Shown here: piece by piece, positions 1 to 64,000 of the stretch | Numbering within the stretch: position 1 is the first letter of the stretch | How the letters are laid out: each line of letters opens with the position of its first letter | Source of the DNA: an uncultured Bacteroidota bacterium | Lineage (GTDB): Bacteria > Bacteroidota > Bacteroidia > Bacteroidales > WCHB1-69 | Direction: 5' to 3' | Assembly: GCA_902786595.1 (NCBI GenBank) | Contig: CADADB010000002.1 | Location: 62,419 to 126,418 of the forward strand | DNA: 64,000 nucleotides | Notes under the pieces: generated by a model | What the model was told of the DNA's origin: nothing | The model's input: only the letters and a program-made list of their open reading frames with translations | The model's database searches: none | Program-made: the position numbers and the translations under genes

Positions 1-683
1 TTCAGGGTCATTGTGCCTGCGTGGTTGCCGCCTGAGACGCACTTCAGCGTGTCGCCGGATTTGTCGTACCAATACACCCAGAAGTCACCCATGAAGAGTT
101 CATCCTCCTCGTGTACCATAATCATCATGGGGATGCAGAGTTCGCCTTTCTGGTAGTTCTCGCCAATCTCGTTCACCAAATAGTCGCTGATGGCGTTGCG
201 CACCACCTGTTCCTTTTTGTTGATGGCGATATGGCGGATGCAGTCGGCCTTGTGTTCGTCGAAGTCGGATATCAGCCATTGGCCGTTCACCTTCTCCATA
301 TAGAGCTTATGTTCCTCTACGTCAGAAGATTCGTCGAACGAACCATCCTCCCATTTCTGTCGTACCTTGATGGTGGCGACCGCGTGGGTGTTGTCGGTCT
401 TCTCCACGCCGGCCACTTCAAAGTCGGCGATGGTGCCGCCGTTGCCGGTCACGAAATAGTAGAGCCATTCGTGGTCCATGGCCTCGAACTCCGGCAGCTG
501 GTTGAACATCGTGTCCAGCACGTTGTAGAAATCTGCTGTCATATACGGTTTCGACTTCTCCGACAGTTCGTGGTCGGGGATGTACTGGCAAAGCTCGGCC
601 GCACGTTTCTGCAGCTGTTTTTCAGAATCACTACATGCCGCAAACAACAGCGCGGCGATGGCAAAAATCAGGATTTTTTTCAT
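1..683 (-). CDS. Putative lipoprotein, 3' end outside window
   Basis: The reading frame starts at the ATG at 683 and runs off the window start, giving 227 codons. The N-terminus is a lipoprotein signal (MKKILIFAIAALLFAAC, lipobox LFAAC, lipidated Cys near residue 17), so the protein should be anchored in a membrane facing the periplasm or the surface. The remainder is an acidic soluble domain, rich in Trp and Tyr, with no motif I can assign. It is a single gene ahead of the AbiE pair with its own start. A long plus-strand frame over the same bases is its shadow. Confidence 0.75.
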   Translation of the reverse strand, partial: MKKILIFAIAALLFAACSDSEKQLQKRAAELCQYIPDHELSEKSKPYMTADFYNVLDTMFNQLPEFEAMDHEWLYYFVTGNGGTIADFEVAGVEKTDNTHAVATIKVRQKWEDGSFDESSDVEEHKLYMEKVNGQWLISDFDEHKADCIRHIAINKKEQVVRNAISDYLVNEIGENYQKGELCIPMMIMVHEEDELFMGDFWVYWYDKSGDTLKCVSGGNHAGTMTL

Positions 684-716
684 AATATTGTTTTTTTAAT
701 TGTTGTTTGCAAAAAT

Positions 717-1523
717 CTAATCTCTACTTCCGGGCATAAGGTCGATGAAGGTTTTCTTGACCAGTTCGTAAGCTCTGTTCGGATTAAATCGTTCTGCGCC
801 ACCGCGAAGCAATATGTCCATATCCCCTAAAAATTCCGGAGTTTGTAACTTCAATTCCATATTTTGCACGAATTGCTTATATGTAGGAACCTTCTCCACC
901 ACAAATTCCATATACTTTTGATAGCATTCCAGCACTCGCGCCACGTCTATCTTTCCGCTTTCCAAAGCCACTTGCAGATCGAACAAGTCGCGACCTTTCT
1001 TCCTTTGGTATAATGCACGCAACTTGGTTCCTATCAGTTCGTTAAGGGTGTAAGTGGTGATTTCACATTTACCGCTAAACCAAGTGTTATGAACTTCAAA
1101 CGGCATTTTTTGTAACCCCAGGACGTTAAAGTGTTCGTAGCAATTGATTTCAATCTTCAGTCGTAAAGGTTGTACTGGTGGAACTTCTGACTCCATACGG
1201 AAGAACATAGTATTGTTGTACCGTTTCTGCTTCGTCACTTTGCCAGGGAGCCACGACAGCACCTCCCCAAGACGGAACAAAATGGGTTTGATGGGACCGG
1301 GATGGATTTGCACGAGGTCAATATCTTCGCTGTAACGAGATTGAGGAGTAAGGTACAGCTTATGCAACGCCGTACCTCCGCGAAATGCCAGTTGCGAAGC
1401 CAAAAATTCATCGTTGAATATGCAGACCAGGGCCTTGCAGATGATGAGGTCTTGTTCGACCATCGCATCAGTGTTCCAAGGCACTTGCTCGTACCATTCT
1501 TGTATGTAGTATTGGGGAATCAT
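717..1523 (-). CDS. AbiEii-family nucleotidyltransferase toxin
   Basis: 268 residues. Two hallmarks of the AbiEii/AbiGii nucleotidyltransferase fold are visible: GGTALHK at residues 49-55 and SEDIDL at 65-70, whose acidic residues bind metal. Members of this family are the toxins of type IV toxin-antitoxin systems and act by transferring nucleotides, in studied cases onto tRNA; the target here is unknown. The start ATG overlaps the stop of the upstream antitoxin gene by four bases (ATGA at 1520-1523), so the two are translationally coupled. Full length and apparently intact. Confidence 0.85.
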   Translation of the reverse strand: MIPQYYIQEWYEQVPWNTDAMVEQDLIICKALVCIFNDEFLASQLAFRGGTALHKLYLTPQSRYSEDIDLVQIHPGPIKPILFRLGEVLSWLPGKVTKQKRYNNTMFFRMESEVPPVQPLRLKIEINCYEHFNVLGLQKMPFEVHNTWFSGKCEITTYTLNELIGTKLRALYQRKKGRDLFDLQVALESGKIDVARVLECYQKYMEFVVEKVPTYKQFVQNMELKLQTPEFLGDMDILLRGGAERFNPNRAYELVKKTFIDLMPGSRD

Positions 1524-2335
1524 ATTTCGTCAATTTCAACTTCGTAGTTTATAATAATTTTCCAACGCTTATCTATGAGCATATCATCGCTAACGGCATA
1601 CGTTTGCTTCAGTGGAGTCTTTCGCATTATCCTACCTGTTTGTTTCCATAATGTATAGAGTTTGTCAGCTTGATCCTGCTCTTCAATCTGTTCAAGCAGA
1701 TAGCCAAGACGTTGAATGGTGGCACTGCTGAAATAACTCAGCAATGGCACCTTTTTGTCATCCCAGGAGGTGGCCTCGCACAGTTCCACTAAAAGTTCAG
1801 CAGCTCGGCTCACACCTCCCACTTTGCGTTCTTCTGCCACCACGTCCAAAGCAGTTAATTCAGGTTCTGCCACAGTCATATAGCCAGTCAAGGTCTTCAC
1901 ACGCCTGGTGAATTCAAGTGGCAGATTTTGTCTTAGAGTGAATTGTACGCGTACGCCGTTTTTCATTCCTGAACGGATAGGTCCCCCATTGACCGTTGCT
2001 TGGAACACCATAGCTCGTTGATGCGAAGCTCCATTCATCGCAGCAGCCGTCAGTAACGAGACGTAATAATCACGCTTCAGAAAATTCATCAACTTGTCTA
2101 TGTAAAACGAGGGAGGAACAATACCTCTCAACTTGTACTCATTGGGTATGATGACGTAAAAGTTTTGCCAAGGTGACATGATGATGCCACGATCAGTCAG
2201 TCGGGTCAAACTGTTCTGCAACGCTTGGTCTGAAATGGGCAGGTGCAAATTCAGCACATCTTCCTTCGTGAAAATGTACCGGCCTCTTACCATTTCATGG
2301 GTAACCCAATCTTGCAAACATTTAATATCTGCCAT
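1520..2335 (-). CDS. AbiEi-family antitoxin / transcriptional regulator
   Basis: 271 residues. The N-terminal 60 or so residues look like a winged helix (FTKEDVLNLHLPISDQALQN, then LTRLTDRGII), followed by the longer AbiEi C-terminal domain (YYVSLLTAAAMNGASHQ, near 90-108). AbiEi proteins neutralise the AbiEii nucleotidyltransferase and repress their own operon. The gene is first in a two-gene operon and a -7 promoter word lies 69 bases upstream. Its position directly before the toxin is the classic order. Confidence 0.83.
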   Translation of the reverse strand: MADIKCLQDWVTHEMVRGRYIFTKEDVLNLHLPISDQALQNSLTRLTDRGIIMSPWQNFYVIIPNEYKLRGIVPPSFYIDKLMNFLKRDYYVSLLTAAAMNGASHQRAMVFQATVNGGPIRSGMKNGVRVQFTLRQNLPLEFTRRVKTLTGYMTVAEPELTALDVVAEERKVGGVSRAAELLVELCEATSWDDKKVPLLSYFSSATIQRLGYLLEQIEEQDQADKLYTLWKQTGRIMRKTPLKQTYAVSDDMLIDKRWKIIINYEVEIDEI

Positions 2336-2403
2336 CGTAATCGTCTTATTGTCTGTTTATAAGCAAAACTAATCGCTTTCTGATTATTTCTGCAAATCCG
2401 CCG

Positions 2404-2411
2404 CAAAAATA
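2404..2411 (-). promoter_or_regulatory. -7 box of AbiE operon
   Basis: CAAAAATA on the plus strand reads TATTTTTG on the minus strand, the Bacteroidales TAnnTTTG -7 word, 69 bases before the AbiEi start. No clear TTTG -33 word at ideal spacing. Confidence 0.5.
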
Positions 2412-2491
2412 CAACTATTTTCGATTCAACCACATTTTTGTAAAAAAAATTACGGAATTATTCCTTTAATTCTTGCAAAAAAACGGTGTGA

Positions 2492-2565
2492 TAATCTGCG
2501 TCAATCTGCGCGGTCTGCGGGACAATTATATGCCCCGCCGAACTCGCAGAAATACGCAGACAGGA
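2492..2565. repeat. CTGCG-word repeat with inverted half
   Basis: ATCTGCG-type words are repeated at 2492-2520 and their inverse (CGCAGA, CGCAGAC) follows at about 2549-2562. It lies in the gap between two minus-strand genes. One of many intergenic word repeats in the window. Confidence 0.45.
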
Positions 2566-2590
2566 TATTTACAAGATTCAAGAGGATAAT

Positions 2591-3796
2591 TCAGAAAATA
2601 TTTATTCTCCGTAACAACGCTTTCAGTGCTTCTGCGTGCTGTCCAACTATGATAACATGGTGATTACCAATAGGATTCGTCAAAAAATATTCGGTATCGG
2701 ACGGATTGGCGAGACGCACCACTAACTGCGTGCGGCAGAGATCCGGCTTTGTCTGACAGCGAACCAGCTCTCCTTCTGCGACGAACGCTCGTGACAAATC
2801 GCCCGAAACTTTGCAAATCGTGACAGGGCCTTCCGGCACGAAGCCGCGGATGCCGACCCCGATTCCCGATTCGAAATGCGTGTCCAGTTCGTAACGCTGA
2901 ACCATATCGAAGGGTATGGTGCAGTGGGCGAAGAGGATTTCGCCCGCTTCGGGATAGATGCTGGCGGGGTTCGCTTGGAAAGAGGAACTGCCGGTCAGGG
3001 CGCGAAGCAGCATCATGGTCAGCATGGTGGGAACATCGCTCTCGCAACCTGCGATATAACCTTCCGCGTTCAGCTTCGCCAACGCCCAGCAGCCGGTATT
3101 GTGGACAGCATCCAACAAATCGAAACAACGGATTGTAAATCCTTGTAAACCATGTCTTTGAACTACGATTTTCAATGCCTCATAGATCCGGCAGGCACCG
3201 GAAAGTGCCTCACTAATAGCAGGAATATCGCTATGTTCCGTTGGAGAGGGTTCAAGGGTTGTGGCCAGCGTGTCCAGCAGCTCAACCATGGGAATATCCA
3301 GTAATTCAATGCCCAGTCTCTGTCGGACGCACTCCGCATCCACTTGGCTGGCAATGAGCCAGTCGGAAGGTTTCCCGATGACCCCTAATCGGCAGTGTCG
3401 CAACCGTTTGACCGCCGATTCCACCTGGCACAGCAATTGGATGCGCGAGGCGATGTATTCGGGATTGCCGTGCAGTATCTCACCTTGTTTCCCTTGCTGT
3501 CGCAGGTAGGAGAGGATTTCTAATGAGGCTGCTAACGAGTTGCTCTTGTCGGAAGCCAGGAGATAGAACGGAGCGTCCGATTTCTCGACCAGTGTGGGCA
3601 TCATTTGCTGAAAGATGCCTTCGGTGCCGCCCGTCCGCACGAAAATCAGATTCAGATCGTGGGAGCCGTAGACTGAGAAATCGTCGCCTTTCAGAATGTA
3701 GGGGACATTCAAGGAGGTTAGGAACTCTTTGGTAAGCGTGTCCACCGCCTGTGGGTCATGCAGGGCAGAAGTGAGGGTATATATTGCGATGTTCAT
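2591..3796 (-). CDS. Fucose isomerase-like protein
   Basis: 401 residues from MNIAIYTLTS. An in-frame start 37 codons further upstream exists, but that stretch is low-complexity and follows a word repeat, so the ATG at 3796 is preferred. The layout resembles the bacteroidal family annotated as fucose isomerase: an N-terminal Rossmann-like half (LNLIFVRTGGTEG near 48-60), a linker with GVIGKPSDWLIAS near 160-172, and a C-terminal half with GCESDVPTMLTMMLLRALTG. Real substrates are unknown, and no sugar-pathway genes are adjacent. It could be a non-catalytic relative. Confidence 0.6.
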   Translation of the reverse strand: MNIAIYTLTSALHDPQAVDTLTKEFLTSLNVPYILKGDDFSVYGSHDLNLIFVRTGGTEGIFQQMMPTLVEKSDAPFYLLASDKSNSLAASLEILSYLRQQGKQGEILHGNPEYIASRIQLLCQVESAVKRLRHCRLGVIGKPSDWLIASQVDAECVRQRLGIELLDIPMVELLDTLATTLEPSPTEHSDIPAISEALSGACRIYEALKIVVQRHGLQGFTIRCFDLLDAVHNTGCWALAKLNAEGYIAGCESDVPTMLTMMLLRALTGSSSFQANPASIYPEAGEILFAHCTIPFDMVQRYELDTHFESGIGVGIRGFVPEGPVTICKVSGDLSRAFVAEGELVRCQTKPDLCRTQLVVRLANPSDTEYFLTNPIGNHHVIIVGQHAEALKALLRRINIF

Positions 3797-3851
3797 ATTG
3801 TTTTTATGTATGTTTTTAACGTTTCGGGTTTCAAGTTTCAGGTTATTATGT

Positions 3852-4406
3852 TTATTGTCTGTACTCTTCCGATTCCTCCGCCACCATCGGCAGGCTTTCC
3901 TCTTCAATATGGATGTACGTTTTCGACCGATGGTTAAAAGTCTTGATGTAGAAGTCGTGGAGCTGGATTTCCACCTGTAACATCGTTTGCTCCAGCTTCT
4001 TGGGTTTCAACTGACACTCCCAAAGCACGATCACCTGCCAACCATTCTCGGTGAGAATCCCATAGTTCTTTTGATCCCGCTCTTGATTCCGCTGTATCTT
4101 CGCCACCCAAAATTCCCGATTCGTCTTCGGTATTTTGCAACATGCTGAATCCTCAATTGTGCATTGTGCATTATGCATTATGAATTGAACAAAATGTCCG
4201 TGCCAAAAGCACCCGTTCACGAATATCGCCGTCCGGTACTTGCGCATCACGATGTCGGGTTTCCCCGGCACGCCTTTCACGTTGAGGCGGTAGCGGTAGC
4301 CGTGCTTCCACAGCCATTGCCGCACGCGCTTCTCGGGCGTGGTGTCCTTGCTGTGGATCTGCGACATGCAATAGTGCCGCTGCTGGGGTGTCATGATGTC
4401 GGTCAT
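3852..4406 (-). CDS. vsr: Very short patch repair endonuclease Vsr, with in-frame insertion
   Basis: 184 residues against roughly 135-150 usual for Vsr, which nicks next to T:G mismatches left by deamination of 5-methylcytosine. Recognisable parts: the N-terminal MTPQQRHYCMSQIHSKDTTPE, catalytic Asp51 in GKPDIV, and Cys66, His69 and His71 in NGCFWHGH. Between His71 and the next zinc-ligand cysteine (C89/C90) about 17 residues are inserted. They are encoded by a TGCATTATGCATTATG-type word repeat normally seen between genes. After the insert the frame recovers (IPKTNREFW, GWQVIVLWEC). A cytosine methylase, the usual Vsr partner, is not in the window. Function may be impaired. Confidence 0.85.
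   Translation of the reverse strand: MTDIMTPQQRHYCMSQIHSKDTTPEKRVRQWLWKHGYRYRLNVKGVPGKPDIVMRKYRTAIFVNGCFWHGHFVQFIMHNAQCTIEDSACCKIPKTNREFWVAKIQRNQERDQKNYGILTENGWQVIVLWECQLKPKKLEQTMLQVEIQLHDFYIKTFNHRSKTYIHIEEESLPMVAEESEEYRQ
4154..4188. repeat. Word repeat inserted inside vsr
   Basis: The run is built from TTGTGCATTGTGCATTATGC-type words and flanked by CAATTG and GAATTG, so it is also partly palindromic. It interrupts vsr without breaking the frame. Confidence 0.65.
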
Positions 4407-4412
4407 AGAATG

Positions 4413-5273
4413 TTATTTGTCAGCATTTTGCACTAATCCGTATTTCTCGCACAGCCGTTGGAGCGAACCGTCGGCCTTCATCCGGCGGATGACGCTGTTC
4501 ACCAGCTCCAGCAGATCGTCCTGCCCCTTGCGCATCAGCACGCCGATTTCCCCGTGGGTGAAAGGGGCGTTCAGAAGTGGTGCCGCCAAGCGGGGGTCGG
4601 TCTGCACGTAGTAGGGCGCCTCCGTGATTTCCGTGATCATCACATCGGCCTCGCCCTCGGCGATGAGTGACGGGATCTCCTCGTTGTTCGGGTGCACGAT
4701 GATGGTGGCGTGGGTGAGGTGCTCGTTGGCGAACTGCTCGTTCAGACCGCCGGGGTTCACCATCACGCGCACGTCGGGACGGTCGATGTCCTCCAGCGAA
4801 CGGAAGCGGGTGGTGTCCTCCGTCCGGCAGAGGATGGTCTTGCCGTTGGCCAAGTACCCCTCGCTCATCAGCATAATGGCGCGTCGGGCATCGGTGATGG
4901 TGATGCCCCCGATGGCGAGGTCGAAGGTCTGGTGCTCGGCCATAACGTCGGCGGTCAACGTCGGCCATGAGATCCGGACGAACTCCACGGGAACGCCTAT
5001 GCTGTCGGCAATCGCCTGTGCCATCTCGATGCCGAAGCCCCAGTATTCACCGGTTTCAGGCTCGCAGAAGGTCAGCGGACGGTAGTCGCCGGTGGTGCCG
5101 ACGAGCAGCTTGCCCCGTTGCTGGATCCGCTCGACGGTCGGACGCGAGACTGAGAACTCCTCGGTGGTGCAGGAGGTCAGGACGACCGCCCCGCCAAAAA
5201 GGAGCGGTGTGGCGACGGAGATAAAGACGGTGGCAAACGCCAGCAGCCAGGTTCTGAATTTTTTCGGTATCAT
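4413..5273 (-). CDS. Extracellular solute-binding protein family 3, PheC-like
   Basis: About 286 residues. An N-terminal hydrophobic stretch ends in VVLTSC, so it is either lipidated or cleaved. The mature part is a family-3 periplasmic binding fold: LLVGTTGDYRPLTF, GFGIEMAQAIADSIGV, ISWPTLTADV, DLAIGGITIT and FTHGEIGVLMRKG. The GDYRPLTF ... SWPTL ... GGITIT series is close to cyclohexadienyl/arogenate dehydratases (PheC) as well as to amino-acid binding proteins, and no ABC permease is adjacent, which favours an enzyme. The ATG at 5273 overlaps the stop of the upstream Nudix gene (ATGA, 5270-5273), arguing for coupling. An ATG two codons earlier at 5279 is also possible. Confidence 0.75.
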   Translation of the reverse strand: MIPKKFRTWLLAFATVFISVATPLLFGGAVVLTSCTTEEFSVSRPTVERIQQRGKLLVGTTGDYRPLTFCEPETGEYWGFGIEMAQAIADSIGVPVEFVRISWPTLTADVMAEHQTFDLAIGGITITDARRAIMLMSEGYLANGKTILCRTEDTTRFRSLEDIDRPDVRVMVNPGGLNEQFANEHLTHATIIVHPNNEEIPSLIAEGEADVMITEITEAPYYVQTDPRLAAPLLNAPFTHGEIGVLMRKGQDDLLELVNSVIRRMKADGSLQRLCEKYGLVQNADK

Positions 5274-5674
5274 TTCCATTCTGCCAGGAACCGTTGTTTC
5301 AGTATTTCTATCACTTCCCAGTCGGCGGGCAGCCATTGCACGCTGTCGAGTTCGTCAGGGGCGAGCCAGCGGGCGGCCTCGTGTTCGAGGAGGGTGAGCG
5401 AGCCGCTCTCCACGGTGCAGAGGAAGCAGTGCATGGTAAGGTGGAATTTTGGGTAGTCCCACTCGATGGTGTGCAGGAGTTCCCCGACAGTGATGCGGGT
5501 GTCCAATTCCTCCCGGATTTCGCGGCGGAGGGCCTCCTCGGGGGTCTCGCCGAGTTCGATCTTGCCGCCGGGGAACTCCCACCAGTCCTTCCAGTCGCCG
5601 GCTCCGCGCTGGGTGGCGAAGATGCGGTTCTGGGAGTCGTGGATGACGGCGGCGGAAACGGTGATGTGTTTCAT
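5270..5674 (-). CDS. Nudix hydrolase, MutT/NudG type
   Basis: 134 residues. The Nudix box is complete: GGKIELGETPEEALRREIRE, then ELD, at about residues 36-58. The N-terminus (HITVSAAVIHDSQNRIFATQR) and the tail are typical of (deoxy)nucleoside triphosphate pyrophosphohydrolases of the MutT/NudG group, which clean oxidised or modified nucleotides from the pool. It is the first gene of a coupled pair with the PheC-like protein. The actual nucleotide preference cannot be read from the sequence. Confidence 0.85.
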   Translation of the reverse strand: MKHITVSAAVIHDSQNRIFATQRGAGDWKDWWEFPGGKIELGETPEEALRREIREELDTRITVGELLHTIEWDYPKFHLTMHCFLCTVESGSLTLLEHEAARWLAPDELDSVQWLPADWEVIEILKQRFLAEWK

Positions 5675-5684
5675 AAACTATTCG

Positions 5685-6842
5685 TCAGTCTTCGATATTT
5701 TTTATTCTTTCACCCAATTTCTGTTCTAATTCTTCAATGGTGGGAATGGTTCCTTCCACTTTCTCCGGATAGAGTTTGGCCAGTTCGTACTCGGAAATGC
5801 CCAATGGCTGACTGCTGGCTTCCAAGGCGTATTGTGCCACAAGGCTATCTTTCTCTTTGCAAATCAGCAGACCTATCGTTGGATTGTCGCGGCCTTCTTT
5901 TCTCAGCAGATGGTTGCACGATACCACATAACCACCCAATTGCCCGGCATCGGCAAACTCAAACTTGCCGATTTTCACTTCAATGACCACATAGCACGAC
6001 AAATTCAGATTGTAGAACAGCAGGTCGATGAAGTTCTCCGTGTCACCTATCTGCAGGCGGTATTCCTTGCCGACGTAAGCGAAACCTGTGCCCAACTCCA
6101 CCAGAAATTGCGTGATATTATTGAGAAGTTTGTCCTTCAGCAGACGTTCATTATATCTGCCAGTTATGCCAGTAAAGGCGAAGTTATATGGGTCTTTTGT
6201 CAACTCTTTTGCCAGTTCGCTTGATTCTTTGGGTAAGGTGCGCTCAAAGTTAGTTAGTGCCTTACCTTGTCGTTCATAGAGGTCGGTGCCGAGAAAATTG
6301 AGCAGCATATTGCGACTCCAGCCATTTTGCACTGTTTGATGGACGAAAAACAAGGCTTTTTTCATGTTGCCTTTCGCCTTGTCGATGACTGCTATGTGAT
6401 GACCCCACGGGACAAGGCACAAGTCAGTGATGACATTTTGTGCAAAAACCAAATCAAATTTTTCAGCAACTTGCTGAGAATTTGATAAGCTTTGGGCGAG
6501 TAAGAGCTTGCCTTCAGATTCTTCAGCAACTTGCTGAAAATTTCCAATCGCCTCAGAATAAAGGACATAGAAACGTTTTGCATATCTGATGTTCGACTCG
6601 GAAAGACCGGAAGCATCAGGCAAAGCATGCTTCAGATCACGGCTTAGCGATGCATAGAATGCACTACCATATTTGTTTTCAGCATCAAGCAACACAATGT
6701 CGCGACCCAATTCAAGATAGAATAGGATCATCTCCTCATTCACTTTTACCGCCGCTTTGATCTGGCTTCTGCGGTAGCGGGAACTCAGTTCGCTAATCCA
6801 CCGAGAATAGTCTTTATCTAATAATGAGATAGATTTTTCCAT
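5685..6842 (-). CDS. DUF1016 / YhcG-family PDDEXK nuclease
   Basis: 385 residues. The N-terminal DUF1016 domain (SRYRRSQIKAAVKVNEEMIL, LGRDIV) is followed by a C-terminal PD-(D/E)XK nuclease domain with FIDLLFYN, then VVIEVK, giving the acidic residue and E-x-K core. Families of this type accompany restriction and defence loci. A 22-base near-identical, partly palindromic unit occurs twice in the linker at a 60-base period (QQVAEES and QQVAEKF). The gene ends 10 bases before the Nudix start, so the three genes may be one transcript. Confidence 0.8.
   Translation of the reverse strand: MEKSISLLDKDYSRWISELSSRYRRSQIKAAVKVNEEMILFYLELGRDIVLLDAENKYGSAFYASLSRDLKHALPDASGLSESNIRYAKRFYVLYSEAIGNFQQVAEESEGKLLLAQSLSNSQQVAEKFDLVFAQNVITDLCLVPWGHHIAVIDKAKGNMKKALFFVHQTVQNGWSRNMLLNFLGTDLYERQGKALTNFERTLPKESSELAKELTKDPYNFAFTGITGRYNERLLKDKLLNNITQFLVELGTGFAYVGKEYRLQIGDTENFIDLLFYNLNLSCYVVIEVKIGKFEFADAGQLGGYVVSCNHLLRKEGRDNPTIGLLICKEKDSLVAQYALEASSQPLGISEYELAKLYPEKVEGTIPTIEELEQKLGERIKNIED
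6462..6543. repeat. Two in-frame palindromic units in the DUF1016 gene
   Basis: TTCAGCAACTTGCTGA-based units at 6462-6483 and 6522-6543 differ at one base and are exactly 60 bases apart. Each is close to a palindrome (TTCAGCAA / TTGCTGAA). Confidence 0.75.
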
Positions 6843-6958
6843 ACAGATAATATTTTGTCGATTTTGTTTCAGTTCTTATTACTTGTTTTTGAGTTGCTGT
6901 ATGAAGTGGTGTTAGAACTTCACAATCGGCAAAAATAAAAAAAATCCGCCAGACACGG

Positions 6959-7114
6959 TCACTCGTTCTTGTTGAGGATGACCAGTGCGGCGATGACGCC
7001 CGGCACCCACCCTGCGCAGGTGAGGATGAAGACGATGAGCACGGATCCGCACCCGCGGTCGATGACGGCGAGGGGCGGGAAGATGATGGAGAGGATGACG
7101 CGGAAGAGGGACAT
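6959..7114 (-). CDS. YqaE/Pmp3-family small membrane protein
   Basis: 51 residues, MSLFRVILSIIFPPLAVIDR onward, ending LVILNKNE. There are two hydrophobic helices (about 4-20 and 25-46) with the PPLAV and GWxPGxIHA-like segments of the Pmp3/YqaE family (here CAGWVPGVIAALVI). Members are small inner-membrane proteins linked to membrane potential and stress. It sits alone between the Fic gene and the DUF1016 gene. A longer overlapping frame on the same strand is a low-complexity shadow. Confidence 0.85.
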   Translation of the reverse strand: MSLFRVILSIIFPPLAVIDRGCGSVLIVFILTCAGWVPGVIAALVILNKNE

Positions 7115-7134
7115 AAGGAGATAATTTGTCTTGA

Positions 7135-8274
7135 TTATTCTGCAAAAATATCTGTATATGGTTTGAATGTGAACAACCGGTTACGACTTTGACCTGTGGA
7201 TTCCACAAGGTATTTATCATTGCAAAGAAGTTTGACAATGTCGTTGGCGGCCTTATAAGATATCCCGCAAATTTTGGCGGCTTGATCCACTGTTAATATG
7301 GGATTCTGAAGCAACTGATGTACTAATAATATGGCATTTGTACTACGGCGACCATAATGGGTACGAATATGATCTTCTGTTTCTTCTTTGAATCGCATAA
7401 TTCTTGTTAGCGTTTGAACCGCAAGTGTCGCTGTTTGTTCAATACCCACAAGAAAATATTTTACCCAATGTAACATATCATTGTTTACCCTAACCATGTT
7501 AAGGTTATCATAGTATAGATCCTTTCTTTTTTCAAAATATGTGGACAAATAAAGCAGAGGTTTGTCAAGTATCTTTTCCTCTACCATAAAAAGGGTGATC
7601 AGAAGTCGGCCAATACGTCCATTACCATCAAGGAACGGGTGGATAGTCTCAAATTGATAATGGGCGATAGCTATTTTAACCAAATCAGGGACATTTACAT
7701 CTGGATTATTCAGAAAATTCTCAAGATCCCCCATCAATTCACCAACAAGTTGATGATGAGGGGGTATGAAACGGGCGTCCGCAATGGCATTGCCGCCAAT
7801 CCAGTTTTGGCTTGTCCGGTATTCACCCGGCATTTTATGCTCTCCGCGAACGCTATTCAACAATATCTTATGTGTAGAACGAATAAGCCGTGACGATATT
7901 GGGAGTTTGTCAAGGTTTTCGATGGCGTCATTGATGGCATTGACATAGTTGCGTACTTCTTGCCAATCGTTCCGACGTTCCTCACGCACTTCAGATTGTG
8001 GCAAAAGGGCCTCATCAATATGGGTCTGCGTGCCTTCAATGCGGCTTGAAAGCACGGCCTCTTTTGTAACGTGAAGTTGAATGAACAGGTCTATATTTGG
8101 CACAAGACGAGAGTACGAGTTAAGTTCTCCAAGTCGTAAGGATGCCTTTTCCAAAAGATTGCTTATAGCCGGATCTTTCCACGTCCATTCGTCATTTATT
8201 TTAGTGGGGACGAAATACTTATATCCTGTCCCTTGTTCATAATGTCCTGACTGGTAGTTTTCTAATGCTATCAT
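7135..8274 (-). CDS. Fic-family AMPylase-like protein
   Basis: About 379 residues from the ATG at 8274. The Fic motif HPFLDGNGRIGR (about 212-223) is complete and should transfer a nucleotide, usually AMP, to a target hydroxyl. An upstream SSRIEG (about 76-81) matches the autoinhibitory (S/T)xxxE(G/N) helix. The C-terminus is a winged helix (ILTVDQAAKICGISYKAAND), common in Fic proteins that regulate or bind DNA. An ATG at 8298 also fits, but a TATTTTTG -7 box overlaps it, so the later start is preferred. Confidence 0.85.
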   Translation of the reverse strand: MIALENYQSGHYEQGTGYKYFVPTKINDEWTWKDPAISNLLEKASLRLGELNSYSRLVPNIDLFIQLHVTKEAVLSSRIEGTQTHIDEALLPQSEVREERRNDWQEVRNYVNAINDAIENLDKLPISSRLIRSTHKILLNSVRGEHKMPGEYRTSQNWIGGNAIADARFIPPHHQLVGELMGDLENFLNNPDVNVPDLVKIAIAHYQFETIHPFLDGNGRIGRLLITLFMVEEKILDKPLLYLSTYFEKRKDLYYDNLNMVRVNNDMLHWVKYFLVGIEQTATLAVQTLTRIMRFKEETEDHIRTHYGRRSTNAILLVHQLLQNPILTVDQAAKICGISYKAANDIVKLLCNDKYLVESTGQSRNRLFTFKPYTDIFAE

Positions 8275-8295
8275 CTCATTTGTATTATTTGGATG

Positions 8296-8303
8296 CAAAA
8301 ATA
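8296..8303 (-). promoter_or_regulatory. -7 box before fic
   Basis: CAAAAATA on the plus strand (TATTTTTG on the minus strand), overlapping the first possible ATG of the Fic gene. It therefore argues for the ATG at 8274. Confidence 0.4.
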
Positions 8304-8354
8304 CAACTTTTTATTTTACTTTTTGACCGAAAGATAAAAACAAAAACATCTATA

Positions 8355-8380
8355 TTTTACTTTTGGCGGCAAAAGTAAAA
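8355..8380. promoter_or_regulatory. 11-bp-arm palindrome upstream of fic
   Basis: TTTTACTTTTG and its exact complement CAAAAGTAAAA are separated by four bases. Each arm contains a TACTTTTG -7 word pointing outward. It could be an operator or a pair of face-to-face promoters. Confidence 0.5.
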
Positions 8381-8410
8381 CAAACCGCCATGCTATGTTA
8401 CTTTTCAAAA

Positions 8411-9319
8411 TTATGCTTTTCCACACGGCATCCATTTTGGAAGCAGCATTCCGGCAAGGATGAACCAACCTCCGCCGAGGGCAGCCAAGAGCGGGAACCA
8501 CGGGAGCGCCTCGCAGGGCAGCAACGCCGGCACAATGGCGATGGCCAAAGCCGGGGCGAAGGGTTTGAACCGGCGGAACAGCAGAAGCATCAGAGACACT
8601 GTCACAAACGTTCCCAATGCCAGCGGAAGGCCCCACCGATGGTGGAGCAGCAGACAAGTGAGGGTGCCCAAGCCGGCGGCGGCGATGATGAGCGCCCAGA
8701 TGGTCCACGGGCGTTCGCGGAAGCCGCTGCGGCGGTTGGAGAACTCGATCATAGTGACCACCAGAGGAGGCACTGCGAGAAAACGGAGGGTGGGATAGGG
8801 GAGGCAGAGGGTGACGGCCAGGGGGAGGCACACGGAGGCCGTGAGCAGAACCAGCTGGAGTCCTCCGAAGGGGTGGTATTCCGTACGTTCCTCTTGTCGG
8901 AGCCAGCCTCTGCCGAGGGCCAGCAGCACCGAAATCACCAGCACGCAGGCGGGATAGAGCCACGAGGTAGTCCCCACCAGCACGGGCAGCATAGCCGCCG
9001 AAACGGTGGGGTACATATTGCACCGCACCAACCGCAGCAGTCCCATCACGATGACGAAGGCCAGCGCAAAGCGGATTTCGAAGCCGGCGGGCAGCAGCAG
9101 GTTGAGGGCCAGCCCGATGGTGGCCGCGGCCGTCAGGTAGAGGGGAATTTGCCACCCTCGCACGTTCCACACCGCCTTGGGCATCAGCCAGAGTCCGACG
9201 CACAGCGCCGCCGCCTCGGGGAAGATGACCTCGCTTTGTCCCGAAACATCCGCCACAACCACCATCAGCGTGAGGAACAGCGCGACCGAGAGATTCCGTT
9301 TTATGGAAGAGGAGGGCAT
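8411..9319 (-). CDS. Polytopic membrane protein of unknown function
   Basis: 302 residues. About nine hydrophobic segments cover nearly the whole length (for example VALFLTLMVVVADV, IGLALNLLLPAG, LLLFRRFKPFAPALAIAIVP and FPLLAALGGGWFILAGMLL). There are no signature residues I recognise. It is preceded nine bases upstream by the TSCPD protein gene and is probably translated from the same message. The coding strand is GC-rich, so long frames appear in every other reading frame; those are shadows. Confidence 0.7.
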   Translation of the reverse strand: MPSSSIKRNLSVALFLTLMVVVADVSGQSEVIFPEAAALCVGLWLMPKAVWNVRGWQIPLYLTAAATIGLALNLLLPAGFEIRFALAFVIVMGLLRLVRCNMYPTVSAAMLPVLVGTTSWLYPACVLVISVLLALGRGWLRQEERTEYHPFGGLQLVLLTASVCLPLAVTLCLPYPTLRFLAVPPLVVTMIEFSNRRSGFRERPWTIWALIIAAAGLGTLTCLLLHHRWGLPLALGTFVTVSLMLLLFRRFKPFAPALAIAIVPALLPCEALPWFPLLAALGGGWFILAGMLLPKWMPCGKA

Positions 9320-9328
9320 CAGGGGGTG

Positions 9329-9595
9329 TTATTTTTCTTGTGCGGACTGCTTCAGCGATTCCAATGCGCGACAAAGCTGGTCGGGACAGGAGGTGGGTTT
9401 CCCTCCGCAGCGGATGCCGTTGAGCTTTGGGATGACGTCGTCGATTTTCTGTCCGACGACCAGCCGGCAGATGCCCTGGAGGTTTCCGTCGCATCCGCCA
9501 TAAAAGAAGACCTGCTGAATGACGCCCTCGTCATCGACGGTCACATCGATGAACTGCGAGCAGGTGCCTTGGGTTTTGTAGAGGGTGTGGGGCAT
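9329..9595 (-). CDS. TSCPD domain-containing protein (TIGR03905 family)
   Basis: 88 residues. The signature RCGGKPTSCPDQL lies at about 62-74 and a second cysteine pair lies at GTCSQF and GGCDG. This is a small stand-alone version of the TSCPD domain found at the end of some vitamin-B12-dependent ribonucleotide reductases. The conserved cysteines suggest metal binding or redox, but the role is unproven. It is the first gene in a pair with the membrane protein. Confidence 0.85.
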   Translation of the reverse strand: MPHTLYKTQGTCSQFIDVTVDDEGVIQQVFFYGGCDGNLQGICRLVVGQKIDDVIPKLNGIRCGGKPTSCPDQLCRALESLKQSAQEK

Positions 9596-9755
9596 AGGTG
9601 TGGGGGTTCTGATTTTGTTTGCAATTGATTATTCTCGCTCTATTTTACTGTATTTTTTCATCAGTCTATCAGTTAGTTGAATGCTAGATAAATTGGTGAC
9701 ATTCGGTTTTATCTTCGTCATAATGATCATTCTTTCAGAAAGAAAAAGGAGTTTA

Positions 9756-11810
9756 CTAAATCTCTTTGAATCCCATCTGCTTAAGATATTCGTATGTTCC
9801 ATCATAGAACTCAGAATTACGAGTTGGATCTGAAGAGGAGCCCTCAGGAACACAGATTACCATACCTTGACGAGCACGGGTTAACAGTACGCGATATGCA
9901 TTCAGCTGGTAGGCTTGACGTTCTGCTTTCTTGATTTTGTTCCATCGAGTTCCTCCATTAAATTCATAATAATCCCATGTGCCGTTAGAATAGCGGAGGT
10001 CGCCATCCCATACTAAACATGTCCAATCAAGTTCCAAACCCTGAATGTCGAATTCACTGGCTGCATCCTCCAAAAAGAGCGAAGAACGCACATCGTTTAT
10101 ATCATCAAGGAACCAGTGTACAGTGTCTGGTTTACAACGCACATCTATTGCAAGCGATTTTAATCGATAGGCCTTTGAAGAAACGACCAAGCCATAACGT
10201 TCGTTGCCTCTAGCATGCTGTTTCAACCAAACTTTTGCTTTGTCCAAACTACGCGTTAAAGCTATAGGATAACGATCTGATATTGTTGCGTATGTTTCAC
10301 GAACTTTCTCGGCATCACCATCTAATAGGTAGTGCACCATGTTTGACAAGCTTTCAGCACGAAAACTGCGCATTGAAACAGCAAGGTGCAAATCTTCCGA
10401 ATAGGTAACATGTGGATTGTGTTCCAACAATTCCTTCACCTTCCCTTCCGCATACTCTTTTGCGGTCAGCTGACTAGAAATATATACCTGCCAATGGGGA
10501 AACGTCACATTCAGAGCACGAATCCATTCGCCAATGCCTGCCTCTCCTGTATTGATTTCTTGGCCGCCACCTACAAGACAAACTATGACAGCCCAATCCT
10601 TTCGTTGGTCAAGTGACCAAATAAGGAATTCACCTTCTGACATTGGAAAATCGGCGAATCCTTTCTTTCTTTTTAACCAAGAGGCGATATGTTCATTGTC
10701 CCATGATCGCTGTGCTTCATCGAAAATGGCGATGTTTTCTACTTCTCCATAGCCGGCCTTTTTATCTTTCAATTCTTTGAGAGGATCTATTTGCAGTTCA
10801 CCATTCACGATACGAACTTTCCCCAACATATTATCCCGGTAACGGTGAATGATTTGAATAAAACGTTTCACTTCTCTTTCGGCTTCCTTTTTAGTTATTT
10901 TATTGCCACGAGCTTTCTCTTGCGCTTGCTTGTCACGTGTGAGTGCTTCCGTTAAAACTTCAACCAACGGACCATTTCCAGACAAATAAACTGCTAAATC
11001 CTCATCCGTTTCTTGTTGTACAGCGACATTCAGTCCGACCAATGTTTTGCCTGCGCCTGGGACGCCAGTGACAAAACAAATACTTTTACCCCCACGCACC
11101 TTTGTCTCACGAATGACTTTTTGCACATATTGAGTTGTCCGTTTTAATTGTTCACCTTCAGCATCATGTCGTGTGATATTTTCAACGCTATGGTTAAGAT
11201 AAAGTGAGCGAGCGGCTTCAATGATTGTTGGTGTAGGAGAATAACGACTACGTGACCAATCTTCTATTGAAACAGAATGTGTTATTGTAGGAATTGGCTC
11301 AGACAAGACCATTGAAAAAAGGGCTGCCAGATGGTTGGCGTTTGTTAAAAGAGGTTCATAAACGCCATCGTCGTAATGCGACAAAGAACACGAAGAAGAA
11401 TATATTTCACCTTCAGTGGCTACAAGAATTGGAATAATATAACGATCTATGCTTCCTTGATGAAAATTCTTCAAGTCAAGAGCGTAATCCAAAACCTGGT
11501 CAACATCCTGATGCATGAATTCCGTTTCGCCTACTTTAAATTCAATGACAAACACACGTTCACGTAATAAGACAACAACGTCTATACGTTTGCCCAATCG
11601 AGGAATAGTATATTCAAAAATAATCTCCGCATGTTCATTCACATACACTTGCAGCACTTGTTTCATGATTTGGATTTCTTGCTCCCATGCATATTTTTGG
11701 GTGGAAGCAGTGTCCATTTCATCCGCACGCGACATCTTGCCAAAGATTTCATCTACCGAATCGATGACAAAATCAGAAAGAGAGGATCTGTAAAAGTATC
11801 TATTTATCAT
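9756..11810 (-). CDS. PD-(D/E)XK nuclease fused to DUF2075 helicase domain
   Basis: 684 residues. The N-terminal domain has the nuclease pattern GKRIDVVV (Asp77) followed by VFVIEFKVG (Glu90, Lys92). A superfamily-1-like ATPase follows: Walker A GVPGAGKT at 249-256 and Walker B FDEAQRSW at 363-370. The C-terminal part has LARTARGQ-like YRVLLTRARQGMVI, the UvrD-type motif VI. DUF2075 proteins are often called Schlafen-like helicases and occur in defence and mobile regions. The upstream 29 bases contain the -7 box. No partner subunit is obvious; a separately encoded methylase or nuclease is absent. Confidence 0.82.
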   Translation of the reverse strand: MINRYFYRSSLSDFVIDSVDEIFGKMSRADEMDTASTQKYAWEQEIQIMKQVLQVYVNEHAEIIFEYTIPRLGKRIDVVVLLRERVFVIEFKVGETEFMHQDVDQVLDYALDLKNFHQGSIDRYIIPILVATEGEIYSSSCSLSHYDDGVYEPLLTNANHLAALFSMVLSEPIPTITHSVSIEDWSRSRYSPTPTIIEAARSLYLNHSVENITRHDAEGEQLKRTTQYVQKVIRETKVRGGKSICFVTGVPGAGKTLVGLNVAVQQETDEDLAVYLSGNGPLVEVLTEALTRDKQAQEKARGNKITKKEAEREVKRFIQIIHRYRDNMLGKVRIVNGELQIDPLKELKDKKAGYGEVENIAIFDEAQRSWDNEHIASWLKRKKGFADFPMSEGEFLIWSLDQRKDWAVIVCLVGGGQEINTGEAGIGEWIRALNVTFPHWQVYISSQLTAKEYAEGKVKELLEHNPHVTYSEDLHLAVSMRSFRAESLSNMVHYLLDGDAEKVRETYATISDRYPIALTRSLDKAKVWLKQHARGNERYGLVVSSKAYRLKSLAIDVRCKPDTVHWFLDDINDVRSSLFLEDAASEFDIQGLELDWTCLVWDGDLRYSNGTWDYYEFNGGTRWNKIKKAERQAYQLNAYRVLLTRARQGMVICVPEGSSSDPTRNSEFYDGTYEYLKQMGFKEI

Positions 11811-11838
11811 TCAGTTGTCACTTGTCTATTTTACCCCG

Positions 11839-11846
11839 CAAAGATA
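11839..11846 (-). promoter_or_regulatory. -7 box of the nuclease-helicase gene
   Basis: CAAAGATA on the plus strand (TATCTTTG on the minus strand), 29 bases before the start codon. Confidence 0.5.
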
Positions 11847-11878
11847 CACATTTTTCTACTTCGTCATTAGTCGCTGTA

Positions 11879-12067
11879 TCAGCCAAATGGCGTCTTTCCG
11901 ACGAACATGAAGTCCTGCACCTCCCTTTGAGCACCCTTAGCCAACGTGATCATTTTCGTGACCTCACGAAAATGATCGTCAATGTTGACACCCAGCGTTT
12001 TACACGTCTGCATGGCACGACCTATGGCAGTAGCAAATTTTTTGCCAGTTGGTATGTAACATTTCAC
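11879..12067 (-). pseudogene. dinD fragment
   Basis: Bases 11906-12037 encode 44 residues (FATAIGRAMQTCKTLG ... REVQDFM) identical to the central BRO-N region of the intact DinD at 13705-14565. Both ends are lost: upstream, the frame has no plausible DinD sequence, and downstream it runs into a short unrelated tail. Most of the base differences from the intact copy are silent, so the fragment derives from a diverged functional allele and not from a recent copy of its neighbour. This accounts for most of the 385-base gap between the nuclease-helicase and the DUF5131 gene. Confidence 0.8.
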
Positions 12068-12195
12068 CTTTTCCCATACTTACATAGTAAATAACAAAAC
12101 CTTTTGTTTTGCATTGAACAATTTGCCTTTCACTGCCGAAATTGACGAAAGCAGGTTGATGAAGGTGCATTTCTTCTTTGGCATGACAGGTAGTT

Positions 12196-12921
12196 TCACA
12201 CCGGCATCGCCTGTAACACTTTACCGTCAATCAGTTTCCCGTTTTTGTGTTTGCTTCTTTTAACACCATCGCTGCCCCAGGTGCCCCATTGTTTGAAAAA
12301 GAATAACTCGCCTTGGGTTTCGGTTTGTTCTTGAATGGAATCTATCCACTCTCTTTTCATCGGGCGGGCTTGCGGGCCACTCTCGCCACCCACAATCACC
12401 CAGTTGATGTTGCTTAAGTCCAGCTCCCCTAAATCTTCGATGAGCGGCTCGCAAGAAAGGAATCGAATCGGGGCATCAAGCACACGCAAACAGTCGATTC
12501 TTGATTTAGATGATTGTGCTTCGACCGTCACACCCAACCAAACATTTTGCGGTACATCGTGGGTCAGAAAATACTCCGCCATTCTCTCGGCACGTTTGGT
12601 AAGCAGTTGGTAGCGGTGTTGAGGTGTGCGACGTATCGTATCCATCACCTTGTCAACAAAGCCAAAAGGGACATCCTTGTGGAAAAGGTCACTCATAGAG
12701 CAAACAAAGATGGTATGCGGCTTTCTCCAAGCGAGTGGTTCCTCCAAACAATCGTTATGTAACGTTACCTGAAAACCATTGGCGTATTTTTCCAATCCCA
12801 TTGCCTTTAATCTCCGCGTCATTACCTCAGCATAGCAGTGGGTGCAACCGGGTGAGACCTTGGTGCATCCCGTGACAGGATTCCAAGTTCTGTCGGTCCA
12901 TTCTATTTTGGTGGTTCTCAA
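12196..12921 (-). CDS. DUF5131 protein (phage Gp37/Gp68 family)
   Basis: 241 residues. The start MRTTKIEWTDRTWNPVTGCT, then KVSPGCTHCYAE, is the family hallmark. The Cys-x8-Cys-x2-Cys cluster (residues about 19-31) could hold an iron-sulfur or zinc centre. Further family features are IFVCSMSDLFH, FLSCEPLIEDLG and VIVGGESGPQARP. The fold resembles radical SAM proteins, but activity is unproven. Homologues occur in phages and genomic islands, often beside a three-Cys-motif partner, which is absent here. Confidence 0.85.
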   Translation of the reverse strand: MRTTKIEWTDRTWNPVTGCTKVSPGCTHCYAEVMTRRLKAMGLEKYANGFQVTLHNDCLEEPLAWRKPHTIFVCSMSDLFHKDVPFGFVDKVMDTIRRTPQHRYQLLTKRAERMAEYFLTHDVPQNVWLGVTVEAQSSKSRIDCLRVLDAPIRFLSCEPLIEDLGELDLSNINWVIVGGESGPQARPMKREWIDSIQEQTETQGELFFFKQWGTWGSDGVKRSKHKNGKLIDGKVLQAMPV

Positions 12922-12948
12922 CGTTCAATATTAAACGAATCAATGCAG

Positions 12949-12956
12949 CAAAGATA
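12949..12956 (-). promoter_or_regulatory. -7 box of the DUF5131 gene
   Basis: CAAAGATA on the plus strand (TATCTTTG on the minus strand), 28 bases before the start. Confidence 0.5.
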
Positions 12957-13026
12957 CTCTTTTAAGAGAAACATAAAACTCAAAAGATATCATTTTTATC
13001 AACAGGGTGTTTGTCACGCGGTTTAC

Positions 13027-13644
13027 TTATGTTGTTTCCGTTGCCACCTCTTCCCCCCTCAAACCATACTTCCCCATCAACCTCTGCACCAGCCAAATAA
13101 CCTCTTCTTTGTCGAGCTTGTAACCCAAGACGTCGTAGTAGGCGGTTGCCGCGTGGTTCCACCTGTAGGACATCACCGGCCCGGGCTCACGGCCTCTCAC
13201 GAGAAAGTCAGAGAAGTCAGGCGCTTTCTGCCATTCAGGTAGCTTGCCGTCGGCTTCGATGGTTAGTTCCAGGTAATCGCCGAAGCCCATGTCATACGGG
13301 GGAATCAAGGCGCTGGGGACGTAGCCTAGGATCTGCCATAGCGGTTTCATGTCTTTGTCATACAGGGTGTAAGTGCCTTCGTCGCGCACTTTTGCCCAAA
13401 CATGCAAATAGCCATTGCTTTCGTCCCGGTCTTTCAGCTTATGTTCCTTTAAATCCACCCAAAACTCCAATAGTTTGGTCTTTTCGTCGTACATCGGGGG
13501 CGCGAAAGATTCGTCACACTCAAATTCTGACGCCAAACAGCCGTCGAAGCAGACCGTTGTGTATTTGTCGCGTTTGTCGTAAGGGATGGAAATCCGGAGG
13601 AATCTAGCCTCGTTTTCAAGTTTTTCTTTTAATGTTGTACTCAT
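13027..13644 (-). CDS. Hypothetical protein
   Basis: 205 residues, soluble, acidic, with no signal peptide and many Trp/Tyr/Asp residues (DKRDKYTTVCFDGC, YLHVWAKVRDEGTYTLYDKD, PPYDMGFGDYLEL). I recognise no family. It lies between DUF5131 and dinD on the same strand, about 60 bases after the dinD promoter-distal end of the island, and probably belongs to the same accessory segment. Confidence 0.6.
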   Translation of the reverse strand: MSTTLKEKLENEARFLRISIPYDKRDKYTTVCFDGCLASEFECDESFAPPMYDEKTKLLEFWVDLKEHKLKDRDESNGYLHVWAKVRDEGTYTLYDKDMKPLWQILGYVPSALIPPYDMGFGDYLELTIEADGKLPEWQKAPDFSDFLVRGREPGPVMSYRWNHAATAYYDVLGYKLDKEEVIWLVQRLMGKYGLRGEEVATETT

Positions 13645-13704
13645 AGGTTTATGTTTTTGGTTTATAAATAGTGGTCTTTTGTTCTTTTGTCAGTTGGAAT
13701 CGCC

Positions 13705-14565
13705 TTATTGTTCTTTCGGCAGTCTCTGTGACTTTTCTTGTAGTTGTTTTTCATCTTTTGCCACTTTCCGCTCTACCTTCTTGATGTCTTCCGCCGCAGG
13801 CAGTTCTTCAGGCTTAATTCCCCGCTGTCCCAGCATTCCTCTGACACTGGTGTTGTTTTGTACGTGTTCCGCTGCAATGCCCTCTTCCCCTTGCAAATCT
13901 TTCTGTTCAACGTTGTGATTGGTCATCTCCGTGGCAAGATTTTTGGCGGCAATCGTCAGAGTGGGGAGAAAGTCGGCCAAAGCACCGCTTTTGATGCACA
14001 AACGTTGCTTCATCTGTTCGGTGGTGAGACCGCCAAAAAGGGCTTGGTCGCCCTTTGAGCGGATTCGCCCGAACCCTCTTTCGTCCACCCCGCGCTGGTA
14101 GATGTTCTTGCTCAATTGCTTTTCTGATGCACGTAATCGGTCTCTGCTCTCAATTCGTGAGAGTTGATGAAGCCTTTCTTCTATAAGCTCGATTTTGCGG
14201 GTCTGCACGGCGAAGTAACTTTGGGCAAAGGCGATCTCATCCTTTTTCGGATCACCATTCTGTGCGATGAGATAGCAGGCGTAGCGGGTAAGCATGAAAT
14301 CCTGTACTTCGCGTTGGGCACCCTTCGCCAGAGTGATCATTTTCGTGACCTCACGAAAATGGTCGTCGATATTGACACCCAGCGTTTTACACGTCTGCAT
14401 GGCACGACCTATGGCAGTGGCAAAATTCTCCCATCGGGAATACCCTAACACTTGTTGTAACTCCCGGGCATACCATACATCCATTTCTTGCCCGTCGTCA
14501 TCTGTTACGGTCTTGACAATTAAGTCGAAATCTGCTTTGTACTGTTGAATCTTTTGAATGTTCAT
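13705..14565 (-). CDS. dinD: DNA damage-inducible protein D (DinD)
   Basis: 286 residues from MNIQKIQQYKADFD. The frame extends further upstream but only through AT-rich, Lys-rich sequence. The N-terminal BRO-N domain (YARELQQVLGYSRWENFATA) resembles phage antirepressors, and the DinD-specific part follows (LTRYACYLIAQNGDPKKDEI, YFAVQTRKIE, YQRGVDERGFGRIRSKGDQALF). In E. coli the homologue is SOS-induced and inhibits RecA filament pairing. A promoter lies 114 bases upstream; no LexA box is evident. A second, broken copy sits 1.7 kb away. Confidence 0.87.
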   Translation of the reverse strand: MNIQKIQQYKADFDLIVKTVTDDDGQEMDVWYARELQQVLGYSRWENFATAIGRAMQTCKTLGVNIDDHFREVTKMITLAKGAQREVQDFMLTRYACYLIAQNGDPKKDEIAFAQSYFAVQTRKIELIEERLHQLSRIESRDRLRASEKQLSKNIYQRGVDERGFGRIRSKGDQALFGGLTTEQMKQRLCIKSGALADFLPTLTIAAKNLATEMTNHNVEQKDLQGEEGIAAEHVQNNTSVRGMLGQRGIKPEELPAAEDIKKVERKVAKDEKQLQEKSQRLPKEQ

Positions 14566-14678
14566 GATAACTTTTGTTTTGTTGATTTGTTTTTCGATGT
14601 TCTTTGTCTTTTTGTTTCCTTTCAAATATTTTGTTTTCAATATGTTATAACCACAAACAAACAATTGCCTGTTGCTTG

Positions 14679-14686
14679 CAAATATA
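14679..14686 (-). promoter_or_regulatory. -7 box of dinD
   Basis: CAAATATA on the plus strand (TATATTTG on the minus strand), in the AT-rich stretch upstream of dinD. Confidence 0.4.
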
Positions 14687-14754
14687 CAATTTTTTTAATA
14701 TAACAAAACAAATAAAAAATATTTTGACTTGTAACGAAATGTCTGACGTGTCTC

Positions 14755-14823
14755 GCCCCTGAAGGGGCTTTCTTGGTCAGCAGGGCTGCATTCCCCTACC
14801 AAGCTTCTGTCCCTGCCGGGACA
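14755..14823. repeat. Run of three short hairpins between dinD and thrE
   Basis: GCCCCTGAAGGGGC (14755-14768), CTTGGT/ACCAAG arms (14772-14803) and TGTCCCTGCCGGGACA (14808-14823) follow one another. They fill most of a 320-base gene-free gap that otherwise holds the dinD promoter and a word repeat. Confidence 0.6.
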
Positions 14824-14825
14824 TT

Positions 14826-14891
14826 TCATCGCCTTTCATCGCCTTTCATCGTCTCATCGTCTCATCGTCTCATCGCCTCATCGTCTCATCG
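14826..14891. repeat. Word repeat containing the thrE stop codon
   Basis: CATCGTCT/CATCGCCT words repeat about eight times. Read on the minus strand they are GATGAGAC units, and the ThrE stop TGA (14886-14888) is inside the first unit. Confidence 0.75.
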
Positions 14892-16124
14892 CCCCCGCGA
14901 GAGCAACCTCCCAATCCGGTTCTTCCCGTTCAACTCCGCCACCAAGATGATGCCGAAGGCGATGGCCACGGTGACCTTCAGGGCCGTGATGCCCGTGTGC
15001 AGGGCGGCGCCAAGCTGCTCGGAGACAACGTTGTAGGTGGTCCAGAAGATGCCCGCGCCCGGCACCAACGGGAAGATGCCGCAGATCAGATAGACCGTGA
15101 TCGGACATTTGCGCACGATGGCCAACACCATGGCCGTGAAGGTGACCAACACGGTGGCGAAGAAAACCACGTTGGCGACGGACAAGCCCGTGTGGTTCAC
15201 CAAGATCAGGTAGAGCAGCCACCCCAACATTCCGCATAAACCGCTGTCCAAGTAGTACTTACGGGGCACGCCGAAGAGCACGGCGAAGGCTACGGTGCCC
15301 ACGTAGGCGGCTAACAACTGCACGAACATCCCTGCCGTTTCGGGAGCGGCGGTCAACGTCTCCAAGTGCTGCATCGTGCCGCTGACGGCCGCGTCCAACA
15401 TGAACGCCAAAGCCACCCCCATGGAGATGCAGAAGAAGGTGAGCAGCGCGTCTAACAGTCGCGTGACACCGGCGATGTAGTCTTCGTGCGCCAGGTCGCG
15501 GATGCCGTTGGTGAAGGGCACCCCCGGAATCAGCGGGATGATGGCCCCGATGATCATGTTGCTGAGGTGCGTGCCCAGACCCAGTCGGAACATCACCCCG
15601 CAGAGCAAGGTGGCCAGCAAGCCGCCCGTGATGGCGCCCGCGATGCGCGAAAGGTGCCGGTAACCGACGAACAACATATAGACCCAGAGCACCAATCCGG
15701 CCACGAATGCCGCAATGCTGTCGGCGAAGCCGCCGCCGAAGATGATGCAGAAGGCCGCGCTGCCGAACGCGGAGGCCGCGATCTGCTCCCAAGCGGGCTT
15801 CGGGCGCATGGCGCGGATGGCCTTCAGCCGAGACTCCAACTGCTCGAGGTCGCACTTGCCCTCGGAAACTTCGCGGGAGAGCTGGTTCACCGCCACCACC
15901 TTGTCGAGACTCGCTCCTTTGATGGGGATGAACTTGGTGCGGGCGAACCCTTTCGCCGTGGCCATGATGCCGTTGCTGAGCACGAAGAAATTCTCGTCGT
16001 CCACGCCGTAGTGGCCGGCGATGCGCCGCATGGTCTCATCCACGCGTGAGATCTCCGCCCCGTTCTCCAAGAGGATCGCGCCGGCTTCGTAGGCCAGTTC
16101 CATGATTTTGTTTTGCTCGTCCAT
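14886..16124 (-). CDS. Threonine/serine exporter family protein (ThrE, fused YjjP-YjjB)
   Basis: 412 residues from MDEQNKIMELAYEAG; a further upstream ATG gives only nine extra residues. The N-terminal DUF1212 half (ENGAEISRVDETMRRI, FFVLSNGIMAT, TKFIPIKGASLDKV) and five hydrophobic helices are followed by a C-terminal ThrE_2/YjjB half with five more (VATVLVTFTAMVLAIV, then ICGIFPLVPGAGIF). The family exports small amino acids or succinate-like acids. Its own -7 box lies 25 bases upstream. It is followed directly by a word repeat that supplies the stop codon. Confidence 0.85.
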   Translation of the reverse strand: MDEQNKIMELAYEAGAILLENGAEISRVDETMRRIAGHYGVDDENFFVLSNGIMATAKGFARTKFIPIKGASLDKVVAVNQLSREVSEGKCDLEQLESRLKAIRAMRPKPAWEQIAASAFGSAAFCIIFGGGFADSIAAFVAGLVLWVYMLFVGYRHLSRIAGAITGGLLATLLCGVMFRLGLGTHLSNMIIGAIIPLIPGVPFTNGIRDLAHEDYIAGVTRLLDALLTFFCISMGVALAFMLDAAVSGTMQHLETLTAAPETAGMFVQLLAAYVGTVAFAVLFGVPRKYYLDSGLCGMLGWLLYLILVNHTGLSVANVVFFATVLVTFTAMVLAIVRKCPITVYLICGIFPLVPGAGIFWTTYNVVSEQLGAALHTGITALKVTVAIAFGIILVAELNGKNRIGRLLSRGR

Positions 16125-16148
16125 ATCTCGTATCTCCTTTCCAGTGTG

Positions 16149-16156
16149 CAAAAGTA
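16149..16156 (-). promoter_or_regulatory. -7 box of thrE
   Basis: CAAAAGTA on the plus strand (TACTTTTG on the minus strand), 25 bases before the start. Confidence 0.5.
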
Positions 16157-16182
16157 TGCAATTTACGAATACAAATTGTTCG

Positions 16183-16210
16183 GTAGAGACGTTTCAGGAA
16201 ACGTCTCTAC
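16183..16210. repeat. GTAGAGACG palindrome, copy 1
   Basis: Arms GTAGAGACGTTTC and GAAACGTCTCTAC around two bases (AG). It sits between the thrE promoter and the rplI terminator. Confidence 0.85.
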
Positions 16211-16215
16211 AAAAG

Positions 16216-16250
16216 ACAAAAAAAACGGCAGATCCGTTTGAATCTGCCGT
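16216..16250 (-). terminator. Intrinsic terminator of the S6-S18-L9 operon
   Basis: On the minus strand ACGGCAGAT ... ATCTGCCGT forms a 9-bp stem followed by eight or more T. It lies 22 bases after the rplI stop. Confidence 0.85.
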
Positions 16251-16271
16251 CGTCGATATGAATAAAATGAA

Positions 16272-16730
16272 TTATTCTGCTGTTTCGGGAACAACGTTGA
16301 GCTTGATCTCCACCTTGAAGTCGCGGTGCAGGTTCACCTGGGCGGTGTATTGACCCAACTCTTTGATGCGGTCTTCGCTGATGGCGATTTTGTGACGGTC
16401 GATTTCGATGTCGTGCTGGGCCTTGAGGGCTTCAGCGACCATGATGTTGTTCACAGAACCGAACAAAGTGCCGTTTTCAGAGGCCTTGGCGGGGATGTTG
16501 ACCTCGAGGCCTTCGATCTTGCCGGCAAGAAATTCAGCTTCCTTGCGGATCTTCTCTGCCTTGAAAGCGCGTTGTTTGATGGTTTCCGCCAACATTTTCT
16601 TCTTTGCCGGGGTAGCGAGTTCGGCATAACCTTGCGGAATGAGGTAATTGCGGGCATAACCGTCCTTCACCTTTACGAGGTCGTCGGCAAAACCCAGATT
16701 AGCTACGTCTTGTTTCAATATAACTTCCAT
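16272..16730 (-). CDS. rplI: 50S ribosomal protein L9
   Basis: 152 residues, close to the usual 148. The N-terminal rRNA-binding domain is unmistakable (MEVILKQDVANLGFADDLVK, then VKDGYARNYLIPQGYA). A long helix (residues about 40-75) leads to the C-terminal domain (ASENGTLFGSVNN, LGQYTAQVNLHRDF). Last gene of the S6-S18-L9 operon, 14 bases after rpsR, followed by a strong terminator. Confidence 0.97.
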   Translation of the reverse strand: MEVILKQDVANLGFADDLVKVKDGYARNYLIPQGYAELATPAKKKMLAETIKQRAFKAEKIRKEAEFLAGKIEGLEVNIPAKASENGTLFGSVNNIMVAEALKAQHDIEIDRHKIAISEDRIKELGQYTAQVNLHRDFKVEIKLNVVPETAE

Positions 16731-16744
16731 GACAAAATGCTTTT

Positions 16745-17017
16745 TTAGTTAGATTTTAAATTATCGGTGACGAACGGCAGAAGAGCCAGGTGACGGGCGC
16801 GTTTCACGGCCTGGGCCACTTTCTTCTGATATTTCAGGGAGGTGCCGGTCAGACGACGAGGCAGGATCTTGCCCTGTTCGTTCACGAATTTCTTCAAAAA
16901 TTCAGCATCCTTGTAGTCGATGTACTTGATGCCGCTCTTTTTGAAACGACAATATTTTTTCTTCTTGATGTCAACTGCTACGGGAGCAATGTATTTAATA
17001 TCGTTTTGCTGTGCCAT
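16745..17017 (-). CDS. rpsR: 30S ribosomal protein S18
   Basis: 90 residues. The core [20 protein letters not shown] and [20 protein letters not shown], then [12 protein letters not shown], is diagnostic. It binds with S6 on the small-subunit platform. It sits between rpsF and rplI, the standard order, four bases after rpsF. Confidence 0.97.
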
Positions 17018-17021
17018 AATC

Positions 17022-17432
17022 TTATGCTTCTACTTCGGTTTTGGGTTCTTCGTTAACTACTTCTTCAGCAACGGGTTGCTGCTCGGCCTGTTCGGCTTTC
17101 TGTTTGCGGTTGTTGCGTCTCTTCTCTGCGAAAGCGATGGCGTATTTGTCCATCGTCACGGTCAGGAAGCGGATGATACGCTCGTCGCGGCGGAATTGCA
17201 GTTCCAGCTCGCCAACCACGTTACCGTCGGCCTTGAATTCAAATAAATGATAAAATCCGGAGGACTTTTTCTGGATGGGGTATTCCAGCTTGCGCAGGCC
17301 CCAGTTCTCCTGGTGGACGATTTCCGCACCTTGATCGGTGAGAATCTTCTCAAACTTCTGTACCGTTTCCTTCATCTGTTCATCAGACAAAACGGGAGTC
17401 ATAATGAAAACGGTTTCGTAATGATTTGCCAT
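17022..17432 (-). CDS. rpsF: 30S ribosomal protein S6
   Basis: 136 residues from [20 protein letters not shown]. An upstream in-frame extension of 22 codons is rejected because it covers the -7 promoter region. The ferredoxin-like S6 fold is clear ([36 protein letters not shown]), and a charged Glu/Ala tail follows ([20 protein letters not shown]), as in other Bacteroidota. First gene of the operon. Confidence 0.97.
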
Positions 17433-17473
17433 ACTGTTTTTTAATTTATTATTTGTACTAAAATTTTGGGCGG

Positions 17474-17502
17474 CAAAAATACACTTTTTTCTTTTCACTC
17501 AA
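17474..17502 (-). promoter_or_regulatory. Promoter of the S6 operon
   Basis: The minus strand reads TTG, 18 bases, TATTTTTG (17474-17481). This is near the ideal -33/-7 spacing for Bacteroidales, with the start codon 42 bases on. Confidence 0.65.
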
Positions 17503-17581
17503 GTTGTTGAGTGAGATTTTTTTTCAACCATGAAAAAACAATTATGAATCATACATTTTAAATTGTGAATTGAAAAAATCG

Positions 17582-17589
17582 TATCTTTG
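17582..17589 (+). promoter_or_regulatory. -7 box of gapA
   Basis: TATCTTTG, 36 bases before the gapA start; a TTG lies 16 bases upstream. Confidence 0.6.
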
Positions 17590-17619
17590 CCCGTTTTTTG
17601 AACATCTCAAACTTAATAA

Positions 17620-18636
<1,017 letters not shown>

Positions 18637-18639
<3 letters not shown>

Positions 18640-18693
18640 CTTTTAGCTATTGGCCATTGGCTGTTAGCTAAAAGCCAAAAGCTAACAGCCAAT
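18637..18693. repeat. TAGCT-word repeat and long hairpin after gapA
   Basis: The repeat begins with the gapA stop TAG. ATTGGCTGTTAGCT (18656-18669) and its exact complement (18680-18693) form a 14-bp stem, which may act as a terminator or 3' end protector. Confidence 0.8.
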
Positions 18694-18732
18694 TCATAAA
18701 CTCATATTAATACACCATTAAATTCTTAAAAC

Positions 18733-18891
18733 ATGGAAAAGTACGTATGTGATTTGTGCGGTTACGTGTATGATCCCGAGGTCGGTGATCCCGACAACGG
18801 CATCGCCCCCGGCACCGCCTTTGAAGATCTCCCCTCCAACTGGACCTGCCCGATGTGTGGCGTGGACAAATCCAGTTTTTCGAAACAATAA
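18733..18891 (+). CDS. Rubredoxin
   Basis: 52 residues, full length for the family. The iron site is made of two CxxC pairs: [10 protein letters not shown] (Cys6, Cys9) and [11 protein letters not shown] (Cys39, Cys42). [11 protein letters not shown] and the aromatic residues Tyr4, Tyr11 and Trp37 pack around it. Rubredoxin carries single electrons, often to peroxide and superoxide reductases in anaerobes. It follows gapA but is separated by a strong hairpin. A neighbouring redox partner is not obvious, though hydrogenase maturation genes follow on the opposite strand. Confidence 0.96.
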
Positions 18892-18913
18892 TTCGGTTTG
18901 CGATATTTGTGAT

Positions 18914-18939
18914 GTAGGGGCGAATCGCATTCGCCCCAC
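18914..18939. repeat. GTAGGGGCGAAT palindrome, copy 1
   Basis: GTAGGGGCGAAT, three bases (CGC), then ATTCGCCCCAC. Second palindrome family; the other copy is at 60494-60521. Confidence 0.8.
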
Positions 18940-18964
18940 ATCAATTGCAAATCCAATAAAAAAC

Positions 18965-19002
18965 CAAGCGACCGTCCCCATAGAGACGACCGCTTTTGTT
19001 TT
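18965..19002 (+). terminator. Possible rubredoxin terminator
   Basis: AAGCG.CCGTC pairs with GACG..CGCTT (9 pairs with a two-base mismatch), then TTTTGTTTTA. Weak stem. Confidence 0.4.
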
Positions 19003-19012
19003 ATAAAAAATT

Positions 19013-19039
19013 GTAGAGACGTTTCGGAAACGTCTCTAC
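19013..19039. repeat. GTAGAGACG palindrome, copy 2
   Basis: Arms GTAGAGACGTTTC and GAAACGTCTCTAC sharing one central base. Intergenic, between rubredoxin and hydG, which converge. Confidence 0.85.
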
Positions 19040-19077
19040 ATCTATAATGTATGGAAAAAACAAAATGTTAAAGATTC

Positions 19078-19104
19078 AAGCCAAAAGCTAACAGCCAAAA
19101 GCTA
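19078..19104. repeat. AGCCAAAAGCTAAC word repeat containing the hydG stop
   Basis: GCCAAAAGCTAACAGCCAAA. On the minus strand the HydG stop TAG (19102-19104) opens the repeat TAGCTTTTGGCTGTTAGC. Confidence 0.75.
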
Positions 19105-20556
19105 GAAATAGAGGTCGCGCTCGCCGGCCTTGATGCGCTCGATTCGCTTCAGCAGCTCGTCATGGAACTTCTCATCCACGTTGACGAGGTTGTTCTCGAT
19201 CACTTTCCAGCCCTTGGCGGCCACCTCAGGCGTGGCGTAATCGACCAAATACTCCGACAGCGTCAGGATGGCGTTGGGCGTGCAGTAGCGTTTGATGAAG
19301 CCGGGTACGCTGAACTCCATGAAGTGCTCGCCGGTGCGGCCCAAACGATAGCAAGCGGTGCAGAAACTCGGGATGAAGTTGTTGTCTAATAGCTCGTCGA
19401 TGATTTCGCCCAGCGAGCGGTCGTCGCCGATCTTGAACTGCTCGCGGTGCAGGTTCTGGTCCTCCTGCTTGTCGCTGTTTTTCTCGGTCTCCTCATGGTG
19501 GTACTTGTAGTCGCCGATTTGCAGGTTGGTGCCGCCGTCGATTTGCGAGATGCCGTACTGGATGGCCTTGGCGCGGAACTCGGAGGTCTCGCGGGCCGTC
19601 AGGATCATACCGGTGTAGGGCACGGCCAGACGGAAGATGGCGATGATCTTCTCGAAGGTGTCGTCATCCACAAAGTACTTGGTGTCGATGTTCAGGCCGG
19701 AAGCGTCCTTGATGCGCGGGAACGAGATGGTGTGCGGTCCCACGTTGAAGCAGGCCTCCAAGTGGTTGGTGTGACGAATCATGGCCAGCACCTCGAAACG
19801 CCAGTCGTAGAGGCCGAAGAGGATGCCGAGACCGTTGTCGTCGATACCGGCTTGTTGGGCACGGTCCATGGAGGTGAGTCGCCACTCGTAGTTGCCCTTG
19901 ATGGTGTTGGCGGGGTGGTACCAGCTGTATGCCTCGGGATGGTAAGTCTCCTGAAAAATCTGGTAAGTGCCTATGCCAGCTTCTTTTACGATGCGGAAAC
20001 CCTCCACATCCAGCGGTGCGGCGTTGATGTTCACGCGGCGGATGGAGCCGTTGCCTTTGTGCACCGAGTAGGCCAGTTTGGTGGTGTGCGCGATGAACTC
20101 AGGAGAGTATTTCGGCGACTCCCCATAGACGAGGATCAAACGCTTCTGACCATCTTCTTCCAACGCTTCGATATTGTGCACGAACTCCTCGTCGGTGAGG
20201 GTGGTGCGCACCTGTTCGCGGTTGGAAGAGCGGAATCCGCAGTATTTGCAGTTGTTCACGCAGTAGTTGCCCACGTAGAGCGGCGCGAACAGCACGATGC
20301 GGTTGCCATAGACGTTGCGTTTCAACGTGCGGGCGCCCTCCTTGATCTCCTCCACCAGCTCGGGGTCGGTGGTGTTGATGAGCACGGCCGTCTCCTCCAT
20401 CGTCAAACGGTTCTTGTTCAACGACTTGGCGATAATCTCGCGCACTCTCTCGGGCGTGCTTTCGGTCTTGTTGATAAAATCCCAGATCTCTTCCGGGTCG
20501 ATAAACGGTTTCCCGATCTCATCGGGAATGCGGCATTTTTCGGGGTTGAATTGCAT
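19102..20556 (-). CDS. hydG: [FeFe] hydrogenase H-cluster maturase HydG (radical SAM)
   Basis: 484 residues. The radical-SAM CX3CX2C is at Cys99, Cys103 and Cys106 (CVNNCKYCGF). The C-terminal auxiliary-cluster motif CX2CX22C (Cys399, Cys402, Cys425) is intact and holds the dangler iron. HydG cleaves tyrosine to make the CO and CN ligands of the H-cluster. TM1266 is encoded 104 bases upstream, the usual neighbour. HydE and HydF are not in the window. A sensory-type hydrogenase, a possible client, is encoded at 44653-46029. Confidence 0.97.
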   Translation of the reverse strand: MQFNPEKCRIPDEIGKPFIDPEEIWDFINKTESTPERVREIIAKSLNKNRLTMEETAVLINTTDPELVEEIKEGARTLKRNVYGNRIVLFAPLYVGNYCVNNCKYCGFRSSNREQVRTTLTDEEFVHNIEALEEDGQKRLILVYGESPKYSPEFIAHTTKLAYSVHKGNGSIRRVNINAAPLDVEGFRIVKEAGIGTYQIFQETYHPEAYSWYHPANTIKGNYEWRLTSMDRAQQAGIDDNGLGILFGLYDWRFEVLAMIRHTNHLEACFNVGPHTISFPRIKDASGLNIDTKYFVDDDTFEKIIAIFRLAVPYTGMILTARETSEFRAKAIQYGISQIDGGTNLQIGDYKYHHEETEKNSDKQEDQNLHREQFKIGDDRSLGEIIDELLDNNFIPSFCTACYRLGRTGEHFMEFSVPGFIKRYCTPNAILTLSEYLVDYATPEVAAKGWKVIENNLVNVDEKFHDELLKRIERIKAGERDLYF

Positions 20557-20636
20557 ATTGATTGTTTTTGTTTGTTTTATTGCTTTGGGACTTGAGACGT
20601 AAGACTTAAGACTTTGGGGTATTCCGATAGTTTTTA

Positions 20637-20663
20637 GTCACACGTCACACGTCTTACGTCTTA
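20637..20663. repeat. GACGTAAGACGT word repeat containing the TM1266 stop
   Basis: Plus-strand CACACGTCTTACGTCTTA. On the minus strand the stop TAA (20661-20663) opens TAAGACGTAAGACGTGTGAC. Related words at 20589-20612 lie in front of hydG. Confidence 0.75.
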
Positions 20664-20909
20664 CGTCATTTTTGTGATTACCGCTTTAGTCATCACATTT
20701 GCGATTTTCCCTAAATTTCCGGAAAGCGAATTGATCTCATCAACTCCGCCTTCGACGATGAGGGAGATGACGGCCACGGGGCGGTCGTGGAAGGGCAGTC
20801 CTTGCCGCGCCAACACGATGCCCGAATGCGCGGAGATGACCTCGTTCACCTGCGCAGCCGCTGCTCTGTCTGACAATAATACCGTAATGGTGCCTATTCG
20901 CTTTTCCAT
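20661..20909 (-). CDS. TM1266-family iron-only hydrogenase system regulator
   Basis: 82 residues. The ACT-like fold signature is present: IGTITVLLSDRAAAAQVNEV, then ISAHSGIVLARQGLP and VAVISLIVEGGVDEINSLSG. Proteins of this family sit beside HydE/F/G in many anaerobes and are proposed to regulate [FeFe] hydrogenase expression; the mechanism is not proven. It is encoded just upstream of hydG on the same strand. Its -7 box is 71 bases before the start. Confidence 0.88.
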   Translation of the reverse strand: MEKRIGTITVLLSDRAAAAQVNEVISAHSGIVLARQGLPFHDRPVAVISLIVEGGVDEINSLSGNLGKIANVMTKAVITKMT

Positions 20910-20979
20910 CAGAACTTCTTTAGGATCAGGTTATTACACTTAAGATGTCACGCGGGAATTGCGTTCCCGAATGAGCGTG

Positions 20980-20987
20980 CAAAAGTA
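20980..20987 (-). promoter_or_regulatory. -7 box of the TM1266-hydG unit
   Basis: CAAAAGTA on the plus strand (TACTTTTG on the minus strand). A divergent TATTTTTG box for the next gene starts at 21001. Confidence 0.5.
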
Positions 20988-21000
20988 TCATTTTTTTGAT

Positions 21001-21008
21001 TATTTTTG
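21001..21008 (+). promoter_or_regulatory. -7 box of the 21048 gene
   Basis: TATTTTTG followed by CGCC, 40 bases before the start. No clear -33 word. Confidence 0.45.
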
Positions 21009-21047
21009 CGCCTTCAAAAAAAATAGCCCTTTTTGGATAATAATTGG

Positions 21048-22181
21048 ATGCAAAAAATTTTGAGATATTATATTTTACTGGTAATCATTGGGTTATGTTT
21101 GTCTCTTTCGGCCCAGAAGAAAGGTGGTCTTTATCGTCAGAAATATGAGGATGCGGAAGTCTTGGTGAATAATGGTCTGTACGATGTTGCCAGATCCTAT
21201 TATGTTGAAGCGTACGAAAATGCCCGTGCCACCCGTCAGCACAAAAATATCCAAAACCAAATCAAACAGAAAATCGTCCTTATGGACTGCTATGCCAGGT
21301 ATGGTCATCTGATGGGGCAGGCACAACAGTTGGAGCAGGGTCAGGATTTTGAAAGCGCATATAAATACTATACCGATGCACTTGATTATGCGGCTTATGA
21401 GGGTCTGAACATTCCCAATAATGACCAGCTTAGGTCGCGCATCCAGGTGGTAGGGGAGACCTCTGAATTGTACAACAATCTTTGTAAGATTGAACGGCTG
21501 AATCAAGAAGGCAGTTATGCGCAGGCGCGAGATCTCTACTTCCAATGGGTGAAACAAGTGGGTGATTTTGATGAGAAGTGGAAAAAACACGAGATTTCAG
21601 AGGATTTTGCGAGGAAAATGGATTCTGTTGCCCATTTTCTGGATAAAGACCGCAACACAATCCTCAGCTATCGTGAAACCTTCCCTGATGAATTCAAGTT
21701 GATGGACAATTTCCTTTATCAGTTGCTGAATCGGAAGGCGCACCAAAGCATTGACCCCATTGAATCGGATATCACCTTTGTTTTCACGTTGGACACGAAT
21801 GGGGTTTTGGAGCAGTCTATTGCGGGAGGTGTGGACGGCGACTTCAATGATGCGATTCTCAAGGACCTGCGATATGATTTGCACATGCGACAACCCTATC
21901 GCTATGGTTTTTCCATGCCGGCCCGCGAGGAAGTGAAGTATCATATTTCATCCACTCCAACTGATATTTGGGTGCAAAAGACAAAAACGGAGATTAAAAT
22001 CAAAGATTCCAAACAAAAGCCCAAGAATTTTAAAGAAATTTGCGGCATGTTGTCCAAAGCTCCTGTTGGAAAGTATTGTTTTCAAATTCGTCGCAACGAT
22101 ATTGAAGGTCAGACCCATACTTCCTTGCGAATCATTCGTGCCAAAGGCGGCAAGGCGAACAAATGGCTGAAAACGCTGTAG
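21048..22181 (+). CDS. Secreted TPR-like protein of unknown function
   Basis: 377 residues from MQKILRYYILLVIIGLCLSL; a TTG five codons earlier is less likely. A signal peptide (cut near SAQKK) is followed by helical repeats resembling TPRs (YEDAEVLVNNGLYDVARSYY, ALDYAAYEGLNIPNND, QEGSYAQARDLYFQWVKQV) up to about residue 190. The C-terminal half is a beta-rich domain (ITFVFTLDTNGVLEQSIAGG, TSLRIIRAKGGKANK). No family recognised. The stop TAG is the first codon of a degraded GTAGAGACG palindrome. Confidence 0.75.
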   Translation: MQKILRYYILLVIIGLCLSLSAQKKGGLYRQKYEDAEVLVNNGLYDVARSYYVEAYENARATRQHKNIQNQIKQKIVLMDCYARYGHLMGQAQQLEQGQDFESAYKYYTDALDYAAYEGLNIPNNDQLRSRIQVVGETSELYNNLCKIERLNQEGSYAQARDLYFQWVKQVGDFDEKWKKHEISEDFARKMDSVAHFLDKDRNTILSYRETFPDEFKLMDNFLYQLLNRKAHQSIDPIESDITFVFTLDTNGVLEQSIAGGVDGDFNDAILKDLRYDLHMRQPYRYGFSMPAREEVKYHISSTPTDIWVQKTKTEIKIKDSKQKPKNFKEICGMLSKAPVGKYCFQIRRNDIEGQTHTSLRIIRAKGGKANKWLKTL

Positions 22182-22205
22182 AGACGCGCCATAACGCCTC
22201 TTTAC
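22178..22205. repeat. GTAGAGACG palindrome, degraded copy
   Basis: GTAGAGACGCGCC, two bases, then imperfectly paired AACGCCTCTTTAC. It begins one base before the stop TAG of the 21048 gene. Confidence 0.6.
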
Positions 22206-22234
22206 ATTAGTAATGCGTCGTTCATACATTCGTA

Positions 22235-22265
22235 TTTGTGCGTTTTTGAAAAATGTGTACCTTTG
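22235..22265 (+). promoter_or_regulatory. Promoter of the GldA-like gene
   Basis: TTTG (22235-22238), 19 bases, TACCTTTG (22258-22265): an exact match to the Bacteroidales -33/-7 pattern. Confidence 0.8.
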
Positions 22266-22289
22266 CGCCTTAATTTGAAGAAAGCGAAC

Positions 22290-23045
22290 ATGTCAATAAT
22301 TGTAAACAACGTTTCTAAGGTTTTCGGGGAGCAATATGCCCTCAACAAGGTCAGTTTTGAAGCCAAAAAAGGCGAGATTGTCGGTTTTTTAGGACCGAAC
22401 GGCGCCGGCAAGACCACTATGATGAAAATCATCACTGGATTGATTCCACCCACCGAAGGCGATGTCTCCGTTTGTGGACTTGACATCTGGAAGGATTCTC
22501 TGAAACTTCGGCAAATCATTGGTTACCTTTCCGAAGCGAATCCGCTCTACTATGATATGTATGTGCGTGAGTTTCTGGAATTTGTGGCCGGTGTTTTCCA
22601 TATCAAGGATAAAAAGAAAAGTGTTGATCATGTTATAGAGCTCACAGGGCTTACCCCTGAGCAGCACAAGAAAATCGGGGCATTGTCGCGCGGTTACAAG
22701 CAGCGTGTAGGCATCGCGCAGGCCCTCATCCACGACCCCGAAGTGCTCATTCTGGACGAGCCGACCACGGGTTTGGATCCGAACCAACTGATTGAAATCC
22801 GGGAACTTATTCGTTCATACGGGAAGAATCGTACGGTGCTGCTCTCCACTCACATCATGCAGGAGGTGCAGGCGATGTGCGACCACGTCATCATCATCAA
22901 CAAAGGAGAACTGGTGGCCGACACCCTGACCAAAGACCTCCATCTCCTGGCCGAAAAGGTCGGACTGAAAACCGCCGAAGACCTCGACGCTCTGGGCATG
23001 GAGCAGCTCTTCCACCGATTGACGATGAATGATGCGATGAAGTGA
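22290..23045 (+). CDS. gldA: ABC transporter ATP-binding protein, GldA-like
   Basis: 251 residues from MSIIVNNVSKVFGEQYALNK. Walker A GPNGAGKT (near 39-46), an ABC signature reading LSRGYKQRVGIAQA, and Walker B VLILDEPTTGLDP are present. RQIIGYLSEANPLYYDMYVR, then EFLEFVAG, matches GldA, the ATPase of the GldAFG complex tied to gliding in Bacteroidota. GldA is usually about 300 residues; the distal part here jumps from DTLTKDLHLLAEKV to a short tail, so a middle segment of the C-terminal domain seems missing. No gldF or gldG is adjacent. The last residues (MNDAMK) are encoded by a GATGA-word repeat. Confidence 0.75.
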   Translation: MSIIVNNVSKVFGEQYALNKVSFEAKKGEIVGFLGPNGAGKTTMMKIITGLIPPTEGDVSVCGLDIWKDSLKLRQIIGYLSEANPLYYDMYVREFLEFVAGVFHIKDKKKSVDHVIELTGLTPEQHKKIGALSRGYKQRVGIAQALIHDPEVLILDEPTTGLDPNQLIEIRELIRSYGKNRTVLLSTHIMQEVQAMCDHVIIINKGELVADTLTKDLHLLAEKVGLKTAEDLDALGMEQLFHRLTMNDAMK

Positions 23046-23098
23046 TGAAACGATGAAGCGATGATACGATGATACGATGAAGCGATGATACGATGAAA
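23026..23098. repeat. GATGAAAC/GATGATAC word repeat containing the gldA stop
   Basis: About eight 8-base units such as GATGAAGC and GATGATAC. The last codons and the stop TGA (23043-23045) of the GldA-like gene lie inside the repeat. Confidence 0.75.
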
Positions 23099-23201
23099 GA
23101 CGTAGAAACCTACGAAGCACCATATATAAAACAGACAAGAGACAAACGAAGAACGGAAAAACGAGTATAAACAAATCAAGCGAAAAACCCCAAGTCCAAA
23201 A

Positions 23202-23296
23202 AGGGCTGAAAGCCCTACCCCTTGTTTACCCAGGGTGAACGCAGTGAACCCTGGGAACGAAGGTGAGCAAAGGTGAACGCAGTGAACCCTGGGAAC
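23202..23296. repeat. Hairpin cluster with a 25-bp direct repeat
   Basis: AGGGCTGAAAGCCCT (23202-23216); arms CCCAGGGT/ACCCTGGG (23229-23255); and an exact 25-base direct repeat beginning GGTGAACGCAGTG at 23234 and again at 23272. It fills the 295-base gap before the next gene; no promoter word is seen there. Confidence 0.75.
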
Positions 23297-23340
23297 AAAA
23301 GCGTCGAGCGCAGCGAGCGTTATGGATAAAAAGAAAAGCA

Positions 23341-24621
23341 ATGAATCAACGAATCACAACCCCATACATCAAAAAAAACGGACGATTGGAGGAGAACTCA
23401 TTTGAGGAGGCATTCCAATATATTGGCCAAAAACTGCAAAATCCGGAATCCAACAGCACGTTGGTGATGAGTTCCGGCAGTTACTCCAATGAAACACTTT
23501 ACCTGTTCCAACGTCTGGCTCGTACAGCTTTGAACACCAATGCGTTGGGTTCGTTTGACTACTACCGTCGCGGCACGGATTTCTTCTCTGACAAAAATGA
23601 CATCCTGCCTTTCGTCGAGATGTTCTCCTCCGATAAATTCTATTGCATTTTCCCAGATGTAGAGACCTCGGAAACATTAAATGCCGTTTTTGAGATCCTG
23701 AAGCATTGTCCCGACACCCCTCGTTATTGGTTTAATAAACCTGATACCCTGAATATTACGGATTATTACGCCTTTTTCCGCAGTGTCAACTATTACCTGA
23801 TACAGCATCATCTGGAGAAGGGAATTTATGTGGATGTGCTGGGTAAGAATTATGGTGCTTATAAGCAGTCGTTGATGGCGGATGATTATGAGGAGTTATT
23901 GCATAAGAATAATCTACAAGATGCTGATATACAATTATTTGTTGAGGATTTAATCACGATTCAGGCTCCCGCGTTTATCGTCTGGGAGCAGTGGTTGACG
24001 GAGCCGGCCTACCACGAATTGGAAAATATGTGCATGTTGCTGGATGTGCAGTCGAAGCCGGCATCGGGTTTCTTGACGATTAAAAGTGAGCTAAACAGCC
24101 AGGGCCTTTTTGACATGGGAATGTTCCCGCATATTGCACCCGGCGGACACAAAATGACGGCACAGCGGCAGGAAAAGATGGTTTCGTTGTGGCAAACCAA
24201 CGTCTGCACGGAGCCTGTGGATGTGGTTGCCACCATCGATGGGTCTGGTTTCCGGAATGTGCTGATATGGAACGCTCTCAATGCGAATGTCTCGCAAGAT
24301 ATTGTCAATCAGATTGATAATTCGGATTTTGCCATGTTGCATACCGCATATTTGCCCGAAAATGCGAATATGTACGATGTGATTCTGCCCGCAAATCTGC
24401 CTGAAGAGATTTCCGGCACTTATACGGACACAGCGAAGGTTCCGCACAATTTTATCACAGAATCTGATAATATTTTGGAATACAATAATTTACAACAGAT
24501 TGTAAAAATTGCCGAACTGTTGGGACACCCATTCCCCTCCAACAAAGATGACATTTTTTTAGAATATATCTCTTTCATGGAGGCGGGTTGTCACAGCAGC
24601 GAACGCCATTTCTTCAAATAA
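23341..24621 (+). CDS. Truncated molybdopterin-oxidoreductase-like protein (NuoG/FdhA related)
   Basis: 426 residues from MNQRITTPYIKKNGRLEENS; an upstream in-frame start lies in a hairpin repeat. The order of segments follows molybdopterin oxidoreductases and NuoG: PYIKKNGRLEENSFEEAFQY, STLVMSSGSYSNETLYLFQR, LIWNALNANVS, then MYDVILPANLPEEISGTYTD. The usual N-terminal [4Fe-4S] or ferredoxin part is absent and the length is about half that of formate dehydrogenase alpha. No CxxC cluster is visible, so it probably lacks iron-sulfur and may not bind the pterin. It lies between the GldA-like gene and grpE and has no redox neighbours within 2 kb. Confidence 0.65.
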   Translation: MNQRITTPYIKKNGRLEENSFEEAFQYIGQKLQNPESNSTLVMSSGSYSNETLYLFQRLARTALNTNALGSFDYYRRGTDFFSDKNDILPFVEMFSSDKFYCIFPDVETSETLNAVFEILKHCPDTPRYWFNKPDTLNITDYYAFFRSVNYYLIQHHLEKGIYVDVLGKNYGAYKQSLMADDYEELLHKNNLQDADIQLFVEDLITIQAPAFIVWEQWLTEPAYHELENMCMLLDVQSKPASGFLTIKSELNSQGLFDMGMFPHIAPGGHKMTAQRQEKMVSLWQTNVCTEPVDVVATIDGSGFRNVLIWNALNANVSQDIVNQIDNSDFAMLHTAYLPENANMYDVILPANLPEEISGTYTDTAKVPHNFITESDNILEYNNLQQIVKIAELLGHPFPSNKDDIFLEYISFMEAGCHSSERHFFK

Positions 24622-24726
24622 TTGAAATTTTGGCAAATTTTTTGCTATACGATTCAGGCGGTTCGAATAAAACGTTCGGCACCGCAGTTTATTTGTGCTT
24701 GTAAGTAATTGAAAATTAAACATATT

Positions 24727-25356
24727 ATGGAAGAAAATCAAGGGAATAAGGATCAAGAACAGAATGTTCAGGAACCTGAAATAAAAGAAGAAGTTCAGGA
24801 AAATACTGACAATTTGACGGATAAAGAGGCAGATACTGACAAAAATAAAAAAAGTTTTTTCACCAAAAAGAAAGACAAAGAAAAACAGAAAATTCAGGAT
24901 TTGGAGAAGGAGATTGAGCAACTGAAAACCGAGAAAGCTGAACTCAACGACCGTTTCCTGCGTCTTTTCTCTGAATTCGACAACTATAAGAAGCGTGTCA
25001 GCAAGGAAAAGTTGGATTTGATTGCCACGGCTTCTGAAAAGGTGCTGGTGAGCCTGCTCCCCGTTGTCGATGATTTTGAGAGAGCCATTGCCGCAAATGA
25101 AAAAGCAGACAACATTGACTCAATCAAAGAAGGTTTTAATTTGATTTACAATAAGTTGCTTCAAATGATGAAGCGTTTTGATGTGGAAGAGATCCAAGCC
25201 AAAGGTGAAGAGTTCAATACGGATTTCCACGAAGCAGTCACCCATTTTCCGGCGCAAAAAGAAGAGGATAAAGGCAAGGTTATCGATGTGACGGAAAAGG
25301 GCTACAAGCTGAAAGATAAAGTTATCCGCTACGCGAAAGTGGTTGTGGGTCAGTAA
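24727..25356 (+). CDS. grpE: Nucleotide exchange factor GrpE
   Basis: 209 residues from MEENQGNKDQEQNVQEPEIK; six extra upstream codons are possible. A long charged, coiled N-terminus (about 1-85) leads into the GrpE core (DRFLRLFSEFDNYKKRVSKE, VLVSLLPVVDDFERAIA, GFNLIYNKLLQMMKRF) and the C-terminal beta wing (GYKLKDKVIRYAKVVVGQ). It releases ADP from DnaK. dnaJ follows 15 bases later; dnaK itself is elsewhere. Confidence 0.96.
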   Translation: MEENQGNKDQEQNVQEPEIKEEVQENTDNLTDKEADTDKNKKSFFTKKKDKEKQKIQDLEKEIEQLKTEKAELNDRFLRLFSEFDNYKKRVSKEKLDLIATASEKVLVSLLPVVDDFERAIAANEKADNIDSIKEGFNLIYNKLLQMMKRFDVEEIQAKGEEFNTDFHEAVTHFPAQKEEDKGKVIDVTEKGYKLKDKVIRYAKVVVGQ

Positions 25357-25371
25357 GAAAGGAGATTCTGA

Positions 25372-26532
25372 ATGGAAAAGAGAGATTACTATGAGGTGCT
25401 GGGTGTTTCAAAAGAAGCTTCAGCAGATGAGATAAAAAAAGCCTACCGAAAGAAGGCGATGCAGTACCACCCTGACCGCAATCCCGGCGATAAGGAAGCC
25501 GAAGAGAAGTTCAAGGAGGCGGCAGAGGCGTATGATGTGCTGAGCAATCCCGACAAGAAGGCGCGTTACGACCAATTCGGTCACGCCGGTATGGGTAATC
25601 AGGCCAGCGACTTCTCCGGCATGAATTTCAACGACATTTTCAGCCATTTTGCCGATATTTTCGGCGGGGGATTCGGTGGTGGATTTAGCGGCTTCAGTGG
25701 TTTTGGCGGCTTCGGCGGTGGCGGTCAGCAACGTCGCGTGCGCAAAGGCGGAGACATCCGCATCAAGGTGAAGCTGAATTTGGAGGAGGTGGCCGCACCC
25801 ATCGAGAAGAAGGTCAAGATCAACAAACAGGTAGTGTGTCCGCATTGTAACGGTACGGGCGCGAAAGATCCGAACAGCGTCACAACTTGTCCCGACTGTC
25901 ACGGCAGCGGCCAGGTGGTGCGCCAGCAACGCAGTATGTTCGGTATCATCCAGCAGGCATCTGTATGTCCGAAGTGCGGCGGCACGGGCGAGGTCATCAA
26001 GGATCCGTGTCCGCACTGCCATGGAAACGGTACGGTGTCGGGCGAGGAAATCATCACGATCAACATCCCTGCCGGTGTCGATAATGGCATGCAGATGACG
26101 GTGCAGCAGAAAGGTCACGCAGCGCAGCGCGGTGGCGTGAACGGCGACCTGCTCGTCGTTTTCGAAGTAGCCGATCATGAGATTTTCGAGCGCGACGGCA
26201 ACAACTTGTACCTCAACTACTACATCAGCATCCCGCAGGCGGCGTTGGGCGCCTCTGTGGAAATTCCCACGCTCACGGGCAAAGCCAAGATCAAGATTGC
26301 CCCGGGCACGCAGAGCGGACAAATCCTGCGTCTGCAAGGCAAGGGACTGCCGCAGGTCAACTCACGCATTGTCGGTGACCTCATTGTCAACGTCAACGTG
26401 TGGACTCCGAAATCCCTCACTCGGGAAGAAAAAGCGATGCTGGAGCAGCTAAGCACACACGAAAATTTTGTGCCGAAACCCGGAAAAAACGACAAGAGCG
26501 TTTTCAACCGAGTACGGCAATTCTTCCAGTAG
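25372..26532 (+). CDS. dnaJ: Chaperone protein DnaJ
   Basis: 386 residues with the full type I layout: J domain ([23 protein letters not shown] in YHPDRNPGD), a Gly/Phe region ([18 protein letters not shown]), four zinc-finger repeats CxxCxGxG ([32 protein letters not shown]) at about 150-225, and the C-terminal substrate-binding domain. It stimulates DnaK. Downstream of grpE in one operon. The stop TAG (26530-26532) is the first arm of a GTAGAGACG palindrome. Confidence 0.97.
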
Positions 26533-26556
26533 AGACGTTTCAGGAAACGTCTCTAC
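26529..26556. repeat. GTAGAGACG palindrome supplying stops to dnaJ and rsmE
   Basis: Arms GTAGAGACGTTTC and GAAACGTCTCTAC. The left arm's TAG ends dnaJ (plus) and the right arm's TAG on the other strand ends rsmE (26553-26555). A convergent, bidirectional terminator-like stem. Confidence 0.88.
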
Positions 26557-27248
26557 AGACCCGCCACCAGACAGCCGTACAGTCCTGCTGTTTCGGTGCG
26601 CAACCGGCGGTCACCGAGCTTCACCTCCGTGTAGCCGGATTCGCGCGCAAGGGCAATTTCCTCTTCGCTGAAGTCGCCTTCGGGACCGATTAACAATATC
26701 ATTTCGGAAAATTGTCGCGGCATGTCCACTAACTGTCGCTGGTTGTTTTCGTCGCACCATGCGATAAACTTATCTGCTTGTGTATTTGCGTTTTGGTGGA
26801 TAAAGTCCGTGAATTTCGTCATCTTGAGCGGCGGCAGCCACGTGGTTTGCGACTGTTTCAGTGCGGCAATGGCCAACCGTTGCAGACGTTCGAGGTTGAG
26901 GTGTGTGCGCTCGGAGTGGTCGCATTGCAGGAACGTGAGCGAGCAGATACCGATTTCGATGGCCTTCTCCAGCAGCCACTCCATGCGGTCTGCGTTCTTG
27001 GTGGGCGCAACGGCGAGATGCAAACCGTTGTGGGTGAGAAGGTTGTCGGTAAGTTGTTGTAAAATCTGCAACAGGCATTTTTTCGGGTGTGCTTCAGCGA
27101 CGACGGCTTCAGCCAAGTGTCCACAACCGTCCGTGACACGCACCGCATCGCCCTCGCGATGGCGCATCACTCGCACGCAATGTTCTGATTCTTCGTTGCT
27201 TAAGGTGATGAAGGGTTGGGATATATCGGGGGAGTAGAAGTAATGCAT
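26553..27248 (-). CDS. rsmE: 16S rRNA (uracil-1498-N3)-methyltransferase RsmE
   Basis: 231 residues. N-terminal PUA-like domain (MHYFYSPD, EESEHCVRVMRHREGDAVRV) and C-terminal SPOUT fold with the knot signature LLIGPEGDFSEEEIALARES and KLGDRRLRTETAG. It methylates U1498 of 16S rRNA in the assembled small subunit. The gene ends inside the palindrome shared with dnaJ; the ABC-F gene lies upstream on the same strand. Confidence 0.95.
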   Translation of the reverse strand: MHYFYSPDISQPFITLSNEESEHCVRVMRHREGDAVRVTDGCGHLAEAVVAEAHPKKCLLQILQQLTDNLLTHNGLHLAVAPTKNADRMEWLLEKAIEIGICSLTFLQCDHSERTHLNLERLQRLAIAALKQSQTTWLPPLKMTKFTDFIHQNANTQADKFIAWCDENNQRQLVDMPRQFSEMILLIGPEGDFSEEEIALARESGYTEVKLGDRRLRTETAGLYGCLVAGL

Positions 27249-27271
27249 AGGTGATTTCTTTATTGTGCAAC

Positions 27272-27293
27272 GGACGTATGCGATACGTCCCTA
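27272..27293. repeat. GTAGGGACGTATCGC palindrome giving the ABC-F stop
   Basis: On the minus strand GTAGGGACGTATCGCATACG continues to GTCC. Third palindrome variant; its TAG (27291-27293) is the stop codon of the ABC-F gene. Confidence 0.7.
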
Positions 27294-29174
27294 CGATTCT
27301 TTTTCGGACAGTTCCATCCACCGCTCGGTCTTTTCGTCCAGCAGCTGGTTGAGTTCATTGTAGCGTTTGCCCCATTCGGCGAAGTCTTCGGGCGTGCCTT
27401 TGCCCATCGCCATCTTCTCTTCGAGAATCTTCTTCTCGATTTCCATGTTGGCGATGTCGGTCTCCAAGGTTTCTAACTCGCGTTTTTCCTTGTAAGTCAA
27501 TTTGTTGGGTTGAGGTTCGCGTTGCGGTTTCACGGGTTCGGGACGGGCGGCCTTCTCGATGCGCTTCTGGATGCGCCGTTCCTTCTCACGTTGCTGCCGG
27601 TAGTCCTCGTAGTTGCCCCAACAGTCGCGGATGATGCCGTCGCCCTCGAACACGAAGAGGTGATCGACTAACTTGTTCATCAGCCAGCGGTCGTGGGAGA
27701 CGATGAGCAGACAGCCCTCGAAATTGCCGAGGAAGTCCTCCAGCAGGTTCAGCGTGTCGATGTCAAAGTCGTTGGTGGGCTCGTCGAGGATGAGGAAATT
27801 GGGGTTTTTGAGCAGCGTGATGAGTAGGTGGAGCTTCCGCTTCTCGCCGCCGCTGAGGTCGTCGTAGTAGGTGTACTGCAGACTGTACGGGAATCCGAAA
27901 TGGTTTAAGAAGTTGCTGGCACTCATATAGTTGCCATTATCCATGCGAATGACTTCGGCGTGCTCCTTCACCAACTCCAGCACGATTTTGTTACCGGCGT
28001 ATTCCATCCCGTTTTGCGAGAAGTAGCCGAACTTAATGGTCTGTCCGGGGGTGATTTTGCCGCCGTCGGGAATCACCTCGCCCATGATCATCTTCAGGAA
28101 GGTGCTCTTGCCTGAGCCGTTCTTACCCACGATGCCGCATTTTTCCCCTTTCTTGAAGATGTAGGAGAAATCCTTGACGATGGTCTGGTCGGGATAAGCG
28201 AAATCCAGATGGCTGATTTCCAATATTTTATGCCCAATTCGTTCGGCTTGCACCTTAAAAGCTTTGGGGGCGGCCTCGCTGCGCACGCTCACTTGCTCCT
28301 GCAGTTTCTCGAAGTTGTTGATGCGGGCGCGGGCTTTGGAGGTGCGGGCTTGCGGGGAGGTGTGCACCCACGCGAGCTCCTTGCGATAAAGTTGCCGCAA
28401 TTTCTCCTGTTCGGCGGCGGCGTTGGCCAACCGTTCGGCCTTTTTCTCCAGAAAATAGTCGTATTTGCCCCGATAATGGTACAGATTGCCGTTGGAAAGC
28501 TCGAAGATGTCGTTGCAGACGCGGTCGAGGAAGGAGCGGTCGTGGGTGACCATCAGCAGGGTGATATTGGCGGTGGAGAGGTAGTTCTCCAACCATTCGG
28601 TCATCTCGATGTCGAGATGGTTGGTGGGCTCGTCGAGGATGAGCAGGTCTGTGTCGGCGATGAGCGTTTTGGCGAGCGCGGCCTTCTTCCGCTGCCCACC
28701 GGAGAGTTCGCCCACGTTCTTCAGCACATCGTTAATGCCGAACTTTGACAGAATCTCCTTCACCTTCGATTCGTAGTCCCAAGCTTGCAGCCGGTCGAGG
28801 TCGGAAATGGCCTTCTCCATGCGCTCCTGCGGCACGTTTTGCCCGTTCTCCATCAGCGTCACGCAGGTTTCGTACTCTTTAATGGCTTCGAACACAGGAG
28901 TTTGCGTGTCGAAAAGGGTGTCTAACACCGAGCTGTCGTCGTTGAAATCGTCGCGTTGCGGCAAATACGACACCACAATGTCATTGCGGATGATGACTTG
29001 TCCCTCGTCGGGGGTGTCGAATCCAGCAATGATATTGAGGAGCGTGCTTTTCCCTGTGCCGTTGCGGGCGATGAGGGCGCTCTTCTGTCCTTTCTCCAGA
29101 CCAAACGTGATCTGGTGGAAGAGTTCCTTCTCGCCCACGGACTTGGAGACTTTATCGACGGTGAGGTAGTTCAT
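27291..29174 (-). CDS. ABC-F family ATPase (Uup/EttA-like)
   Basis: 627 residues with two ATPase domains. Walker A: ARNGTGKSTLLN and GKNGSGKSTFLK. ABC signatures: LSGGQRKKAALAKT and LSGGEKRKLHLLIT. Walker B: LLILDEPTNHLD and FLILDEPTNDFD. A linker (PtIM) and a charged C-terminal coiled coil (about 540-627) follow. There are no membrane segments, so it acts at the ribosome or on other RNA, not in transport. A -7 box is 79 bases upstream and a seven-copy heptamer array lies between box and start. Confidence 0.92.
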   Translation of the reverse strand: MNYLTVDKVSKSVGEKELFHQITFGLEKGQKSALIARNGTGKSTLLNIIAGFDTPDEGQVIIRNDIVVSYLPQRDDFNDDSSVLDTLFDTQTPVFEAIKEYETCVTLMENGQNVPQERMEKAISDLDRLQAWDYESKVKEILSKFGINDVLKNVGELSGGQRKKAALAKTLIADTDLLILDEPTNHLDIEMTEWLENYLSTANITLLMVTHDRSFLDRVCNDIFELSNGNLYHYRGKYDYFLEKKAERLANAAAEQEKLRQLYRKELAWVHTSPQARTSKARARINNFEKLQEQVSVRSEAAPKAFKVQAERIGHKILEISHLDFAYPDQTIVKDFSYIFKKGEKCGIVGKNGSGKSTFLKMIMGEVIPDGGKITPGQTIKFGYFSQNGMEYAGNKIVLELVKEHAEVIRMDNGNYMSASNFLNHFGFPYSLQYTYYDDLSGGEKRKLHLLITLLKNPNFLILDEPTNDFDIDTLNLLEDFLGNFEGCLLIVSHDRWLMNKLVDHLFVFEGDGIIRDCWGNYEDYRQQREKERRIQKRIEKAARPEPVKPQREPQPNKLTYKEKRELETLETDIANMEIEKKILEEKMAMGKGTPEDFAEWGKRYNELNQLLDEKTERWMELSEKES

Positions 29175-29196
29175 TGACTTTGGACTTTAGACTTTA

Positions 29197-29246
29197 GACG
29201 TATGACGTATGACGTATGACGTATGACGTATGACGTATGACGTATG
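29197..29246. repeat. (GACGTAT)7 array between divergent genes
   Basis: Seven tandem copies of GACGTAT between the ABC-F start and its promoter, so it would be in that gene's 5' leader. Confidence 0.9.
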
Positions 29247-29252
29247 AGGCGG

Positions 29253-29260
29253 CAAAAATA
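29253..29260 (-). promoter_or_regulatory. -7 box of the ABC-F gene
   Basis: CAAAAATA on the plus strand (TATTTTTG on the minus strand). Confidence 0.5.
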
Positions 29261-29288
29261 CGATTTTTTAGGGTTGGCAGAAATAGTG

Positions 29289-29296
29289 TATCTTTG
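29289..29296 (+). promoter_or_regulatory. -7 box of the 29319 gene
   Basis: TATCTTTG, 23 bases before the start codon. Confidence 0.5.
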
Positions 29297-29318
29297 CAGC
29301 GTTATATTGCTTACGAAT

Positions 29319-29759
29319 ATGAAGAAGAAACTTTTGAAAATCTATTGGTGGTATAGCTATTTTTGCACAAATGGGCCTGACACTTATTGGGATGCCTTTT
29401 TTGGGATGGGATTTACATTATTCTCCATAGTCATCCTATTTTGCTATCCATGTGTTTATATTTTGGAACCCAGCAGGGAAGTTTTTTATAATCTGTATAT
29501 TGCAAAGGTTCTTTTCATTGCATTTATATTGTTGGTGGGGATATTCCCGATACTGTCAAGTATAGTTATGAGGATTCATATACCGTATGATAAATTTATT
29601 AGAACAAAAGAATTTAGGATGGTTGAAAAACAAATGCTGAACATTTGGAATAAAAGATCCTTTTTTTGGTTTCTGCTAATAAGATTAATGACATATATAT
29701 TGCCAGGGTTGCTGTTTATTTTCTTGATAGCATTCTTTGAGTTGGTGGTGAACGTATAG
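29319..29759 (+). CDS. Small membrane protein, unknown
   Basis: 146 residues from MKKKLLKIYWWYSYF. Three to four hydrophobic segments (about 25-45, 60-83 and 118-143), rich in Phe, Ile and Tyr. No motif recognised. It has its own promoter, and its AT-rich codons differ from the GC-richer ABC-F gene upstream. It could be an orphan or an acquired gene. Confidence 0.65.
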   Translation: MKKKLLKIYWWYSYFCTNGPDTYWDAFFGMGFTLFSIVILFCYPCVYILEPSREVFYNLYIAKVLFIAFILLVGIFPILSSIVMRIHIPYDKFIRTKEFRMVEKQMLNIWNKRSFFWFLLIRLMTYILPGLLFIFLIAFFELVVNV

Positions 29760-29814
29760 TTGTGTAATACTACTGATTCGATAATATTTTCAAGAAAGTG
29801 GAGCATGAACTTTT

Positions 29815-30046
29815 CGTGCCAGAGGCACGATATCTTAATAACCCCACATAAGCATAACGAAGTGGAGCGCAATGTGGGGTGAGGGCGGATACGGCATCCT
29901 GATAGCGTGTTGAAAACACGCTACTATTAGTAAGTCGAGTAGTAGCGTGCCTCTGGCACGCAGATTTCCGCCGCGCATCTCCACCCCACACTGCGCAACT
30001 ACGTTGCTTAGTATGGGGTTATTAAGATTGCGTGTTTTCAACACGC
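29815..30046. repeat. Composite inverted-repeat element with four hairpins
   Basis: An outer 15-bp inverted repeat (ATCTTAATAACCCCA at 29832-29846, complement at 30014-30028) encloses TGTGGGGT/ACCCCACA arms. Two hairpin types alternate: CGTGCC/GGCACG at 29815-29829 and 29945-29961, and CGTGTT/AACACG at 29904-29922 and 30030-30046. It accounts for most of the 396-base gene-free gap. No protein is encoded. Confidence 0.82.
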
Positions 30047-30112
30047 ACCGCAATGCCGGCGTGACCTGGAAATTCTTCCAACAAAAAACGTGTGGCTTTG
30101 AGTAATCCCCCA

Positions 30113-30158
30113 ACGTCACACGTCTTCTTACGTCTTACGTTGCACGTCATACGTCTTA
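30113..30158. repeat. ACGTCTTACGT word repeat containing the ridA stop
   Basis: CACACGTCTTCTTACGTCTT and further ACGTC words. On the minus strand the stop TAA (30156-30158) opens the repeat TAAGACGTATGACGTGC. Confidence 0.75.
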
Positions 30159-30530
30159 TTTCGCGGCGATGACTTCGATTTCGACCATCACGCCTTTGGG
30201 GAGGTCGCGCACGGCGAAGGCGGCGCGGGCGGGCGGGTTGGAGGGGAAGCGGGTCGCATAGACCTCGTTCATCGCGCCGAAGTTGGCGATGTCGCTGAGC
30301 AGACAGGTGGTCTTCACCACGTTGTCGAAGGTGTAGCCGGCCTCGTCGAGGATGGCGGCGATGTTCTTCATCACCTGCTCGGTCTGGGCGGTAATGCCCT
30401 CAGGCACAGTGCCGTCGGCAGGATTCACGGGAATCTGGCCGGAGATGAACAACATTCCGTTGGCTTCAATAGCTTGGCTGTACGGCCCGATGGCGGCCGG
30501 TGCATTGTTGGTATGGATTATTTTCTTCAT
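30156..30530 (-). CDS. ridA: RidA family reactive intermediate/imine deaminase
   Basis: 124 residues from MKKIIHTNNAPAAIGPYSQA. The family markers are clear: GPYSQAI, the active-site Arg in ARAAFAVRDLPKG, and the C-terminal MVEIEVIA. It hydrolyses 2-aminoacrylate and related enamines made by PLP enzymes. Eleven further codons upstream are unlikely, as they cover the promoter area. Single-gene unit. Confidence 0.95.
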   Translation of the reverse strand: MKKIIHTNNAPAAIGPYSQAIEANGMLFISGQIPVNPADGTVPEGITAQTEQVMKNIAAILDEAGYTFDNVVKTTCLLSDIANFGAMNEVYATRFPSNPPARAAFAVRDLPKGVMVEIEVIAAK

Positions 30531-30551
30531 AATGGTAAAAATTTGAAAGCG

Positions 30552-30559
30552 CAAAGATA
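30552..30559 (-). promoter_or_regulatory. -7 box of ridA
   Basis: CAAAGATA on the plus strand (TATCTTTG on the minus strand), 22 bases before the start. Confidence 0.55.
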
Positions 30560-30684
30560 GCATTTTTATCCGTTATTTTTTTGTGATTGAAAAAGGATGT
30601 TTTTAACCGAAAAATTGTATATTGCGCAACTTTTTTTAATTAGTGAAAAAAGGTTTTGAAATAAAGATAACTAATTGTCAAGAT

Positions 30685-31824
30685 ATGAGTTATAAAGGAA
30701 TTGGGAAAAAGCTGGCAATGATTTTTTGTACGTTAACGTTGTTGTTTTCGTGCCAAAATCTTATTGCTTCCGAAAATGACTCCGAAGTGTTTGATGCCGG
30801 TCCGTTCATCATAGAGCATGTCATCGACAGCTATGGCTGGCACATCTGCGGCAGCGGTGAAAAGAGCGTTACCATCCCCTTGCCCGTCATCTTGTTTGAC
30901 GAGGGCCGCCCCGTGGTCTTCCTGTCCAACAAATTCCACCACGGCGAGGCCGCCTATAACGGTTACGCCATGGGATGGGAGGAAAACACCAAAGGCCGAA
31001 TCGTGAAACTCGAAGGCAACTATTCCGATTACACCGGTCACCTTGAAGAGGGTGAAGCATACGCGAACCACGTCTGCAAATGGGACATCTCCATCACCAA
31101 GAACGTCTGTGCCCTGCTCATTTCTATCATCTTGATAACCTGCATTTTCCTGTCCATAGCGAAACGTTACCGCGAGCATCCCGATGAGGTGCCGAGTGGT
31201 TTGCAGGCCCTCGTGGAACCGCTCATCGTGTTCATCCAGGACGAGGTGATTACCCCGTCATTGGGCAAAAACTCCAATAAATACGCGCCCTATCTGCTCA
31301 CGCTGTTCTTCTTCATTTTCCTGAACAACATGCTGGGCATTGTCCCGATCTTCCCGGGCGGCGCGAACCTCACCGGAAACATCGCCGTTACCGGTATTTT
31401 GGCCCTCATCACCTTTTTCGTGACCACCTTCTCCTCCGGCAAGGAGTACTGGAAAGACATCTTCAACACGCCCGGAGTGCCGTGGTGGCTGAAGGTTCCG
31501 CTGCCACTCATGCCGTTGGTGGAGACCATCGGTATTTTCACGAAGCCGTTCGTGTTGATGGTGCGACTTTTCGCCAACATCACCGCCGGCCACATCATCA
31601 CGCTGGCATTCGTCTCGTTAATCTTCATCTTCGGTCAGATGAACCCGGTCATTGGCTGGGCAGTCTCTCCGGTTTCTATTTTCTTCTACATCTTCATGGG
31701 TCTGATGGAGCTCTTGGTCGCGTTCATCCAGGCGTTCGTGTTCACGTTGTTAAGCGCGATGTACATCGGCATGGCCATCGGTGAGGAGGAACACGAAGAG
31801 AAAACAGCAGTAGTGGAGGCGTAA
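30685..31824 (+). CDS. atpB: F0F1 ATP synthase subunit a
   Basis: 379 residues from MSYKGIGKKLAMIFCTLTLL; a GTG at 30643 would add 14. The first 30 residues form a signal-like helix, then a roughly 110-residue extra domain precedes the five-helix core, a layout common in Bacteroidota. The stator arginine lies in MVRLFANITAGHI. With the c-ring it forms the proton path. First gene of a truncated operon atpB-atpE-atpF that lacks the F1 genes. No good -7 word is seen upstream. Confidence 0.92.
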   Translation: MSYKGIGKKLAMIFCTLTLLFSCQNLIASENDSEVFDAGPFIIEHVIDSYGWHICGSGEKSVTIPLPVILFDEGRPVVFLSNKFHHGEAAYNGYAMGWEENTKGRIVKLEGNYSDYTGHLEEGEAYANHVCKWDISITKNVCALLISIILITCIFLSIAKRYREHPDEVPSGLQALVEPLIVFIQDEVITPSLGKNSNKYAPYLLTLFFFIFLNNMLGIVPIFPGGANLTGNIAVTGILALITFFVTTFSSGKEYWKDIFNTPGVPWWLKVPLPLMPLVETIGIFTKPFVLMVRLFANITAGHIITLAFVSLIFIFGQMNPVIGWAVSPVSIFFYIFMGLMELLVAFIQAFVFTLLSAMYIGMAIGEEEHEEKTAVVEA

Positions 31825-31832
31825 ACAGTTGA

Positions 31833-31864
31833 CCCTTAACCCTTAACCCTTAAACCTTAAACCT
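31833..31864. repeat. CCCTTAA word repeat after atpB
   Basis: CCTTAACCCTTAACCCTTAA words between atpB and atpE. Confidence 0.6.
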
Positions 31865-31888
31865 ACAGATAGTAACCCTTTTTAATAA

Positions 31889-32182
<294 letters not shown>

Positions 32183-32187
32183 TGAAC

Positions 32188-32230
32188 GGAAAAGTTCCTT
32201 CGCGGTTGGCGGAGGAACTTTCCTTTTTAG
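32188..32230 (+). terminator. Hairpin with T-run between atpE and atpF
   Basis: GGAAAAGTTCCTTCGC pairs with GCGGAGGAACTTTCC (one mismatch), then TTTTT. It lies inside the operon, so it may end some transcripts after atpE and raise subunit c relative to subunit b. Confidence 0.7.
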
Positions 32231-32255
32231 TTGTAAATCAAAAAATTAAACATAT

Positions 32256-32750
32256 ATGGAATTGATAAAACCCTCATTCGGACTCATCTTTTGGATGCTC
32301 ATCGGATTTGGCATTCTCTTCTTCATCTTGGCGAAATTCGCATGGCCGATCATCACCAACGGCATTGCTTCTCGCAACAAAAAGATTGCCGACCAGTTGG
32401 AAGAGGCCGCCAAAATTCACGAAGAGATGCAGTCTTTGAACAAGAAACATGAGGAAATGATGGCCCAAGCCAAAGCTGAGCGCGATGCACTTCTTGCCGA
32501 AGCCCGCAAAGTGAGCGATGAGATGTACGAGAAGGCCAAACTCAAAGCTTCCGCTGAAAGCCAGGCGATGATTGAAGACGCCAAAAAAGCTATCTACTTT
32601 GAGAAAATGAAGGCCATCACCGATGCCAAGAACGCCATCGCCAATTTCTCCATCGACATCGCCCAAAAGGTGATTACTGAAGAGCTGAAAGACCGCGAAA
32701 AACAGGAAGAACTTGTGGAAAAATGGCTTGAAGATTGCCATTTCAACTAA
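32256..32750 (+). CDS. atpF: F0F1 ATP synthase subunit b
   Basis: 164 residues. One N-terminal membrane helix (LIFWMLIGFGILFFILAKFA) is followed by a long charged coiled coil (DQLEEAAKIHEEMQSLNKKH ...) that forms the outer stalk and contacts delta. Subunit delta (atpH) would normally come next; here the operon stops and a protease gene follows. The delta, alpha and gamma genes are at 49.6-52.7 kb on the other strand. Confidence 0.94.
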   Translation: MELIKPSFGLIFWMLIGFGILFFILAKFAWPIITNGIASRNKKIADQLEEAAKIHEEMQSLNKKHEEMMAQAKAERDALLAEARKVSDEMYEKAKLKASAESQAMIEDAKKAIYFEKMKAITDAKNAIANFSIDIAQKVITEELKDREKQEELVEKWLEDCHFN

Positions 32751-32763
32751 TTTTGTATTTTTG
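32735..32763 (+). promoter_or_regulatory. Promoter of the C1 peptidase gene
   Basis: TTG (32735-32737), 18 bases, TATTTTTG (32756-32763), overlapping the atpF stop. Confidence 0.65.
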
Positions 32764-32799
32764 CACTTTAATTTTATCACTTAAATAAGCATTATTCAA

Positions 32800-34023
32800 A
32801 TGAAAAAACTATCCGTATTATTGGTAACAGCCGCATTGCTTGCCTGCAATGTCTCTTTCGCCCAAGACAAAGAGAAAACGGAAGAGGAAGGCTACATCTT
32901 CAAAATCACGAAAGAGTTGCCCGTCACTTCTGTCAAGGACCAAAACCGTGCCGGCACATGCTGGTGCTACTCCGGTTTGGCATTCCTCGAATCTGAACTT
33001 CTCCGTATGGGAAAAGGCGAGTATGACCTTTCGGAAATGTACATTGTGGCAAACACTTACAATGACAGAGCCAAAGCAGCCGTCCGTATGCACGGCGACG
33101 TTTCCTTCTCACAAGGCGGTTCTTTCTACGATGTGATTTACGGTATGAAGGCGTTCGGTCTGGTTCCTGAAGCCGAGATGCGTCCGGGTGCCGCTTATGG
33201 TGACACGCTTTCTGATCACGGCGAACTTTCCGACATCACCGATGCCATCGTGGATGCCATCGCCAAGAAAGAGCACAAAAAACTGCAATGTGACGCCAAC
33301 GGCAATCCCCTTTGGTTGAAGGCCGTTTCTGCTGTCCATGAGATTTACCTCGGCCAATGCCCGAAGGAATTCTCCTACAAGGGCGTGACCTACACCCCGC
33401 AATCCTTCTACAACTCACTGGGTCTCAATCCTGATGATTATGTCTCCATCACTTCCTACACGCATCATCCTTTCTATGAGAAATTCGTGCTGGAAATCCA
33501 AGACAACTGGCGTTGGGGTCAATCCTACAATGTGCCGTTGGATGAAATGATGCAGATTTTCGACTATGCCATCGACAATGGTTACACCATCGCTTGGGGT
33601 TCCGACGTTTCCGAACCCGGTTTCCGCAACAACATCAAGAACGGTTTTTGTGTGCTTCCCGACCTCGAGGCCAAAGCTCAGGTTGGCAGCGACATGGCTC
33701 ACTGGACTGGTTTGACGACCACCGAGCGTAATAAAGAGTCCCAGACCAAACCCACGCCGCAACGCTGGGTCACGCAAGAAGAGCGCCAAGCCGCTTACGA
33801 CAACTGGGAGACCACCGACGACCACGGCATGTTGATCTACGGCAAGGCCACCGACCAAATGGGTAACGAATACTACATGGTGAAGAATTCTTGGGGCAAA
33901 TACGGAAAATATGACGGTATGTTCTATGTCTCTAAAGCATTCGCCCGCTACAAAACCATGAACATCCTCGTCCACAAGGACGGTATCCCGAAAGATATCA
34001 AGAAGAAATTGGGCATTAAATAG
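32800..34023 (+). CDS. Secreted C1-family (PepC/bleomycin hydrolase-like) aminopeptidase
   Basis: 407 residues. A signal peptide (MKKLSVLLVTAALLACNVSF, cut near AQDK) sends it out of the cytosol. The papain-like triad is visible: Gln48 and Cys54 in DQNRAGTCWCYSG, His342 in DDHGMLIYG, and Asn363 in VKNSWG. The pattern and length match bleomycin hydrolase/PepC cysteine aminopeptidases, though cytosolic PepC is usually somewhat longer. Its own promoter overlaps atpF. The stop TAG opens a TAGCT-word repeat. Confidence 0.93.
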   Translation: MKKLSVLLVTAALLACNVSFAQDKEKTEEEGYIFKITKELPVTSVKDQNRAGTCWCYSGLAFLESELLRMGKGEYDLSEMYIVANTYNDRAKAAVRMHGDVSFSQGGSFYDVIYGMKAFGLVPEAEMRPGAAYGDTLSDHGELSDITDAIVDAIAKKEHKKLQCDANGNPLWLKAVSAVHEIYLGQCPKEFSYKGVTYTPQSFYNSLGLNPDDYVSITSYTHHPFYEKFVLEIQDNWRWGQSYNVPLDEMMQIFDYAIDNGYTIAWGSDVSEPGFRNNIKNGFCVLPDLEAKAQVGSDMAHWTGLTTTERNKESQTKPTPQRWVTQEERQAAYDNWETTDDHGMLIYGKATDQMGNEYYMVKNSWGKYGKYDGMFYVSKAFARYKTMNILVHKDGIPKDIKKKLGIK

Positions 34024-34054
34024 CTTATTGGCTTTTGGCTATTAGCTGTTAGCC
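34021..34054. repeat. TAGCT-word repeat containing the peptidase stop
   Basis: TAGCTTATTGGCTTTTGGC, then ATTAGCTGTTAGCC. It begins at the stop codon. Confidence 0.75.
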
Positions 34055-34069
34055 TATTTATCCCTTTAT

Positions 34070-34097
34070 GTAGAGACGCAATGCATTGCGTCTCTAC
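34070..34097. repeat. GTAGAGACG palindrome, GCAATGC type
   Basis: GTAGAGACGCAATG and its complement form a perfect 28-base palindrome. Intergenic, before the first riboswitch. Confidence 0.85.
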
Positions 34098-34130
34098 GTA
34101 TTTTAAATATGTATCTTTTCTAAAAAAATG

Positions 34131-34138
34131 TATTTTTG
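34131..34138 (+). promoter_or_regulatory. -7 box of riboswitch unit 1
   Basis: TATTTTTG immediately before the cobalamin riboswitch. Confidence 0.55.
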
Positions 34139-34140
34139 CC

Positions 34141-34345
34141 ACAGCAAAGTGGTGAAGGATTTTATAGGCTAAAATCCTGAGAGGGAAGCAGGTGAAAGTC
34201 CTGCACAGTGCCCGCTGCTGTAAGTTCTGGAAACGGATCCGCAAAATGTCACTGTCGAAAGACGGGAAGGCGCGGTTCCAGGAACAAGTCAGAAAACCTG
34301 CCACGTTGTGTTGTTATCGCTTCGGGAGGTAGGCGGATGCAAAAG
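34141..34345 (+). ncRNA. Cobalamin (AdoCbl) riboswitch 1
   Basis: The B12 box GTCAGAAAACCTGCC is at 34288-34302. GGTGAAAGTCCTGCACAGTG, then CCCGCTGCTGTAA (34191-34223), matches the core junction, and AATCCTGAGAGGGAAGCAGG (P3/P4 region) precedes it. It should repress the BtuG-like gene when cobalamin is plentiful. A terminal hairpin GCATTT...AAATGC (34385-34406) lies across the start codon and could be the translational switch. Confidence 0.92.
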
Positions 34346-34402
34346 AGACCCTTACCGCGCTCTTCATTCCAAACTTTGACCGAAGCATTTGTCAAACCCT
34401 AA

Positions 34403-35515
34403 ATGCCGAGGATTATGCGTTTATGGAACTTTCTGAAAAACAATGTTTTATGGGTGTTTTTATTGCCCTTGCTTGCTGCATCGTGCCATCGTCCAGGACC
34501 CGAGCCCGAGCCAGAACCCCAGCCCGATGCTTACGCCAAAGGGATGTATATCCTGAACGAGGGGCTTTTCCAGCTGAACAACAGCACCTTGTCGTATTAT
34601 GATTTCACGACGGGAAAACTCACCGAGAACATTTTCTTGGATGTCAATCACCGAGGATTAGGTGATGTAGGCAACGATTTGCAAAGTTACGGCTCGAAAC
34701 TGTACTGCGTGGTCAACAACTCCAACATCGTGGAGGTGATGGACTTCAGTACCGCAAAGTCGCTGAAGACCATCAATCTGAACGGCAAGCAACCGCGCCG
34801 TCTCGCCTTTTTGGACGGCAAGGCATATATTTCCTGCTTCGATGGCGATGTAGTGCGTGTCGATACGGCCAGTCTGGAAATAGAGGCCTCCGTTCATGCT
34901 GGCCGCAACCCCGACGGCATCTGTGTCTGTAACGGCAAACTCTATGTCTGCAACTCCGGCGGTCTTGACTACCCGAATTACGGCAACACCGTTTCAGTCA
35001 TCGATCCTGTCTCTTTCACTGTTACAAAGGACATCACAGTAGTTCTCAACCCAACCCGCGTGAAGGCCTACAACGATCGTTACGTCTATGTGGTCTCTAA
35101 CGGCAACTACGGTGATGTGCCATATACTTTCCAAAAGATTGATTGTCAGACCGATGAAATAGTGAAAAGCTACGATCTTGAAGTTTACAATTTTGACATT
35201 TACCAGAATTTGGCATACATCTATTCCTACAATTTTTCCGCCATGACCTCTTGGATCAAGGTGCTGAATCTGGAAACGGACGAAGTGGTGAAAGAGCAGT
35301 TCATCAGCGACGGCACGCAGCTGCAGACACCTTACAACATCAAGGTAAACCCCTTGAACGGAGATGTTTATATCACCGATGCGGGTTCCTATACGGCCAA
35401 CGGCGATGTCTATTGCTTTGACAGTAAGGGTAAAAAGAAATTCTCATTCGAGGCGGGGCTGTGTCCGGCATCGATGGTGTTCGACTTCGGCGAGCAGGAT
35501 ATCGCGAAAAGGTGA
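34403..35515 (+). CDS. BtuG-like surface cobalamin-binding lipoprotein
   Basis: 370 residues from MPRIMRLWNFLKNN; the ATG at 34415 is also possible. A lipoprotein signal ends LLAASC (Cys near 27), then a Pro/Glu linker (PGPEPEPEPQPD) and a seven-bladed beta-propeller of YncE type (YAKGMYILNEGLFQ, GLGDVGNDLQSYGSKLY, RNPDGICVCNGKLYVCNSGG, TPYNIKVNPLNGDVYITDAG). In Bacteroides, BtuG is the high-affinity B12-binding partner of the TonB transporter BtuB. The riboswitch directly upstream supports this. No BtuB gene lies in the window. Ends in a conserved trailer with two hairpins. Confidence 0.85.
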   Translation: MPRIMRLWNFLKNNVLWVFLLPLLAASCHRPGPEPEPEPQPDAYAKGMYILNEGLFQLNNSTLSYYDFTTGKLTENIFLDVNHRGLGDVGNDLQSYGSKLYCVVNNSNIVEVMDFSTAKSLKTINLNGKQPRRLAFLDGKAYISCFDGDVVRVDTASLEIEASVHAGRNPDGICVCNGKLYVCNSGGLDYPNYGNTVSVIDPVSFTVTKDITVVLNPTRVKAYNDRYVYVVSNGNYGDVPYTFQKIDCQTDEIVKSYDLEVYNFDIYQNLAYIYSYNFSAMTSWIKVLNLETDEVVKEQFISDGTQLQTPYNIKVNPLNGDVYITDAGSYTANGDVYCFDSKGKKKFSFEAGLCPASMVFDFGEQDIAKR

Positions 35516-35600
35516 CCCTTTTATATTAATGAGTAGCCGGCTATGGAATGAGTGGCCGGCTGAAACAGAAAAGGCGTCGCGGTTGCGGCGCCTTTTCTGA
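35513..35600 (+). terminator. Conserved trailer of riboswitch unit 1 (two hairpins)
   Basis: After the stop comes TTTTATATTAATGAGT, then hairpin AGCCGGC/GCCGGCT (35535-35561), then terminator AGAAAAGGCG/CGCCTTTTCT (35567-35598). The first part is nearly identical to 39486-39540 after riboswitch unit 2. Confidence 0.85.
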
Positions 35601-35607
35601 ATTGCTA

Positions 35608-36570
35608 TTACCGGTGGTGAAGTTCTTCTTCCAGTTGCTTGCGCTTTTTGCCGCTGAACCAAAGTCCATAAACCTCACTCACATTGCTGGCGGTGGTGAA
35701 AGCGTTAATGCTCTCTTGTTTCATCCAAGCCAGCAGTTCACTGAATTCTTCGTTGCCGAGCAGAACTTCGAGTTCGATGCTCTTTTCCCCGCTATAGCCG
35801 CCAATAACCTCATATAGCGTACACCCGCGGTGAAGATGATTGACGATGAACTCACGAACCCGTTCGTAATCCTTCGACACGATACAGACCCGTTTGCGTT
35901 TGCCTAAAGCAGCGGTGAAATAATCCACAACAAGTCCGTTGATCCAGGTGCCGATAAGACCGATGATGACCATGCGGAAAGGATTGATGAAGAAGGCGGT
36001 ACAACAGATCATCGCGCCCGCAATGCTCACCGAAGTTCCGATGTCGAAGTGCAAATACTTGTTCACGATCTTCGCGAGAATGTCCAACCCGCCGGTGGAG
36101 GCGTTGATGCTGAACATCAGGGCCTGCGATGCGGAAAGCAGCAGCACGAAGCAGCAGAGGTCAAACCAGGGATCGCCCATCACGGAAGGCGTGCCGGTGA
36201 CGGGGTTGGCACTGGCGAGGTTCTGCCACGGATAAACCCAATTCCAAAAGTCCGTCAACGGACCGAGGATCAATGCGGTGTAAACGGTCTTTGCGCCAAA
36301 TTCATTACCTATCAGTATGAACGCCAAAATCAGCAGAAAGATGTTGATTCCCATGATCCATGTGCCTAAACTGCCGCCAAAGATATTGCTCAGCACGATG
36401 CTCAAACCGGAAATGGTTCCGATAATCAGCTTGCTCGGCACAAGGAAATAATAGACGGCGGCGGCGGTAACCAACATACCCAACGTCATGATTACAAGCT
36501 CTTTCCAAAATTTAAACGTCCCTAAATAATGGATAAAATCGATGATTGATTCTTTGATTTTTATATTCAT
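35608..36570 (-). CDS. YitT family membrane protein (copy 1)
   Basis: 320 residues from MNIKIKESIIDFIHYL. About five or six N-terminal membrane helices (KELVIMTLGMLVTAAAVYYF, FLVPSKLIIGTISGLSIVLS, INIFLLILAFILIG) contain the YitT_membrane pattern, and the cytosolic DUF2179 domain follows (RVCIVSKDYERVREFIVNHL, then RGCTLYEVIGGYSGE). The function of this family is unknown; some members respond to regulation by metal or purine status. It is divergent from riboswitch unit 2, and no shared regulation is visible. Confidence 0.88.
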   Translation of the reverse strand: MNIKIKESIIDFIHYLGTFKFWKELVIMTLGMLVTAAAVYYFLVPSKLIIGTISGLSIVLSNIFGGSLGTWIMGINIFLLILAFILIGNEFGAKTVYTALILGPLTDFWNWVYPWQNLASANPVTGTPSVMGDPWFDLCCFVLLLSASQALMFSINASTGGLDILAKIVNKYLHFDIGTSVSIAGAMICCTAFFINPFRMVIIGLIGTWINGLVVDYFTAALGKRKRVCIVSKDYERVREFIVNHLHRGCTLYEVIGGYSGEKSIELEVLLGNEEFSELLAWMKQESINAFTTASNVSEVYGLWFSGKKRKQLEEELHHR

Positions 36571-36615
36571 ATATTTTACTATTGAAATTTTTATATATCT
36601 GAATTTTATTTGTGG

Positions 36616-36623
36616 CAAAAGTA
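36616..36623 (-). promoter_or_regulatory. -7 box of YitT copy 1
   Basis: CAAAAGTA on the plus strand (TACTTTTG on the minus strand), about 46 bases before the start. Confidence 0.5.
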
Positions 36624-36671
36624 CAAAAAACTATTATGCTAAAAGCACTCCCGTCATATTTGAAAAAATCC

Positions 36672-36679
36672 TATCTTTG
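36672..36679 (+). promoter_or_regulatory. -7 box of riboswitch unit 2
   Basis: TATCTTTG just before the second cobalamin riboswitch. Confidence 0.55.
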
Positions 36680-36680
36680 C

Positions 36681-36900
36681 CGCTGCAAAGTGGTGAGGGA
36701 TTTTAGTCGCTAAAATCCTGAGAGGGAAACAGGTGCGAATCCTGTACAGTACCCGCTGCTGTGAGTTCCGCAAAGAAGAACAGCAATATGTCACTGTCGA
36801 AAGATGGGAAGACGCTGCTCCGGAACGAGTCAGAAAACCTGCCATTTGCGTGTTGTTATCGCTTCGGGAGGTAGGCGGATGCAAAAGAGACCCTAATCGC
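36681..36900 (+). ncRNA. Cobalamin (AdoCbl) riboswitch 2
   Basis: B12 box GTCAGAAAACCTGCC at 36829-36843. The core GGTGCGAATCCTGTACAGTA, then CCCGCTGCTGTGA, is at 36732-36763. It aligns with riboswitch 1 along its whole length, including the TTGTTATCGCTTCGGGAGGT segment and the GCTCTTCATTCC stretch after it. The start of the controlled gene is about 180 bases further on. Confidence 0.92.
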
Positions 36901-36957
36901 GCTCTTCATTCCTTTTATATTGTCCGAAGCATTTTGTCAAACCTGAATGCCGAGGAT

Positions 36958-37062
36958 ATGCGTTTATGGTACTTTTCTGAAAAACAACAAACATATACCG
37001 ATTTTCTTCGGTCAGTTCCCCTATTCACTATTCCCCAATCACTATTCACTGATCACAATTAA
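36958..37062 (+). other. Vestigial start of a lost first cargo gene
   Basis: A 34-codon frame from ATG at 36958 begins MRLWYFSEKQQ, aligned at base level with MRLWNFLKNN at the start of the BtuG-like gene in unit 1. It quickly loses resemblance and ends just before the 37079 gene. Its 3' half contains CACTATTC words (37021-37054). It may be translated as a leader or be dead sequence. Confidence 0.5.
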
Positions 37063-37078
37063 ACAAACAGTATAAATT

Positions 37079-39487
37079 ATGAAGAAACTTTTATTTTTTT
37101 TCGGTTTATTCTGCATGATAAACCTGACATTTGCCCAGGAGATGGTGACGGTTCACCAAAACGGGCATGATTTCCAAGTGAGTGCGGTGCGCTCGGTCAC
37201 TGACTATCCGGCTGAAAATATCCAGTTCTGGGTGGGCACTGGCAGTAACAGCGTTGTGGCTGTGTTCAAATGGTGTCAAGACGAAACGATGGGTATTGCC
37301 TACGGTTACCGTTGGGACGGCTCGGCCACCATCTACGACATGTTGACGGGCATCGCTGCCGCCGACAGCCGTTTCACCGTCACGTTCAACAGTTCCCAAA
37401 CGTTCATCAACAACATCTCCTATCAAGATGACACGTATAACGAGTATTTTGAGACGGAGGGTTACTGCATGTACACCTTTAATGGCAGCATGTCTGCAGG
37501 TCTGAGCGATGCATTGTCTGACAATGGTTATTTTGAGTTGGAAGAGTGGGGCGAATGCTACCCGTTCCCGAGCACCACGCCGATTATCGCAGCCACCGAC
37601 CCGAATGCTGGCCCTGTTGATGCCACCATTCCCGCCACCGAAATCGCTTATTGGGTGGGCACTGGCAACACGGAAGTGGTTTTCGTCGGCAACTGGTGCA
37701 GTCCCGAAGTTGCTTTGGCTTGGGGTGTTCGTTTCGACGGCACCAGCACCACTGTAGAGGCCGTGATGGACACCATTGCTGCCTACGACAGCCGTTTCGA
37801 CTATTCCGGTGGCGGTGGTATCATTTATGATGTCACCTATCAAGATGCCAACTACAATCTTACCATGGTACAACCAACTACCGGTTTCGTTATGTATAAT
37901 GTGAACGGCACTTTGGCTAATTTCGGCTATACAGAGATGTATGTCTCACAGGGTGATCTTATCAAAGTGGGAAATACCGATTGCGCTACCCTAACTGGTG
38001 ATCCGAGCGATTGGACGACGTTGGGCTATGCTTGGCAAACCCCGATTGTGTCGGTTACTGCTCCTGCAGTGCCTGTTCCCGATGAGGCCACTATCGCTTT
38101 CAGCGACATCCTCTTCTGGGTAGGTACCGGTTCCAACGAGGCCGTGATGGCCGTGAACTGGGCCGACACCGCGTTGGCATGGGGTTACCGCTGGGATGGT
38201 ACCGCCACCGTGGCCGACATGATGAACCACATCGCCGCCGCTGACCCCCGCTTCAGCTTTACGGGCACGGGCATGGTCAGCGACATCAACTACATTGACA
38301 CTGCTGCCGGCATGACCACTCCGCTCGGCATCACCCCAGGCAACTGGTGGGGCAGTACCAACAACGGCGTGATGGACTGGGGTATGGGCCAAACACTCGC
38401 CAACGGTGATTTTGAGAAATGGGCGGATGGCAGCACGGGTATCCTCGTTGACAGTGTATGGGTTGACGAATACGGCGGATACTGGAACTACATCTACGTC
38501 TATCCGATGACGATTTATCCTGTCACCGTTCCTGACACTACGGGAGGTTCCGGTCCTGACACGATTCCCGAACACGGTCCTTTCTGCGGTGGTGTAGGCA
38601 CGGATGGCTGCAATGCTATCGCTGCTGATGACAACCAGTTCGTGGCATGGGCAACGTCAGTGGTGCTCACGCGCGGTCCGCAGGATATCTCCAACCCGAA
38701 CAGCCCGTTAGCATCCTTCGGTGACGAAACGAATGCCATCGGACCGGCCACACCGAACAACAGCATGGATGCCGTCAGTCTCGGCGACGGCGGTTCCGCG
38801 CTGGTTACTTTTGAACGTCCTATCCAAAACGGGGAAGGTCCTGACTTTGCCGTGTTCGAGAACGACAACAACGGCGGTTTCCTGGAATTGGCCTTCGTGG
38901 AGGTGAGCTCCGACGGCGTGCATTTCGTGCGCTTCCCAGCCACTTCTCTCACCCAGACGGAAACCCAGACTGGCTCCTTTGCCTTCACAGATCCCACCTT
39001 CATCAACAACCTGGCCGGCAAGTTCCAGATCGGCTACGGTACTCCGTTTGATCTCCAGGAGCTGGCTGACAGCGCAAACCTCAACATTGACAGCATTGTC
39101 TATGTGCGGATCATCGACGTGGTGGGCAATATCGACCCGCAGTACGCCACCTACGACGCTTTCGGTCACATCGTCAACGATCCTTGGCCGACCGACTTCG
39201 CCAGCTGCGGTTTCGACCTCACCGGCGTGGGTGTTATCCACCAGAAACCCGTCGGCATTGACAACCACGAGATGCCGCAAGTTTTCGCCTACCCGAATCC
39301 TTGCAACGGCACATTGTACATCATCAACGAGAATTCCGAAAAAGTGGCACTTTACAATATGAACGGACAATTGTTGGAAATGGTGAACAGCGGAGACACT
39401 CACATTACCTTGAACATGCAATCTTATCCCGCAGGTCTTTATTTGCTGAAAGTCGGCAACGGCGTTCAGAAGATTCTGAAAAAATAA
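37079..39487 (+). CDS. T9SS-secreted protein with three repeat domains, B12-riboswitch controlled
   Basis: 802 residues. Signal peptide (MKKLLFFFGLFCMINLTFAQ). Three copies of a repeat centred on FWVGTGSN...VAV.W....AWGYRWDG...D.M..IAA.D.RF lie at about 49-104, 190-245 and 346-396. A separate C-terminal domain (about 515-720; SLGDGGSALVTFERPI, DFAVFENDN, ELAFVEVSSDGVHFVRFPA) resembles a cell-surface domain of Bacteroidota. The T9SS type A sorting tail YPNPCNGTLYII...GLYLLKV is at about 735-802. Repeated Trp and acidic residues could bind a ligand. The riboswitch suggests a role in corrinoid capture, but this is inference. Confidence 0.78.
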   Translation: MKKLLFFFGLFCMINLTFAQEMVTVHQNGHDFQVSAVRSVTDYPAENIQFWVGTGSNSVVAVFKWCQDETMGIAYGYRWDGSATIYDMLTGIAAADSRFTVTFNSSQTFINNISYQDDTYNEYFETEGYCMYTFNGSMSAGLSDALSDNGYFELEEWGECYPFPSTTPIIAATDPNAGPVDATIPATEIAYWVGTGNTEVVFVGNWCSPEVALAWGVRFDGTSTTVEAVMDTIAAYDSRFDYSGGGGIIYDVTYQDANYNLTMVQPTTGFVMYNVNGTLANFGYTEMYVSQGDLIKVGNTDCATLTGDPSDWTTLGYAWQTPIVSVTAPAVPVPDEATIAFSDILFWVGTGSNEAVMAVNWADTALAWGYRWDGTATVADMMNHIAAADPRFSFTGTGMVSDINYIDTAAGMTTPLGITPGNWWGSTNNGVMDWGMGQTLANGDFEKWADGSTGILVDSVWVDEYGGYWNYIYVYPMTIYPVTVPDTTGGSGPDTIPEHGPFCGGVGTDGCNAIAADDNQFVAWATSVVLTRGPQDISNPNSPLASFGDETNAIGPATPNNSMDAVSLGDGGSALVTFERPIQNGEGPDFAVFENDNNGGFLELAFVEVSSDGVHFVRFPATSLTQTETQTGSFAFTDPTFINNLAGKFQIGYGTPFDLQELADSANLNIDSIVYVRIIDVVGNIDPQYATYDAFGHIVNDPWPTDFASCGFDLTGVGVIHQKPVGIDNHEMPQVFAYPNPCNGTLYIINENSEKVALYNMNGQLLEMVNSGDTHITLNMQSYPAGLYLLKVGNGVQKILKK

Positions 39488-39570
39488 CCCTTTTATATTA
39501 ATGAGTGGCCGGCTTTGGGATGAGTGGCCGGCTGAGAATGAAAAAGCCCCGCGATTGCGGGGCTTTTTCT
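39486..39570 (+). terminator. Conserved trailer of riboswitch unit 2 (two hairpins)
   Basis: TTTTATATTAATGAGT, hairpin GGCCGGC/GCCGGCT (39507-39533), then AAAAAGCCCCGC/GCGGGGCTTTTT (39541-39568). The first part repeats 35513-35565 almost exactly; the second stem differs. It also serves ahcY, which converges on it. Confidence 0.87.
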
Positions 39571-39578
39571 GTTATCGG

Positions 39579-40988
39579 TTAGTAGCGGTAAGCGTCTGTT
39601 TTGTAAGGACCTTCGACTTTCACGCCGATGTAGTCGGCCTGCTTTTGCGTGAGCTTCGTCAGTTTCACGCCGATTTTGCCTAAGTGCAGACGGGCAACCT
39701 CTTCGTCGAGGTGCTTGGGCAGGTTATAGACCCCCACTTTGTATTCGTGCTGCCAAAGGTCGAGCTGTGCCATTACCTGGTTGGTAAAGGAGTTGCTCAT
39801 CACGAAAGAAGGATGGCCGGTGGCGCAGCCCAAATTCACGAGGCGGCCTTCCGCCAAGATGAAAATGGAGTGGCCGTCGGGGAAGATGTATTCATCCACC
39901 TGTGGTTTGATGTTCCGTTTCGTGATGTGCGCTTGGCTCTCGAATGCGCTGACCTGTATCTCGTTGTCGAAGTGGCCGATGTTGCAGACGATGGACTGGT
40001 CTTTCATCTTGTTGAGGTGATCCATGGTGATGACGTCGCAGTTGCCTGTGCAGGTGACGTAGATGTTGCCCTCGTCGAGCGCGTCTTCCACGGTCTTGAC
40101 CTCAAAGCCCTCCATAGCGGCCTGCAGTGCGCAGATGGGATCGACTTCGGTGACGATGACGCGGGCGCCGTAGGAACGCATGGCTTGCGCACAACCTTTA
40201 CCTACATCGCCATAGCCGCACACGACCACTACCTTGCCGGCCACCATCACATCGGTGGCGCGCTTGATGCCGTCAGCGAGAGATTCGCGGCAGCCGTATT
40301 TGTTGTCGAACTTGGATTTCGTCACGGAGTCGTTGACGTTGATGGCGGGGAAGAGCAACTCGCCGCGCTCCATCATCTGGTAGAGACGGTGCACGCCGGT
40401 GGTGGTCTCCTCGGACACGCCCTTGATCTCCTTCACCATGTTGTGCCAATGGTGCGGATCCTCTTTCAGCACTTGCTTCAGAGTGTTGAAGATGACGGCC
40501 TGTTCGTGGGACTCGGGTTTGGCGTCGAGGACAGTCGGGTCGTCTTCGGCCTTGCATCCGAGGTGGATGAGCAGAGTGGCGTCACCGCCGTCATCCACAA
40601 TGAGTTGCGGGCCTTTGCCGCCAGGGAACGAGAGGGCATTTACCGTGCACCACCAATAGTCCTCCAAAGATTCACCTTTCCAAGCGAACACGGAGACGCC
40701 GTTGTCGGCGATAGCTGCGGCTGCGTGGTCCTGCGTGGAGAAGATGTTGCAGCTGCACCAGCGCACTTCCGCGCCGAGGTGTGTAAGCGTCTCAATTAAC
40801 ACGGCTGTCTGGATGGTCATGTGCAGCGAGCCCATGATACGCACGCCCTTCAACGGTTTGCTGTCACCGTATTTTTCACGGATAGCCAACAAGCCGGGCA
40901 TCTCTTTTTGGGAGACATCAATGTCCTTGTGTCCCCATTCCGCCAAATTCATATCGGCGATTTTGTATTTCAAATTATTGTCAATCAT
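39579..40988 (-). CDS. ahcY: Adenosylhomocysteinase
   Basis: 469 residues. S-adenosylhomocysteine hydrolase signatures are complete: [34 protein letters not shown], the NAD site [32 protein letters not shown] and the C-terminal [10 protein letters not shown]. It splits S-adenosylhomocysteine to adenosine and homocysteine, keeping methylation running. A methyltransferase gene lies 15 bases upstream on the same strand. No SAH riboswitch is visible in the short gap. Confidence 0.98.
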
Positions 40989-41003
40989 ATAGTTGTAAGA
41001 TTT

Positions 41004-41798
41004 TTAATTTTTGTATTTCAATAAATAAAATGCAGAAGTAGTGAAAAAGTTCCGAATCCACGGTAGTTTAGCGACGAAACTGTTCAGTTTGCGCGGCTTG
41101 AGATGGAATTTCTGCTCATAATGCGGATTGATGAACCACAACTGCTTGGTAATGATGTCATAACCCGTTTCTTTTGCCAATCGTTCGAATTTTTCCACAG
41201 GCATTTTCGAACGTTTGATACTCAATAGTTCATCAATGATACTCTGTTTTTCTTTGCAAAGTTTCAATAATCCTTTGTATAAAGGTGCAGGAAGAAGATG
41301 GATGAAAGGAAATTTGGAGATTTTGCTTTTACAGATCTGCTGATGACCACCAAAGGGCATCTGCCAAGCTGGAAAAGCGAAGAAAACGATTCCATTTTCG
41401 CGCAAGAGGGGTATGATTTTCAAGAAGAAATCCCTTTTACCATCAGGTTCAATATGTTCGATGCAATCATGCACCATCACAATGTCAAATAGATTGCTTT
41501 CGTTGGACAGAGGAGGGTAGTTTAAAAAGTTCTCTGCACAAAAATCCCCGTTTTGTCCCTTTTCGTCAAAGAAAATCTTGGCTTTCTCAATTTGCCCGGC
41601 ATTCAAGTCAATCCCCTTCACATAACATCCTAATTCAGCGAAAGGAAGCAGATTGCCACCTTCGCCACAGCCGATCTCCAGAACTTTTGTTTCAGGAGTG
41701 ATAGGAATATAGGATTTTAAATAGTCAATGTAATACTTCCGACTCGTATTGGCTAACTCATTAAAATACTGCCATCTATCCAAATGACGTTGCTGCAT
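41004..41798 (-). CDS. Class I SAM-dependent methyltransferase
   Basis: 264 residues. Motif I VLEIGCGEGGN (about 39-49), motif II VKGIDLN, and FDIVMVHDCIEHI (about 105-117) are typical. C-terminal residues (about 180-264) are hydrophobic and may contact lipid. Substrate unknown; similar proteins act on quinones, lipids or polysaccharide. It shares a transcript with ahcY, which removes the SAH product. Confidence 0.8.
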   Translation of the reverse strand: MQQRHLDRWQYFNELANTSRKYYIDYLKSYIPITPETKVLEIGCGEGGNLLPFAELGCYVKGIDLNAGQIEKAKIFFDEKGQNGDFCAENFLNYPPLSNESNLFDIVMVHDCIEHIEPDGKRDFFLKIIPLLRENGIVFFAFPAWQMPFGGHQQICKSKISKFPFIHLLPAPLYKGLLKLCKEKQSIIDELLSIKRSKMPVEKFERLAKETGYDIITKQLWFINPHYEQKFHLKPRKLNSFVAKLPWIRNFFTTSAFYLLKYKN

Positions 41799-41888
41799 TG
41801 ATCTCCTTATTTTGAATTATCAGTATGTGAAAGAATAACCTATTCCCGTATTTGAGCCCCAAACAGAGTGAGATTATTTATCAATCGG

Positions 41889-41896
41889 CAAAAATA
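41889..41896 (-). promoter_or_regulatory. -7 box of the methyltransferase-ahcY unit
   Basis: CAAAAATA on the plus strand (TATTTTTG on the minus strand), 91 bases before the start. The divergent ptb box is 22 bases away. Confidence 0.5.
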
Positions 41897-41918
41897 CAAA
41901 AAATCTCAATAAAAATTG

Positions 41919-41926
41919 TATCTTTG
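41919..41926 (+). promoter_or_regulatory. -7 box of ptb
   Basis: TATCTTTG, 28 bases before the start. Confidence 0.6.
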
Positions 41927-41954
41927 CCGTCTGTAACCTTAAAATTGTAACAAT

Positions 41955-42857
41955 ATGGCTATCACAAAATTAGACCAATTAGTTGATTTAGTTAAGTCAA
42001 AACCGAAAAAGAGATTAGTGGCGGCCAACGCCAACGATGCGCACACCATTGAAGCGGTTTATGCTGCTTTGGAGCTGGGCGTGATCGATGCCACTCTCGT
42101 CGGCAATCCCGAAGAGATTGAGAAAGTGTGCAAGGAGCACAACTTCGACATGTCCAAATTCACCATCGTTCCCGAATATGTCGATACGAAGGCGGCTGCC
42201 AAGGCCTGTGACCTCATCAACGCAGGTGAAGGCCAGATTCTGATGAAAGGCCTGCTGCCTACCGACAAATACATGCGCGCCATTCTGAACAAGGAGAAAG
42301 GTCTTTGTCCTCCGAAAGCCACTTTGTCGCATGTGACGGTGATTGAAAATCCTGCCTACCATAAGTTGTTGATTGTGGGTGATGTGGCCGTGATTCCCGC
42401 TCCTGAACTGAAAGAAAAACAAGCTATTCTCAAATATTTGATCGAAACGGCAAAGGCACTGGGCATTGAAAAACCGAAAGTCGCTTGTTTGGCCGCCACA
42501 GAGCAGGTTTCTGTCGGTATGCAGGCATGTGTTGACGCTGCTCTGCTCGCCGCTATGGGCAGCCGCGGACAACTCGGCAACGCCTATATCGAAGGTCCTA
42601 TCTCTTTGGACCTCGCCATCGACAAAGAGACGGTGGAAATCAAGAAATTCAAGAGCGATGTCGCTGGCGATGCAGACTGTCTGCTCTTCCCGAACATTGA
42701 GACGGGCAACGTGTTCTACAAGTGCTGCACGAAATTCAACCATGCCGAACTGGGTGCGTTGCTAAAGGGTGCCAAAGTGCCTTGTGTGCTCTCTTCTCGT
42801 GGTGACAGCGCCAAAACGAAAATGTATTCCATCGCACTGGCTGCATTAATGGCATAA
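41955..42857 (+). CDS. ptb: Phosphate butyryltransferase
   Basis: 300 residues, the size of Ptb (shorter than phosphate acetyltransferases). Family features: ELGVIDATLVGNPEEIEKVC, GEGQILMKGLLPTDKYMRAI, LSHVTVIENPAYHKLLIVGD, LAIDKETVEIKKFKSDVAGD. It interconverts butyryl- (or branched) CoA and acyl phosphate for ATP formation. A butyrate kinase is expected elsewhere. cdaA follows 12 bases later, an unrelated partner. Confidence 0.92.
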   Translation: MAITKLDQLVDLVKSKPKKRLVAANANDAHTIEAVYAALELGVIDATLVGNPEEIEKVCKEHNFDMSKFTIVPEYVDTKAAAKACDLINAGEGQILMKGLLPTDKYMRAILNKEKGLCPPKATLSHVTVIENPAYHKLLIVGDVAVIPAPELKEKQAILKYLIETAKALGIEKPKVACLAATEQVSVGMQACVDAALLAAMGSRGQLGNAYIEGPISLDLAIDKETVEIKKFKSDVAGDADCLLFPNIETGNVFYKCCTKFNHAELGALLKGAKVPCVLSSRGDSAKTKMYSIALAALMA

Positions 42858-42869
42858 TTTAGGGAAAGT

Positions 42870-43664
42870 ATGACGGAATTGGCTGCTATTTTCGATTTTA
42901 TCGATTTCCGCATCGTTGATGTCCTCGACATCCTGATTGTGGCGGTCCTGCTTTTCGAACTTTACAAGCTGACGAAAGGCACTGCCGCCGTGAAGATTTT
43001 TTGGATGCTCGCACTCATCTACGTTATCTGGAAAGTGGTTGCCTTTTTCCATTTTACCATGCTTTCCGACCTGATGGGCGAACTCGTCAGTGTGGGTGTG
43101 CTCGCCGTCATTATCCTGTTCCAACCGGAAATCCGCAAGTTCCTGCTCTATATCGGCGACGGTCGGCTGATGCGCTTTTTCAGCGATCGTTTTGTCAAGC
43201 AGAGTAAAAAAACGAATTATGCGGAAGAGATCGAGGCGGTGAAAGAGGCCTGCCGGCACATGTCAACCACCAAAACGGGCGCTCTGATCATTTTTGCCCG
43301 CCAGACTCCGTTGGATGAGTTCCTGAATACCGGAGAACTGATCGATGCCAAACCGTCGGCAGAGCTTTTGGAGAACATCTTCTTCAAAAACAGCCCGCTG
43401 CATGATGGAGCTGTCATTATCAAGAACCATCGGATTACAGCCGCCCGCTGCATTTTGCCGGTTTCCAAGAACCGTGACCTGCCACAGGAGGTGGGCTTGC
43501 GCCACCGTTCGGCTCTGGGTGCCACCGAATTCACCGATGCCATCGCGGTGGTTGTTTCCGAACAGACTGGGAACATCTCCGTCTGTTATAACGGAGAGAT
43601 GACCCGAGACCTCACCTCTTCCACACTTCGCCAAATGTTGGAGGAAATTTTGACAAAAGATTAG
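42870..43664 (+). CDS. cdaA: Diadenylate cyclase CdaA (c-di-AMP synthase)
   Basis: 264 residues. Three N-terminal membrane helices (about 15-35, 42-60 and 68-85) anchor a DAC domain with both active-site motifs, DGA at 179-181 (NSPLHDGAVII) and RHR at 211-213 (GLRHRSALGATE). It makes cyclic di-AMP from two ATP. In Bacteroidota the gene is usually followed by a YbbR-like regulator; none is seen here. Shares its transcript with ptb and ends at a strong hairpin. Confidence 0.95.
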   Translation: MTELAAIFDFIDFRIVDVLDILIVAVLLFELYKLTKGTAAVKIFWMLALIYVIWKVVAFFHFTMLSDLMGELVSVGVLAVIILFQPEIRKFLLYIGDGRLMRFFSDRFVKQSKKTNYAEEIEAVKEACRHMSTTKTGALIIFARQTPLDEFLNTGELIDAKPSAELLENIFFKNSPLHDGAVIIKNHRITAARCILPVSKNRDLPQEVGLRHRSALGATEFTDAIAVVVSEQTGNISVCYNGEMTRDLTSSTLRQMLEEILTKD

Positions 43665-43687
43665 TGTTTTCCCAAAATATTATCATC

Positions 43688-43721
43688 AAAGGAGGGTTTT
43701 CGTGTGAAAATCCTCCTTTTT
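43688..43721. terminator. Terminator after cdaA, bidirectional
   Basis: AAAGGAGG.TTTTC and GAAAA.CCTCCTTTTT around GTGT; U-run on the plus strand. The convergent gene ends inside it. Confidence 0.85.
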
Positions 43722-44613
43722 ATATGCCTATGCCCAAAAGCAATCCGCCGAACAGAAGTCCCAACACCATGGTTATTAGCTTCATGAGGAGGAAGTTCCG
43801 TTTAGATTGGGCCAGCAAAGGAATGCCTGCATGACCGTTCTGCGCGATAGAGTTGGCGATAAGGATGGAGAAAGGGATGCTTCCCTGCAAAAACAGCATC
43901 ACGAAGATCAAATGCGGGCCCGAGACGGGCAGGAAGCCGATGCCCACCGCAATCAGGAGCAACACCCATTTTGTCCAAGTGTTGTTTTCCATAATCGCTT
44001 GCAAGTCAAAATACTGGTTAAGAATTCCCAACACCAGAAGAGTGCCGAAGGCGTATAGGAACAGTTTGAGCGCATGTTGTTTGATGATATGTTCCCAGAC
44101 ATGTTCCCGTAAATAATGTGTGATACGTTCTTTCCAGTGTCGGTTATGGGAATTGACATGGTGGTGTTGGTGCTCTTCATGGAGGACGAAATCGTGTGTC
44201 TCTGAAGTGATTAACTCTCCGGTGGGAATTTTTTGCAGGAGCATTCCGGTTACGAATCCGATAACGAACAGGATGCCAGTCAGCAGGAGGGCGTTTTTAG
44301 GGCTTTGGGCAGCCATGAACAGCGCCTCATCGCCGAAAGTGGCCACCATACCGCCAATCAGCGCCCCGAACGAGAGCAAACGATGGGTGAAAAGCGACAC
44401 CACCACGAAGCCGCCGGCACAACCGGGAATGGCTCCGAGAAGACATGCCAACGCGACCTCTGCCACGGGCTTTCCATGAATGTTTTTGAAAATGCGTCCG
44501 GAAGAAGAGATGTTGATGGACTCCACCACCGCCATCAGCAACAACACCAACAGCGTGATGGACACCGATTCCCTTAGTGCTTCCCACAATATTCCCCACA
44601 AATTCTCCATCAC
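43720..44613 (-). CDS. Putative heavy-metal/manganese exporter (PF11449-like)
   Basis: 297 residues. Some eight to ten membrane helices (ITLLVLLLMAVVESINISSS, VALACLLGAIPGCAGGFVVV, LLLIAVGIGFLPVSGPHLIF). A His-rich loop HEEHQHHHVNSHNRH (about 145-159) between helix clusters could bind metal. The pattern GCAGGF ... NGHAGIPLL is seen in the putative 10-TM metal exporter family. It stands alone, 39 bases downstream of the hydrogenase gene on the same strand, so it may be cotranscribed. Confidence 0.72.
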   Translation of the reverse strand: MMENLWGILWEALRESVSITLLVLLLMAVVESINISSSGRIFKNIHGKPVAEVALACLLGAIPGCAGGFVVVSLFTHRLLSFGALIGGMVATFGDEALFMAAQSPKNALLLTGILFVIGFVTGMLLQKIPTGELITSETHDFVLHEEHQHHHVNSHNRHWKERITHYLREHVWEHIIKQHALKLFLYAFGTLLVLGILNQYFDLQAIMENNTWTKWVLLLIAVGIGFLPVSGPHLIFVMLFLQGSIPFSILIANSIAQNGHAGIPLLAQSKRNFLLMKLITMVLGLLFGGLLLGIGI

Positions 44614-44652
44614 ACCGCTTCAATAACCCATAACCAATAACCCATCACCATT

Positions 44653-46029
44653 CTAAAGATTCAGATTCTTCGCAATGGTAGGATCCGTTTTTTTCGCACC
44701 CCACACTTTGGCGGATATATCGTGTGCCTCTTTGGGTGTGAGGAGGTCGTAGTGCTCCATGGCGCGCTGCACGAAGATACATTGCTGGATTTGGGCTTTA
44801 TCCGTGACAACGGCTTCGGCAAGGGCTTTGCAAGAAGGATAGCCGCAAAGGTGGCAATCCACTTGCGGCAGGTTCTGGTTGATTTCGAAGGCCCGTTTCA
44901 TCTTCTGCATGGCCGCTGCCACATTGTCGTCGATTTTGTCCATGGAGCGTGGCTCCACCTCACTGACATGCCGTTTATCGGCCAGATAGTCGAAATAATT
45001 GAGCAGGTCGTTGTCTTCGCTATCTACTTCGTCAGAGCACTTTTGCATCCGTTTGCGTTGCCGTTCAATCATAAGGAAACGGTTCTCAGCCGTGAGGATG
45101 CCGCCGCAACAGCTGCCATCGCAAGCACGAAGTTCCAGGAAATCAATATCTTGGATATCTTCGTCTTCCACTTTTTCCAGAAATTCAGACACATTGTGGA
45201 TATCGTCAATGGCCAGATTCCGTCCTGTGCGCAGCATCTTGGTTTCCCCGCCAGTGAGCGGGTAGGTGATACTGGCTTTTGACAGGCGGTGAAAGCGTGC
45301 CGACTCGTCACACATCTGGTATTCACCCGTCTTAATCACACGCAACACCTTGCTGTATAAATAGTTCATGTTAATCACACCTGACACGGGTGATTTTTCC
45401 TCACCCACAGGGCTCTTGATGGCGGCGATTTTCGCGGCACACGGCGACACGTAGAAAATGCCGATATCCTCTTCTTTGATCCCTCTTTCCGTCAAGCTTT
45501 TCTTGATGTATTCGGCGGTCATGTCAAAAGGTGCCTTCACGAGGTAGATGTTATCGACCAAAACGGGGAATTTCACCTGGATAAGGCGCACAATGGCTGG
45601 ACAGAATGACGAGATAACCGGTTTCTCGTAAGGAACATTCCCGCTTTCGAGGTCTCTGCGGATATATTCCTTAATGAAATCAACGCTTTTCTCCACTTCA
45701 TAGATATCTTTGAAGCCGAGATGGAGCAATGCCGAAAGAATGGTGCGCTCACGTATTTTCTCCTCAAATTGGGCCAGAAAGATGGACGGCACCAGCAACA
45801 CGGGGTATTTATAGTCGTAAACCGTCTGGAAGTCGTCTTGCTCAATGTAAATGGCGTTCATCGGGCATGCCACATAGCATCGACCGCAATCGACACAGCG
45901 GTTCGGGTCAAGCACCGGATGTCCGTCTTCTACGTGTATTGCGCTCGTAGGGCACACGCCCGTGCAGTGGGAACAACCAATACAGAGGTCATATTTGAAT
46001 TTTAATGCGTGGTGGAAATCTTCGGCCAT
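44653..46029 (-). CDS. Sensory-type [FeFe] hydrogenase (group C-like)
   Basis: 458 residues. Two [4Fe-4S] ferredoxin motifs (Cys16/19/22/26 and Cys45/48/51/55) precede a degenerate H-cluster domain: SSFCPAIVRLI (Cys143; classic TSCxPxW changed), SPCAAK (Cys197) and RACDGSCCGG (Cys303, Cys307/308). A C-terminal CHLCGYPSC ... C motif (Cys392, 395, 400, 417) adds a cluster. The altered loops and the kinase neighbours fit hydrogen-sensing HydS-like proteins better than catalytic hydrogenase. HydG at 19.1 kb could mature it. Confidence 0.88.
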   Translation of the reverse strand: MAEDFHHALKFKYDLCIGCSHCTGVCPTSAIHVEDGHPVLDPNRCVDCGRCYVACPMNAIYIEQDDFQTVYDYKYPVLLVPSIFLAQFEEKIRERTILSALLHLGFKDIYEVEKSVDFIKEYIRRDLESGNVPYEKPVISSFCPAIVRLIQVKFPVLVDNIYLVKAPFDMTAEYIKKSLTERGIKEEDIGIFYVSPCAAKIAAIKSPVGEEKSPVSGVINMNYLYSKVLRVIKTGEYQMCDESARFHRLSKASITYPLTGGETKMLRTGRNLAIDDIHNVSEFLEKVEDEDIQDIDFLELRACDGSCCGGILTAENRFLMIERQRKRMQKCSDEVDSEDNDLLNYFDYLADKRHVSEVEPRSMDKIDDNVAAAMQKMKRAFEINQNLPQVDCHLCGYPSCKALAEAVVTDKAQIQQCIFVQRAMEHYDLLTPKEAHDISAKVWGAKKTDPTIAKNLNL

Positions 46030-46198
46030 GATTTTAACATTTAAGGTATTAGTTCCATTAAGACTTGATACGTATGATTGGATAGATGGGACTTAGGACT
46101 TGAGACTTGAGACTTTTTTTGGGGTTATCGTAAATCATTGCAAGAATCATAAAAACAGATCTTTTTTCATTTTCTTAAATATCATTCAATTATTCTTC

Positions 46199-46247
46199 AC
46201 TTCACATTCCTCATTCCTCAGTCCCCAGTCCTCAGTCTTCCGTCCTA
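46199..46247. repeat. CAGTCC-word repeat containing the anti-sigma kinase stop
   Basis: CAGTCCCCAGTCCTCAGTC words; on the minus strand the stop TAG (46245-46247) opens the run. Further ACTTGAGACTTGAG words at 46090-46113 lie before the hydrogenase start in a 215-base gap. Confidence 0.65.
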
Positions 46248-46658
46248 CTGAAAGTAATTTACGAACTCAATTCTAGTTCCTTTGCCGACCTCGGAGGTGA
46301 TGTTCAGGGAGTCGGAGTTGTTTTTGATGTTGGGGAGGCCCATGCCGGCGCCGAAGCCCATTTCTCTAACCTTTTGAGAAGCAGTGGAATATCCTTTTTG
46401 CATAGCTCGGTCGATGTCGGGTATGCCAGGACCTTCGTCATCAAGTACAATCTTGATGTGGTCTTCCTCCAAATCCACAGTGATGTCCCCGCGGTAGGCA
46501 TGCGCCACAATGTTGACCTCTGCCTCATAGAGGGCAACCACCGTTTTCTTGACAATTTCAGGACTTACCCCGATTTTCTTAAGCATCCGTTTCACTTGGC
46601 TGGATGTGGATCCCGCATTGGTGAAATCTCCGCCTTCTACATGGTAAACGAAATTCAT
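46245..46658 (-). CDS. Anti-sigma-factor-like ATP-binding kinase (RsbW/SpoIIAB type)
   Basis: 137 residues. A HATPase_c fold: VALYEAEVNIVAHAY is the N box (Asn49), VLDDEGPGIPDIDRAM the G1 box, and GFGAGMGLPNIKNNSD the G2 box. Proteins of this kind, paired with [FeFe] sensory hydrogenases and DRTGG proteins, occur in several anaerobes. The usual partners (anti-sigma antagonist, PP2C phosphatase) are not in the window. Second gene of a three-gene unit. Confidence 0.87.
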   Translation of the reverse strand: MNFVYHVEGGDFTNAGSTSSQVKRMLKKIGVSPEIVKKTVVALYEAEVNIVAHAYRGDITVDLEEDHIKIVLDDEGPGIPDIDRAMQKGYSTASQKVREMGFGAGMGLPNIKNNSDSLNITSEVGKGTRIEFVNYFQ

Positions 46659-46684
46659 AATGTAAGATTTGGTTAATAATCAGG

Positions 46685-47032
46685 TTAATAAACGGCTGGC
46701 AGACCAGCGTTGTATAAAATACCGGCGGTCTTGTACATGGAGTATTCTGTGCGGATAATCACCATGTCGTTATCCTCTGCCAGTTCTTTCATCTCCTCCG
46801 TCACCTCCTTGCCACGCACAATCAACAAGTAATTGATGTCTGACATTTCGCATGTCCGGATGGATTGCAAATTGCTTAATCCCGTGAGCAGCAGCAAATT
46901 GTTGACATCTTTCAAGGTCAGCACATCGCTCATCAAATCAGAAGCGAACACGCATTCGATTGTATGATTCAAATAATCATCCCCACAGATAACTTCGCCT
47001 TGCACCAGCGTTTTAATTTCTTCGAGTGTCAT
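46685..47032 (-). CDS. DRTGG domain protein
   Basis: 115 residues. MTLEEIKTLVQGEVICGDDY, then LNHTIECVFASDLMSDVL and TGLSNLQSIRTCEMSDINYL, follows the DRTGG domain, though the DRTGG motif itself is changed. This stand-alone domain is often next to the HATPase and hydrogenase genes. It may bind a small ligand. First gene of the three-gene sensory unit. Confidence 0.8.
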   Translation of the reverse strand: MTLEEIKTLVQGEVICGDDYLNHTIECVFASDLMSDVLTLKDVNNLLLLTGLSNLQSIRTCEMSDINYLLIVRGKEVTEEMKELAEDNDMVIIRTEYSMYKTAGILYNAGLPAVY

Positions 47033-47072
47033 TTCTAAACTGTTTTCTATAAATGTTTTGAAAAATAATCTG

Positions 47073-47080
47073 CAAAGATA
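47073..47080 (-). promoter_or_regulatory. -7 box of the DRTGG-kinase-hydrogenase unit
   Basis: CAAAGATA on the plus strand (TATCTTTG on the minus strand), 41 bases before the DRTGG start. Confidence 0.6.
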
Positions 47081-47126
47081 CTTTTTTTTTAAATGGCACG
47101 TTAACCTTTTGTTTTGTGTTTTTGTG

Positions 47127-47134
47127 TACTTTTG
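47127..47134 (+). promoter_or_regulatory. -7 box of the 47204 gene
   Basis: TACTTTTG, with TTTG words 15 bases upstream; 70 bases before the start. Confidence 0.5.
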
Positions 47135-47153
47135 CCGTCCGTTTGGCTATAGC

Positions 47154-47203
47154 TTTAAACCACAAACCGTAAACCGTAAATCGTAAACCGTAAACCGTAA
47201 ATT
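47154..47203. repeat. (AAACCGT)n heptamer array in a 5' leader
   Basis: About six copies of AAACCGT or near matches between promoter and start codon of the next gene. It is the 5' counterpart of the stop-codon repeats. Confidence 0.75.
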
Positions 47204-47716
47204 ATGAACATATTAGGAATTTGTATCTTAGCAGGAATAGTGGTGATGGTGGCAGGTGCTGCCTATATTACCAAGATGGTGATGGAGGCGAAAGCGAAAA
47301 TCGCAGCTCTGGAGAATAGCAAGGCCAACCGTGCAGTGTTGTTGCCGTTGCGGTTGCAGGCATACGAGCGCATGGCCCTTTTCCTTGAACGTATTGACCC
47401 GAACCAACTGGTGATGCGCATCCACACCGCTGGACTGACGGTCTCGCAAGAACAGAACCTTCTGTTGACAGCCATCCGCAGCGAGTTCGAGCATAACCTT
47501 TCGCAACAGATTTATATTTCCGACCCGGTCTGGGAGAAGGTCTGTGACGCCAAGGCAGACATTGAAGCCATCATCAACACCGTGGCCGCCGATTATGATA
47601 AAGATGCCGAAAGCCGTGAATTTGCGGAGACAGTCTTGGCCGTGACCTCCCAAAAACCTGTGGTGGAATTGGCCATTCAGATATTGAAAACCGATATGCA
47701 AAAATGGGCGTATTAG
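47204..47716 (+). CDS. Hypothetical membrane-anchored protein
   Basis: 170 residues. A single N-terminal membrane helix (MNILGICILAGIVVMVAGAA) is followed by an alpha-helical soluble domain (RLQAYERMALFLERIDPNQL, VWEKVCDAKADIEAIINTVA). I recognise it only as a conserved-looking Bacteroidota protein, without a function. The AAACCGT array lies in its leader, and the stop TAG opens a TAGCT-word repeat. Confidence 0.72.
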   Translation: MNILGICILAGIVVMVAGAAYITKMVMEAKAKIAALENSKANRAVLLPLRLQAYERMALFLERIDPNQLVMRIHTAGLTVSQEQNLLLTAIRSEFEHNLSQQIYISDPVWEKVCDAKADIEAIINTVAADYDKDAESREFAETVLAVTSQKPVVELAIQILKTDMQKWAY

Positions 47717-47796
47717 CTATTAGCTGTTGGGTATTAGCTATTGGCCTTTGGCTTTAACCGTTAGCTAAAAGCCAATAGCCAAAAGCTAAAAGCCAC
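47714..47796. repeat. TAGCTATT-word repeat containing the 47204 gene's stop
   Basis: TAGCTATTAGCTGTTGGG and inverse words AGCCAATAGCC at 47770-47796. Runs up to the pruA promoter. Confidence 0.75.
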
Positions 47797-47829
47797 TTTG
47801 CCGGATTGAACGTTTTTTTTGTATTTTTG
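47797..47829 (+). promoter_or_regulatory. Promoter of pruA
   Basis: TTTG (47797-47800), 21 bases, TATTTTTG (47822-47829). Confidence 0.7.
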
Positions 47830-47877
47830 CACCGAAATTTTATTCCCTAACATAAAATTAAGAACAAAGAATTAATT

Positions 47878-49503
47878 ATGAACAACGCCAATTATGTTTT
47901 CAGAGAACCGAAGAATGAACCGGTTTACTCTTATGCACCCGGCACACCGGAAAGAGCATTATTGCAAAAAGAATTAGAAAGACAATATAATCAAGAGATT
48001 GAGATTCCGCTGATTATCGGTGGAAAAGAGGTCAGAACTGGTGACATGGGTCAGGTGGTGATGCCTACCGAACACAGTCACGTGCTGGCGAAATACCACA
48101 AAGTGGGCAAGAAAGAGGTTCAGATGGCTATTGATGCAGCCATGGCCGCAAAGAAAGACTGGGAAGAGACCCCGTGGATTCAACGCGCTTCCATCATGAT
48201 GAAGGCCGCCGAACTCCTCGCCACCAAATATCGTTACATCTTGAATGCCGCTTGTATGCTGGGACAAGGCAAGAGCCCCATGCAGGCCGAAATCGACTGC
48301 CCCTGCGAGGCCATCGACTTCCTGCGTTTCAACACCTATTTTGCTTCCCAACTCTACGGTCAACAACCCATTTCCGATCACGCCACCCTCAACCGCAACG
48401 AATACCGCGGCATGGAGGGTTTCGTGTATGCCATCACCCCGTTCAACTTCACCTCTATTGCGTTGAACCTCAACGTGGCACCTGCCCTCATGGGTAACGT
48501 CACCATTTGGAAACCGTCCACCACGGCTATCCTTTCTAACTATTATCTGATGCTGCTCCTCCAAGAGGCCGGCCTTCCTGACGGTGTTATCAACTTCCTT
48601 CCGGGCAGCGGCTCCGTCATTAGCGACGTGGCTTTCAAGTCACCGCATCTCGCTGGTATCCACTTCACGGGCAGCACCGGCACCTTCAAGAGTTTCTGGA
48701 AACTCATCGGTGAGAACATCGACATCTACAATACTTACCCGAAGATTGTGGGTGAGACTGGTGGCAAGGATTTCATCTTTGCGCACAAGACCGCTCCCGC
48801 ACGCGAACTGGCTGTGGCCATCCTTCGTGGCGCTTTCGAGTACCAAGGCCAGAAGTGCTCCGCTGCTTCCCGCGCCTACGTGCCCAAATCCATCTGGAAT
48901 GAGACCTTGCAACATATCAAAGATATGATGAAGACCGTGAAGATGGGCGATGTCCGCGACTTCTCCAACTTCATCAACGCTGTTATCGACGAGAAATCCT
49001 TCGACAACATTGCCGGTTACATCGACCGTGCGAAATCCTCCAAGGATGCTGAAATCGTGCTCGGCGGCAACTACGACAAGTCTGTCGGTTATTTCGTGGA
49101 GCCCACTATCATCCTGGCCAAGACCACGGATTACGAGTCTATCCGCGAAGAAATCTTCGGACCGGTCATCACAGTGTATGTCTATGAGGATGAAAAATAC
49201 GAAGAGATGTTGCACATCTGTGACGAAACTTCTCCGTATGCCCTCACTGGTTCCATCATCGCCCGCGACCGTTACGCCATCATGCAGGCCGAGAACATCC
49301 TGCGTCATTGCGCCGGCAACTTCTATATCAACGACAAGCCGACAGGCGCAGTGGTGGGTTGTCAACCTTTCGGCGGCGCTCGCGCATCCGGCACCAACGA
49401 CAAGGCAGGCAGTATGCTCAACCTCGTCCGCTGGATCAGCGCCCGCTGCATCAAGGAAACCTACGTTCCCGCCACGGACTACGGCTATCCTTTCCTTGGA
49501 TAA
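47878..49503 (+). CDS. pruA: L-glutamate gamma-semialdehyde dehydrogenase (PruA)
   Basis: 541 residues, the stand-alone P5C dehydrogenase size. Catalytic Cys327 (GQKCSAASRAY) and Glu293 (GETGGKD) are present, with the NAD-binding FTGSTGTFKSFWK. It makes glutamate from P5C in proline and arginine breakdown. A proline dehydrogenase is not in the window. Own promoter and terminator. Confidence 0.95.
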   Translation: MNNANYVFREPKNEPVYSYAPGTPERALLQKELERQYNQEIEIPLIIGGKEVRTGDMGQVVMPTEHSHVLAKYHKVGKKEVQMAIDAAMAAKKDWEETPWIQRASIMMKAAELLATKYRYILNAACMLGQGKSPMQAEIDCPCEAIDFLRFNTYFASQLYGQQPISDHATLNRNEYRGMEGFVYAITPFNFTSIALNLNVAPALMGNVTIWKPSTTAILSNYYLMLLLQEAGLPDGVINFLPGSGSVISDVAFKSPHLAGIHFTGSTGTFKSFWKLIGENIDIYNTYPKIVGETGGKDFIFAHKTAPARELAVAILRGAFEYQGQKCSAASRAYVPKSIWNETLQHIKDMMKTVKMGDVRDFSNFINAVIDEKSFDNIAGYIDRAKSSKDAEIVLGGNYDKSVGYFVEPTIILAKTTDYESIREEIFGPVITVYVYEDEKYEEMLHICDETSPYALTGSIIARDRYAIMQAENILRHCAGNFYINDKPTGAVVGCQPFGGARASGTNDKAGSMLNLVRWISARCIKETYVPATDYGYPFLG

Positions 49504-49528
49504 TCCTTTGGAACAACATGAACATATT

Positions 49529-49561
49529 AAAAGGCGACTCGCAAGAGCCGCCTTTTTTTTT
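49529..49561 (+). terminator. Terminator of pruA
   Basis: AAAAGGCGaCTC, GCAA loop, GAGcCGCC, then nine or more T. Confidence 0.9.
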
Positions 49562-49570
49562 TCTGTCTTA

Positions 49571-49616
49571 ATAGCTAACAGCCAATAGCCAATAGCTAAC
49601 AGCCAATAGCCAACTA
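49571..49616. repeat. AGCCAATAGC-word repeat containing the atpG stop
   Basis: AATAGCTAACAGCCAATAGC words. On the minus strand the atpG stop TAG (49614-49616) opens TAGTTGGCTATTGGCTG. Confidence 0.78.
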
Positions 49617-50495
49617 TCCGTTCAATGCGTTGGCGCCGCTCACAATCTCAATCAACTCGTTGGTGATGGACGACTGACGGGCGTTGTTGTACTTCAGACG
49701 CAAGTCGCGCAGAATCTCGGTGGCGTTGTCCGTGGCCTTGGTCATGGAAATCATTCGCGCACCGTGTTCAGAAGCAATTGAATCGGACAATGTTTTGTAT
49801 AACTGTGTCCGTAAAATCTTGGGAATCAATTCCAAGAGCAATTGGTCAGCAGACGGCTCAATGATGTAGTCGCTGTTCACCTTTTTCGCCTCTTCGTCAT
49901 GTTCCATCGGTTCCACCGGCAGATATTGCTCCACTGTAACCTTCTGCGTAGCCGCATTCAGGAATTGGTTATAGACGATATCTACTTTGTCAATCTCGTG
50001 ATTAACAAAACGTTGCATTAGGTCATCGGCAACAGCGGAAATCTCGGTAAAATCTGGATTGTCCAGAAGTTTTTCATTGTAGAATGATACAGGATAGAGT
50101 TTGCTAAGTTGCTCTTTGCCCTTTTTGCCGAAACAAATCAGCTGTAAGTTGCCGTTGCGGTGCTGTTCTGCGTATTTTTCCGCAATCAGGTGGTTGACGG
50201 TCTTCACGATGTTTGAATTGAAGGCGCCGCAAAGTCCTTTGTTGGAGGTGATGACCACGATGACCACCTTTTCGGGATCACGCGATTCGAAGAGCGGCAG
50301 TTGCTCGGTGCCAGTGTTTGAACCAGCCAGATTATTCAGTATTTCGCTCAATTTCTGGGAGTAGGGGCGAAGATGCTGGATGGCGGTCTGCGCGCGGCGG
50401 AGCTTAGCCGCAGAAACCAGCTTCATGGAGCTGGTAATCTTCTGCGTGGATTCGATCGAGCTGATTCGCGTGCGTATCTCTTTCAGGTTGCCCAT
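49614..50495 (-). CDS. atpG: F0F1 ATP synthase subunit gamma
   Basis: 293 residues. N-terminal MGNLKEIRTRISSIESTQKI, then TSSMKLVSAAKLRRAQ, and C-terminal EHGARMISMTKATDNATEIL, then NNARQSSITNELIEIVSGA, form the coiled-coil shaft that turns inside the alpha-beta head. Three bases after atpA. The stop TAG is part of a TAGCT-word repeat. Confidence 0.96.
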   Translation of the reverse strand: MGNLKEIRTRISSIESTQKITSSMKLVSAAKLRRAQTAIQHLRPYSQKLSEILNNLAGSNTGTEQLPLFESRDPEKVVIVVITSNKGLCGAFNSNIVKTVNHLIAEKYAEQHRNGNLQLICFGKKGKEQLSKLYPVSFYNEKLLDNPDFTEISAVADDLMQRFVNHEIDKVDIVYNQFLNAATQKVTVEQYLPVEPMEHDEEAKKVNSDYIIEPSADQLLLELIPKILRTQLYKTLSDSIASEHGARMISMTKATDNATEILRDLRLKYNNARQSSITNELIEIVSGANALNG

Positions 50496-50497
50496 AG

Positions 50498-52087
50498 CTA
50501 TTCGTATTTTTTCGCCACTTCATTGCAGGCATCCGTCAATTTCTGCATGATTTCATCATTGATGGTGCCTTTGGAGAGGGTATCCAACACATCTTGATGT
50601 TCGGAATGCATGAATGAGATGAATTCCGTCTCAAAATTGCGGATGTTTGTCACGGGGACTTTCTGCAGCAGTCCGCGGGAACCGCAGAAGATGATGGCAA
50701 TCTGCTCTTCCACCTTGTACGGCGTATATTGCGGCTGTTTCAGGATTTCCACATTGCGCACGCCCTTGTCAAGGATGAACTGCGTGGCGGCATCCACGTC
50801 GGAGCCGAACTTCGCGAAAGATTCCATTTCGCGGTATTGCGCCTGGTCGAGTTTCAGCGTGCCGGCCACCTTCTTCATGGACTTGATTTGGGCGTTACCA
50901 CCGACGCGTGACACGGAGATACCCACGTTGATAGCAGGGCGGATACCTGCGTTGAAAAGGGAGGTTTCCAAGAAGATCTGTCCGTCAGTGATGGAAATCA
51001 CGTTGGTCGGGATATATGCGGACACGTCGCCGGCCTGGGTCTCGATGATGGGCAATGCCGTCAGGGAGCCGCCGCCCTTCACCATGGGTTTCAGGGTGTC
51101 TGGCAGGTCGTTCATCTTTGCGGCAATCTCATCCGATTCGATAATCTTTGCGGCGCGTTCCAGCAGTCTGGAGTGGAGGTAGAAGACATCGCCAGGGTAG
51201 GCCTCACGTCCAGGCGGGCGGCGGAGCAGCAGCGACACTTCACGATAAGCCACAGCTTGCTTTGACAAGTCATCGTAGATGATGAGGGCGCTGCGCCCGG
51301 TGTCGCGGAAATACTCGCCGATGGCGGCACCCGCGAACGGAGCGTAAAACTGCATGGCAGCGGCATCCGATGCGGTGGCGGTCACCACGATGGTGTAGGG
51401 CATGGCACCGCGTTCCGTAAGAGTCTTCACCAATGCGGCCACAGACGAGCCCTTCTGTCCCACAGCAACATAGATGCAGTAAACGGGATTGCCTTGTTCG
51501 TAGAATGACTTCTGGTTGATGATGGTGTCGATGGCGATGGCCGTTTTGCCGGTCTGACGGTCGCCGATGATGAGCTCGCGCTGTCCGCGACCGATAGGAA
51601 TCATGGCGTCGATGGCCTTGATACCAGTCTGCAGCGGCTCTTTCACGGGTTGGCGGTAGATGACGCCGGGGGCCTTGCGCTCGATGGGCATCTCAAAGAG
51701 ATCTCCTTCGATAGCACCCTTGCCGTCGATAGGTTCGCCCAATGTGTTGATGACACGGCCTAACAACCCTTCACCGACTTTGATGGAGGCGATGCGTCCG
51801 GTGCGTTTGCAAATGTCGCCCTCATTGAGCGATTTGGAGTCGCCGAGCAGCACAACACCCACATTGTCTTCCTCAAGGTTGAGGGCGATACCGGTGATTT
51901 CGTCGCCGTTTTTGGTGTTGAATGTCACTAATTCGCCGGAACGGGCGTTCTGCAGGCCATAGACACGGGCGATGCCGTCACCGACCAGCAGCACGGTACC
52001 CACTTCCTCCATTTCGGACTTCTGGTTGAAGTTCTGTAGTTGCTGACGCAGTATGGTTGTAACTTCTGATGGTTTGATTTCTGCCAT
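50498..52087 (-). CDS. atpA: F0F1 ATP synthase subunit alpha
   Basis: 529 residues. Nucleotide site P-loop GDRQTGKT at 175-182; [16 protein letters not shown] and the signature [20 protein letters not shown] are present. It is the non-catalytic subunit of the head. It sits between atpH and atpG. The beta and epsilon genes are missing from this cluster. Confidence 0.97.
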
Positions 52088-52099
52088 TTATATGCTTTT

Positions 52100-52660
52100 T
52101 TAGAATTGTACTTGAAAACTGTTTTGGGAAAACTCCTGACGCAACTTGTTGATTTTCGACAAGATGCTGGAATCAAAATAATAGTCGTCCATTTTGATGA
52201 TAAAACCGCCGATGAGTTCAGGATCCACAATTTCCTCAAGGGCTATCGTGGCTTTCGTCTGCTCCTTGAGTAAGGACACGATTTTGGATTTGAGCGCATC
52301 GCTCAACGGTTGCGCCGTGGTGATGGTCACCGGTTTGATATTGTGGGCGGTGTTATATAGCTTGAAATATTCTTCGCAGATAGTGTCTAATGCTGGCTCG
52401 CGTTTTTTCTTCAGCAGCACTTCCAAAAAATGGTAGGTGGTGTCTTTGAGGGTGCCGTTGAAGATGCTTTCGAAAATCTGGTGCTTCTGATGGGGCTCGA
52501 TGACAGGATTCCGAAGCAGAACCTGCAGCTCACGATTCTCCTTCAACGTATTCGCAAACAGTCGGAGATCATCGTAAATCTCTTCCACTTGGTTTTTCTC
52601 GCTAGCAAAGTCGAACAGTGCCTTGGCGTATCTACTGGATAATTTCGGATTTTTCATCAA
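52100..52660 (-). CDS. atpH: F0F1 ATP synthase subunit delta
   Basis: 186 residues from MMKNPKLSSRYAKALFDFAS. The N-terminal helical domain (RELQVLLRNPVIEPHQKHQI) and the C-terminal LIGGFIIKMDDYYFDSSI segment are typical of OSCP/delta. It links F1 to the b stalk. First gene of the atpHAG unit, only 12 bases before atpA. Confidence 0.95.
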   Translation of the reverse strand: MMKNPKLSSRYAKALFDFASEKNQVEEIYDDLRLFANTLKENRELQVLLRNPVIEPHQKHQIFESIFNGTLKDTTYHFLEVLLKKKREPALDTICEEYFKLYNTAHNIKPVTITTAQPLSDALKSKIVSLLKEQTKATIALEEIVDPELIGGFIIKMDDYYFDSSILSKINKLRQEFSQNSFQVQF

Positions 52661-52678
52661 TGAATTTTAAAGCGGCGG

Positions 52679-52686
52679 CAAATATA
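52679..52686 (-). promoter_or_regulatory. -7 box of atpHAG
   Basis: CAAATATA on the plus strand (TATATTTG on the minus strand), 19 bases before the atpH start. Confidence 0.5.
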
Positions 52687-52696
52687 CTATTTTTTT

Positions 52697-52802
52697 TTAG
52701 CTATTGGCTATTTGCTATTGGCGTTTAGCCTACAAACCTATAACCCTATAACCAACAAACAAAAAGCTTCAATAACCAATAACCCATAACCCATAACCAT
52801 TA
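52697..52802. repeat. TAGCTATTGGC and ATAACCC word repeats up to the pyrE stop
   Basis: First TTAGCTATTGGCTATTTGC, then AACCCATAACCCATAACC at 52781-52798. On the minus strand the pyrE stop TAA (52800-52802) opens TAATGGTTATGGGTTATGGG. Confidence 0.75.
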
Positions 52803-53375
52803 CATCTTCCGGCTACCCGGTTTCACAAACGGCAGTCCCTGTTTGCAGAGCGGACAGTCTTCCACAGCCCAGTTTTGGATGTTGAGCTTGGTGGCGCTGT
52901 AGATGGGGTAGGGGAAAGAGCCGTCGCTGCGGTCGGCAATGCAGCAAACCCCGATGACTTCTGCGCCGAATGCCTTCAGCACCTCAATAGTTTCCAGCGA
53001 AGATTTGCCAGTGGTGACCACATCTTCGGAGATGAGCAGCTTCATGCCGGGTTTCACCTCGAAGCCACGGCGCAGGCACATCACGTTATCGACACGTTCG
53101 GTGAATATGGCCGGAATGCCCAATTGACGGCCCAATTCGTAAGCCACGATGATGCCGCCCATGGCCGGACCCACTACCATGTCCACGTGCAGATCTTTCA
53201 CCTGCTCCGTGATTTTCGCAATCACGCGCTCCGCTCTGTCGGGATATTGCAACAATTTGGCACATTGACAATAACGGTCGCTGTGACGACCCGATGACAA
53301 CAGGAAATGGCCTTCCAGCAGCGCTTCCGACTGCTTCAGTTCCTCAATAACCATATTTGTATTTTCTTCACTCAT
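52800..53375 (-). CDS. pyrE: Orotate phosphoribosyltransferase
   Basis: 191 residues. The PRPP-binding motif reads [20 protein letters not shown]; other features are [37 protein letters not shown] and RRGFEVKPG. It makes OMP in pyrimidine synthesis. A C-terminal CPLCKQGLP, with two cysteines, is seen in this subfamily. Single-gene unit. Confidence 0.95.
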
Positions 53376-53412
53376 AATATAATAGGATTAATTTTTATCC
53401 AAAAACGAAACG

Positions 53413-53420
53413 CAAAGATA
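53413..53420 (-). promoter_or_regulatory. -7 box of pyrE
   Basis: CAAAGATA on the plus strand (TATCTTTG on the minus strand), 38 bases before the start. Confidence 0.6.
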
Positions 53421-53463
53421 CACAAATTTCAAATACAAGCGGACAAATGAAATTTTCCATTCT

Positions 53464-53491
53464 GTAGAGACGTTTCAGGAAACGTCTCTAC
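53464..53491. repeat. GTAGAGACG palindrome giving the YitT copy 2 stop
   Basis: Arms GTAGAGACGTTTC and GAAACGTCTCTAC. Its right-arm TAG, read on the minus strand (53488-53490), is the stop codon of the YitT gene. Confidence 0.88.
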
Positions 53492-54429
53492 TCCGTCGGC
53501 AACGCCTTGAAGCCCTGACCCATGATTTCCGCGCTGTCGATGATGTTCACAAAGGCGGTCGGGTCGATGCTGTGGAGGTTGTTTTTCAACTTGACGAGGT
53601 CGGCGCGTTCGAGAGAGACATAGATCATGCTACGCTCGGTGCCGGCATAGAGACCTTGTCCGAGGAACAGCGTGCCGCCGCGTTTGAGATCGTTGAGGAT
53701 GTAGCTGCGCATGGCATCCACGTTGTTGGTCACGATATACACTGTCTTATAAGTTTTCATACCTTCCACGATGAGGTCGATAATTTTGCCCTCAATGTAA
53801 ATCAGGATGATGGAATAAATGGGCAGACGGATCTGCTTGAAGGCAATCAAAGTGGTGAGGGTGATGACGGAATCGACGATCATCACCAAAGTGCCGAGGG
53901 AGATTTTCGTGTATTTGTGGATGATCATGGAGATGATGTCACTGCCACCGGATGTGGCTCCCGACTTGAAAATCAGTCCGATAGCGATACCATAGATGAT
54001 GCCGGCCACCACGGTGTTCAGGAAGTAGTCGGGCATGAAGAAGAGTTCGCTGTGCGGAATCTGCACCATATTGGGTGTGCTGGCCGCTTCCACAATGCCT
54101 TCGTGGATGACGGGGTTGTAACCCCAGAAAGTCTCTATCACCCAAGTAAATGCGAAAATCAGGATAGTGGAGAGCACCGTCTTGAAACCGAATTTGGGAC
54201 CAAGAATCCAGGTGCCGATGAGGAGCAGCGGAATGTCCATGCAGATAGCATAGTAACTGATTTTCCAGGGCCATACAGTATTCAGCACGTTGGAAAGGCC
54301 GTAGGTGCCACCCGGGGCCAAAAGATAAGGGTTGACAAACATCACGTCGCCGACGGCAAAAAGGAAACTGCCGACGATTAACATCAAGTATGCGAAAATC
54401 TGCTCTTTAACTTTGTTTTTCTGCTCCAT
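53488..54429 (-). CDS. YitT family membrane protein (copy 2)
   Basis: 313 residues. N-terminal membrane helices (FAYLMLIVGSFLFAVGDVMF, NPYLLAPGGTYGLSNVLNTV, MDIPLLLIGTWILGP), GATSGGSDIISMIIHKYT (about 160-178), and the C-terminal DUF2179 domain (TVYIVTNNVDAMRSYILNDL, RGGTLFLGQGLYAGTERSMI). A distant paralogue of the protein at 35608-36570. Function unknown. Own promoter 23 bases upstream. Confidence 0.88.
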   Translation of the reverse strand: MEQKNKVKEQIFAYLMLIVGSFLFAVGDVMFVNPYLLAPGGTYGLSNVLNTVWPWKISYYAICMDIPLLLIGTWILGPKFGFKTVLSTILIFAFTWVIETFWGYNPVIHEGIVEAASTPNMVQIPHSELFFMPDYFLNTVVAGIIYGIAIGLIFKSGATSGGSDIISMIIHKYTKISLGTLVMIVDSVITLTTLIAFKQIRLPIYSIILIYIEGKIIDLIVEGMKTYKTVYIVTNNVDAMRSYILNDLKRGGTLFLGQGLYAGTERSMIYVSLERADLVKLKNNLHSIDPTAFVNIIDSAEIMGQGFKALPTE

Positions 54430-54451
54430 TTCATTCGATTTTTTATGGCGG

Positions 54452-54459
54452 CAAAGATA
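54452..54459 (-). promoter_or_regulatory. -7 box of YitT copy 2
   Basis: CAAAGATA on the plus strand (TATCTTTG on the minus strand). Confidence 0.55.
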
Positions 54460-54511
54460 CTATTTTTCGGCTATTGACTGTTGGCCGTTGCTTTAGAATA
54501 GGTAGTTTCTT

Positions 54512-54542
54512 TTTGCATTTTTCAAAAACTTTTATATCTTTG
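54512..54542 (+). promoter_or_regulatory. Promoter of the glycosyltransferase gene
   Basis: TTTG (54512-54515), 19 bases, TATCTTTG (54535-54542): exact consensus and spacing. Confidence 0.8.
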
Positions 54543-54567
54543 CCGTTTGAAAGAATTTTTCGGAAAA

Positions 54568-55578
54568 ATGTCGAAACTAGCGGTTGTTATCCTGAATTGG
54601 AACGGGAAGAAATTTTTGGAACAGTTTTTGCCCACCTTGCTGAAAACACTCCCTGATTATGCGGAGGCGGTGGTGTGTGACAATGCTTCCACAGACGATT
54701 CCGTGACATTCATGCAAGAGCATTTTCCGCAAATCCGCCTGCTCCATAACGAGCGAAACGAGGGCTTTGCCCGTGGCTATAACCTTGCTCTTGAGCGAGT
54801 TGATGCCAAATATTACTGTCTTCTGAATTCTGACATTGAGGTGACCGATGGCTGGATTGAGCCAGTGATAGAGCAGATGGATGCCAACGAGAAAATTGCG
54901 GCGGTGCAACCCAAACTGCGCTCCTATTATCATCGCGATGAATTCGAATATGCTGGCGCAAGTGGCGGTTTCATTGATAAATACGGTTATCCGTTCTGTC
55001 GCGGACGCCTATTTGGCAATGTGGAGAAAGACCACGGCCAGTATGACACTGTTGCGGATGTCTTTTGGGCGACAGGAGCAGCCATGTTCGTCCGTAGCGA
55101 CGTTTATCGCACCATGGGTGGTTTGGACGATGATTTCTTCGCCCACATGGAGGAAATCGATTTTTGCTGGAGAATCAAAAATCTTGGATATAAAATTAAG
55201 GTCAATCCCGCCTCAGTGGTCTATCACATCGGCGGGGGCACCCTGCCCAAGAACAACCCCATGAAGACGTTCTTGAATTTCCGGAACAGTCTCTATCTGC
55301 TGATCAAAAACCTGCCGGACGAACGCTTGAGGCCGACACTCATCCTCCGCTTCTTCCTCGACCAGGTGGCTGCGTTCTCTTTTTTGGCGCAGGGACATGT
55401 CCGGGATTTTTTTGCGGTCTATAAGGCAATTTTCACCTTCATCCGGACTTACAAGCATTATCAGGCCAAACGTAACACCTTGCCGAAGCTTGCTTTTCAG
55501 GATTGCTACCCTGAGTCGGTTGTGAAACTGCATTATCTTAAAAGAAAGAAAAAATTTAACGGAAAAACTTTCGAATAA
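54568..55578 (+). CDS. Glycosyltransferase family 2
   Basis: 336 residues from MSKLAVVILNWNGKKFLEQF; a TTG seven codons earlier is less likely. The GT-A fold is seen in VVILNWNG, VVCDNASTDDSV, YYCLLNSDIEVTDGW (DxD-like, about 96-98), and the EIDFCWRIKNLGYKIKVNP acceptor region with a general base. It resembles rhamnosyl- or galactosyltransferases of GT2. The next gene starts 10 bases later, so they form one unit. Confidence 0.9.
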   Translation: MSKLAVVILNWNGKKFLEQFLPTLLKTLPDYAEAVVCDNASTDDSVTFMQEHFPQIRLLHNERNEGFARGYNLALERVDAKYYCLLNSDIEVTDGWIEPVIEQMDANEKIAAVQPKLRSYYHRDEFEYAGASGGFIDKYGYPFCRGRLFGNVEKDHGQYDTVADVFWATGAAMFVRSDVYRTMGGLDDDFFAHMEEIDFCWRIKNLGYKIKVNPASVVYHIGGGTLPKNNPMKTFLNFRNSLYLLIKNLPDERLRPTLILRFFLDQVAAFSFLAQGHVRDFFAVYKAIFTFIRTYKHYQAKRNTLPKLAFQDCYPESVVKLHYLKRKKKFNGKTFE

Positions 55579-55587
55579 TATTTTAAT

Positions 55588-56376
55588 ATGGAATGTTTTG
55601 CCCAGTTTTATCATTACCTGCTGCCCATAATGACCGTTCTGGGGGTGTTGGTGTTCATCACCTTGCAATTTGTCACACCCGCTTACGGCATGACCTTCAA
55701 TAACCGTTGGGGGGTCTCGGTGCGCAGCAATTTGGGCTGGTTCATCATGGAATGCCCCGTCTTTTTCACCATGTTGGTGTTGTATTTCATCTCATTGGGA
55801 CTTAATGTGAAGCCGTTTAATGTGGTGACTTGTGTGATGTTCATCTTTTTCGAGTTCCACTATTTCCAGCGGTCGTTCATATTTCCGCTGCTGATGAAGG
55901 GACAGAGCAAAATGCCGTTGTCCATTATCATCACGGGAGCGACGTTCAACACCTTCAACGCCATCATGCAGGGCGGTTGGCTCTTTTTCTTCTCGCCAGC
56001 GGATGCTTATCCGATTAGCTGGTTCTGGTCACCGCAGTTTGTTTTCGGCACGGCACTCTTCCTGTTCGGCATGGTGGTCAACATCTATGCAGACCGCGTG
56101 ATTCGCGATCTGCGTACCGATGTTACCGACAACAACTATTACCTCCCTCACGGTTGGATGTTCCGTAAGATCAGCTCCGCCAACTATTTTGGAGAGATCC
56201 TGGAGTGGGCCGGTTTCGCCATCCTTACCTGGTCGGTGCCGGGTGCGGTGTTCCTGCTGTGGAGTTTTGCCAACATCGTGCCGCGCTCCAAAGCCGTCTA
56301 TGCCCGCTACACGCAGTTCTTCGGTGAGGAGTTCACTTCGCTGAAAAGGTATAAGATTTTCCCGTATATCTATTAG
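55588..56376 (+). CDS. Steroid 5-alpha-reductase family membrane protein
   Basis: 262 residues, six to seven membrane helices. ANYFGEILEWAGFAILTWSV and the terminal FTSLKRYKIFPYIY are the NADPH-site signatures of the 3-oxo-5-alpha-steroid 4-dehydrogenase family. The natural substrate in gut bacteria is uncertain; polyprenol or bile-acid-like steroids are options. Its 46-base 3' end recurs, altered only by silent changes, at 60439-60484. Confidence 0.85.
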   Translation: MECFAQFYHYLLPIMTVLGVLVFITLQFVTPAYGMTFNNRWGVSVRSNLGWFIMECPVFFTMLVLYFISLGLNVKPFNVVTCVMFIFFEFHYFQRSFIFPLLMKGQSKMPLSIIITGATFNTFNAIMQGGWLFFFSPADAYPISWFWSPQFVFGTALFLFGMVVNIYADRVIRDLRTDVTDNNYYLPHGWMFRKISSANYFGEILEWAGFAILTWSVPGAVFLLWSFANIVPRSKAVYARYTQFFGEEFTSLKRYKIFPYIY

Positions 56377-56416
56377 TGGCTTAACTCGCCACATTAGTTG
56401 TGATTAAAAATAAGCA

Positions 56417-59400
56417 ATGGAAAAGACTATGTTAAAGGGAACAAGATTTTTTGTTGTGGGTTTGGTGTTGCTGATGGCAATGCATCATACGATGAATGCA
56501 CAAGGCCAGACAGCGGACACTGCCTTGTTGCCTTATTATTGCGGTTTTGAGGACACTACGGATAATGTTCATTGGCATTTTTATAGCCAGGTGATCAACA
56601 AATGGGTGGTGGGCTCGGCCACAGCGGCATCAGGAACACACTCCATGTATGTTTCCAACAATGGAGGCGCTTCCAATGCCTATTCCGGTTCCAATACTTA
56701 TTCGGCCTGGGCTTATCGCGACTTTTACTTAAACCCTCAGGACAAAGCTTATAAGCTCTATTTCGATTTCAAGGGAATGGGGGATTCGTGGATGGATAAT
56801 ATGAGTGTGTTTCTTGGACCACCGGTAGATTATTTTGGAGATATGCCATCCGGCAGTATCCAGTTGTTCAACGCATTGAATAATATCTCTTCTTGGACTA
56901 CCTTTTCCCATTTGATTGACAGCACTCATTCCGGAGTGCAACGGCTCTATTTTAAATGGAGTAACGACTATTGGGATATAAACAATCCGCCCGCTGCCAT
57001 TGACAATATCGTTTTTGAAGGAATTACTTGTTTGGCCAATGTGACCAATATGACGGCCTGTCCTGCCGACACGGTGGTGTTTTTGACATGGACTTCTCCT
57101 GATGTTGAATCTTATACGATTGAGTATAAGAGCGTTACGGATTCTGTATATACGGTATTGAATGTTTCTGCTTCTTCTTCCCTCATCGGGAATTTGCTTC
57201 CCTCTACGGAGTATATGTGGCGGGTAAGAGCGAACTGTTCTGCAACAGAACAAGGATTTTTTTCCGAAGTGAACACGTTTACCACCGCTGCCTCTGTTGC
57301 GCACTTGCCATACAGTTGCAGTTTCGAGAATCCTGCGGAGAATGCCGAATGGATGCTTTCCAATCAGAATTATACCAACAAATGGCATATTGGGGAAGCG
57401 GTGAGCAACGATGGCTCCCATTCGTTGTATGTGTCGAATAACAATGGCGTTTCCAATTCCTATACGGTCAATTCCTCGTCGGTGGTTTGGGCCTGTCGCG
57501 ATTTCGTGTTTCCCGGAGATGTCGCATCTTACCAGATCTCTTTCGATATCAGATCATACGGTGAAATTTATAACAATCACCCCTACGATTATGTCAAGGT
57601 GTTTGTGGGTCCGCCTTCCACACAACCTCTCCCGACGGGTAATAATGATGTCCCCCCTTTGGCCACCCAACTTGGCGCGGAATTCCAACTGGATTCCATT
57701 TGGCATAATGTCGTTTTCACGCTAGACTCCACCCATAGTGGACCGCAGCGTCTCTATTTCTTATGGAGAAATGATGACTATTTCGGGACCAATCCGCCTG
57801 GTGCTGTGGACAATATCCAAATCACCACCTCTGATTGCCCTATACCCGCTCAGTTGGCTGCTGTCAACATTCTTGACGATGTGGCCACTCTGACGTGGGA
57901 GTCGGATGCCCCAACCTTTGTTCTTGCATATAAGTTGCAGGAAGACAGTGCTTTTACGGAAGTTGTTCTGACCGAAACGTCATACTCGATGACGGGATTG
58001 ATGCCTGATGCCGTTTATGAGTGGAAGATAAAAGCCCTGTGTTCGAATGAAGAGCAGAGCTTCTGGAGCTATCTGCAATCCTTTCAGACGTTGTCGTTTT
58101 TAGGTCGGATTCCTTACGAAAACGGTTTTGAGGATCCGGATGAGAACAGCTATTGGAAGGTGATAAACTATTATGGCAATAATCATTGGTGCATTGGTAC
58201 TGCAACACATAAGACGGGTACATATTCTATGTACGTTTCCAATAATGACGGTGTCAGCTATACATACACGAATTCAAGCGTGAGCTATAGCTGGGCCTAT
58301 CGGGATTTCTATTTTGATCCGGATTATTCCAGTTTTGACCTCTCGTTTGACTATAAAGTGAAAGGGGGTGCCGGTTTTGCCGGGATGAGGGTGTTTGTCG
58401 GGCCTCCCACCACTCCGGTTGACTATTCGGTGCCAGCAGGGGCGGTGCAGCTTGGCAACAGTATGTATGGGCATGCATCGTGGACTCATTTCAGCTATAC
58501 GCTGGATGCCACTTTCCAAGGGGTGCAGCGTCTCTATTTTTTGTGGGCTAACGAATGGAGTGTCGGGGATAATCCGCCCGCGGCTGTTGACAATGTGACT
58601 CTTGAGGGACTTCATTGCGGGGTGCCGGTGCACATTGCGGTGGATTCCGTGACGGCACATGACATTTCGGTGCATTTCACGCCGGCCTCCATCCATGACA
58701 GCGTTTGGGAAGCAGCGGTTGTGACGGCAGGTACGCCCATCGCCCAGGCACAGCTGATTACAATTACGGACACGGTTTATACTTTCCAGAATTTGCAGAA
58801 CAACACGACTTACGACATCTACCTCCGCACTTCTTGTGGAAATGGAGAGAGCAGCTATTGGTCGCAGGCCGTTACACAGCGCACCGATTGCGGCTATATT
58901 TCCTCCTTGCCTTATACCGACAATTTTGACACTTACGGATCGGAGAACTACCCGTGGTGCTGGTATCGGTTGACCACCACGTCAGGCACATACCCTTATT
59001 TAGACTTGCATCAGCCAAACCATTATGATGCGACTTACAGTACGCCCGGCATGTTGCTGTTCAGCGCGCCGGCAGGAACTTACAATATCGCGGTTATGCC
59101 TGAAATGGACCGCTCTATTCCCATGAACGAGTTACTGGTCTCCTTCCAATACAGAGCTTATGATCCGGATGACCGCTTTGAGGTGGGAGTGATGAGCGAT
59201 CCCCTGGACGCTTCCACTTTCGTTCCAATGGATACAGTGTGGTTAGACTATTATCAGGTAGAACATTGGACCGAGAAGAAGGTGACTTTGTCGGGGTATT
59301 CCGGTGATGGACACTTCATCGCATTCAAGCATTACTCTAACACCCAGACTCACGCTTATTTAGACAATGTCCGTGTGGAAGCCACTACGTGTCCGCTGCC

Positions 59401-60439
59401 TGTGGATGTTACCGTCACGAATGTTACAAGCCATTCGGCCACGATTGACTGGACACCCTCTGGCGATGAGAGCGAATGGATAGTGGTGATAAAACCCCAT
59501 GTACAGAGTATAAATTACGCAGTTGTTGTAACAAGTCACCCTTATACAGTGGACAATCTTAAGTTTGGAGAATGGTATGATGTATATGTCAAGGCGAAAT
59601 GTGGTAGCGAAGAAGTGAGCAGCTGGAGTTTGCCCGCGACTTTTTTCACACAGTGCAGTTCCATCACGCAATTGCCATACATTGAAGATTTTGAGAATTA
59701 CTATCAACCTTACATTTACAATGAATATCCGCGTCCGCGTTGTTGGACCTTCCCGTACATCTATTGGGCTTATCCGGAGGTTTACATGTCTGAGAACGCC
59801 CAAGCTCAGGACCATTATGTGGGGAATTCCCGTTCGCTGATCTTCAAGTCTTCCATCAACTTCGAGATGCTGATGGCCGTGATGCCACCACTGGAGGTAG
59901 ATATTCACAATGTCAAACTTTCGTTGAGGTCGTTGGCCGAATCGGTCAATGCTGGCAGAATTGAGGTGGGGGTAGTGAACAGTGACGCGGAGGAGTCGAG
60001 CTTTGAGATTGTGCATACGATTTACGCCTCCGACCAGGCGGGCAGTTGGGTGCCGTTGGAGATAAACCTCGATTCCACTCTTTTGTCAGGCACGGGTAAT
60101 CATATCGCCTTTCGCTATTACCCCTATAACTATAACTGGGCTATGTGGCTGGATGATTTGGAGTTGTCGTATAATAATACGGTCGGGATAGTGTCGCATA
60201 ATCATGACAATAGCCTCGGAGTGTTCCCCAACCCGACAAACGGACGGGTTACGGTAGCTCATTCCGAGGAGATGATCCGACAGTTGGAGGTATTCGATAT
60301 GTATGGGAAGATGTTGGTGAAGATACCGGTGGAGGATTACGAAACCACCGTGGATCTTTCGTCATACGCGAAGGGAGTCTATGTTTTCCGCATCACCATT
60401 GGCGGTGATATAATCAACCGCAGGGTTGTGGTGCAATAG
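56417..60439 (+). CDS. Giant T9SS-secreted multidomain surface protein
   Basis: 1,340 residues. Signal peptide to about 28. Five jelly-roll-like modules starting LPYYCGFED, LPYSCSFENP, IPYENGFEDP, LPYTDNFDTYG and LPYIEDFENYY (near 38, 298, 575, 843 and 1108) alternate with fibronectin-III-like segments (TVVFLTWTSPDVESYTIEYK, LLPSTEYMWRVRANCS). The modules are about 170 residues with SxHSMYVSNN and QRLYFxW. The tail GVFPNPTNGRVTV ... GVYVFRI (about 1268-1340) is a type IX sorting signal. It likely binds host or plant glycans or mediates adhesion. Flanked by a duplicated reductase tail. Confidence 0.88.
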   Translation: MEKTMLKGTRFFVVGLVLLMAMHHTMNAQGQTADTALLPYYCGFEDTTDNVHWHFYSQVINKWVVGSATAASGTHSMYVSNNGGASNAYSGSNTYSAWAYRDFYLNPQDKAYKLYFDFKGMGDSWMDNMSVFLGPPVDYFGDMPSGSIQLFNALNNISSWTTFSHLIDSTHSGVQRLYFKWSNDYWDINNPPAAIDNIVFEGITCLANVTNMTACPADTVVFLTWTSPDVESYTIEYKSVTDSVYTVLNVSASSSLIGNLLPSTEYMWRVRANCSATEQGFFSEVNTFTTAASVAHLPYSCSFENPAENAEWMLSNQNYTNKWHIGEAVSNDGSHSLYVSNNNGVSNSYTVNSSSVVWACRDFVFPGDVASYQISFDIRSYGEIYNNHPYDYVKVFVGPPSTQPLPTGNNDVPPLATQLGAEFQLDSIWHNVVFTLDSTHSGPQRLYFLWRNDDYFGTNPPGAVDNIQITTSDCPIPAQLAAVNILDDVATLTWESDAPTFVLAYKLQEDSAFTEVVLTETSYSMTGLMPDAVYEWKIKALCSNEEQSFWSYLQSFQTLSFLGRIPYENGFEDPDENSYWKVINYYGNNHWCIGTATHKTGTYSMYVSNNDGVSYTYTNSSVSYSWAYRDFYFDPDYSSFDLSFDYKVKGGAGFAGMRVFVGPPTTPVDYSVPAGAVQLGNSMYGHASWTHFSYTLDATFQGVQRLYFLWANEWSVGDNPPAAVDNVTLEGLHCGVPVHIAVDSVTAHDISVHFTPASIHDSVWEAAVVTAGTPIAQAQLITITDTVYTFQNLQNNTTYDIYLRTSCGNGESSYWSQAVTQRTDCGYISSLPYTDNFDTYGSENYPWCWYRLTTTSGTYPYLDLHQPNHYDATYSTPGMLLFSAPAGTYNIAVMPEMDRSIPMNELLVSFQYRAYDPDDRFEVGVMSDPLDASTFVPMDTVWLDYYQVEHWTEKKVTLSGYSGDGHFIAFKHYSNTQTHAYLDNVRVEATTCPLPVDVTVTNVTSHSATIDWTPSGDESEWIVVIKPHVQSINYAVVVTSHPYTVDNLKFGEWYDVYVKAKCGSEEVSSWSLPATFFTQCSSITQLPYIEDFENYYQPYIYNEYPRPRCWTFPYIYWAYPEVYMSENAQAQDHYVGNSRSLIFKSSINFEMLMAVMPPLEVDIHNVKLSLRSLAESVNAGRIEVGVVNSDAEESSFEIVHTIYASDQAGSWVPLEINLDSTLLSGTGNHIAFRYYPYNYNWAMWLDDLELSYNNTVGIVSHNHDNSLGVFPNPTNGRVTVAHSEEMIRQLEVFDMYGKMLVKIPVEDYETTVDLSSYAKGVYVFRITIGGDIINRRVVVQ

Positions 60440-60484
60440 TTCACTTCGCTGAAGCGCTATAAGATTTTTCCGTACATTTATTAA
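60439..60484 (+). pseudogene. Remnant 3' end of a second steroid reductase gene
   Basis: GTTCACTTCGCTGAAGCGC ... TTATTAA encodes FTSLKRYKIFPYIY and stop, identical in protein to 56332-56376. All base differences between the two (AAG CGC for AAA AGG, TTT for TTC, and so on) are silent. The upstream body of this copy is gone. Confidence 0.8.
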
Positions 60485-60493
60485 GATATTATG

Positions 60494-60521
60494 GTAGGGG
60501 CGAATGATTATTCGCCCCTAT
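60494..60521. repeat. GTAGGGGCGAAT palindrome, copy 2
   Basis: GTAGGGGCGAAT, then GATT, then ATTCGCCCCTA. Intergenic. Confidence 0.8.
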
Positions 60522-60585
60522 GGCAATTAAAAATTCACTGTTTATAAGTAATTTTTACCACAATAAAATACACCTTTGAAAGTTG

Positions 60586-60593
60586 TATCTTTG
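60586..60593 (+). promoter_or_regulatory. -7 box of the 60629 gene
   Basis: TATCTTTG, 35 bases before the start. Confidence 0.55.
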
Positions 60594-60628
60594 TTCGTTT
60601 GTAAAATAGGTTATAATCAGTGAACTAT

Positions 60629-63600
60629 ATGAAGATAATCAAAACGGCCCTGTTACTGTTGATAACAGGCATTTTCACCATTCCGTTTGCTTCCGCGCAA
60701 CGCACGGAGAACTTCAAATCACCGCAGTATGAATACCAGACCGCGGTGGATTTGTTCAACAAGGAGAAGTACGGCTCCGCACAACAATATTTCAAATATG
60801 TCTATGAAAGCACCGACGACAAGCAGCATGACTTGAAAACCAACTCACTGTTCTATCAGGGCGTGTGTGCGGCCAAACTCGACAACCAGGATGCCGGCTA
60901 CCTGCTGCAGTCGTTCATCGACCGCTATCCCGTGCATACCTCCGTGCCGGAAGCGCGCTATTACCTGGGCCGTTTTTATTTCGCCCGCAAGAACTACAAG
61001 AAGGTGATTGCGCAGTTTGACGAAATCTACGAGTCGGAAATCCAACCCGAAAATGTACAGGAGTATCATTTCAAGAAAGGGTATTCCTATTTTATGACGG
61101 AGGATTACGACAATGCCAAGATGATGTTCCGCAAAGCGCGCGAAGAGGAGGGACCTTACAAGGACCGCAGTCTATACTATCTCGCTTATATGGCGTATCA
61201 GGCCGAACAATACGATGCCGCGCTGGAGGATTTCCTCATCCTGAAGGACAATCCTGAACTAAAAAGCGAAGTTCCTTACTTCCTCACACAGATCTATTTC
61301 AAAGAGGAACAATACGAAAAGGTGTTGGAGGTGGCTCCTGAAACGGAAATCGTGAAGGATAAAAACCTGGCGCAGGTGGCCCGCTGCAAAGCCCTGTCCT
61401 ACTACAACCAAAACCAGTATGAGGAAGCTGCCGAGAATTTCGACAAAATCAAGGATAACAAACTGATAACCCTCGACCGTAACGACTGGTTTGCGAAAGG
61501 ATTCACCAACTATCGCGTGCTGAAATACACCGAAGCCATCTCCGATTTCTCCCGCGCCGCCAACGACAAGAACCCAGACGCGATGACCCAGCAATGCTAT
61601 TTCCTCATCGCCGACTGCTACATGAAGACGGCCCAGCGCACCCTCGCAGCCCAAAGTTTCAAAGAAGCGTCCAAATATAACTTCGATCCCACTATCAAGG
61701 AAGAAGCCCTTTTCAACTACGCAAAACTGCAATGCGAGACCTCCACGAGTCCGTTCAATAATGGTATTGAAGCACTGCAGGATTACCTGAACCAGTATCC
61801 GCATGCCCAGCACAGCGATGAAGCTTCCGAGTATCTGTCCCGAATCTATCTTTCCACCAAGAATTACCAGGCAGCCATCAATTCCATTGAGAAACTGAAG
61901 ACTAAAAACCCTTCCATCCTGAAAGCGTATCAGCGATGCACCTTCAACCGCGCTCTTGAATTGATCAACAATAAGAATTATCAGGATGCCCTCTCTTTGT
62001 TGAACAAGACATTGTCTTCCCCGTCGGATAAGAAAATCCACCAAGATGCACTATATTGGAAGGCGGAGGCCCAATACCGTAACGAACAGTACAAAGACGC
62101 GTACTATTCATTCCAAACTTATCAGGGTTCGGATAGGGCTGCTGCTAATGAGTATTATGTAAATTCTTATTATTCACTTGGTTATGCTGCTCTGAAATTG
62201 AAAAGATACAAGGATGCAGGAAACCAGTTCAAGACTTATCTCAACAAGTCAACCCGTTCTGAAGATTTGGATATTCAGGCAGATGCCTCTGCCCGTCTGG
62301 CGGATTGCTATTTCATGCAGCTCGACCTGCCGAATGCCATCAAGTATTATGACCAGTGTGAACGTTTGGGGCAAGCTAACGCCGACTATGCAGTCTATCA
62401 ATTGGCCAAATGTTATGGCTACCAGAAGAACAACAGCAAAAAAATCCAAACCCTGGAGAGACTCTTGAATTCTTATGGTTCATCAAGTTATAAAGATGAT
62501 GCGGAGTTTGACTTGGCTGTGACCTATCACACGCAGAATGATTATTCGAGTGCCATTTCCGCCTACAAGAATTTTATCAAAAACCATCCGAAGAGCCAGC
62601 ATATCCGTCAGGCGCACACGCGTTTGGCGCAGGCCTACCTGAACAGCGACAACCAGCAGATGGCCATCTCCACCTACAAATATGTGGTGGAAACTTTCCC
62701 TGGTTCGCAGGAAGCCAAGGACGCCTTGGCCAATTTGGAAACCATCTACACGGAAAACGGCAACACCAGCGAGTTTTTTGACTATGTGCGTTCCAAGAAC
62801 ATGAACATTTCCGCAGACCGTCAGGATTCCATCGCTTTCAAAGCGGCGGAGACAAAATACAACCGTGGTGACTGCGAGGCCTCCATTGCCGCTTGCCAGG
62901 ATTATATCCGCCAGTTCCCGAACGGCTCCTTTGTGGCAAAAGCCCACTTCTACAAGGGAGAATGTGAGTACGGCATGCGTCGCTATGATGACGCACTGGC
63001 TGACTATGAGGCGATTATCAAGAAATACAAAACGGAATACAATGTGACTGCCTTGCATAAAGCCGCTTCTATATTATATAATGACAAACAATATGCCAAG
63101 GCGTTGACCTATTTCAACAAGCTGATGGAGAATACCACGGCGGAAGAGGAAATCATCTATGCCAACAACGGTGCTATGCGGTGCGCCTATTTCCTGAAGG
63201 ATTACCGTTCGGCGTTGACCAGTGCCGAGAATATCATCCGCGCCAATCAGCCCGACCAGGATCTGCTTTCGGAGGCATTGCTGATTGCCGGTAATTCCGC
63301 ACTGGAACTCAAGGAGATAGAGACGGCGAAGAACTACTATAGCCGGCTTATGCCGAAGGGAAGCAATGACCTTTGCGCCGAGGCCGCCTACCATCTGGCC
63401 GACATAGCGCTCAATCACGACAAGAACCTCGATGATTGCGAAGCCCGTATCAAAGCCATTCTCGGTAGCGACTACTCTTCCGAATACTGGTATGCCAAGA
63501 CATTCATCCTTTATGGAGATCTTTACAAAGCCAAAGGTAACTACTTCCAAGCCCGCCACACCTACCAAAGTATCGTCGATAACTATGCCGGCGAGGACTT

Positions 63601-63652
63601 GGTGAAATTGGCGCTGGCGAAAATCGCGGAAGTCGATGCACTGGACAAGTAG
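60629..63652 (+). CDS. Large secreted TPR protein
   Basis: 1,007 residues from MKIIKTALLLLITGIFTIPF; a GTG three codons earlier is possible. Signal peptide cut near ASAQRT. The rest is almost entirely tetratricopeptide repeats (about 20), such as KYGSAQQYFKYVYEST, GVCAAKLDNQDAGYLLQSFI, EEQYEKVLEVAPETE and TFPGSQEAKDALANLETIYT. It should lie in the periplasm and act as a scaffold. The next gene, an outer membrane protein, starts 40 bases later, suggesting an envelope complex. The stop TAG opens a TTGATAATGG word repeat. Confidence 0.92.
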   Translation: MKIIKTALLLLITGIFTIPFASAQRTENFKSPQYEYQTAVDLFNKEKYGSAQQYFKYVYESTDDKQHDLKTNSLFYQGVCAAKLDNQDAGYLLQSFIDRYPVHTSVPEARYYLGRFYFARKNYKKVIAQFDEIYESEIQPENVQEYHFKKGYSYFMTEDYDNAKMMFRKAREEEGPYKDRSLYYLAYMAYQAEQYDAALEDFLILKDNPELKSEVPYFLTQIYFKEEQYEKVLEVAPETEIVKDKNLAQVARCKALSYYNQNQYEEAAENFDKIKDNKLITLDRNDWFAKGFTNYRVLKYTEAISDFSRAANDKNPDAMTQQCYFLIADCYMKTAQRTLAAQSFKEASKYNFDPTIKEEALFNYAKLQCETSTSPFNNGIEALQDYLNQYPHAQHSDEASEYLSRIYLSTKNYQAAINSIEKLKTKNPSILKAYQRCTFNRALELINNKNYQDALSLLNKTLSSPSDKKIHQDALYWKAEAQYRNEQYKDAYYSFQTYQGSDRAAANEYYVNSYYSLGYAALKLKRYKDAGNQFKTYLNKSTRSEDLDIQADASARLADCYFMQLDLPNAIKYYDQCERLGQANADYAVYQLAKCYGYQKNNSKKIQTLERLLNSYGSSSYKDDAEFDLAVTYHTQNDYSSAISAYKNFIKNHPKSQHIRQAHTRLAQAYLNSDNQQMAISTYKYVVETFPGSQEAKDALANLETIYTENGNTSEFFDYVRSKNMNISADRQDSIAFKAAETKYNRGDCEASIAACQDYIRQFPNGSFVAKAHFYKGECEYGMRRYDDALADYEAIIKKYKTEYNVTALHKAASILYNDKQYAKALTYFNKLMENTTAEEEIIYANNGAMRCAYFLKDYRSALTSAENIIRANQPDQDLLSEALLIAGNSALELKEIETAKNYYSRLMPKGSNDLCAEAAYHLADIALNHDKNLDDCEARIKAILGSDYSSEYWYAKTFILYGDLYKAKGNYFQARHTYQSIVDNYAGEDLVKLALAKIAEVDALDK

Positions 63653-63686
63653 TAATTGATAATGGATAATTGATAATTGATAATTG
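63650..63686. repeat. TAATTGATAATGG word repeat containing the TPR stop
   Basis: TAGTAATTGATAATGGATAA and so on. It begins with the stop codon and runs to six bases before the next start. Confidence 0.75.
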
Positions 63687-63691
63687 GAGAG

Positions 63692-64000
63692 ATGAAAAAG
63701 ATAACAATATTCGTTTTTTTGGTGTTTTGCGCTAGTTTTTTGCGGGCGCAGGTGGTGGATTCGGCACAATTGCTGATCAAATATGTGCCGAAGCTGGCCA
63801 ATTCCAACAAAATCAACCAACAGGCCGTGTTGAAGGATACAGTGGTGAGCGAGCAGATGGAGTTCAACTACGTTGTGGCTCCCAACAAGCCCTCCCTGGA
63901 GTTCCAACCTGGCGAAATGCAGGTGGGCAAGCTCAACCCCGAAATCAAGGAACGCTATTACCGAAACTACCTCAAACTCGGTTTTGGATATCCGATCACA
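63692..64000 (+). CDS. Outer-membrane beta-barrel-like protein, 5' end only
   Basis: 103 codons of an open frame that continues past the window. A signal peptide (MKKITIFVFLVFCASFLRAQ) is followed by a soluble segment ending RYYRNYLKLGFGYPIT, an opening like the first strand of a bacteroidal outer-membrane barrel. Adjacent to the TPR protein and probably cotranscribed with it. Confidence 0.65.
   Translation, partial: MKKITIFVFLVFCASFLRAQVVDSAQLLIKYVPKLANSNKINQQAVLKDTVVSEQMEFNYVVAPNKPSLEFQPGEMQVGKLNPEIKERYYRNYLKLGFGYPIT

Follow-up and report, generated by a model that had tools for sequence, protein, structure and literature searches.

In the genome (G000) of an uncultured member of the Bacteroidales, a bacterium most closely related, among named taxa, to inhabitants of ruminant guts, many short tandem arrays of 7-nt words lie at gene edges, mostly against stop codons. 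The same word families recur at unrelated genes, their unit number peaks at four, their G-richer strand has a consistent polarity with respect to the gene edge, orthologous stops carry varied occupants, and array-free relatives exist at hydG. We give about an even chance to the explanation that these arrays are small dispersed repeats, and not tracts grown from the gene's own end, which become lodged at the edges of genes and in some cases provide the stop codon.

Arrays at stop codons in the window and beyond

The following arrays were located in the window, i.e. the whole stretch of 64 kb that was analysed (methods or comparisons in brackets).

14824-14893, minus strand: arrays of an 8-nt word (GACGATGA) and an adjoining 10-nt word over the thrE TGA stop, 14886-14888 (TRF)
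18637-18692, plus strand: GCT-family heptads and an inverted copy at the gapA TAG stop (12 congeneric loci compared)
19080-19104, minus strand: three GCT-family units at the hydG TAG stop, 19102-19104 (array-free relatives exist)
20637-20668, minus strand: GAC-family heptads over the TAA stop of the TM1266-like gene (TRF, Pfam, lag identity)
23023-23098, plus strand: array of an 8-nt word (ATGAAGCG) over the TGA stop of the ABC ATPase gene, 23043-23045 (TRF, Pfam)
30126-30158, minus strand: GAC-family heptads over the ridA TAA stop (TRF, Pfam, lag identity)
31832-31864, plus strand: ACCCTTA array, 7 nt past the TAA stop of the 30685-31824 gene (TRF, lag identity)
34021-34058, plus strand: GCT-family heptads at the TAG stop of the C1 peptidase gene (TRF, Pfam, lag identity)
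44621-44655, minus strand: GGTTATN element at the TAG stop of the 44653-46029 gene (TRF, lag identity, family table)
46208-46247, minus strand: GGACTGA-type heptads after the TAG stop of the HATPase gene (TRF, Pfam, lag identity)
47156-47201, minus strand: start-side TAAACCG array, its G-richer strand antisense, ending 2 nt before the ATG at 47204 (TRF)
47710-47751, plus strand: GCT-family heptads over the TAG stop of the DUF7935 gene, called the 47204 gene below (lag-7 identity ties the shuffle maximum)
49570-49616, minus strand: GCT-family array directly after the atpG TAG stop (TRF, Pfam, lag identity)
52770-52802, minus strand: four-unit GGTTATN element directly after the pyrE TAA stop, with the ends AAT...TGAAG
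63650-63686, plus strand: TAATTGA/TAATGGA array directly after the TAG stop of the TPR gene (TRF, Pfam, lag identity)

An earlier note on this DNA had reported repeats at 12 of these stops, and a degenerate tandem repeat was found at or directly after the stop in 12/12. Over the first 28 nt past the stop, self-identity at lag 7 (lag 8 for thrE and the ABC ATPase gene) was higher than in all 1000 shuffles at 11 of the 12, the 47204 gene being the one that only tied the shuffle maximum. The further claim that the stop is part of the first repeat word was too strong overall. It holds for thrE (lag-8 identity 0.90, 3/3 bases), gapA, the TM1266-like gene and the 47204 gene, where the stop recurs whole one period later; two of the three bases match at five other stops, and at the remaining three (the HATPase gene at 46245, atpG and the TPR gene) one or no base matches and the word merely abuts the stop. 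Ten of the gene assignments were borne out by Pfam, the gldA-like gene as an ABC ATPase (ThrE, TM1266-like, ABC ATPase, RidA as Ribonuc_L-PSP, C1 peptidase, HATPase, DUF7935, ATP synthase gamma, PyrE-like phosphoribosyltransferase and TPR). An inverted second arm was seen at gapA and at the 47204 gene.

When the window was searched with TRF (score of at least 34, 55 stops, the TPR gene at the end of the window standing outside this set), 11 stops had a downstream array, nine of which started at most 8 nt from the stop. The arrays of gapA, hydG, ridA and the C1 peptidase gene fell below this cut-off, and two array-bearing stops absent from the earlier list (31824 and 44653) were added.

The observation was confirmed beyond the window. 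In 864 kb of G000 (30% of the genome, 672 stops defined with a home-made gene caller), a period-7/8 array was present downstream of 180 stops, against 2, 4, 4, 0 and 4 in five shuffles. The array began within 8 nt of the stop, which is called flush below, in 102 of the 180 cases, and 78 were not flush. For spacers of at least 20 nt, 101/179 arrays were flush, while random placement in the same spacers gave means of 35-66 and a largest draw of 81, varying with the reserve left for the next gene. Among co-directional spacers, a reserve of 80 nt and a free length of at least 40 nt left 17 arrays, 13 of them flush for 3.0 expected (highest of 5000 draws, 9); a reserve of 100 nt and a free length of 20 nt gave 13/17 for 5.6 expected (highest draw, 14). 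Comparison with random placement, which the earlier note had itself named as the test that could refute the idea, came out for enrichment at stops. The pattern was repeated in the relative G020 (43/77), and the idea that something places or keeps repeats at gene ends is supported in the surveyed 30% of G000 and in part of G020.

Period 7 dominated between genes (192/239 intergenic arrays with a score of at least 40 vs 6/34 arrays in coding DNA), and periods 5, 6 and 9-12 gave no peak at stops (2/14 arrays within 8 nt).

Word families, polarity and the stop codon

Unrelated genes of G000 share about 12 word families. For the polarity by family, the stop-codon and the unit-number counts, they were picked by eye from stop-flush arrays, and they overlap at their edges, two of five "different" ortholog pairs being near-identical words under different labels. 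Counting runs of at least three units, four units were found in 93/196 cases in G000, three in 62 and five in 16; in G020, four (37/89) and three (32/89) were nearly equal. The GGTTATN family had four units in 32/38 cases and never more. In a set of 35 copies, AAT precedes and TGAAG follows the element, each letter in 80-100% of them; a gene lies no more than 12 nt from the 5' end in 27 of these copies and from the 3' end in one. Flanks as clearly defined as these were seen in GGTTATN alone among the families.

Of the 202 period-7 TRF rows at the score used, 164 arrays close to ten chosen words were entered in letter tables. The words of the clearest families consist of 5-6 letters that are fixed and 1-2 that are free; for the GGTTATN, GCT, GGCAA and GRTTTRC words, neighbouring units differ at about 46-60% of free letters and at 0-10% of fixed ones. 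This contrast is blurred in GACKTRA, GAATGNN and AACCYTT, and is lacking in GGACTGA (5 arrays). One family is an 8-nt word and often forms longer arrays. By their unit number, their fixed and free letters and, in one family, their defined ends, many arrays look like discrete elements.

Since the families were picked by eye, the claims on polarity are based on base-count tests only. Within 8 nt of stops, the array is richer in G in the mRNA in 99 cases and in C in 12; before starts, the figures are 12 for G and 36 for C. In convergent spacers the polarity was 15 to 1. A cause linked to the replication strand was rejected, flush arrays being G-rich in the mRNA on plus genes (52/61) and minus genes (35/39) alike. 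The 5' end of the G-richer strand lay within 15 nt of a gene in 131/191 arrays and the 3' end in 18/191, for a uniform expectation of 45.4 each; where at least 60 nt of room was available, the counts were 85/141 and 5/141 for 17.9 expected. Among the 131 elements anchored at a gene edge in this way, 41 are antisense at start codons. Anchoring at starts is weak: of the 62 co-directional spacers that held a single array and had room, 31 had it flush with the stop and 10 with the start, for 6.4 expected each.

The identity of the stop codon goes with the word family (permutation p 0.0014). When the hydG and ridA loci were pooled, GCT words went with TAG in 17/17 cases and other words with TAA in 39/42, a tally counted by eye over species that are not independent; the GAC family had no preferred stop (6 TAA, 5 TAG, 4 TGA). 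The stop recurs one period later in 28/102 flush arrays (permutation mean 12.5, maximum 23), but its own trinucleotide is found somewhere in the array in 52/102, a number within the range of the permutations (mean 40.3, maximum 56). Stops in all three frames are present in 52/102 flush arrays, in 30 if these are reversed, and in 19/232 array-free genes. This suggests that the repeat may sometimes supply a stop codon, the protein remaining unchanged. Replacement of the stop together with its flank (18/36 vs 1/40) was rejected as a proof of such supply: in swapped pairs the divergence of the third stop base is 0.58, against 0.45-0.88 for third codon positions of the last ten codons, and swapping alone is no proof that the stop came with the element because these positions are as diverged. 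Moreover, GRTTTRC words are sense at stops (6 to 0) yet hold a sense-strand stop codon in 0/18 matches (16/18 if reversed), so stop supply cannot fully explain the polarity.

Orthologous stops and the origin of the arrays

Draft genomes of relatives, including G020, G006, G010, G022, G024, G029 and G030, were compared, and congeners were read at 30 loci per gene, not all of them being covered at each stop. Next to unchanged protein ends, orthologous stops carried other families, other palindromes or nothing. The thrE array is present in G020 and G006 and missing in G010; at atpG, G010 has TAA and the array is missing. In both G020 and G010, other sequence stands in place of the HATPase gene array. 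In G020, the ABC ATPase frame ends later, within an array of its own, the C1 peptidase gene ends with TAA without an array, and the end of the 30685-31824 gene has a different sequence. At ridA, G020 and G006 carry the GCT family with TAG; the words also differ between G000 and G020 at C3_48201 and C3_155560. Such natural series, in which one stop bears different words or none in several relatives, allow function to be tested.

Beyond the closest relatives, arrays are rare. Period 6-8 arrays were found downstream of 5/71 stops in G022, which belongs to the same genus, and of 2/67, 2/75 and 0/80 in G024, G029 and G030, respectively; one of these nine was flush. In other taxa, one of eight arrays was stop-flush as in the window (L107) and the others had no long ORF closer than 12 nt on either flank.

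In the explanation that we favour, a typical element would be about 28 nt long and consist of a 7-nt word repeated four times in tandem. The 5' end of its G-richer strand would lie against the gene edge with the rest pointing outward, sense after stops and antisense before starts. At a stop, the element would abut or overlap the stop codon and, in part of the cases, supply it. Whole elements would be copied to new sites and the insertions would survive where no gene is broken, the end that brings its own stops (all three frames in about half) being tolerated at the last codon; later change would proceed partly by whole units. Neither a moving enzyme nor an actual move was seen in this analysis, and matches to Y1 (RAYT-type) transposases in 40 congeners (0-6 per genome) did not track the number of GCT words. 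For hydG and the GTAG palindromes, insertion with duplication of a TA target was considered as a possible mechanism. Attraction to particular sites gained no support from the swapped pairs, two of the eight with a flush array in G000 having one in G020 as well, numbers which are too few; a free slot, in which only the stop side would be unconstrained, was not supported, identity decaying alike from both ends in a small sample of 18 array-free spacers of differing length.

Alternatively, and distinctly less probably, the arrays could be functional cis elements, read as four-unit arrays by a putative DNA- or RNA-binding protein or acting as outward boundaries, and kept by selection. Fixed letters vary least in 28 alignable ortholog spacers (10/601, against 38/206 for free letters, 46/705 for the flanking spacer and 1727/7126 for third codon positions), but this count is biased towards fixed letters because the pattern used to choose units in G000 demands them, and unit exchange alone would alter only free letters. 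The four-unit preference across unrelated words also favours this reading, and an analogy may be drawn with RHH ParB, for which at least four contiguous heptads are described as needed in the cited part of PMC9499535. On the other hand, arrays come and go at orthologous stops; of 33 swapped pairs, eight have a flush array in G000 and only two of these also in G020, and the many word families would demand many specificities.

In-place slippage, by which a 7-nt duplication near the gene end would grow until selection stops it at the last codon, is already disfavoured and we consider it improbable. Arrays do extend into the last few coding bases, with a lag-7 identity of about 0.45 at positions -6 to -4 relative to the stop. 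Lengths of 7 or 14 nt account for 6/15 indels within period-7 arrays vs 1/47 in array-free flanks, and the GATGANRC and GAATGNN families form long arrays of variable unit number, as slippage would give; a polymerase-footprint idea for heptamers is also quoted in the cited part of PMC4692102. However, the unit number peaks at four in G000, the words, and the flanks of one family, recur at unrelated genes, the clearest families vary at 1-2 letters only, the polarity is 99 to 12, and arrays are flush even where room remains.

That the arrays are intrinsic terminators or 3'-UTR hairpins placed after genes is very improbable. Inverted second arms such as those of gapA and the 47204 gene would fit, but a complementary second arm was found in 9/102 flush arrays by the chosen cut-off, leaving 93/102 one-armed, and a T run directly follows 5/102; intrinsic terminators were rejected on these grounds. 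In spacers of at least 60 nt, T runs occur in 21/79 with a flush array vs 88/232 without any array. RNA folding did not clearly separate the classes (mean z -1.7 for flush, -2.4 for far and -1.6 for no array, at most 60 each). As hairpins are a minority and the same elements also stand antisense before starts, the 3'-UTR role offered in the earlier note does not account for the whole. Its suggestion of templating by each gene's stop-proximal sequence, with which the in-phase recurrence of the stop above permutation would agree, is scarcely credible and is refuted by about 12 families common to unrelated genes and by different families at one orthologous stop.

Comparison with known repeats

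Bacterial heptamer repeats have been noted for years, and the cited parts of two 2015 papers leave their role open (PMC4692102, PMC4679880). The GTAG/CGTC-tagged REP elements (PMC3733652), hypothesised for GTAG REPs to be moved by RAYT transposases, are likewise short dispersed repeats near gene 3' ends, but they are palindromes and not tandem heptads, whereas most flush arrays here are one-armed. In the parS site of pSM19035, each RHH ParB dimer binds one 7-bp WATCACW heptad; the contiguous 7-bp words with degenerate end letters resemble the present arrays, but parS is, as described in the cited part of that work, a plasmid partition site and is not dispersed over a chromosome (PMC9499535).

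The TAACTGA repeats of Beggiatoaceae, cyanobacteria and some Bacteroidetes (MacGregor 2015, PMC4679880) are also intergenic heptamers which overlap gene ends, with three-frame stops in one orientation and 7-nt indels. Unlike the present arrays they are, in the cited part of the paper, made of one word and placed mostly just upstream of starts in the main genome; TAACTGA direct repeats were found 0 times on both strands of the 864 kb of G000.

The closest likeness is to the GGGAATC and GGGGA(C/T)T heptamers of Xanthomonas and Nostoc, discussed as G-quadruplexes (Rehm et al. 2015, PMC4692102). According to the cited part of that paper, these are sense near or overlapping stops and antisense before starts, prefer four units and sometimes form inverted pairs. 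Period 7, intergenic position, mostly four units, polarity and overlap with the stop are thus shared, and the five conserved letters in xanthomonads recall the fixed-letter words described here. The distances are given there in 50-bp classes. Two xanthomonads keep 83% of their repeats, whereas here orthologous stops carry other families or none. Furthermore, the words there are quadruplex words, while about 12 words occur here, with a three-G motif in 0/102 stop-flush arrays and a two-G motif in 20/102. That arrays of another phylum share this placement, this polarity and the preference for four units, although many of their words have no three-G quadruplex motif, argues that G-quadruplexes alone do not cause the rule. 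Tentatively, and with more doubt than confidence, heptad elements might form one class in at least three phyla, with a word-independent grammar (a 7-nt unit, about four units, 1-2 free letters, and the 5' end of the G-richer strand at a gene edge and facing outward) that one machinery or physical constraint makes or reads. Candidate constraints would be a four-unit protein assembly, or a polar boundary acting on polymerases or ribosomes as they leave the gene. If so, the quadruplex account of the Xanthomonas and Nostoc heptamers would be a special case of this class.

Placement of the arrays relative to stop codons

The window corresponds to positions 62419-126418 of contig C2 in a 2.84-Mb draft genome (G000). 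The nearest named matches of its gapA gene (97%) were an uncultured Bacteroidales bacterium and a Bacteroidales bacterium of yak abomasum, followed by one of water-buffalo rumen (88%). An earlier note had named 12 stops in the window as sites of degenerate word repeats. By direct reading, a degenerate repeat was present at or directly after all 12 of them, and lag-7/lag-8 identity exceeded that of all 1000 shuffles at 11, with a tie at the remaining one. The accompanying statement that every stop belongs to the first repeat word was too strong: all three stop bases recurred one period further on at 4 of the 12 stops, two at 5, and one or none at 3. Two further window stops carrying arrays, at 31824 and 44653, were absent from the earlier list.

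Over 864 kb of G000, intergenic arrays (TRF score ≥40) were of period 7 in 192 of 239 cases; in coding DNA, periods 12 and 9 made up 26 of 34. A period-7/8 array was found downstream of 180 of the 672 stops, 102 of which began at most 8 nt from the stop (hereafter, flush) and a single one at 9-13 nt, while shuffled downstream sequence yielded 0-4 arrays. The proposed enrichment at stops over random placement was borne out, since 101 flush arrays were observed against 35-66 expected in the same spacers (179 arrays, spacers ≥20 nt). In roomy spacers, 51/103 arrays were flush against 11.2 expected, and among single arrays in convergent spacers with room, 13/16 were flush with one of the two stops (5.0 expected). 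For co-directional spacers, 13/17 were flush, against 3.0 expected when 80 nt were reserved for the next gene (40 nt free) and 5.6 when 100 nt were reserved (20 nt free), at least one of 5000 draws reaching 13 in the latter case. The peak persisted at every score cut-off from 30 to 60. In other genomes (periods 6-8), the flush share was 43/77 in the relative G020, 5/7 in G010 and 4/7 in G016; in four more genomes, of which one belongs to the same genus and three to other families, an array followed 9 of 293 stops, one of the nine being flush.

Two individual arrays were also recorded:
Window 29197-29247: GACGTAT array of about seven perfect copies, the most regular period-7 array in the window; it begins 22 nt ahead of the start of the gene at 27291-29174.
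L107 (a Salinivirgaceae contig) 1924-1954: period-7 array, G-richer strand sense; it begins 1 nt past a long ORF (33-1922), as in the window. None of the seven other arrays examined alongside it was flush.

Orientation and structure of the words

When strands were assigned by base counts alone, 99 of the arrays lying no more than 8 nt from a stop had the G-richer strand in the mRNA and 12 the C-richer one; within 8 nt of a start, the numbers were 12 and 36, respectively. In convergent spacers, the G-richer strand was directed away from the nearer gene by 15 to 1. When word families were used in G000, 131 of 191 arrays had the 5' end of their G-richer strand no more than 15 nt from a gene (a stop in 90, a start in 41), and 18 had the 3' end of that strand equally close. 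As uniform placement predicts 45.4 for either end, 5' ends are attracted to genes and 3' ends excluded from their vicinity. Where 60 nt or more of room was available, the respective values were 85 and 5 of 141 (17.9 expected), and in G020 56 and 10 of 89. The stop edge is much stronger than the start edge: of the arrays that stood alone in 62 roomy co-directional spacers, 31 were stop-flush and 10 start-flush (6.4 expected each), and in divergent spacers 4/15 were flush against 1.7 expected. This polarity does not merely reflect the outer arms of hairpins, because 93 of the 102 flush arrays were one-armed (79 G-richer, 13 C-richer, one even). Array-free spacers were not enriched in G downstream of stops (G 0.196, C 0.188); before starts, G was slightly below C (0.124 vs 0.155).

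A 201-base query over the gapA stop matched at least 51 places in G000, itself included (40 of 112 first-look candidates scored), the remaining 50 matches all being confined to the repeat. About a dozen word families cover most arrays. Among runs of three or more units, the number of units peaked at four in G000 (four in 93/196, three in 62/196); in G020, four were counted in 37/89 and three in 32/89. For GGTTATN, unit number is nearly fixed (four in 32/38, no copy being longer) and the ends are defined, with AAT preceding and TGAAG following the units, every one of these eight letters being kept at 80-100% in 35 copies.

The positions of a word fall into two classes in the clearest families, fixed and free. 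In GGTTATN, the first six letters are fixed and the seventh is T, G or A in 42, 40 and 19 percent, and when the last unit and right flank served as anchor (33 copies), the three upstream units kept their fixed letters at 85-100% and the free one at 36-45%. The GCT word, [G/A]GCT[A/T/G]TT, and the GGCAA, GATAAT and GRTTTRC words follow the same pattern; the split is blurrier in GAC, GAATG and AACC words and was not found in GGACTGA words (5 arrays).

Supply of stop codons and turnover

Stop codon and word family were associated (permutation p 0.0014), as in GCT-TAG (9/12), GATGAGAC-TGA (9/12) and GATAATT-TAA (6/8); GAC words had no favoured stop (6 TAA, 5 TAG, 4 TGA). The stop was repeated exactly one period on in 28/102 flush arrays, against a permutation mean of 12.5. 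At hydG and ridA across the genus, TAG was present in 17/17 loci with GCT words and TAA in 39/42 others, in a tally made by eye and ignoring kinship (29 readable of 30 hydG loci, 30 ridA loci; one GCT hydG locus has barely one unit). Comparison of hydG with array-free relatives placed the left boundary of the array inside the stop codon or right after it, the downstream block (TAACATTTTG...) being left in place; in one such relative (locus L225) the protein is 100% identical. The arrays of thrE and the ABC gene extend into the last codons, and the protein ends differ by 1-2 residues in relatives.

Stops are also contained in palindromes. Of 33 GTAGAGACG...CGTCTCTAC-type palindromes obtained by pattern search in 864 kb, 7 contain 8 gene stops, including:
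Window 26529-26556: GTAGAGACG...CGTCTCTAC palindrome lying between the two genes of a convergent pair; one copy provides the TAG stop of both.
Window 53464-53491: GTAGAGACG...CGTCTCTAC palindrome supplying the TAG stop of the 53488-54429 gene; it is not intact in G020, and G010 has other sequence there.
Palindromes of another type, CCCCCCTTGGCCCCCC...GGGGGG or similar, occupied the stop, or the bases right behind it, at positions that hold heptads in G000, namely downstream of gapA (loci L024, L025, L026) and of the TM1266-like gene (G020).

Of 181 ortholog pairs between G000 and G020, 158 could be aligned through the final residue of both proteins. The first 15 nt after the stop were unrelated in 33 of 113 pairs (aligned to the last residue, G000 spacer ≥30 nt), and different families occupied one orthologous stop, for example at ridA, C3_48201 and C3_155560. 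In pairs flush in both genomes, the family label was shared in 17/22, and two of the other five had near-identical words. Exact GCT-word matches (overlapping, both strands) ranged from 0 (e.g. G007, G022) to 288 (G051) among 40 congeners (genomes G000-G055), so this family has spread or been lost in single lineages.

In the 28 spacers with alignable arrays, fixed letters differed at 10/601 positions, a count biased down because G000 units were chosen by a pattern demanding those letters, and free letters at 38/206, a count that unit exchange would raise by itself; flanking spacer differed at 46/705 and third codon positions at 1727/7126. The low divergence of fixed letters supports a constraint on the word but, given these two effects, falls short of proof. 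That the arrays are a selected cis element is the chief rival explanation, which we regard as possible but rather unlikely.

Origin of the arrays and comparison with known heptamer repeats

The reading that we favour, with confidence evenly balanced, is that small elements would be copied whole to new sites and retained where harmless, the stop codons that they themselves supply helping them at gene ends. Stop supply does not explain the polarity of GRTTTRC words, which hold a stop codon in sense in 0/18 hits and yet are sense at stops by 6 to 0, nor the weaker polarity before starts. The latter could be caused by avoidance of G-rich or start-like words ahead of start codons; stop-side polarity is accounted for by none of the quantities measured here.

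Among the open-licence papers listed by literature searches, none described the Bacteroidales arrays in its title or in the opening of its abstract. Related work describes TAACTGA repeats, whose stop codons in three frames restrict them to gene ends (MacGregor 2015, PMC4679880), GTAG REP ends, which often provide a TAG stop (PMC3733652), and an RHH protein requiring four contiguous 7-bp words (PMC9499535). The GGGAATC-type heptamers of Xanthomonas and Nostoc prefer four units and lie sense near or overlapping stops and antisense before starts; G-quadruplexes are discussed there and function is left open (Rehm et al. 2015, PMC4692102). Relative to these known repeats, the present arrays extend the rule to many words that lack a three-G quadruplex motif.
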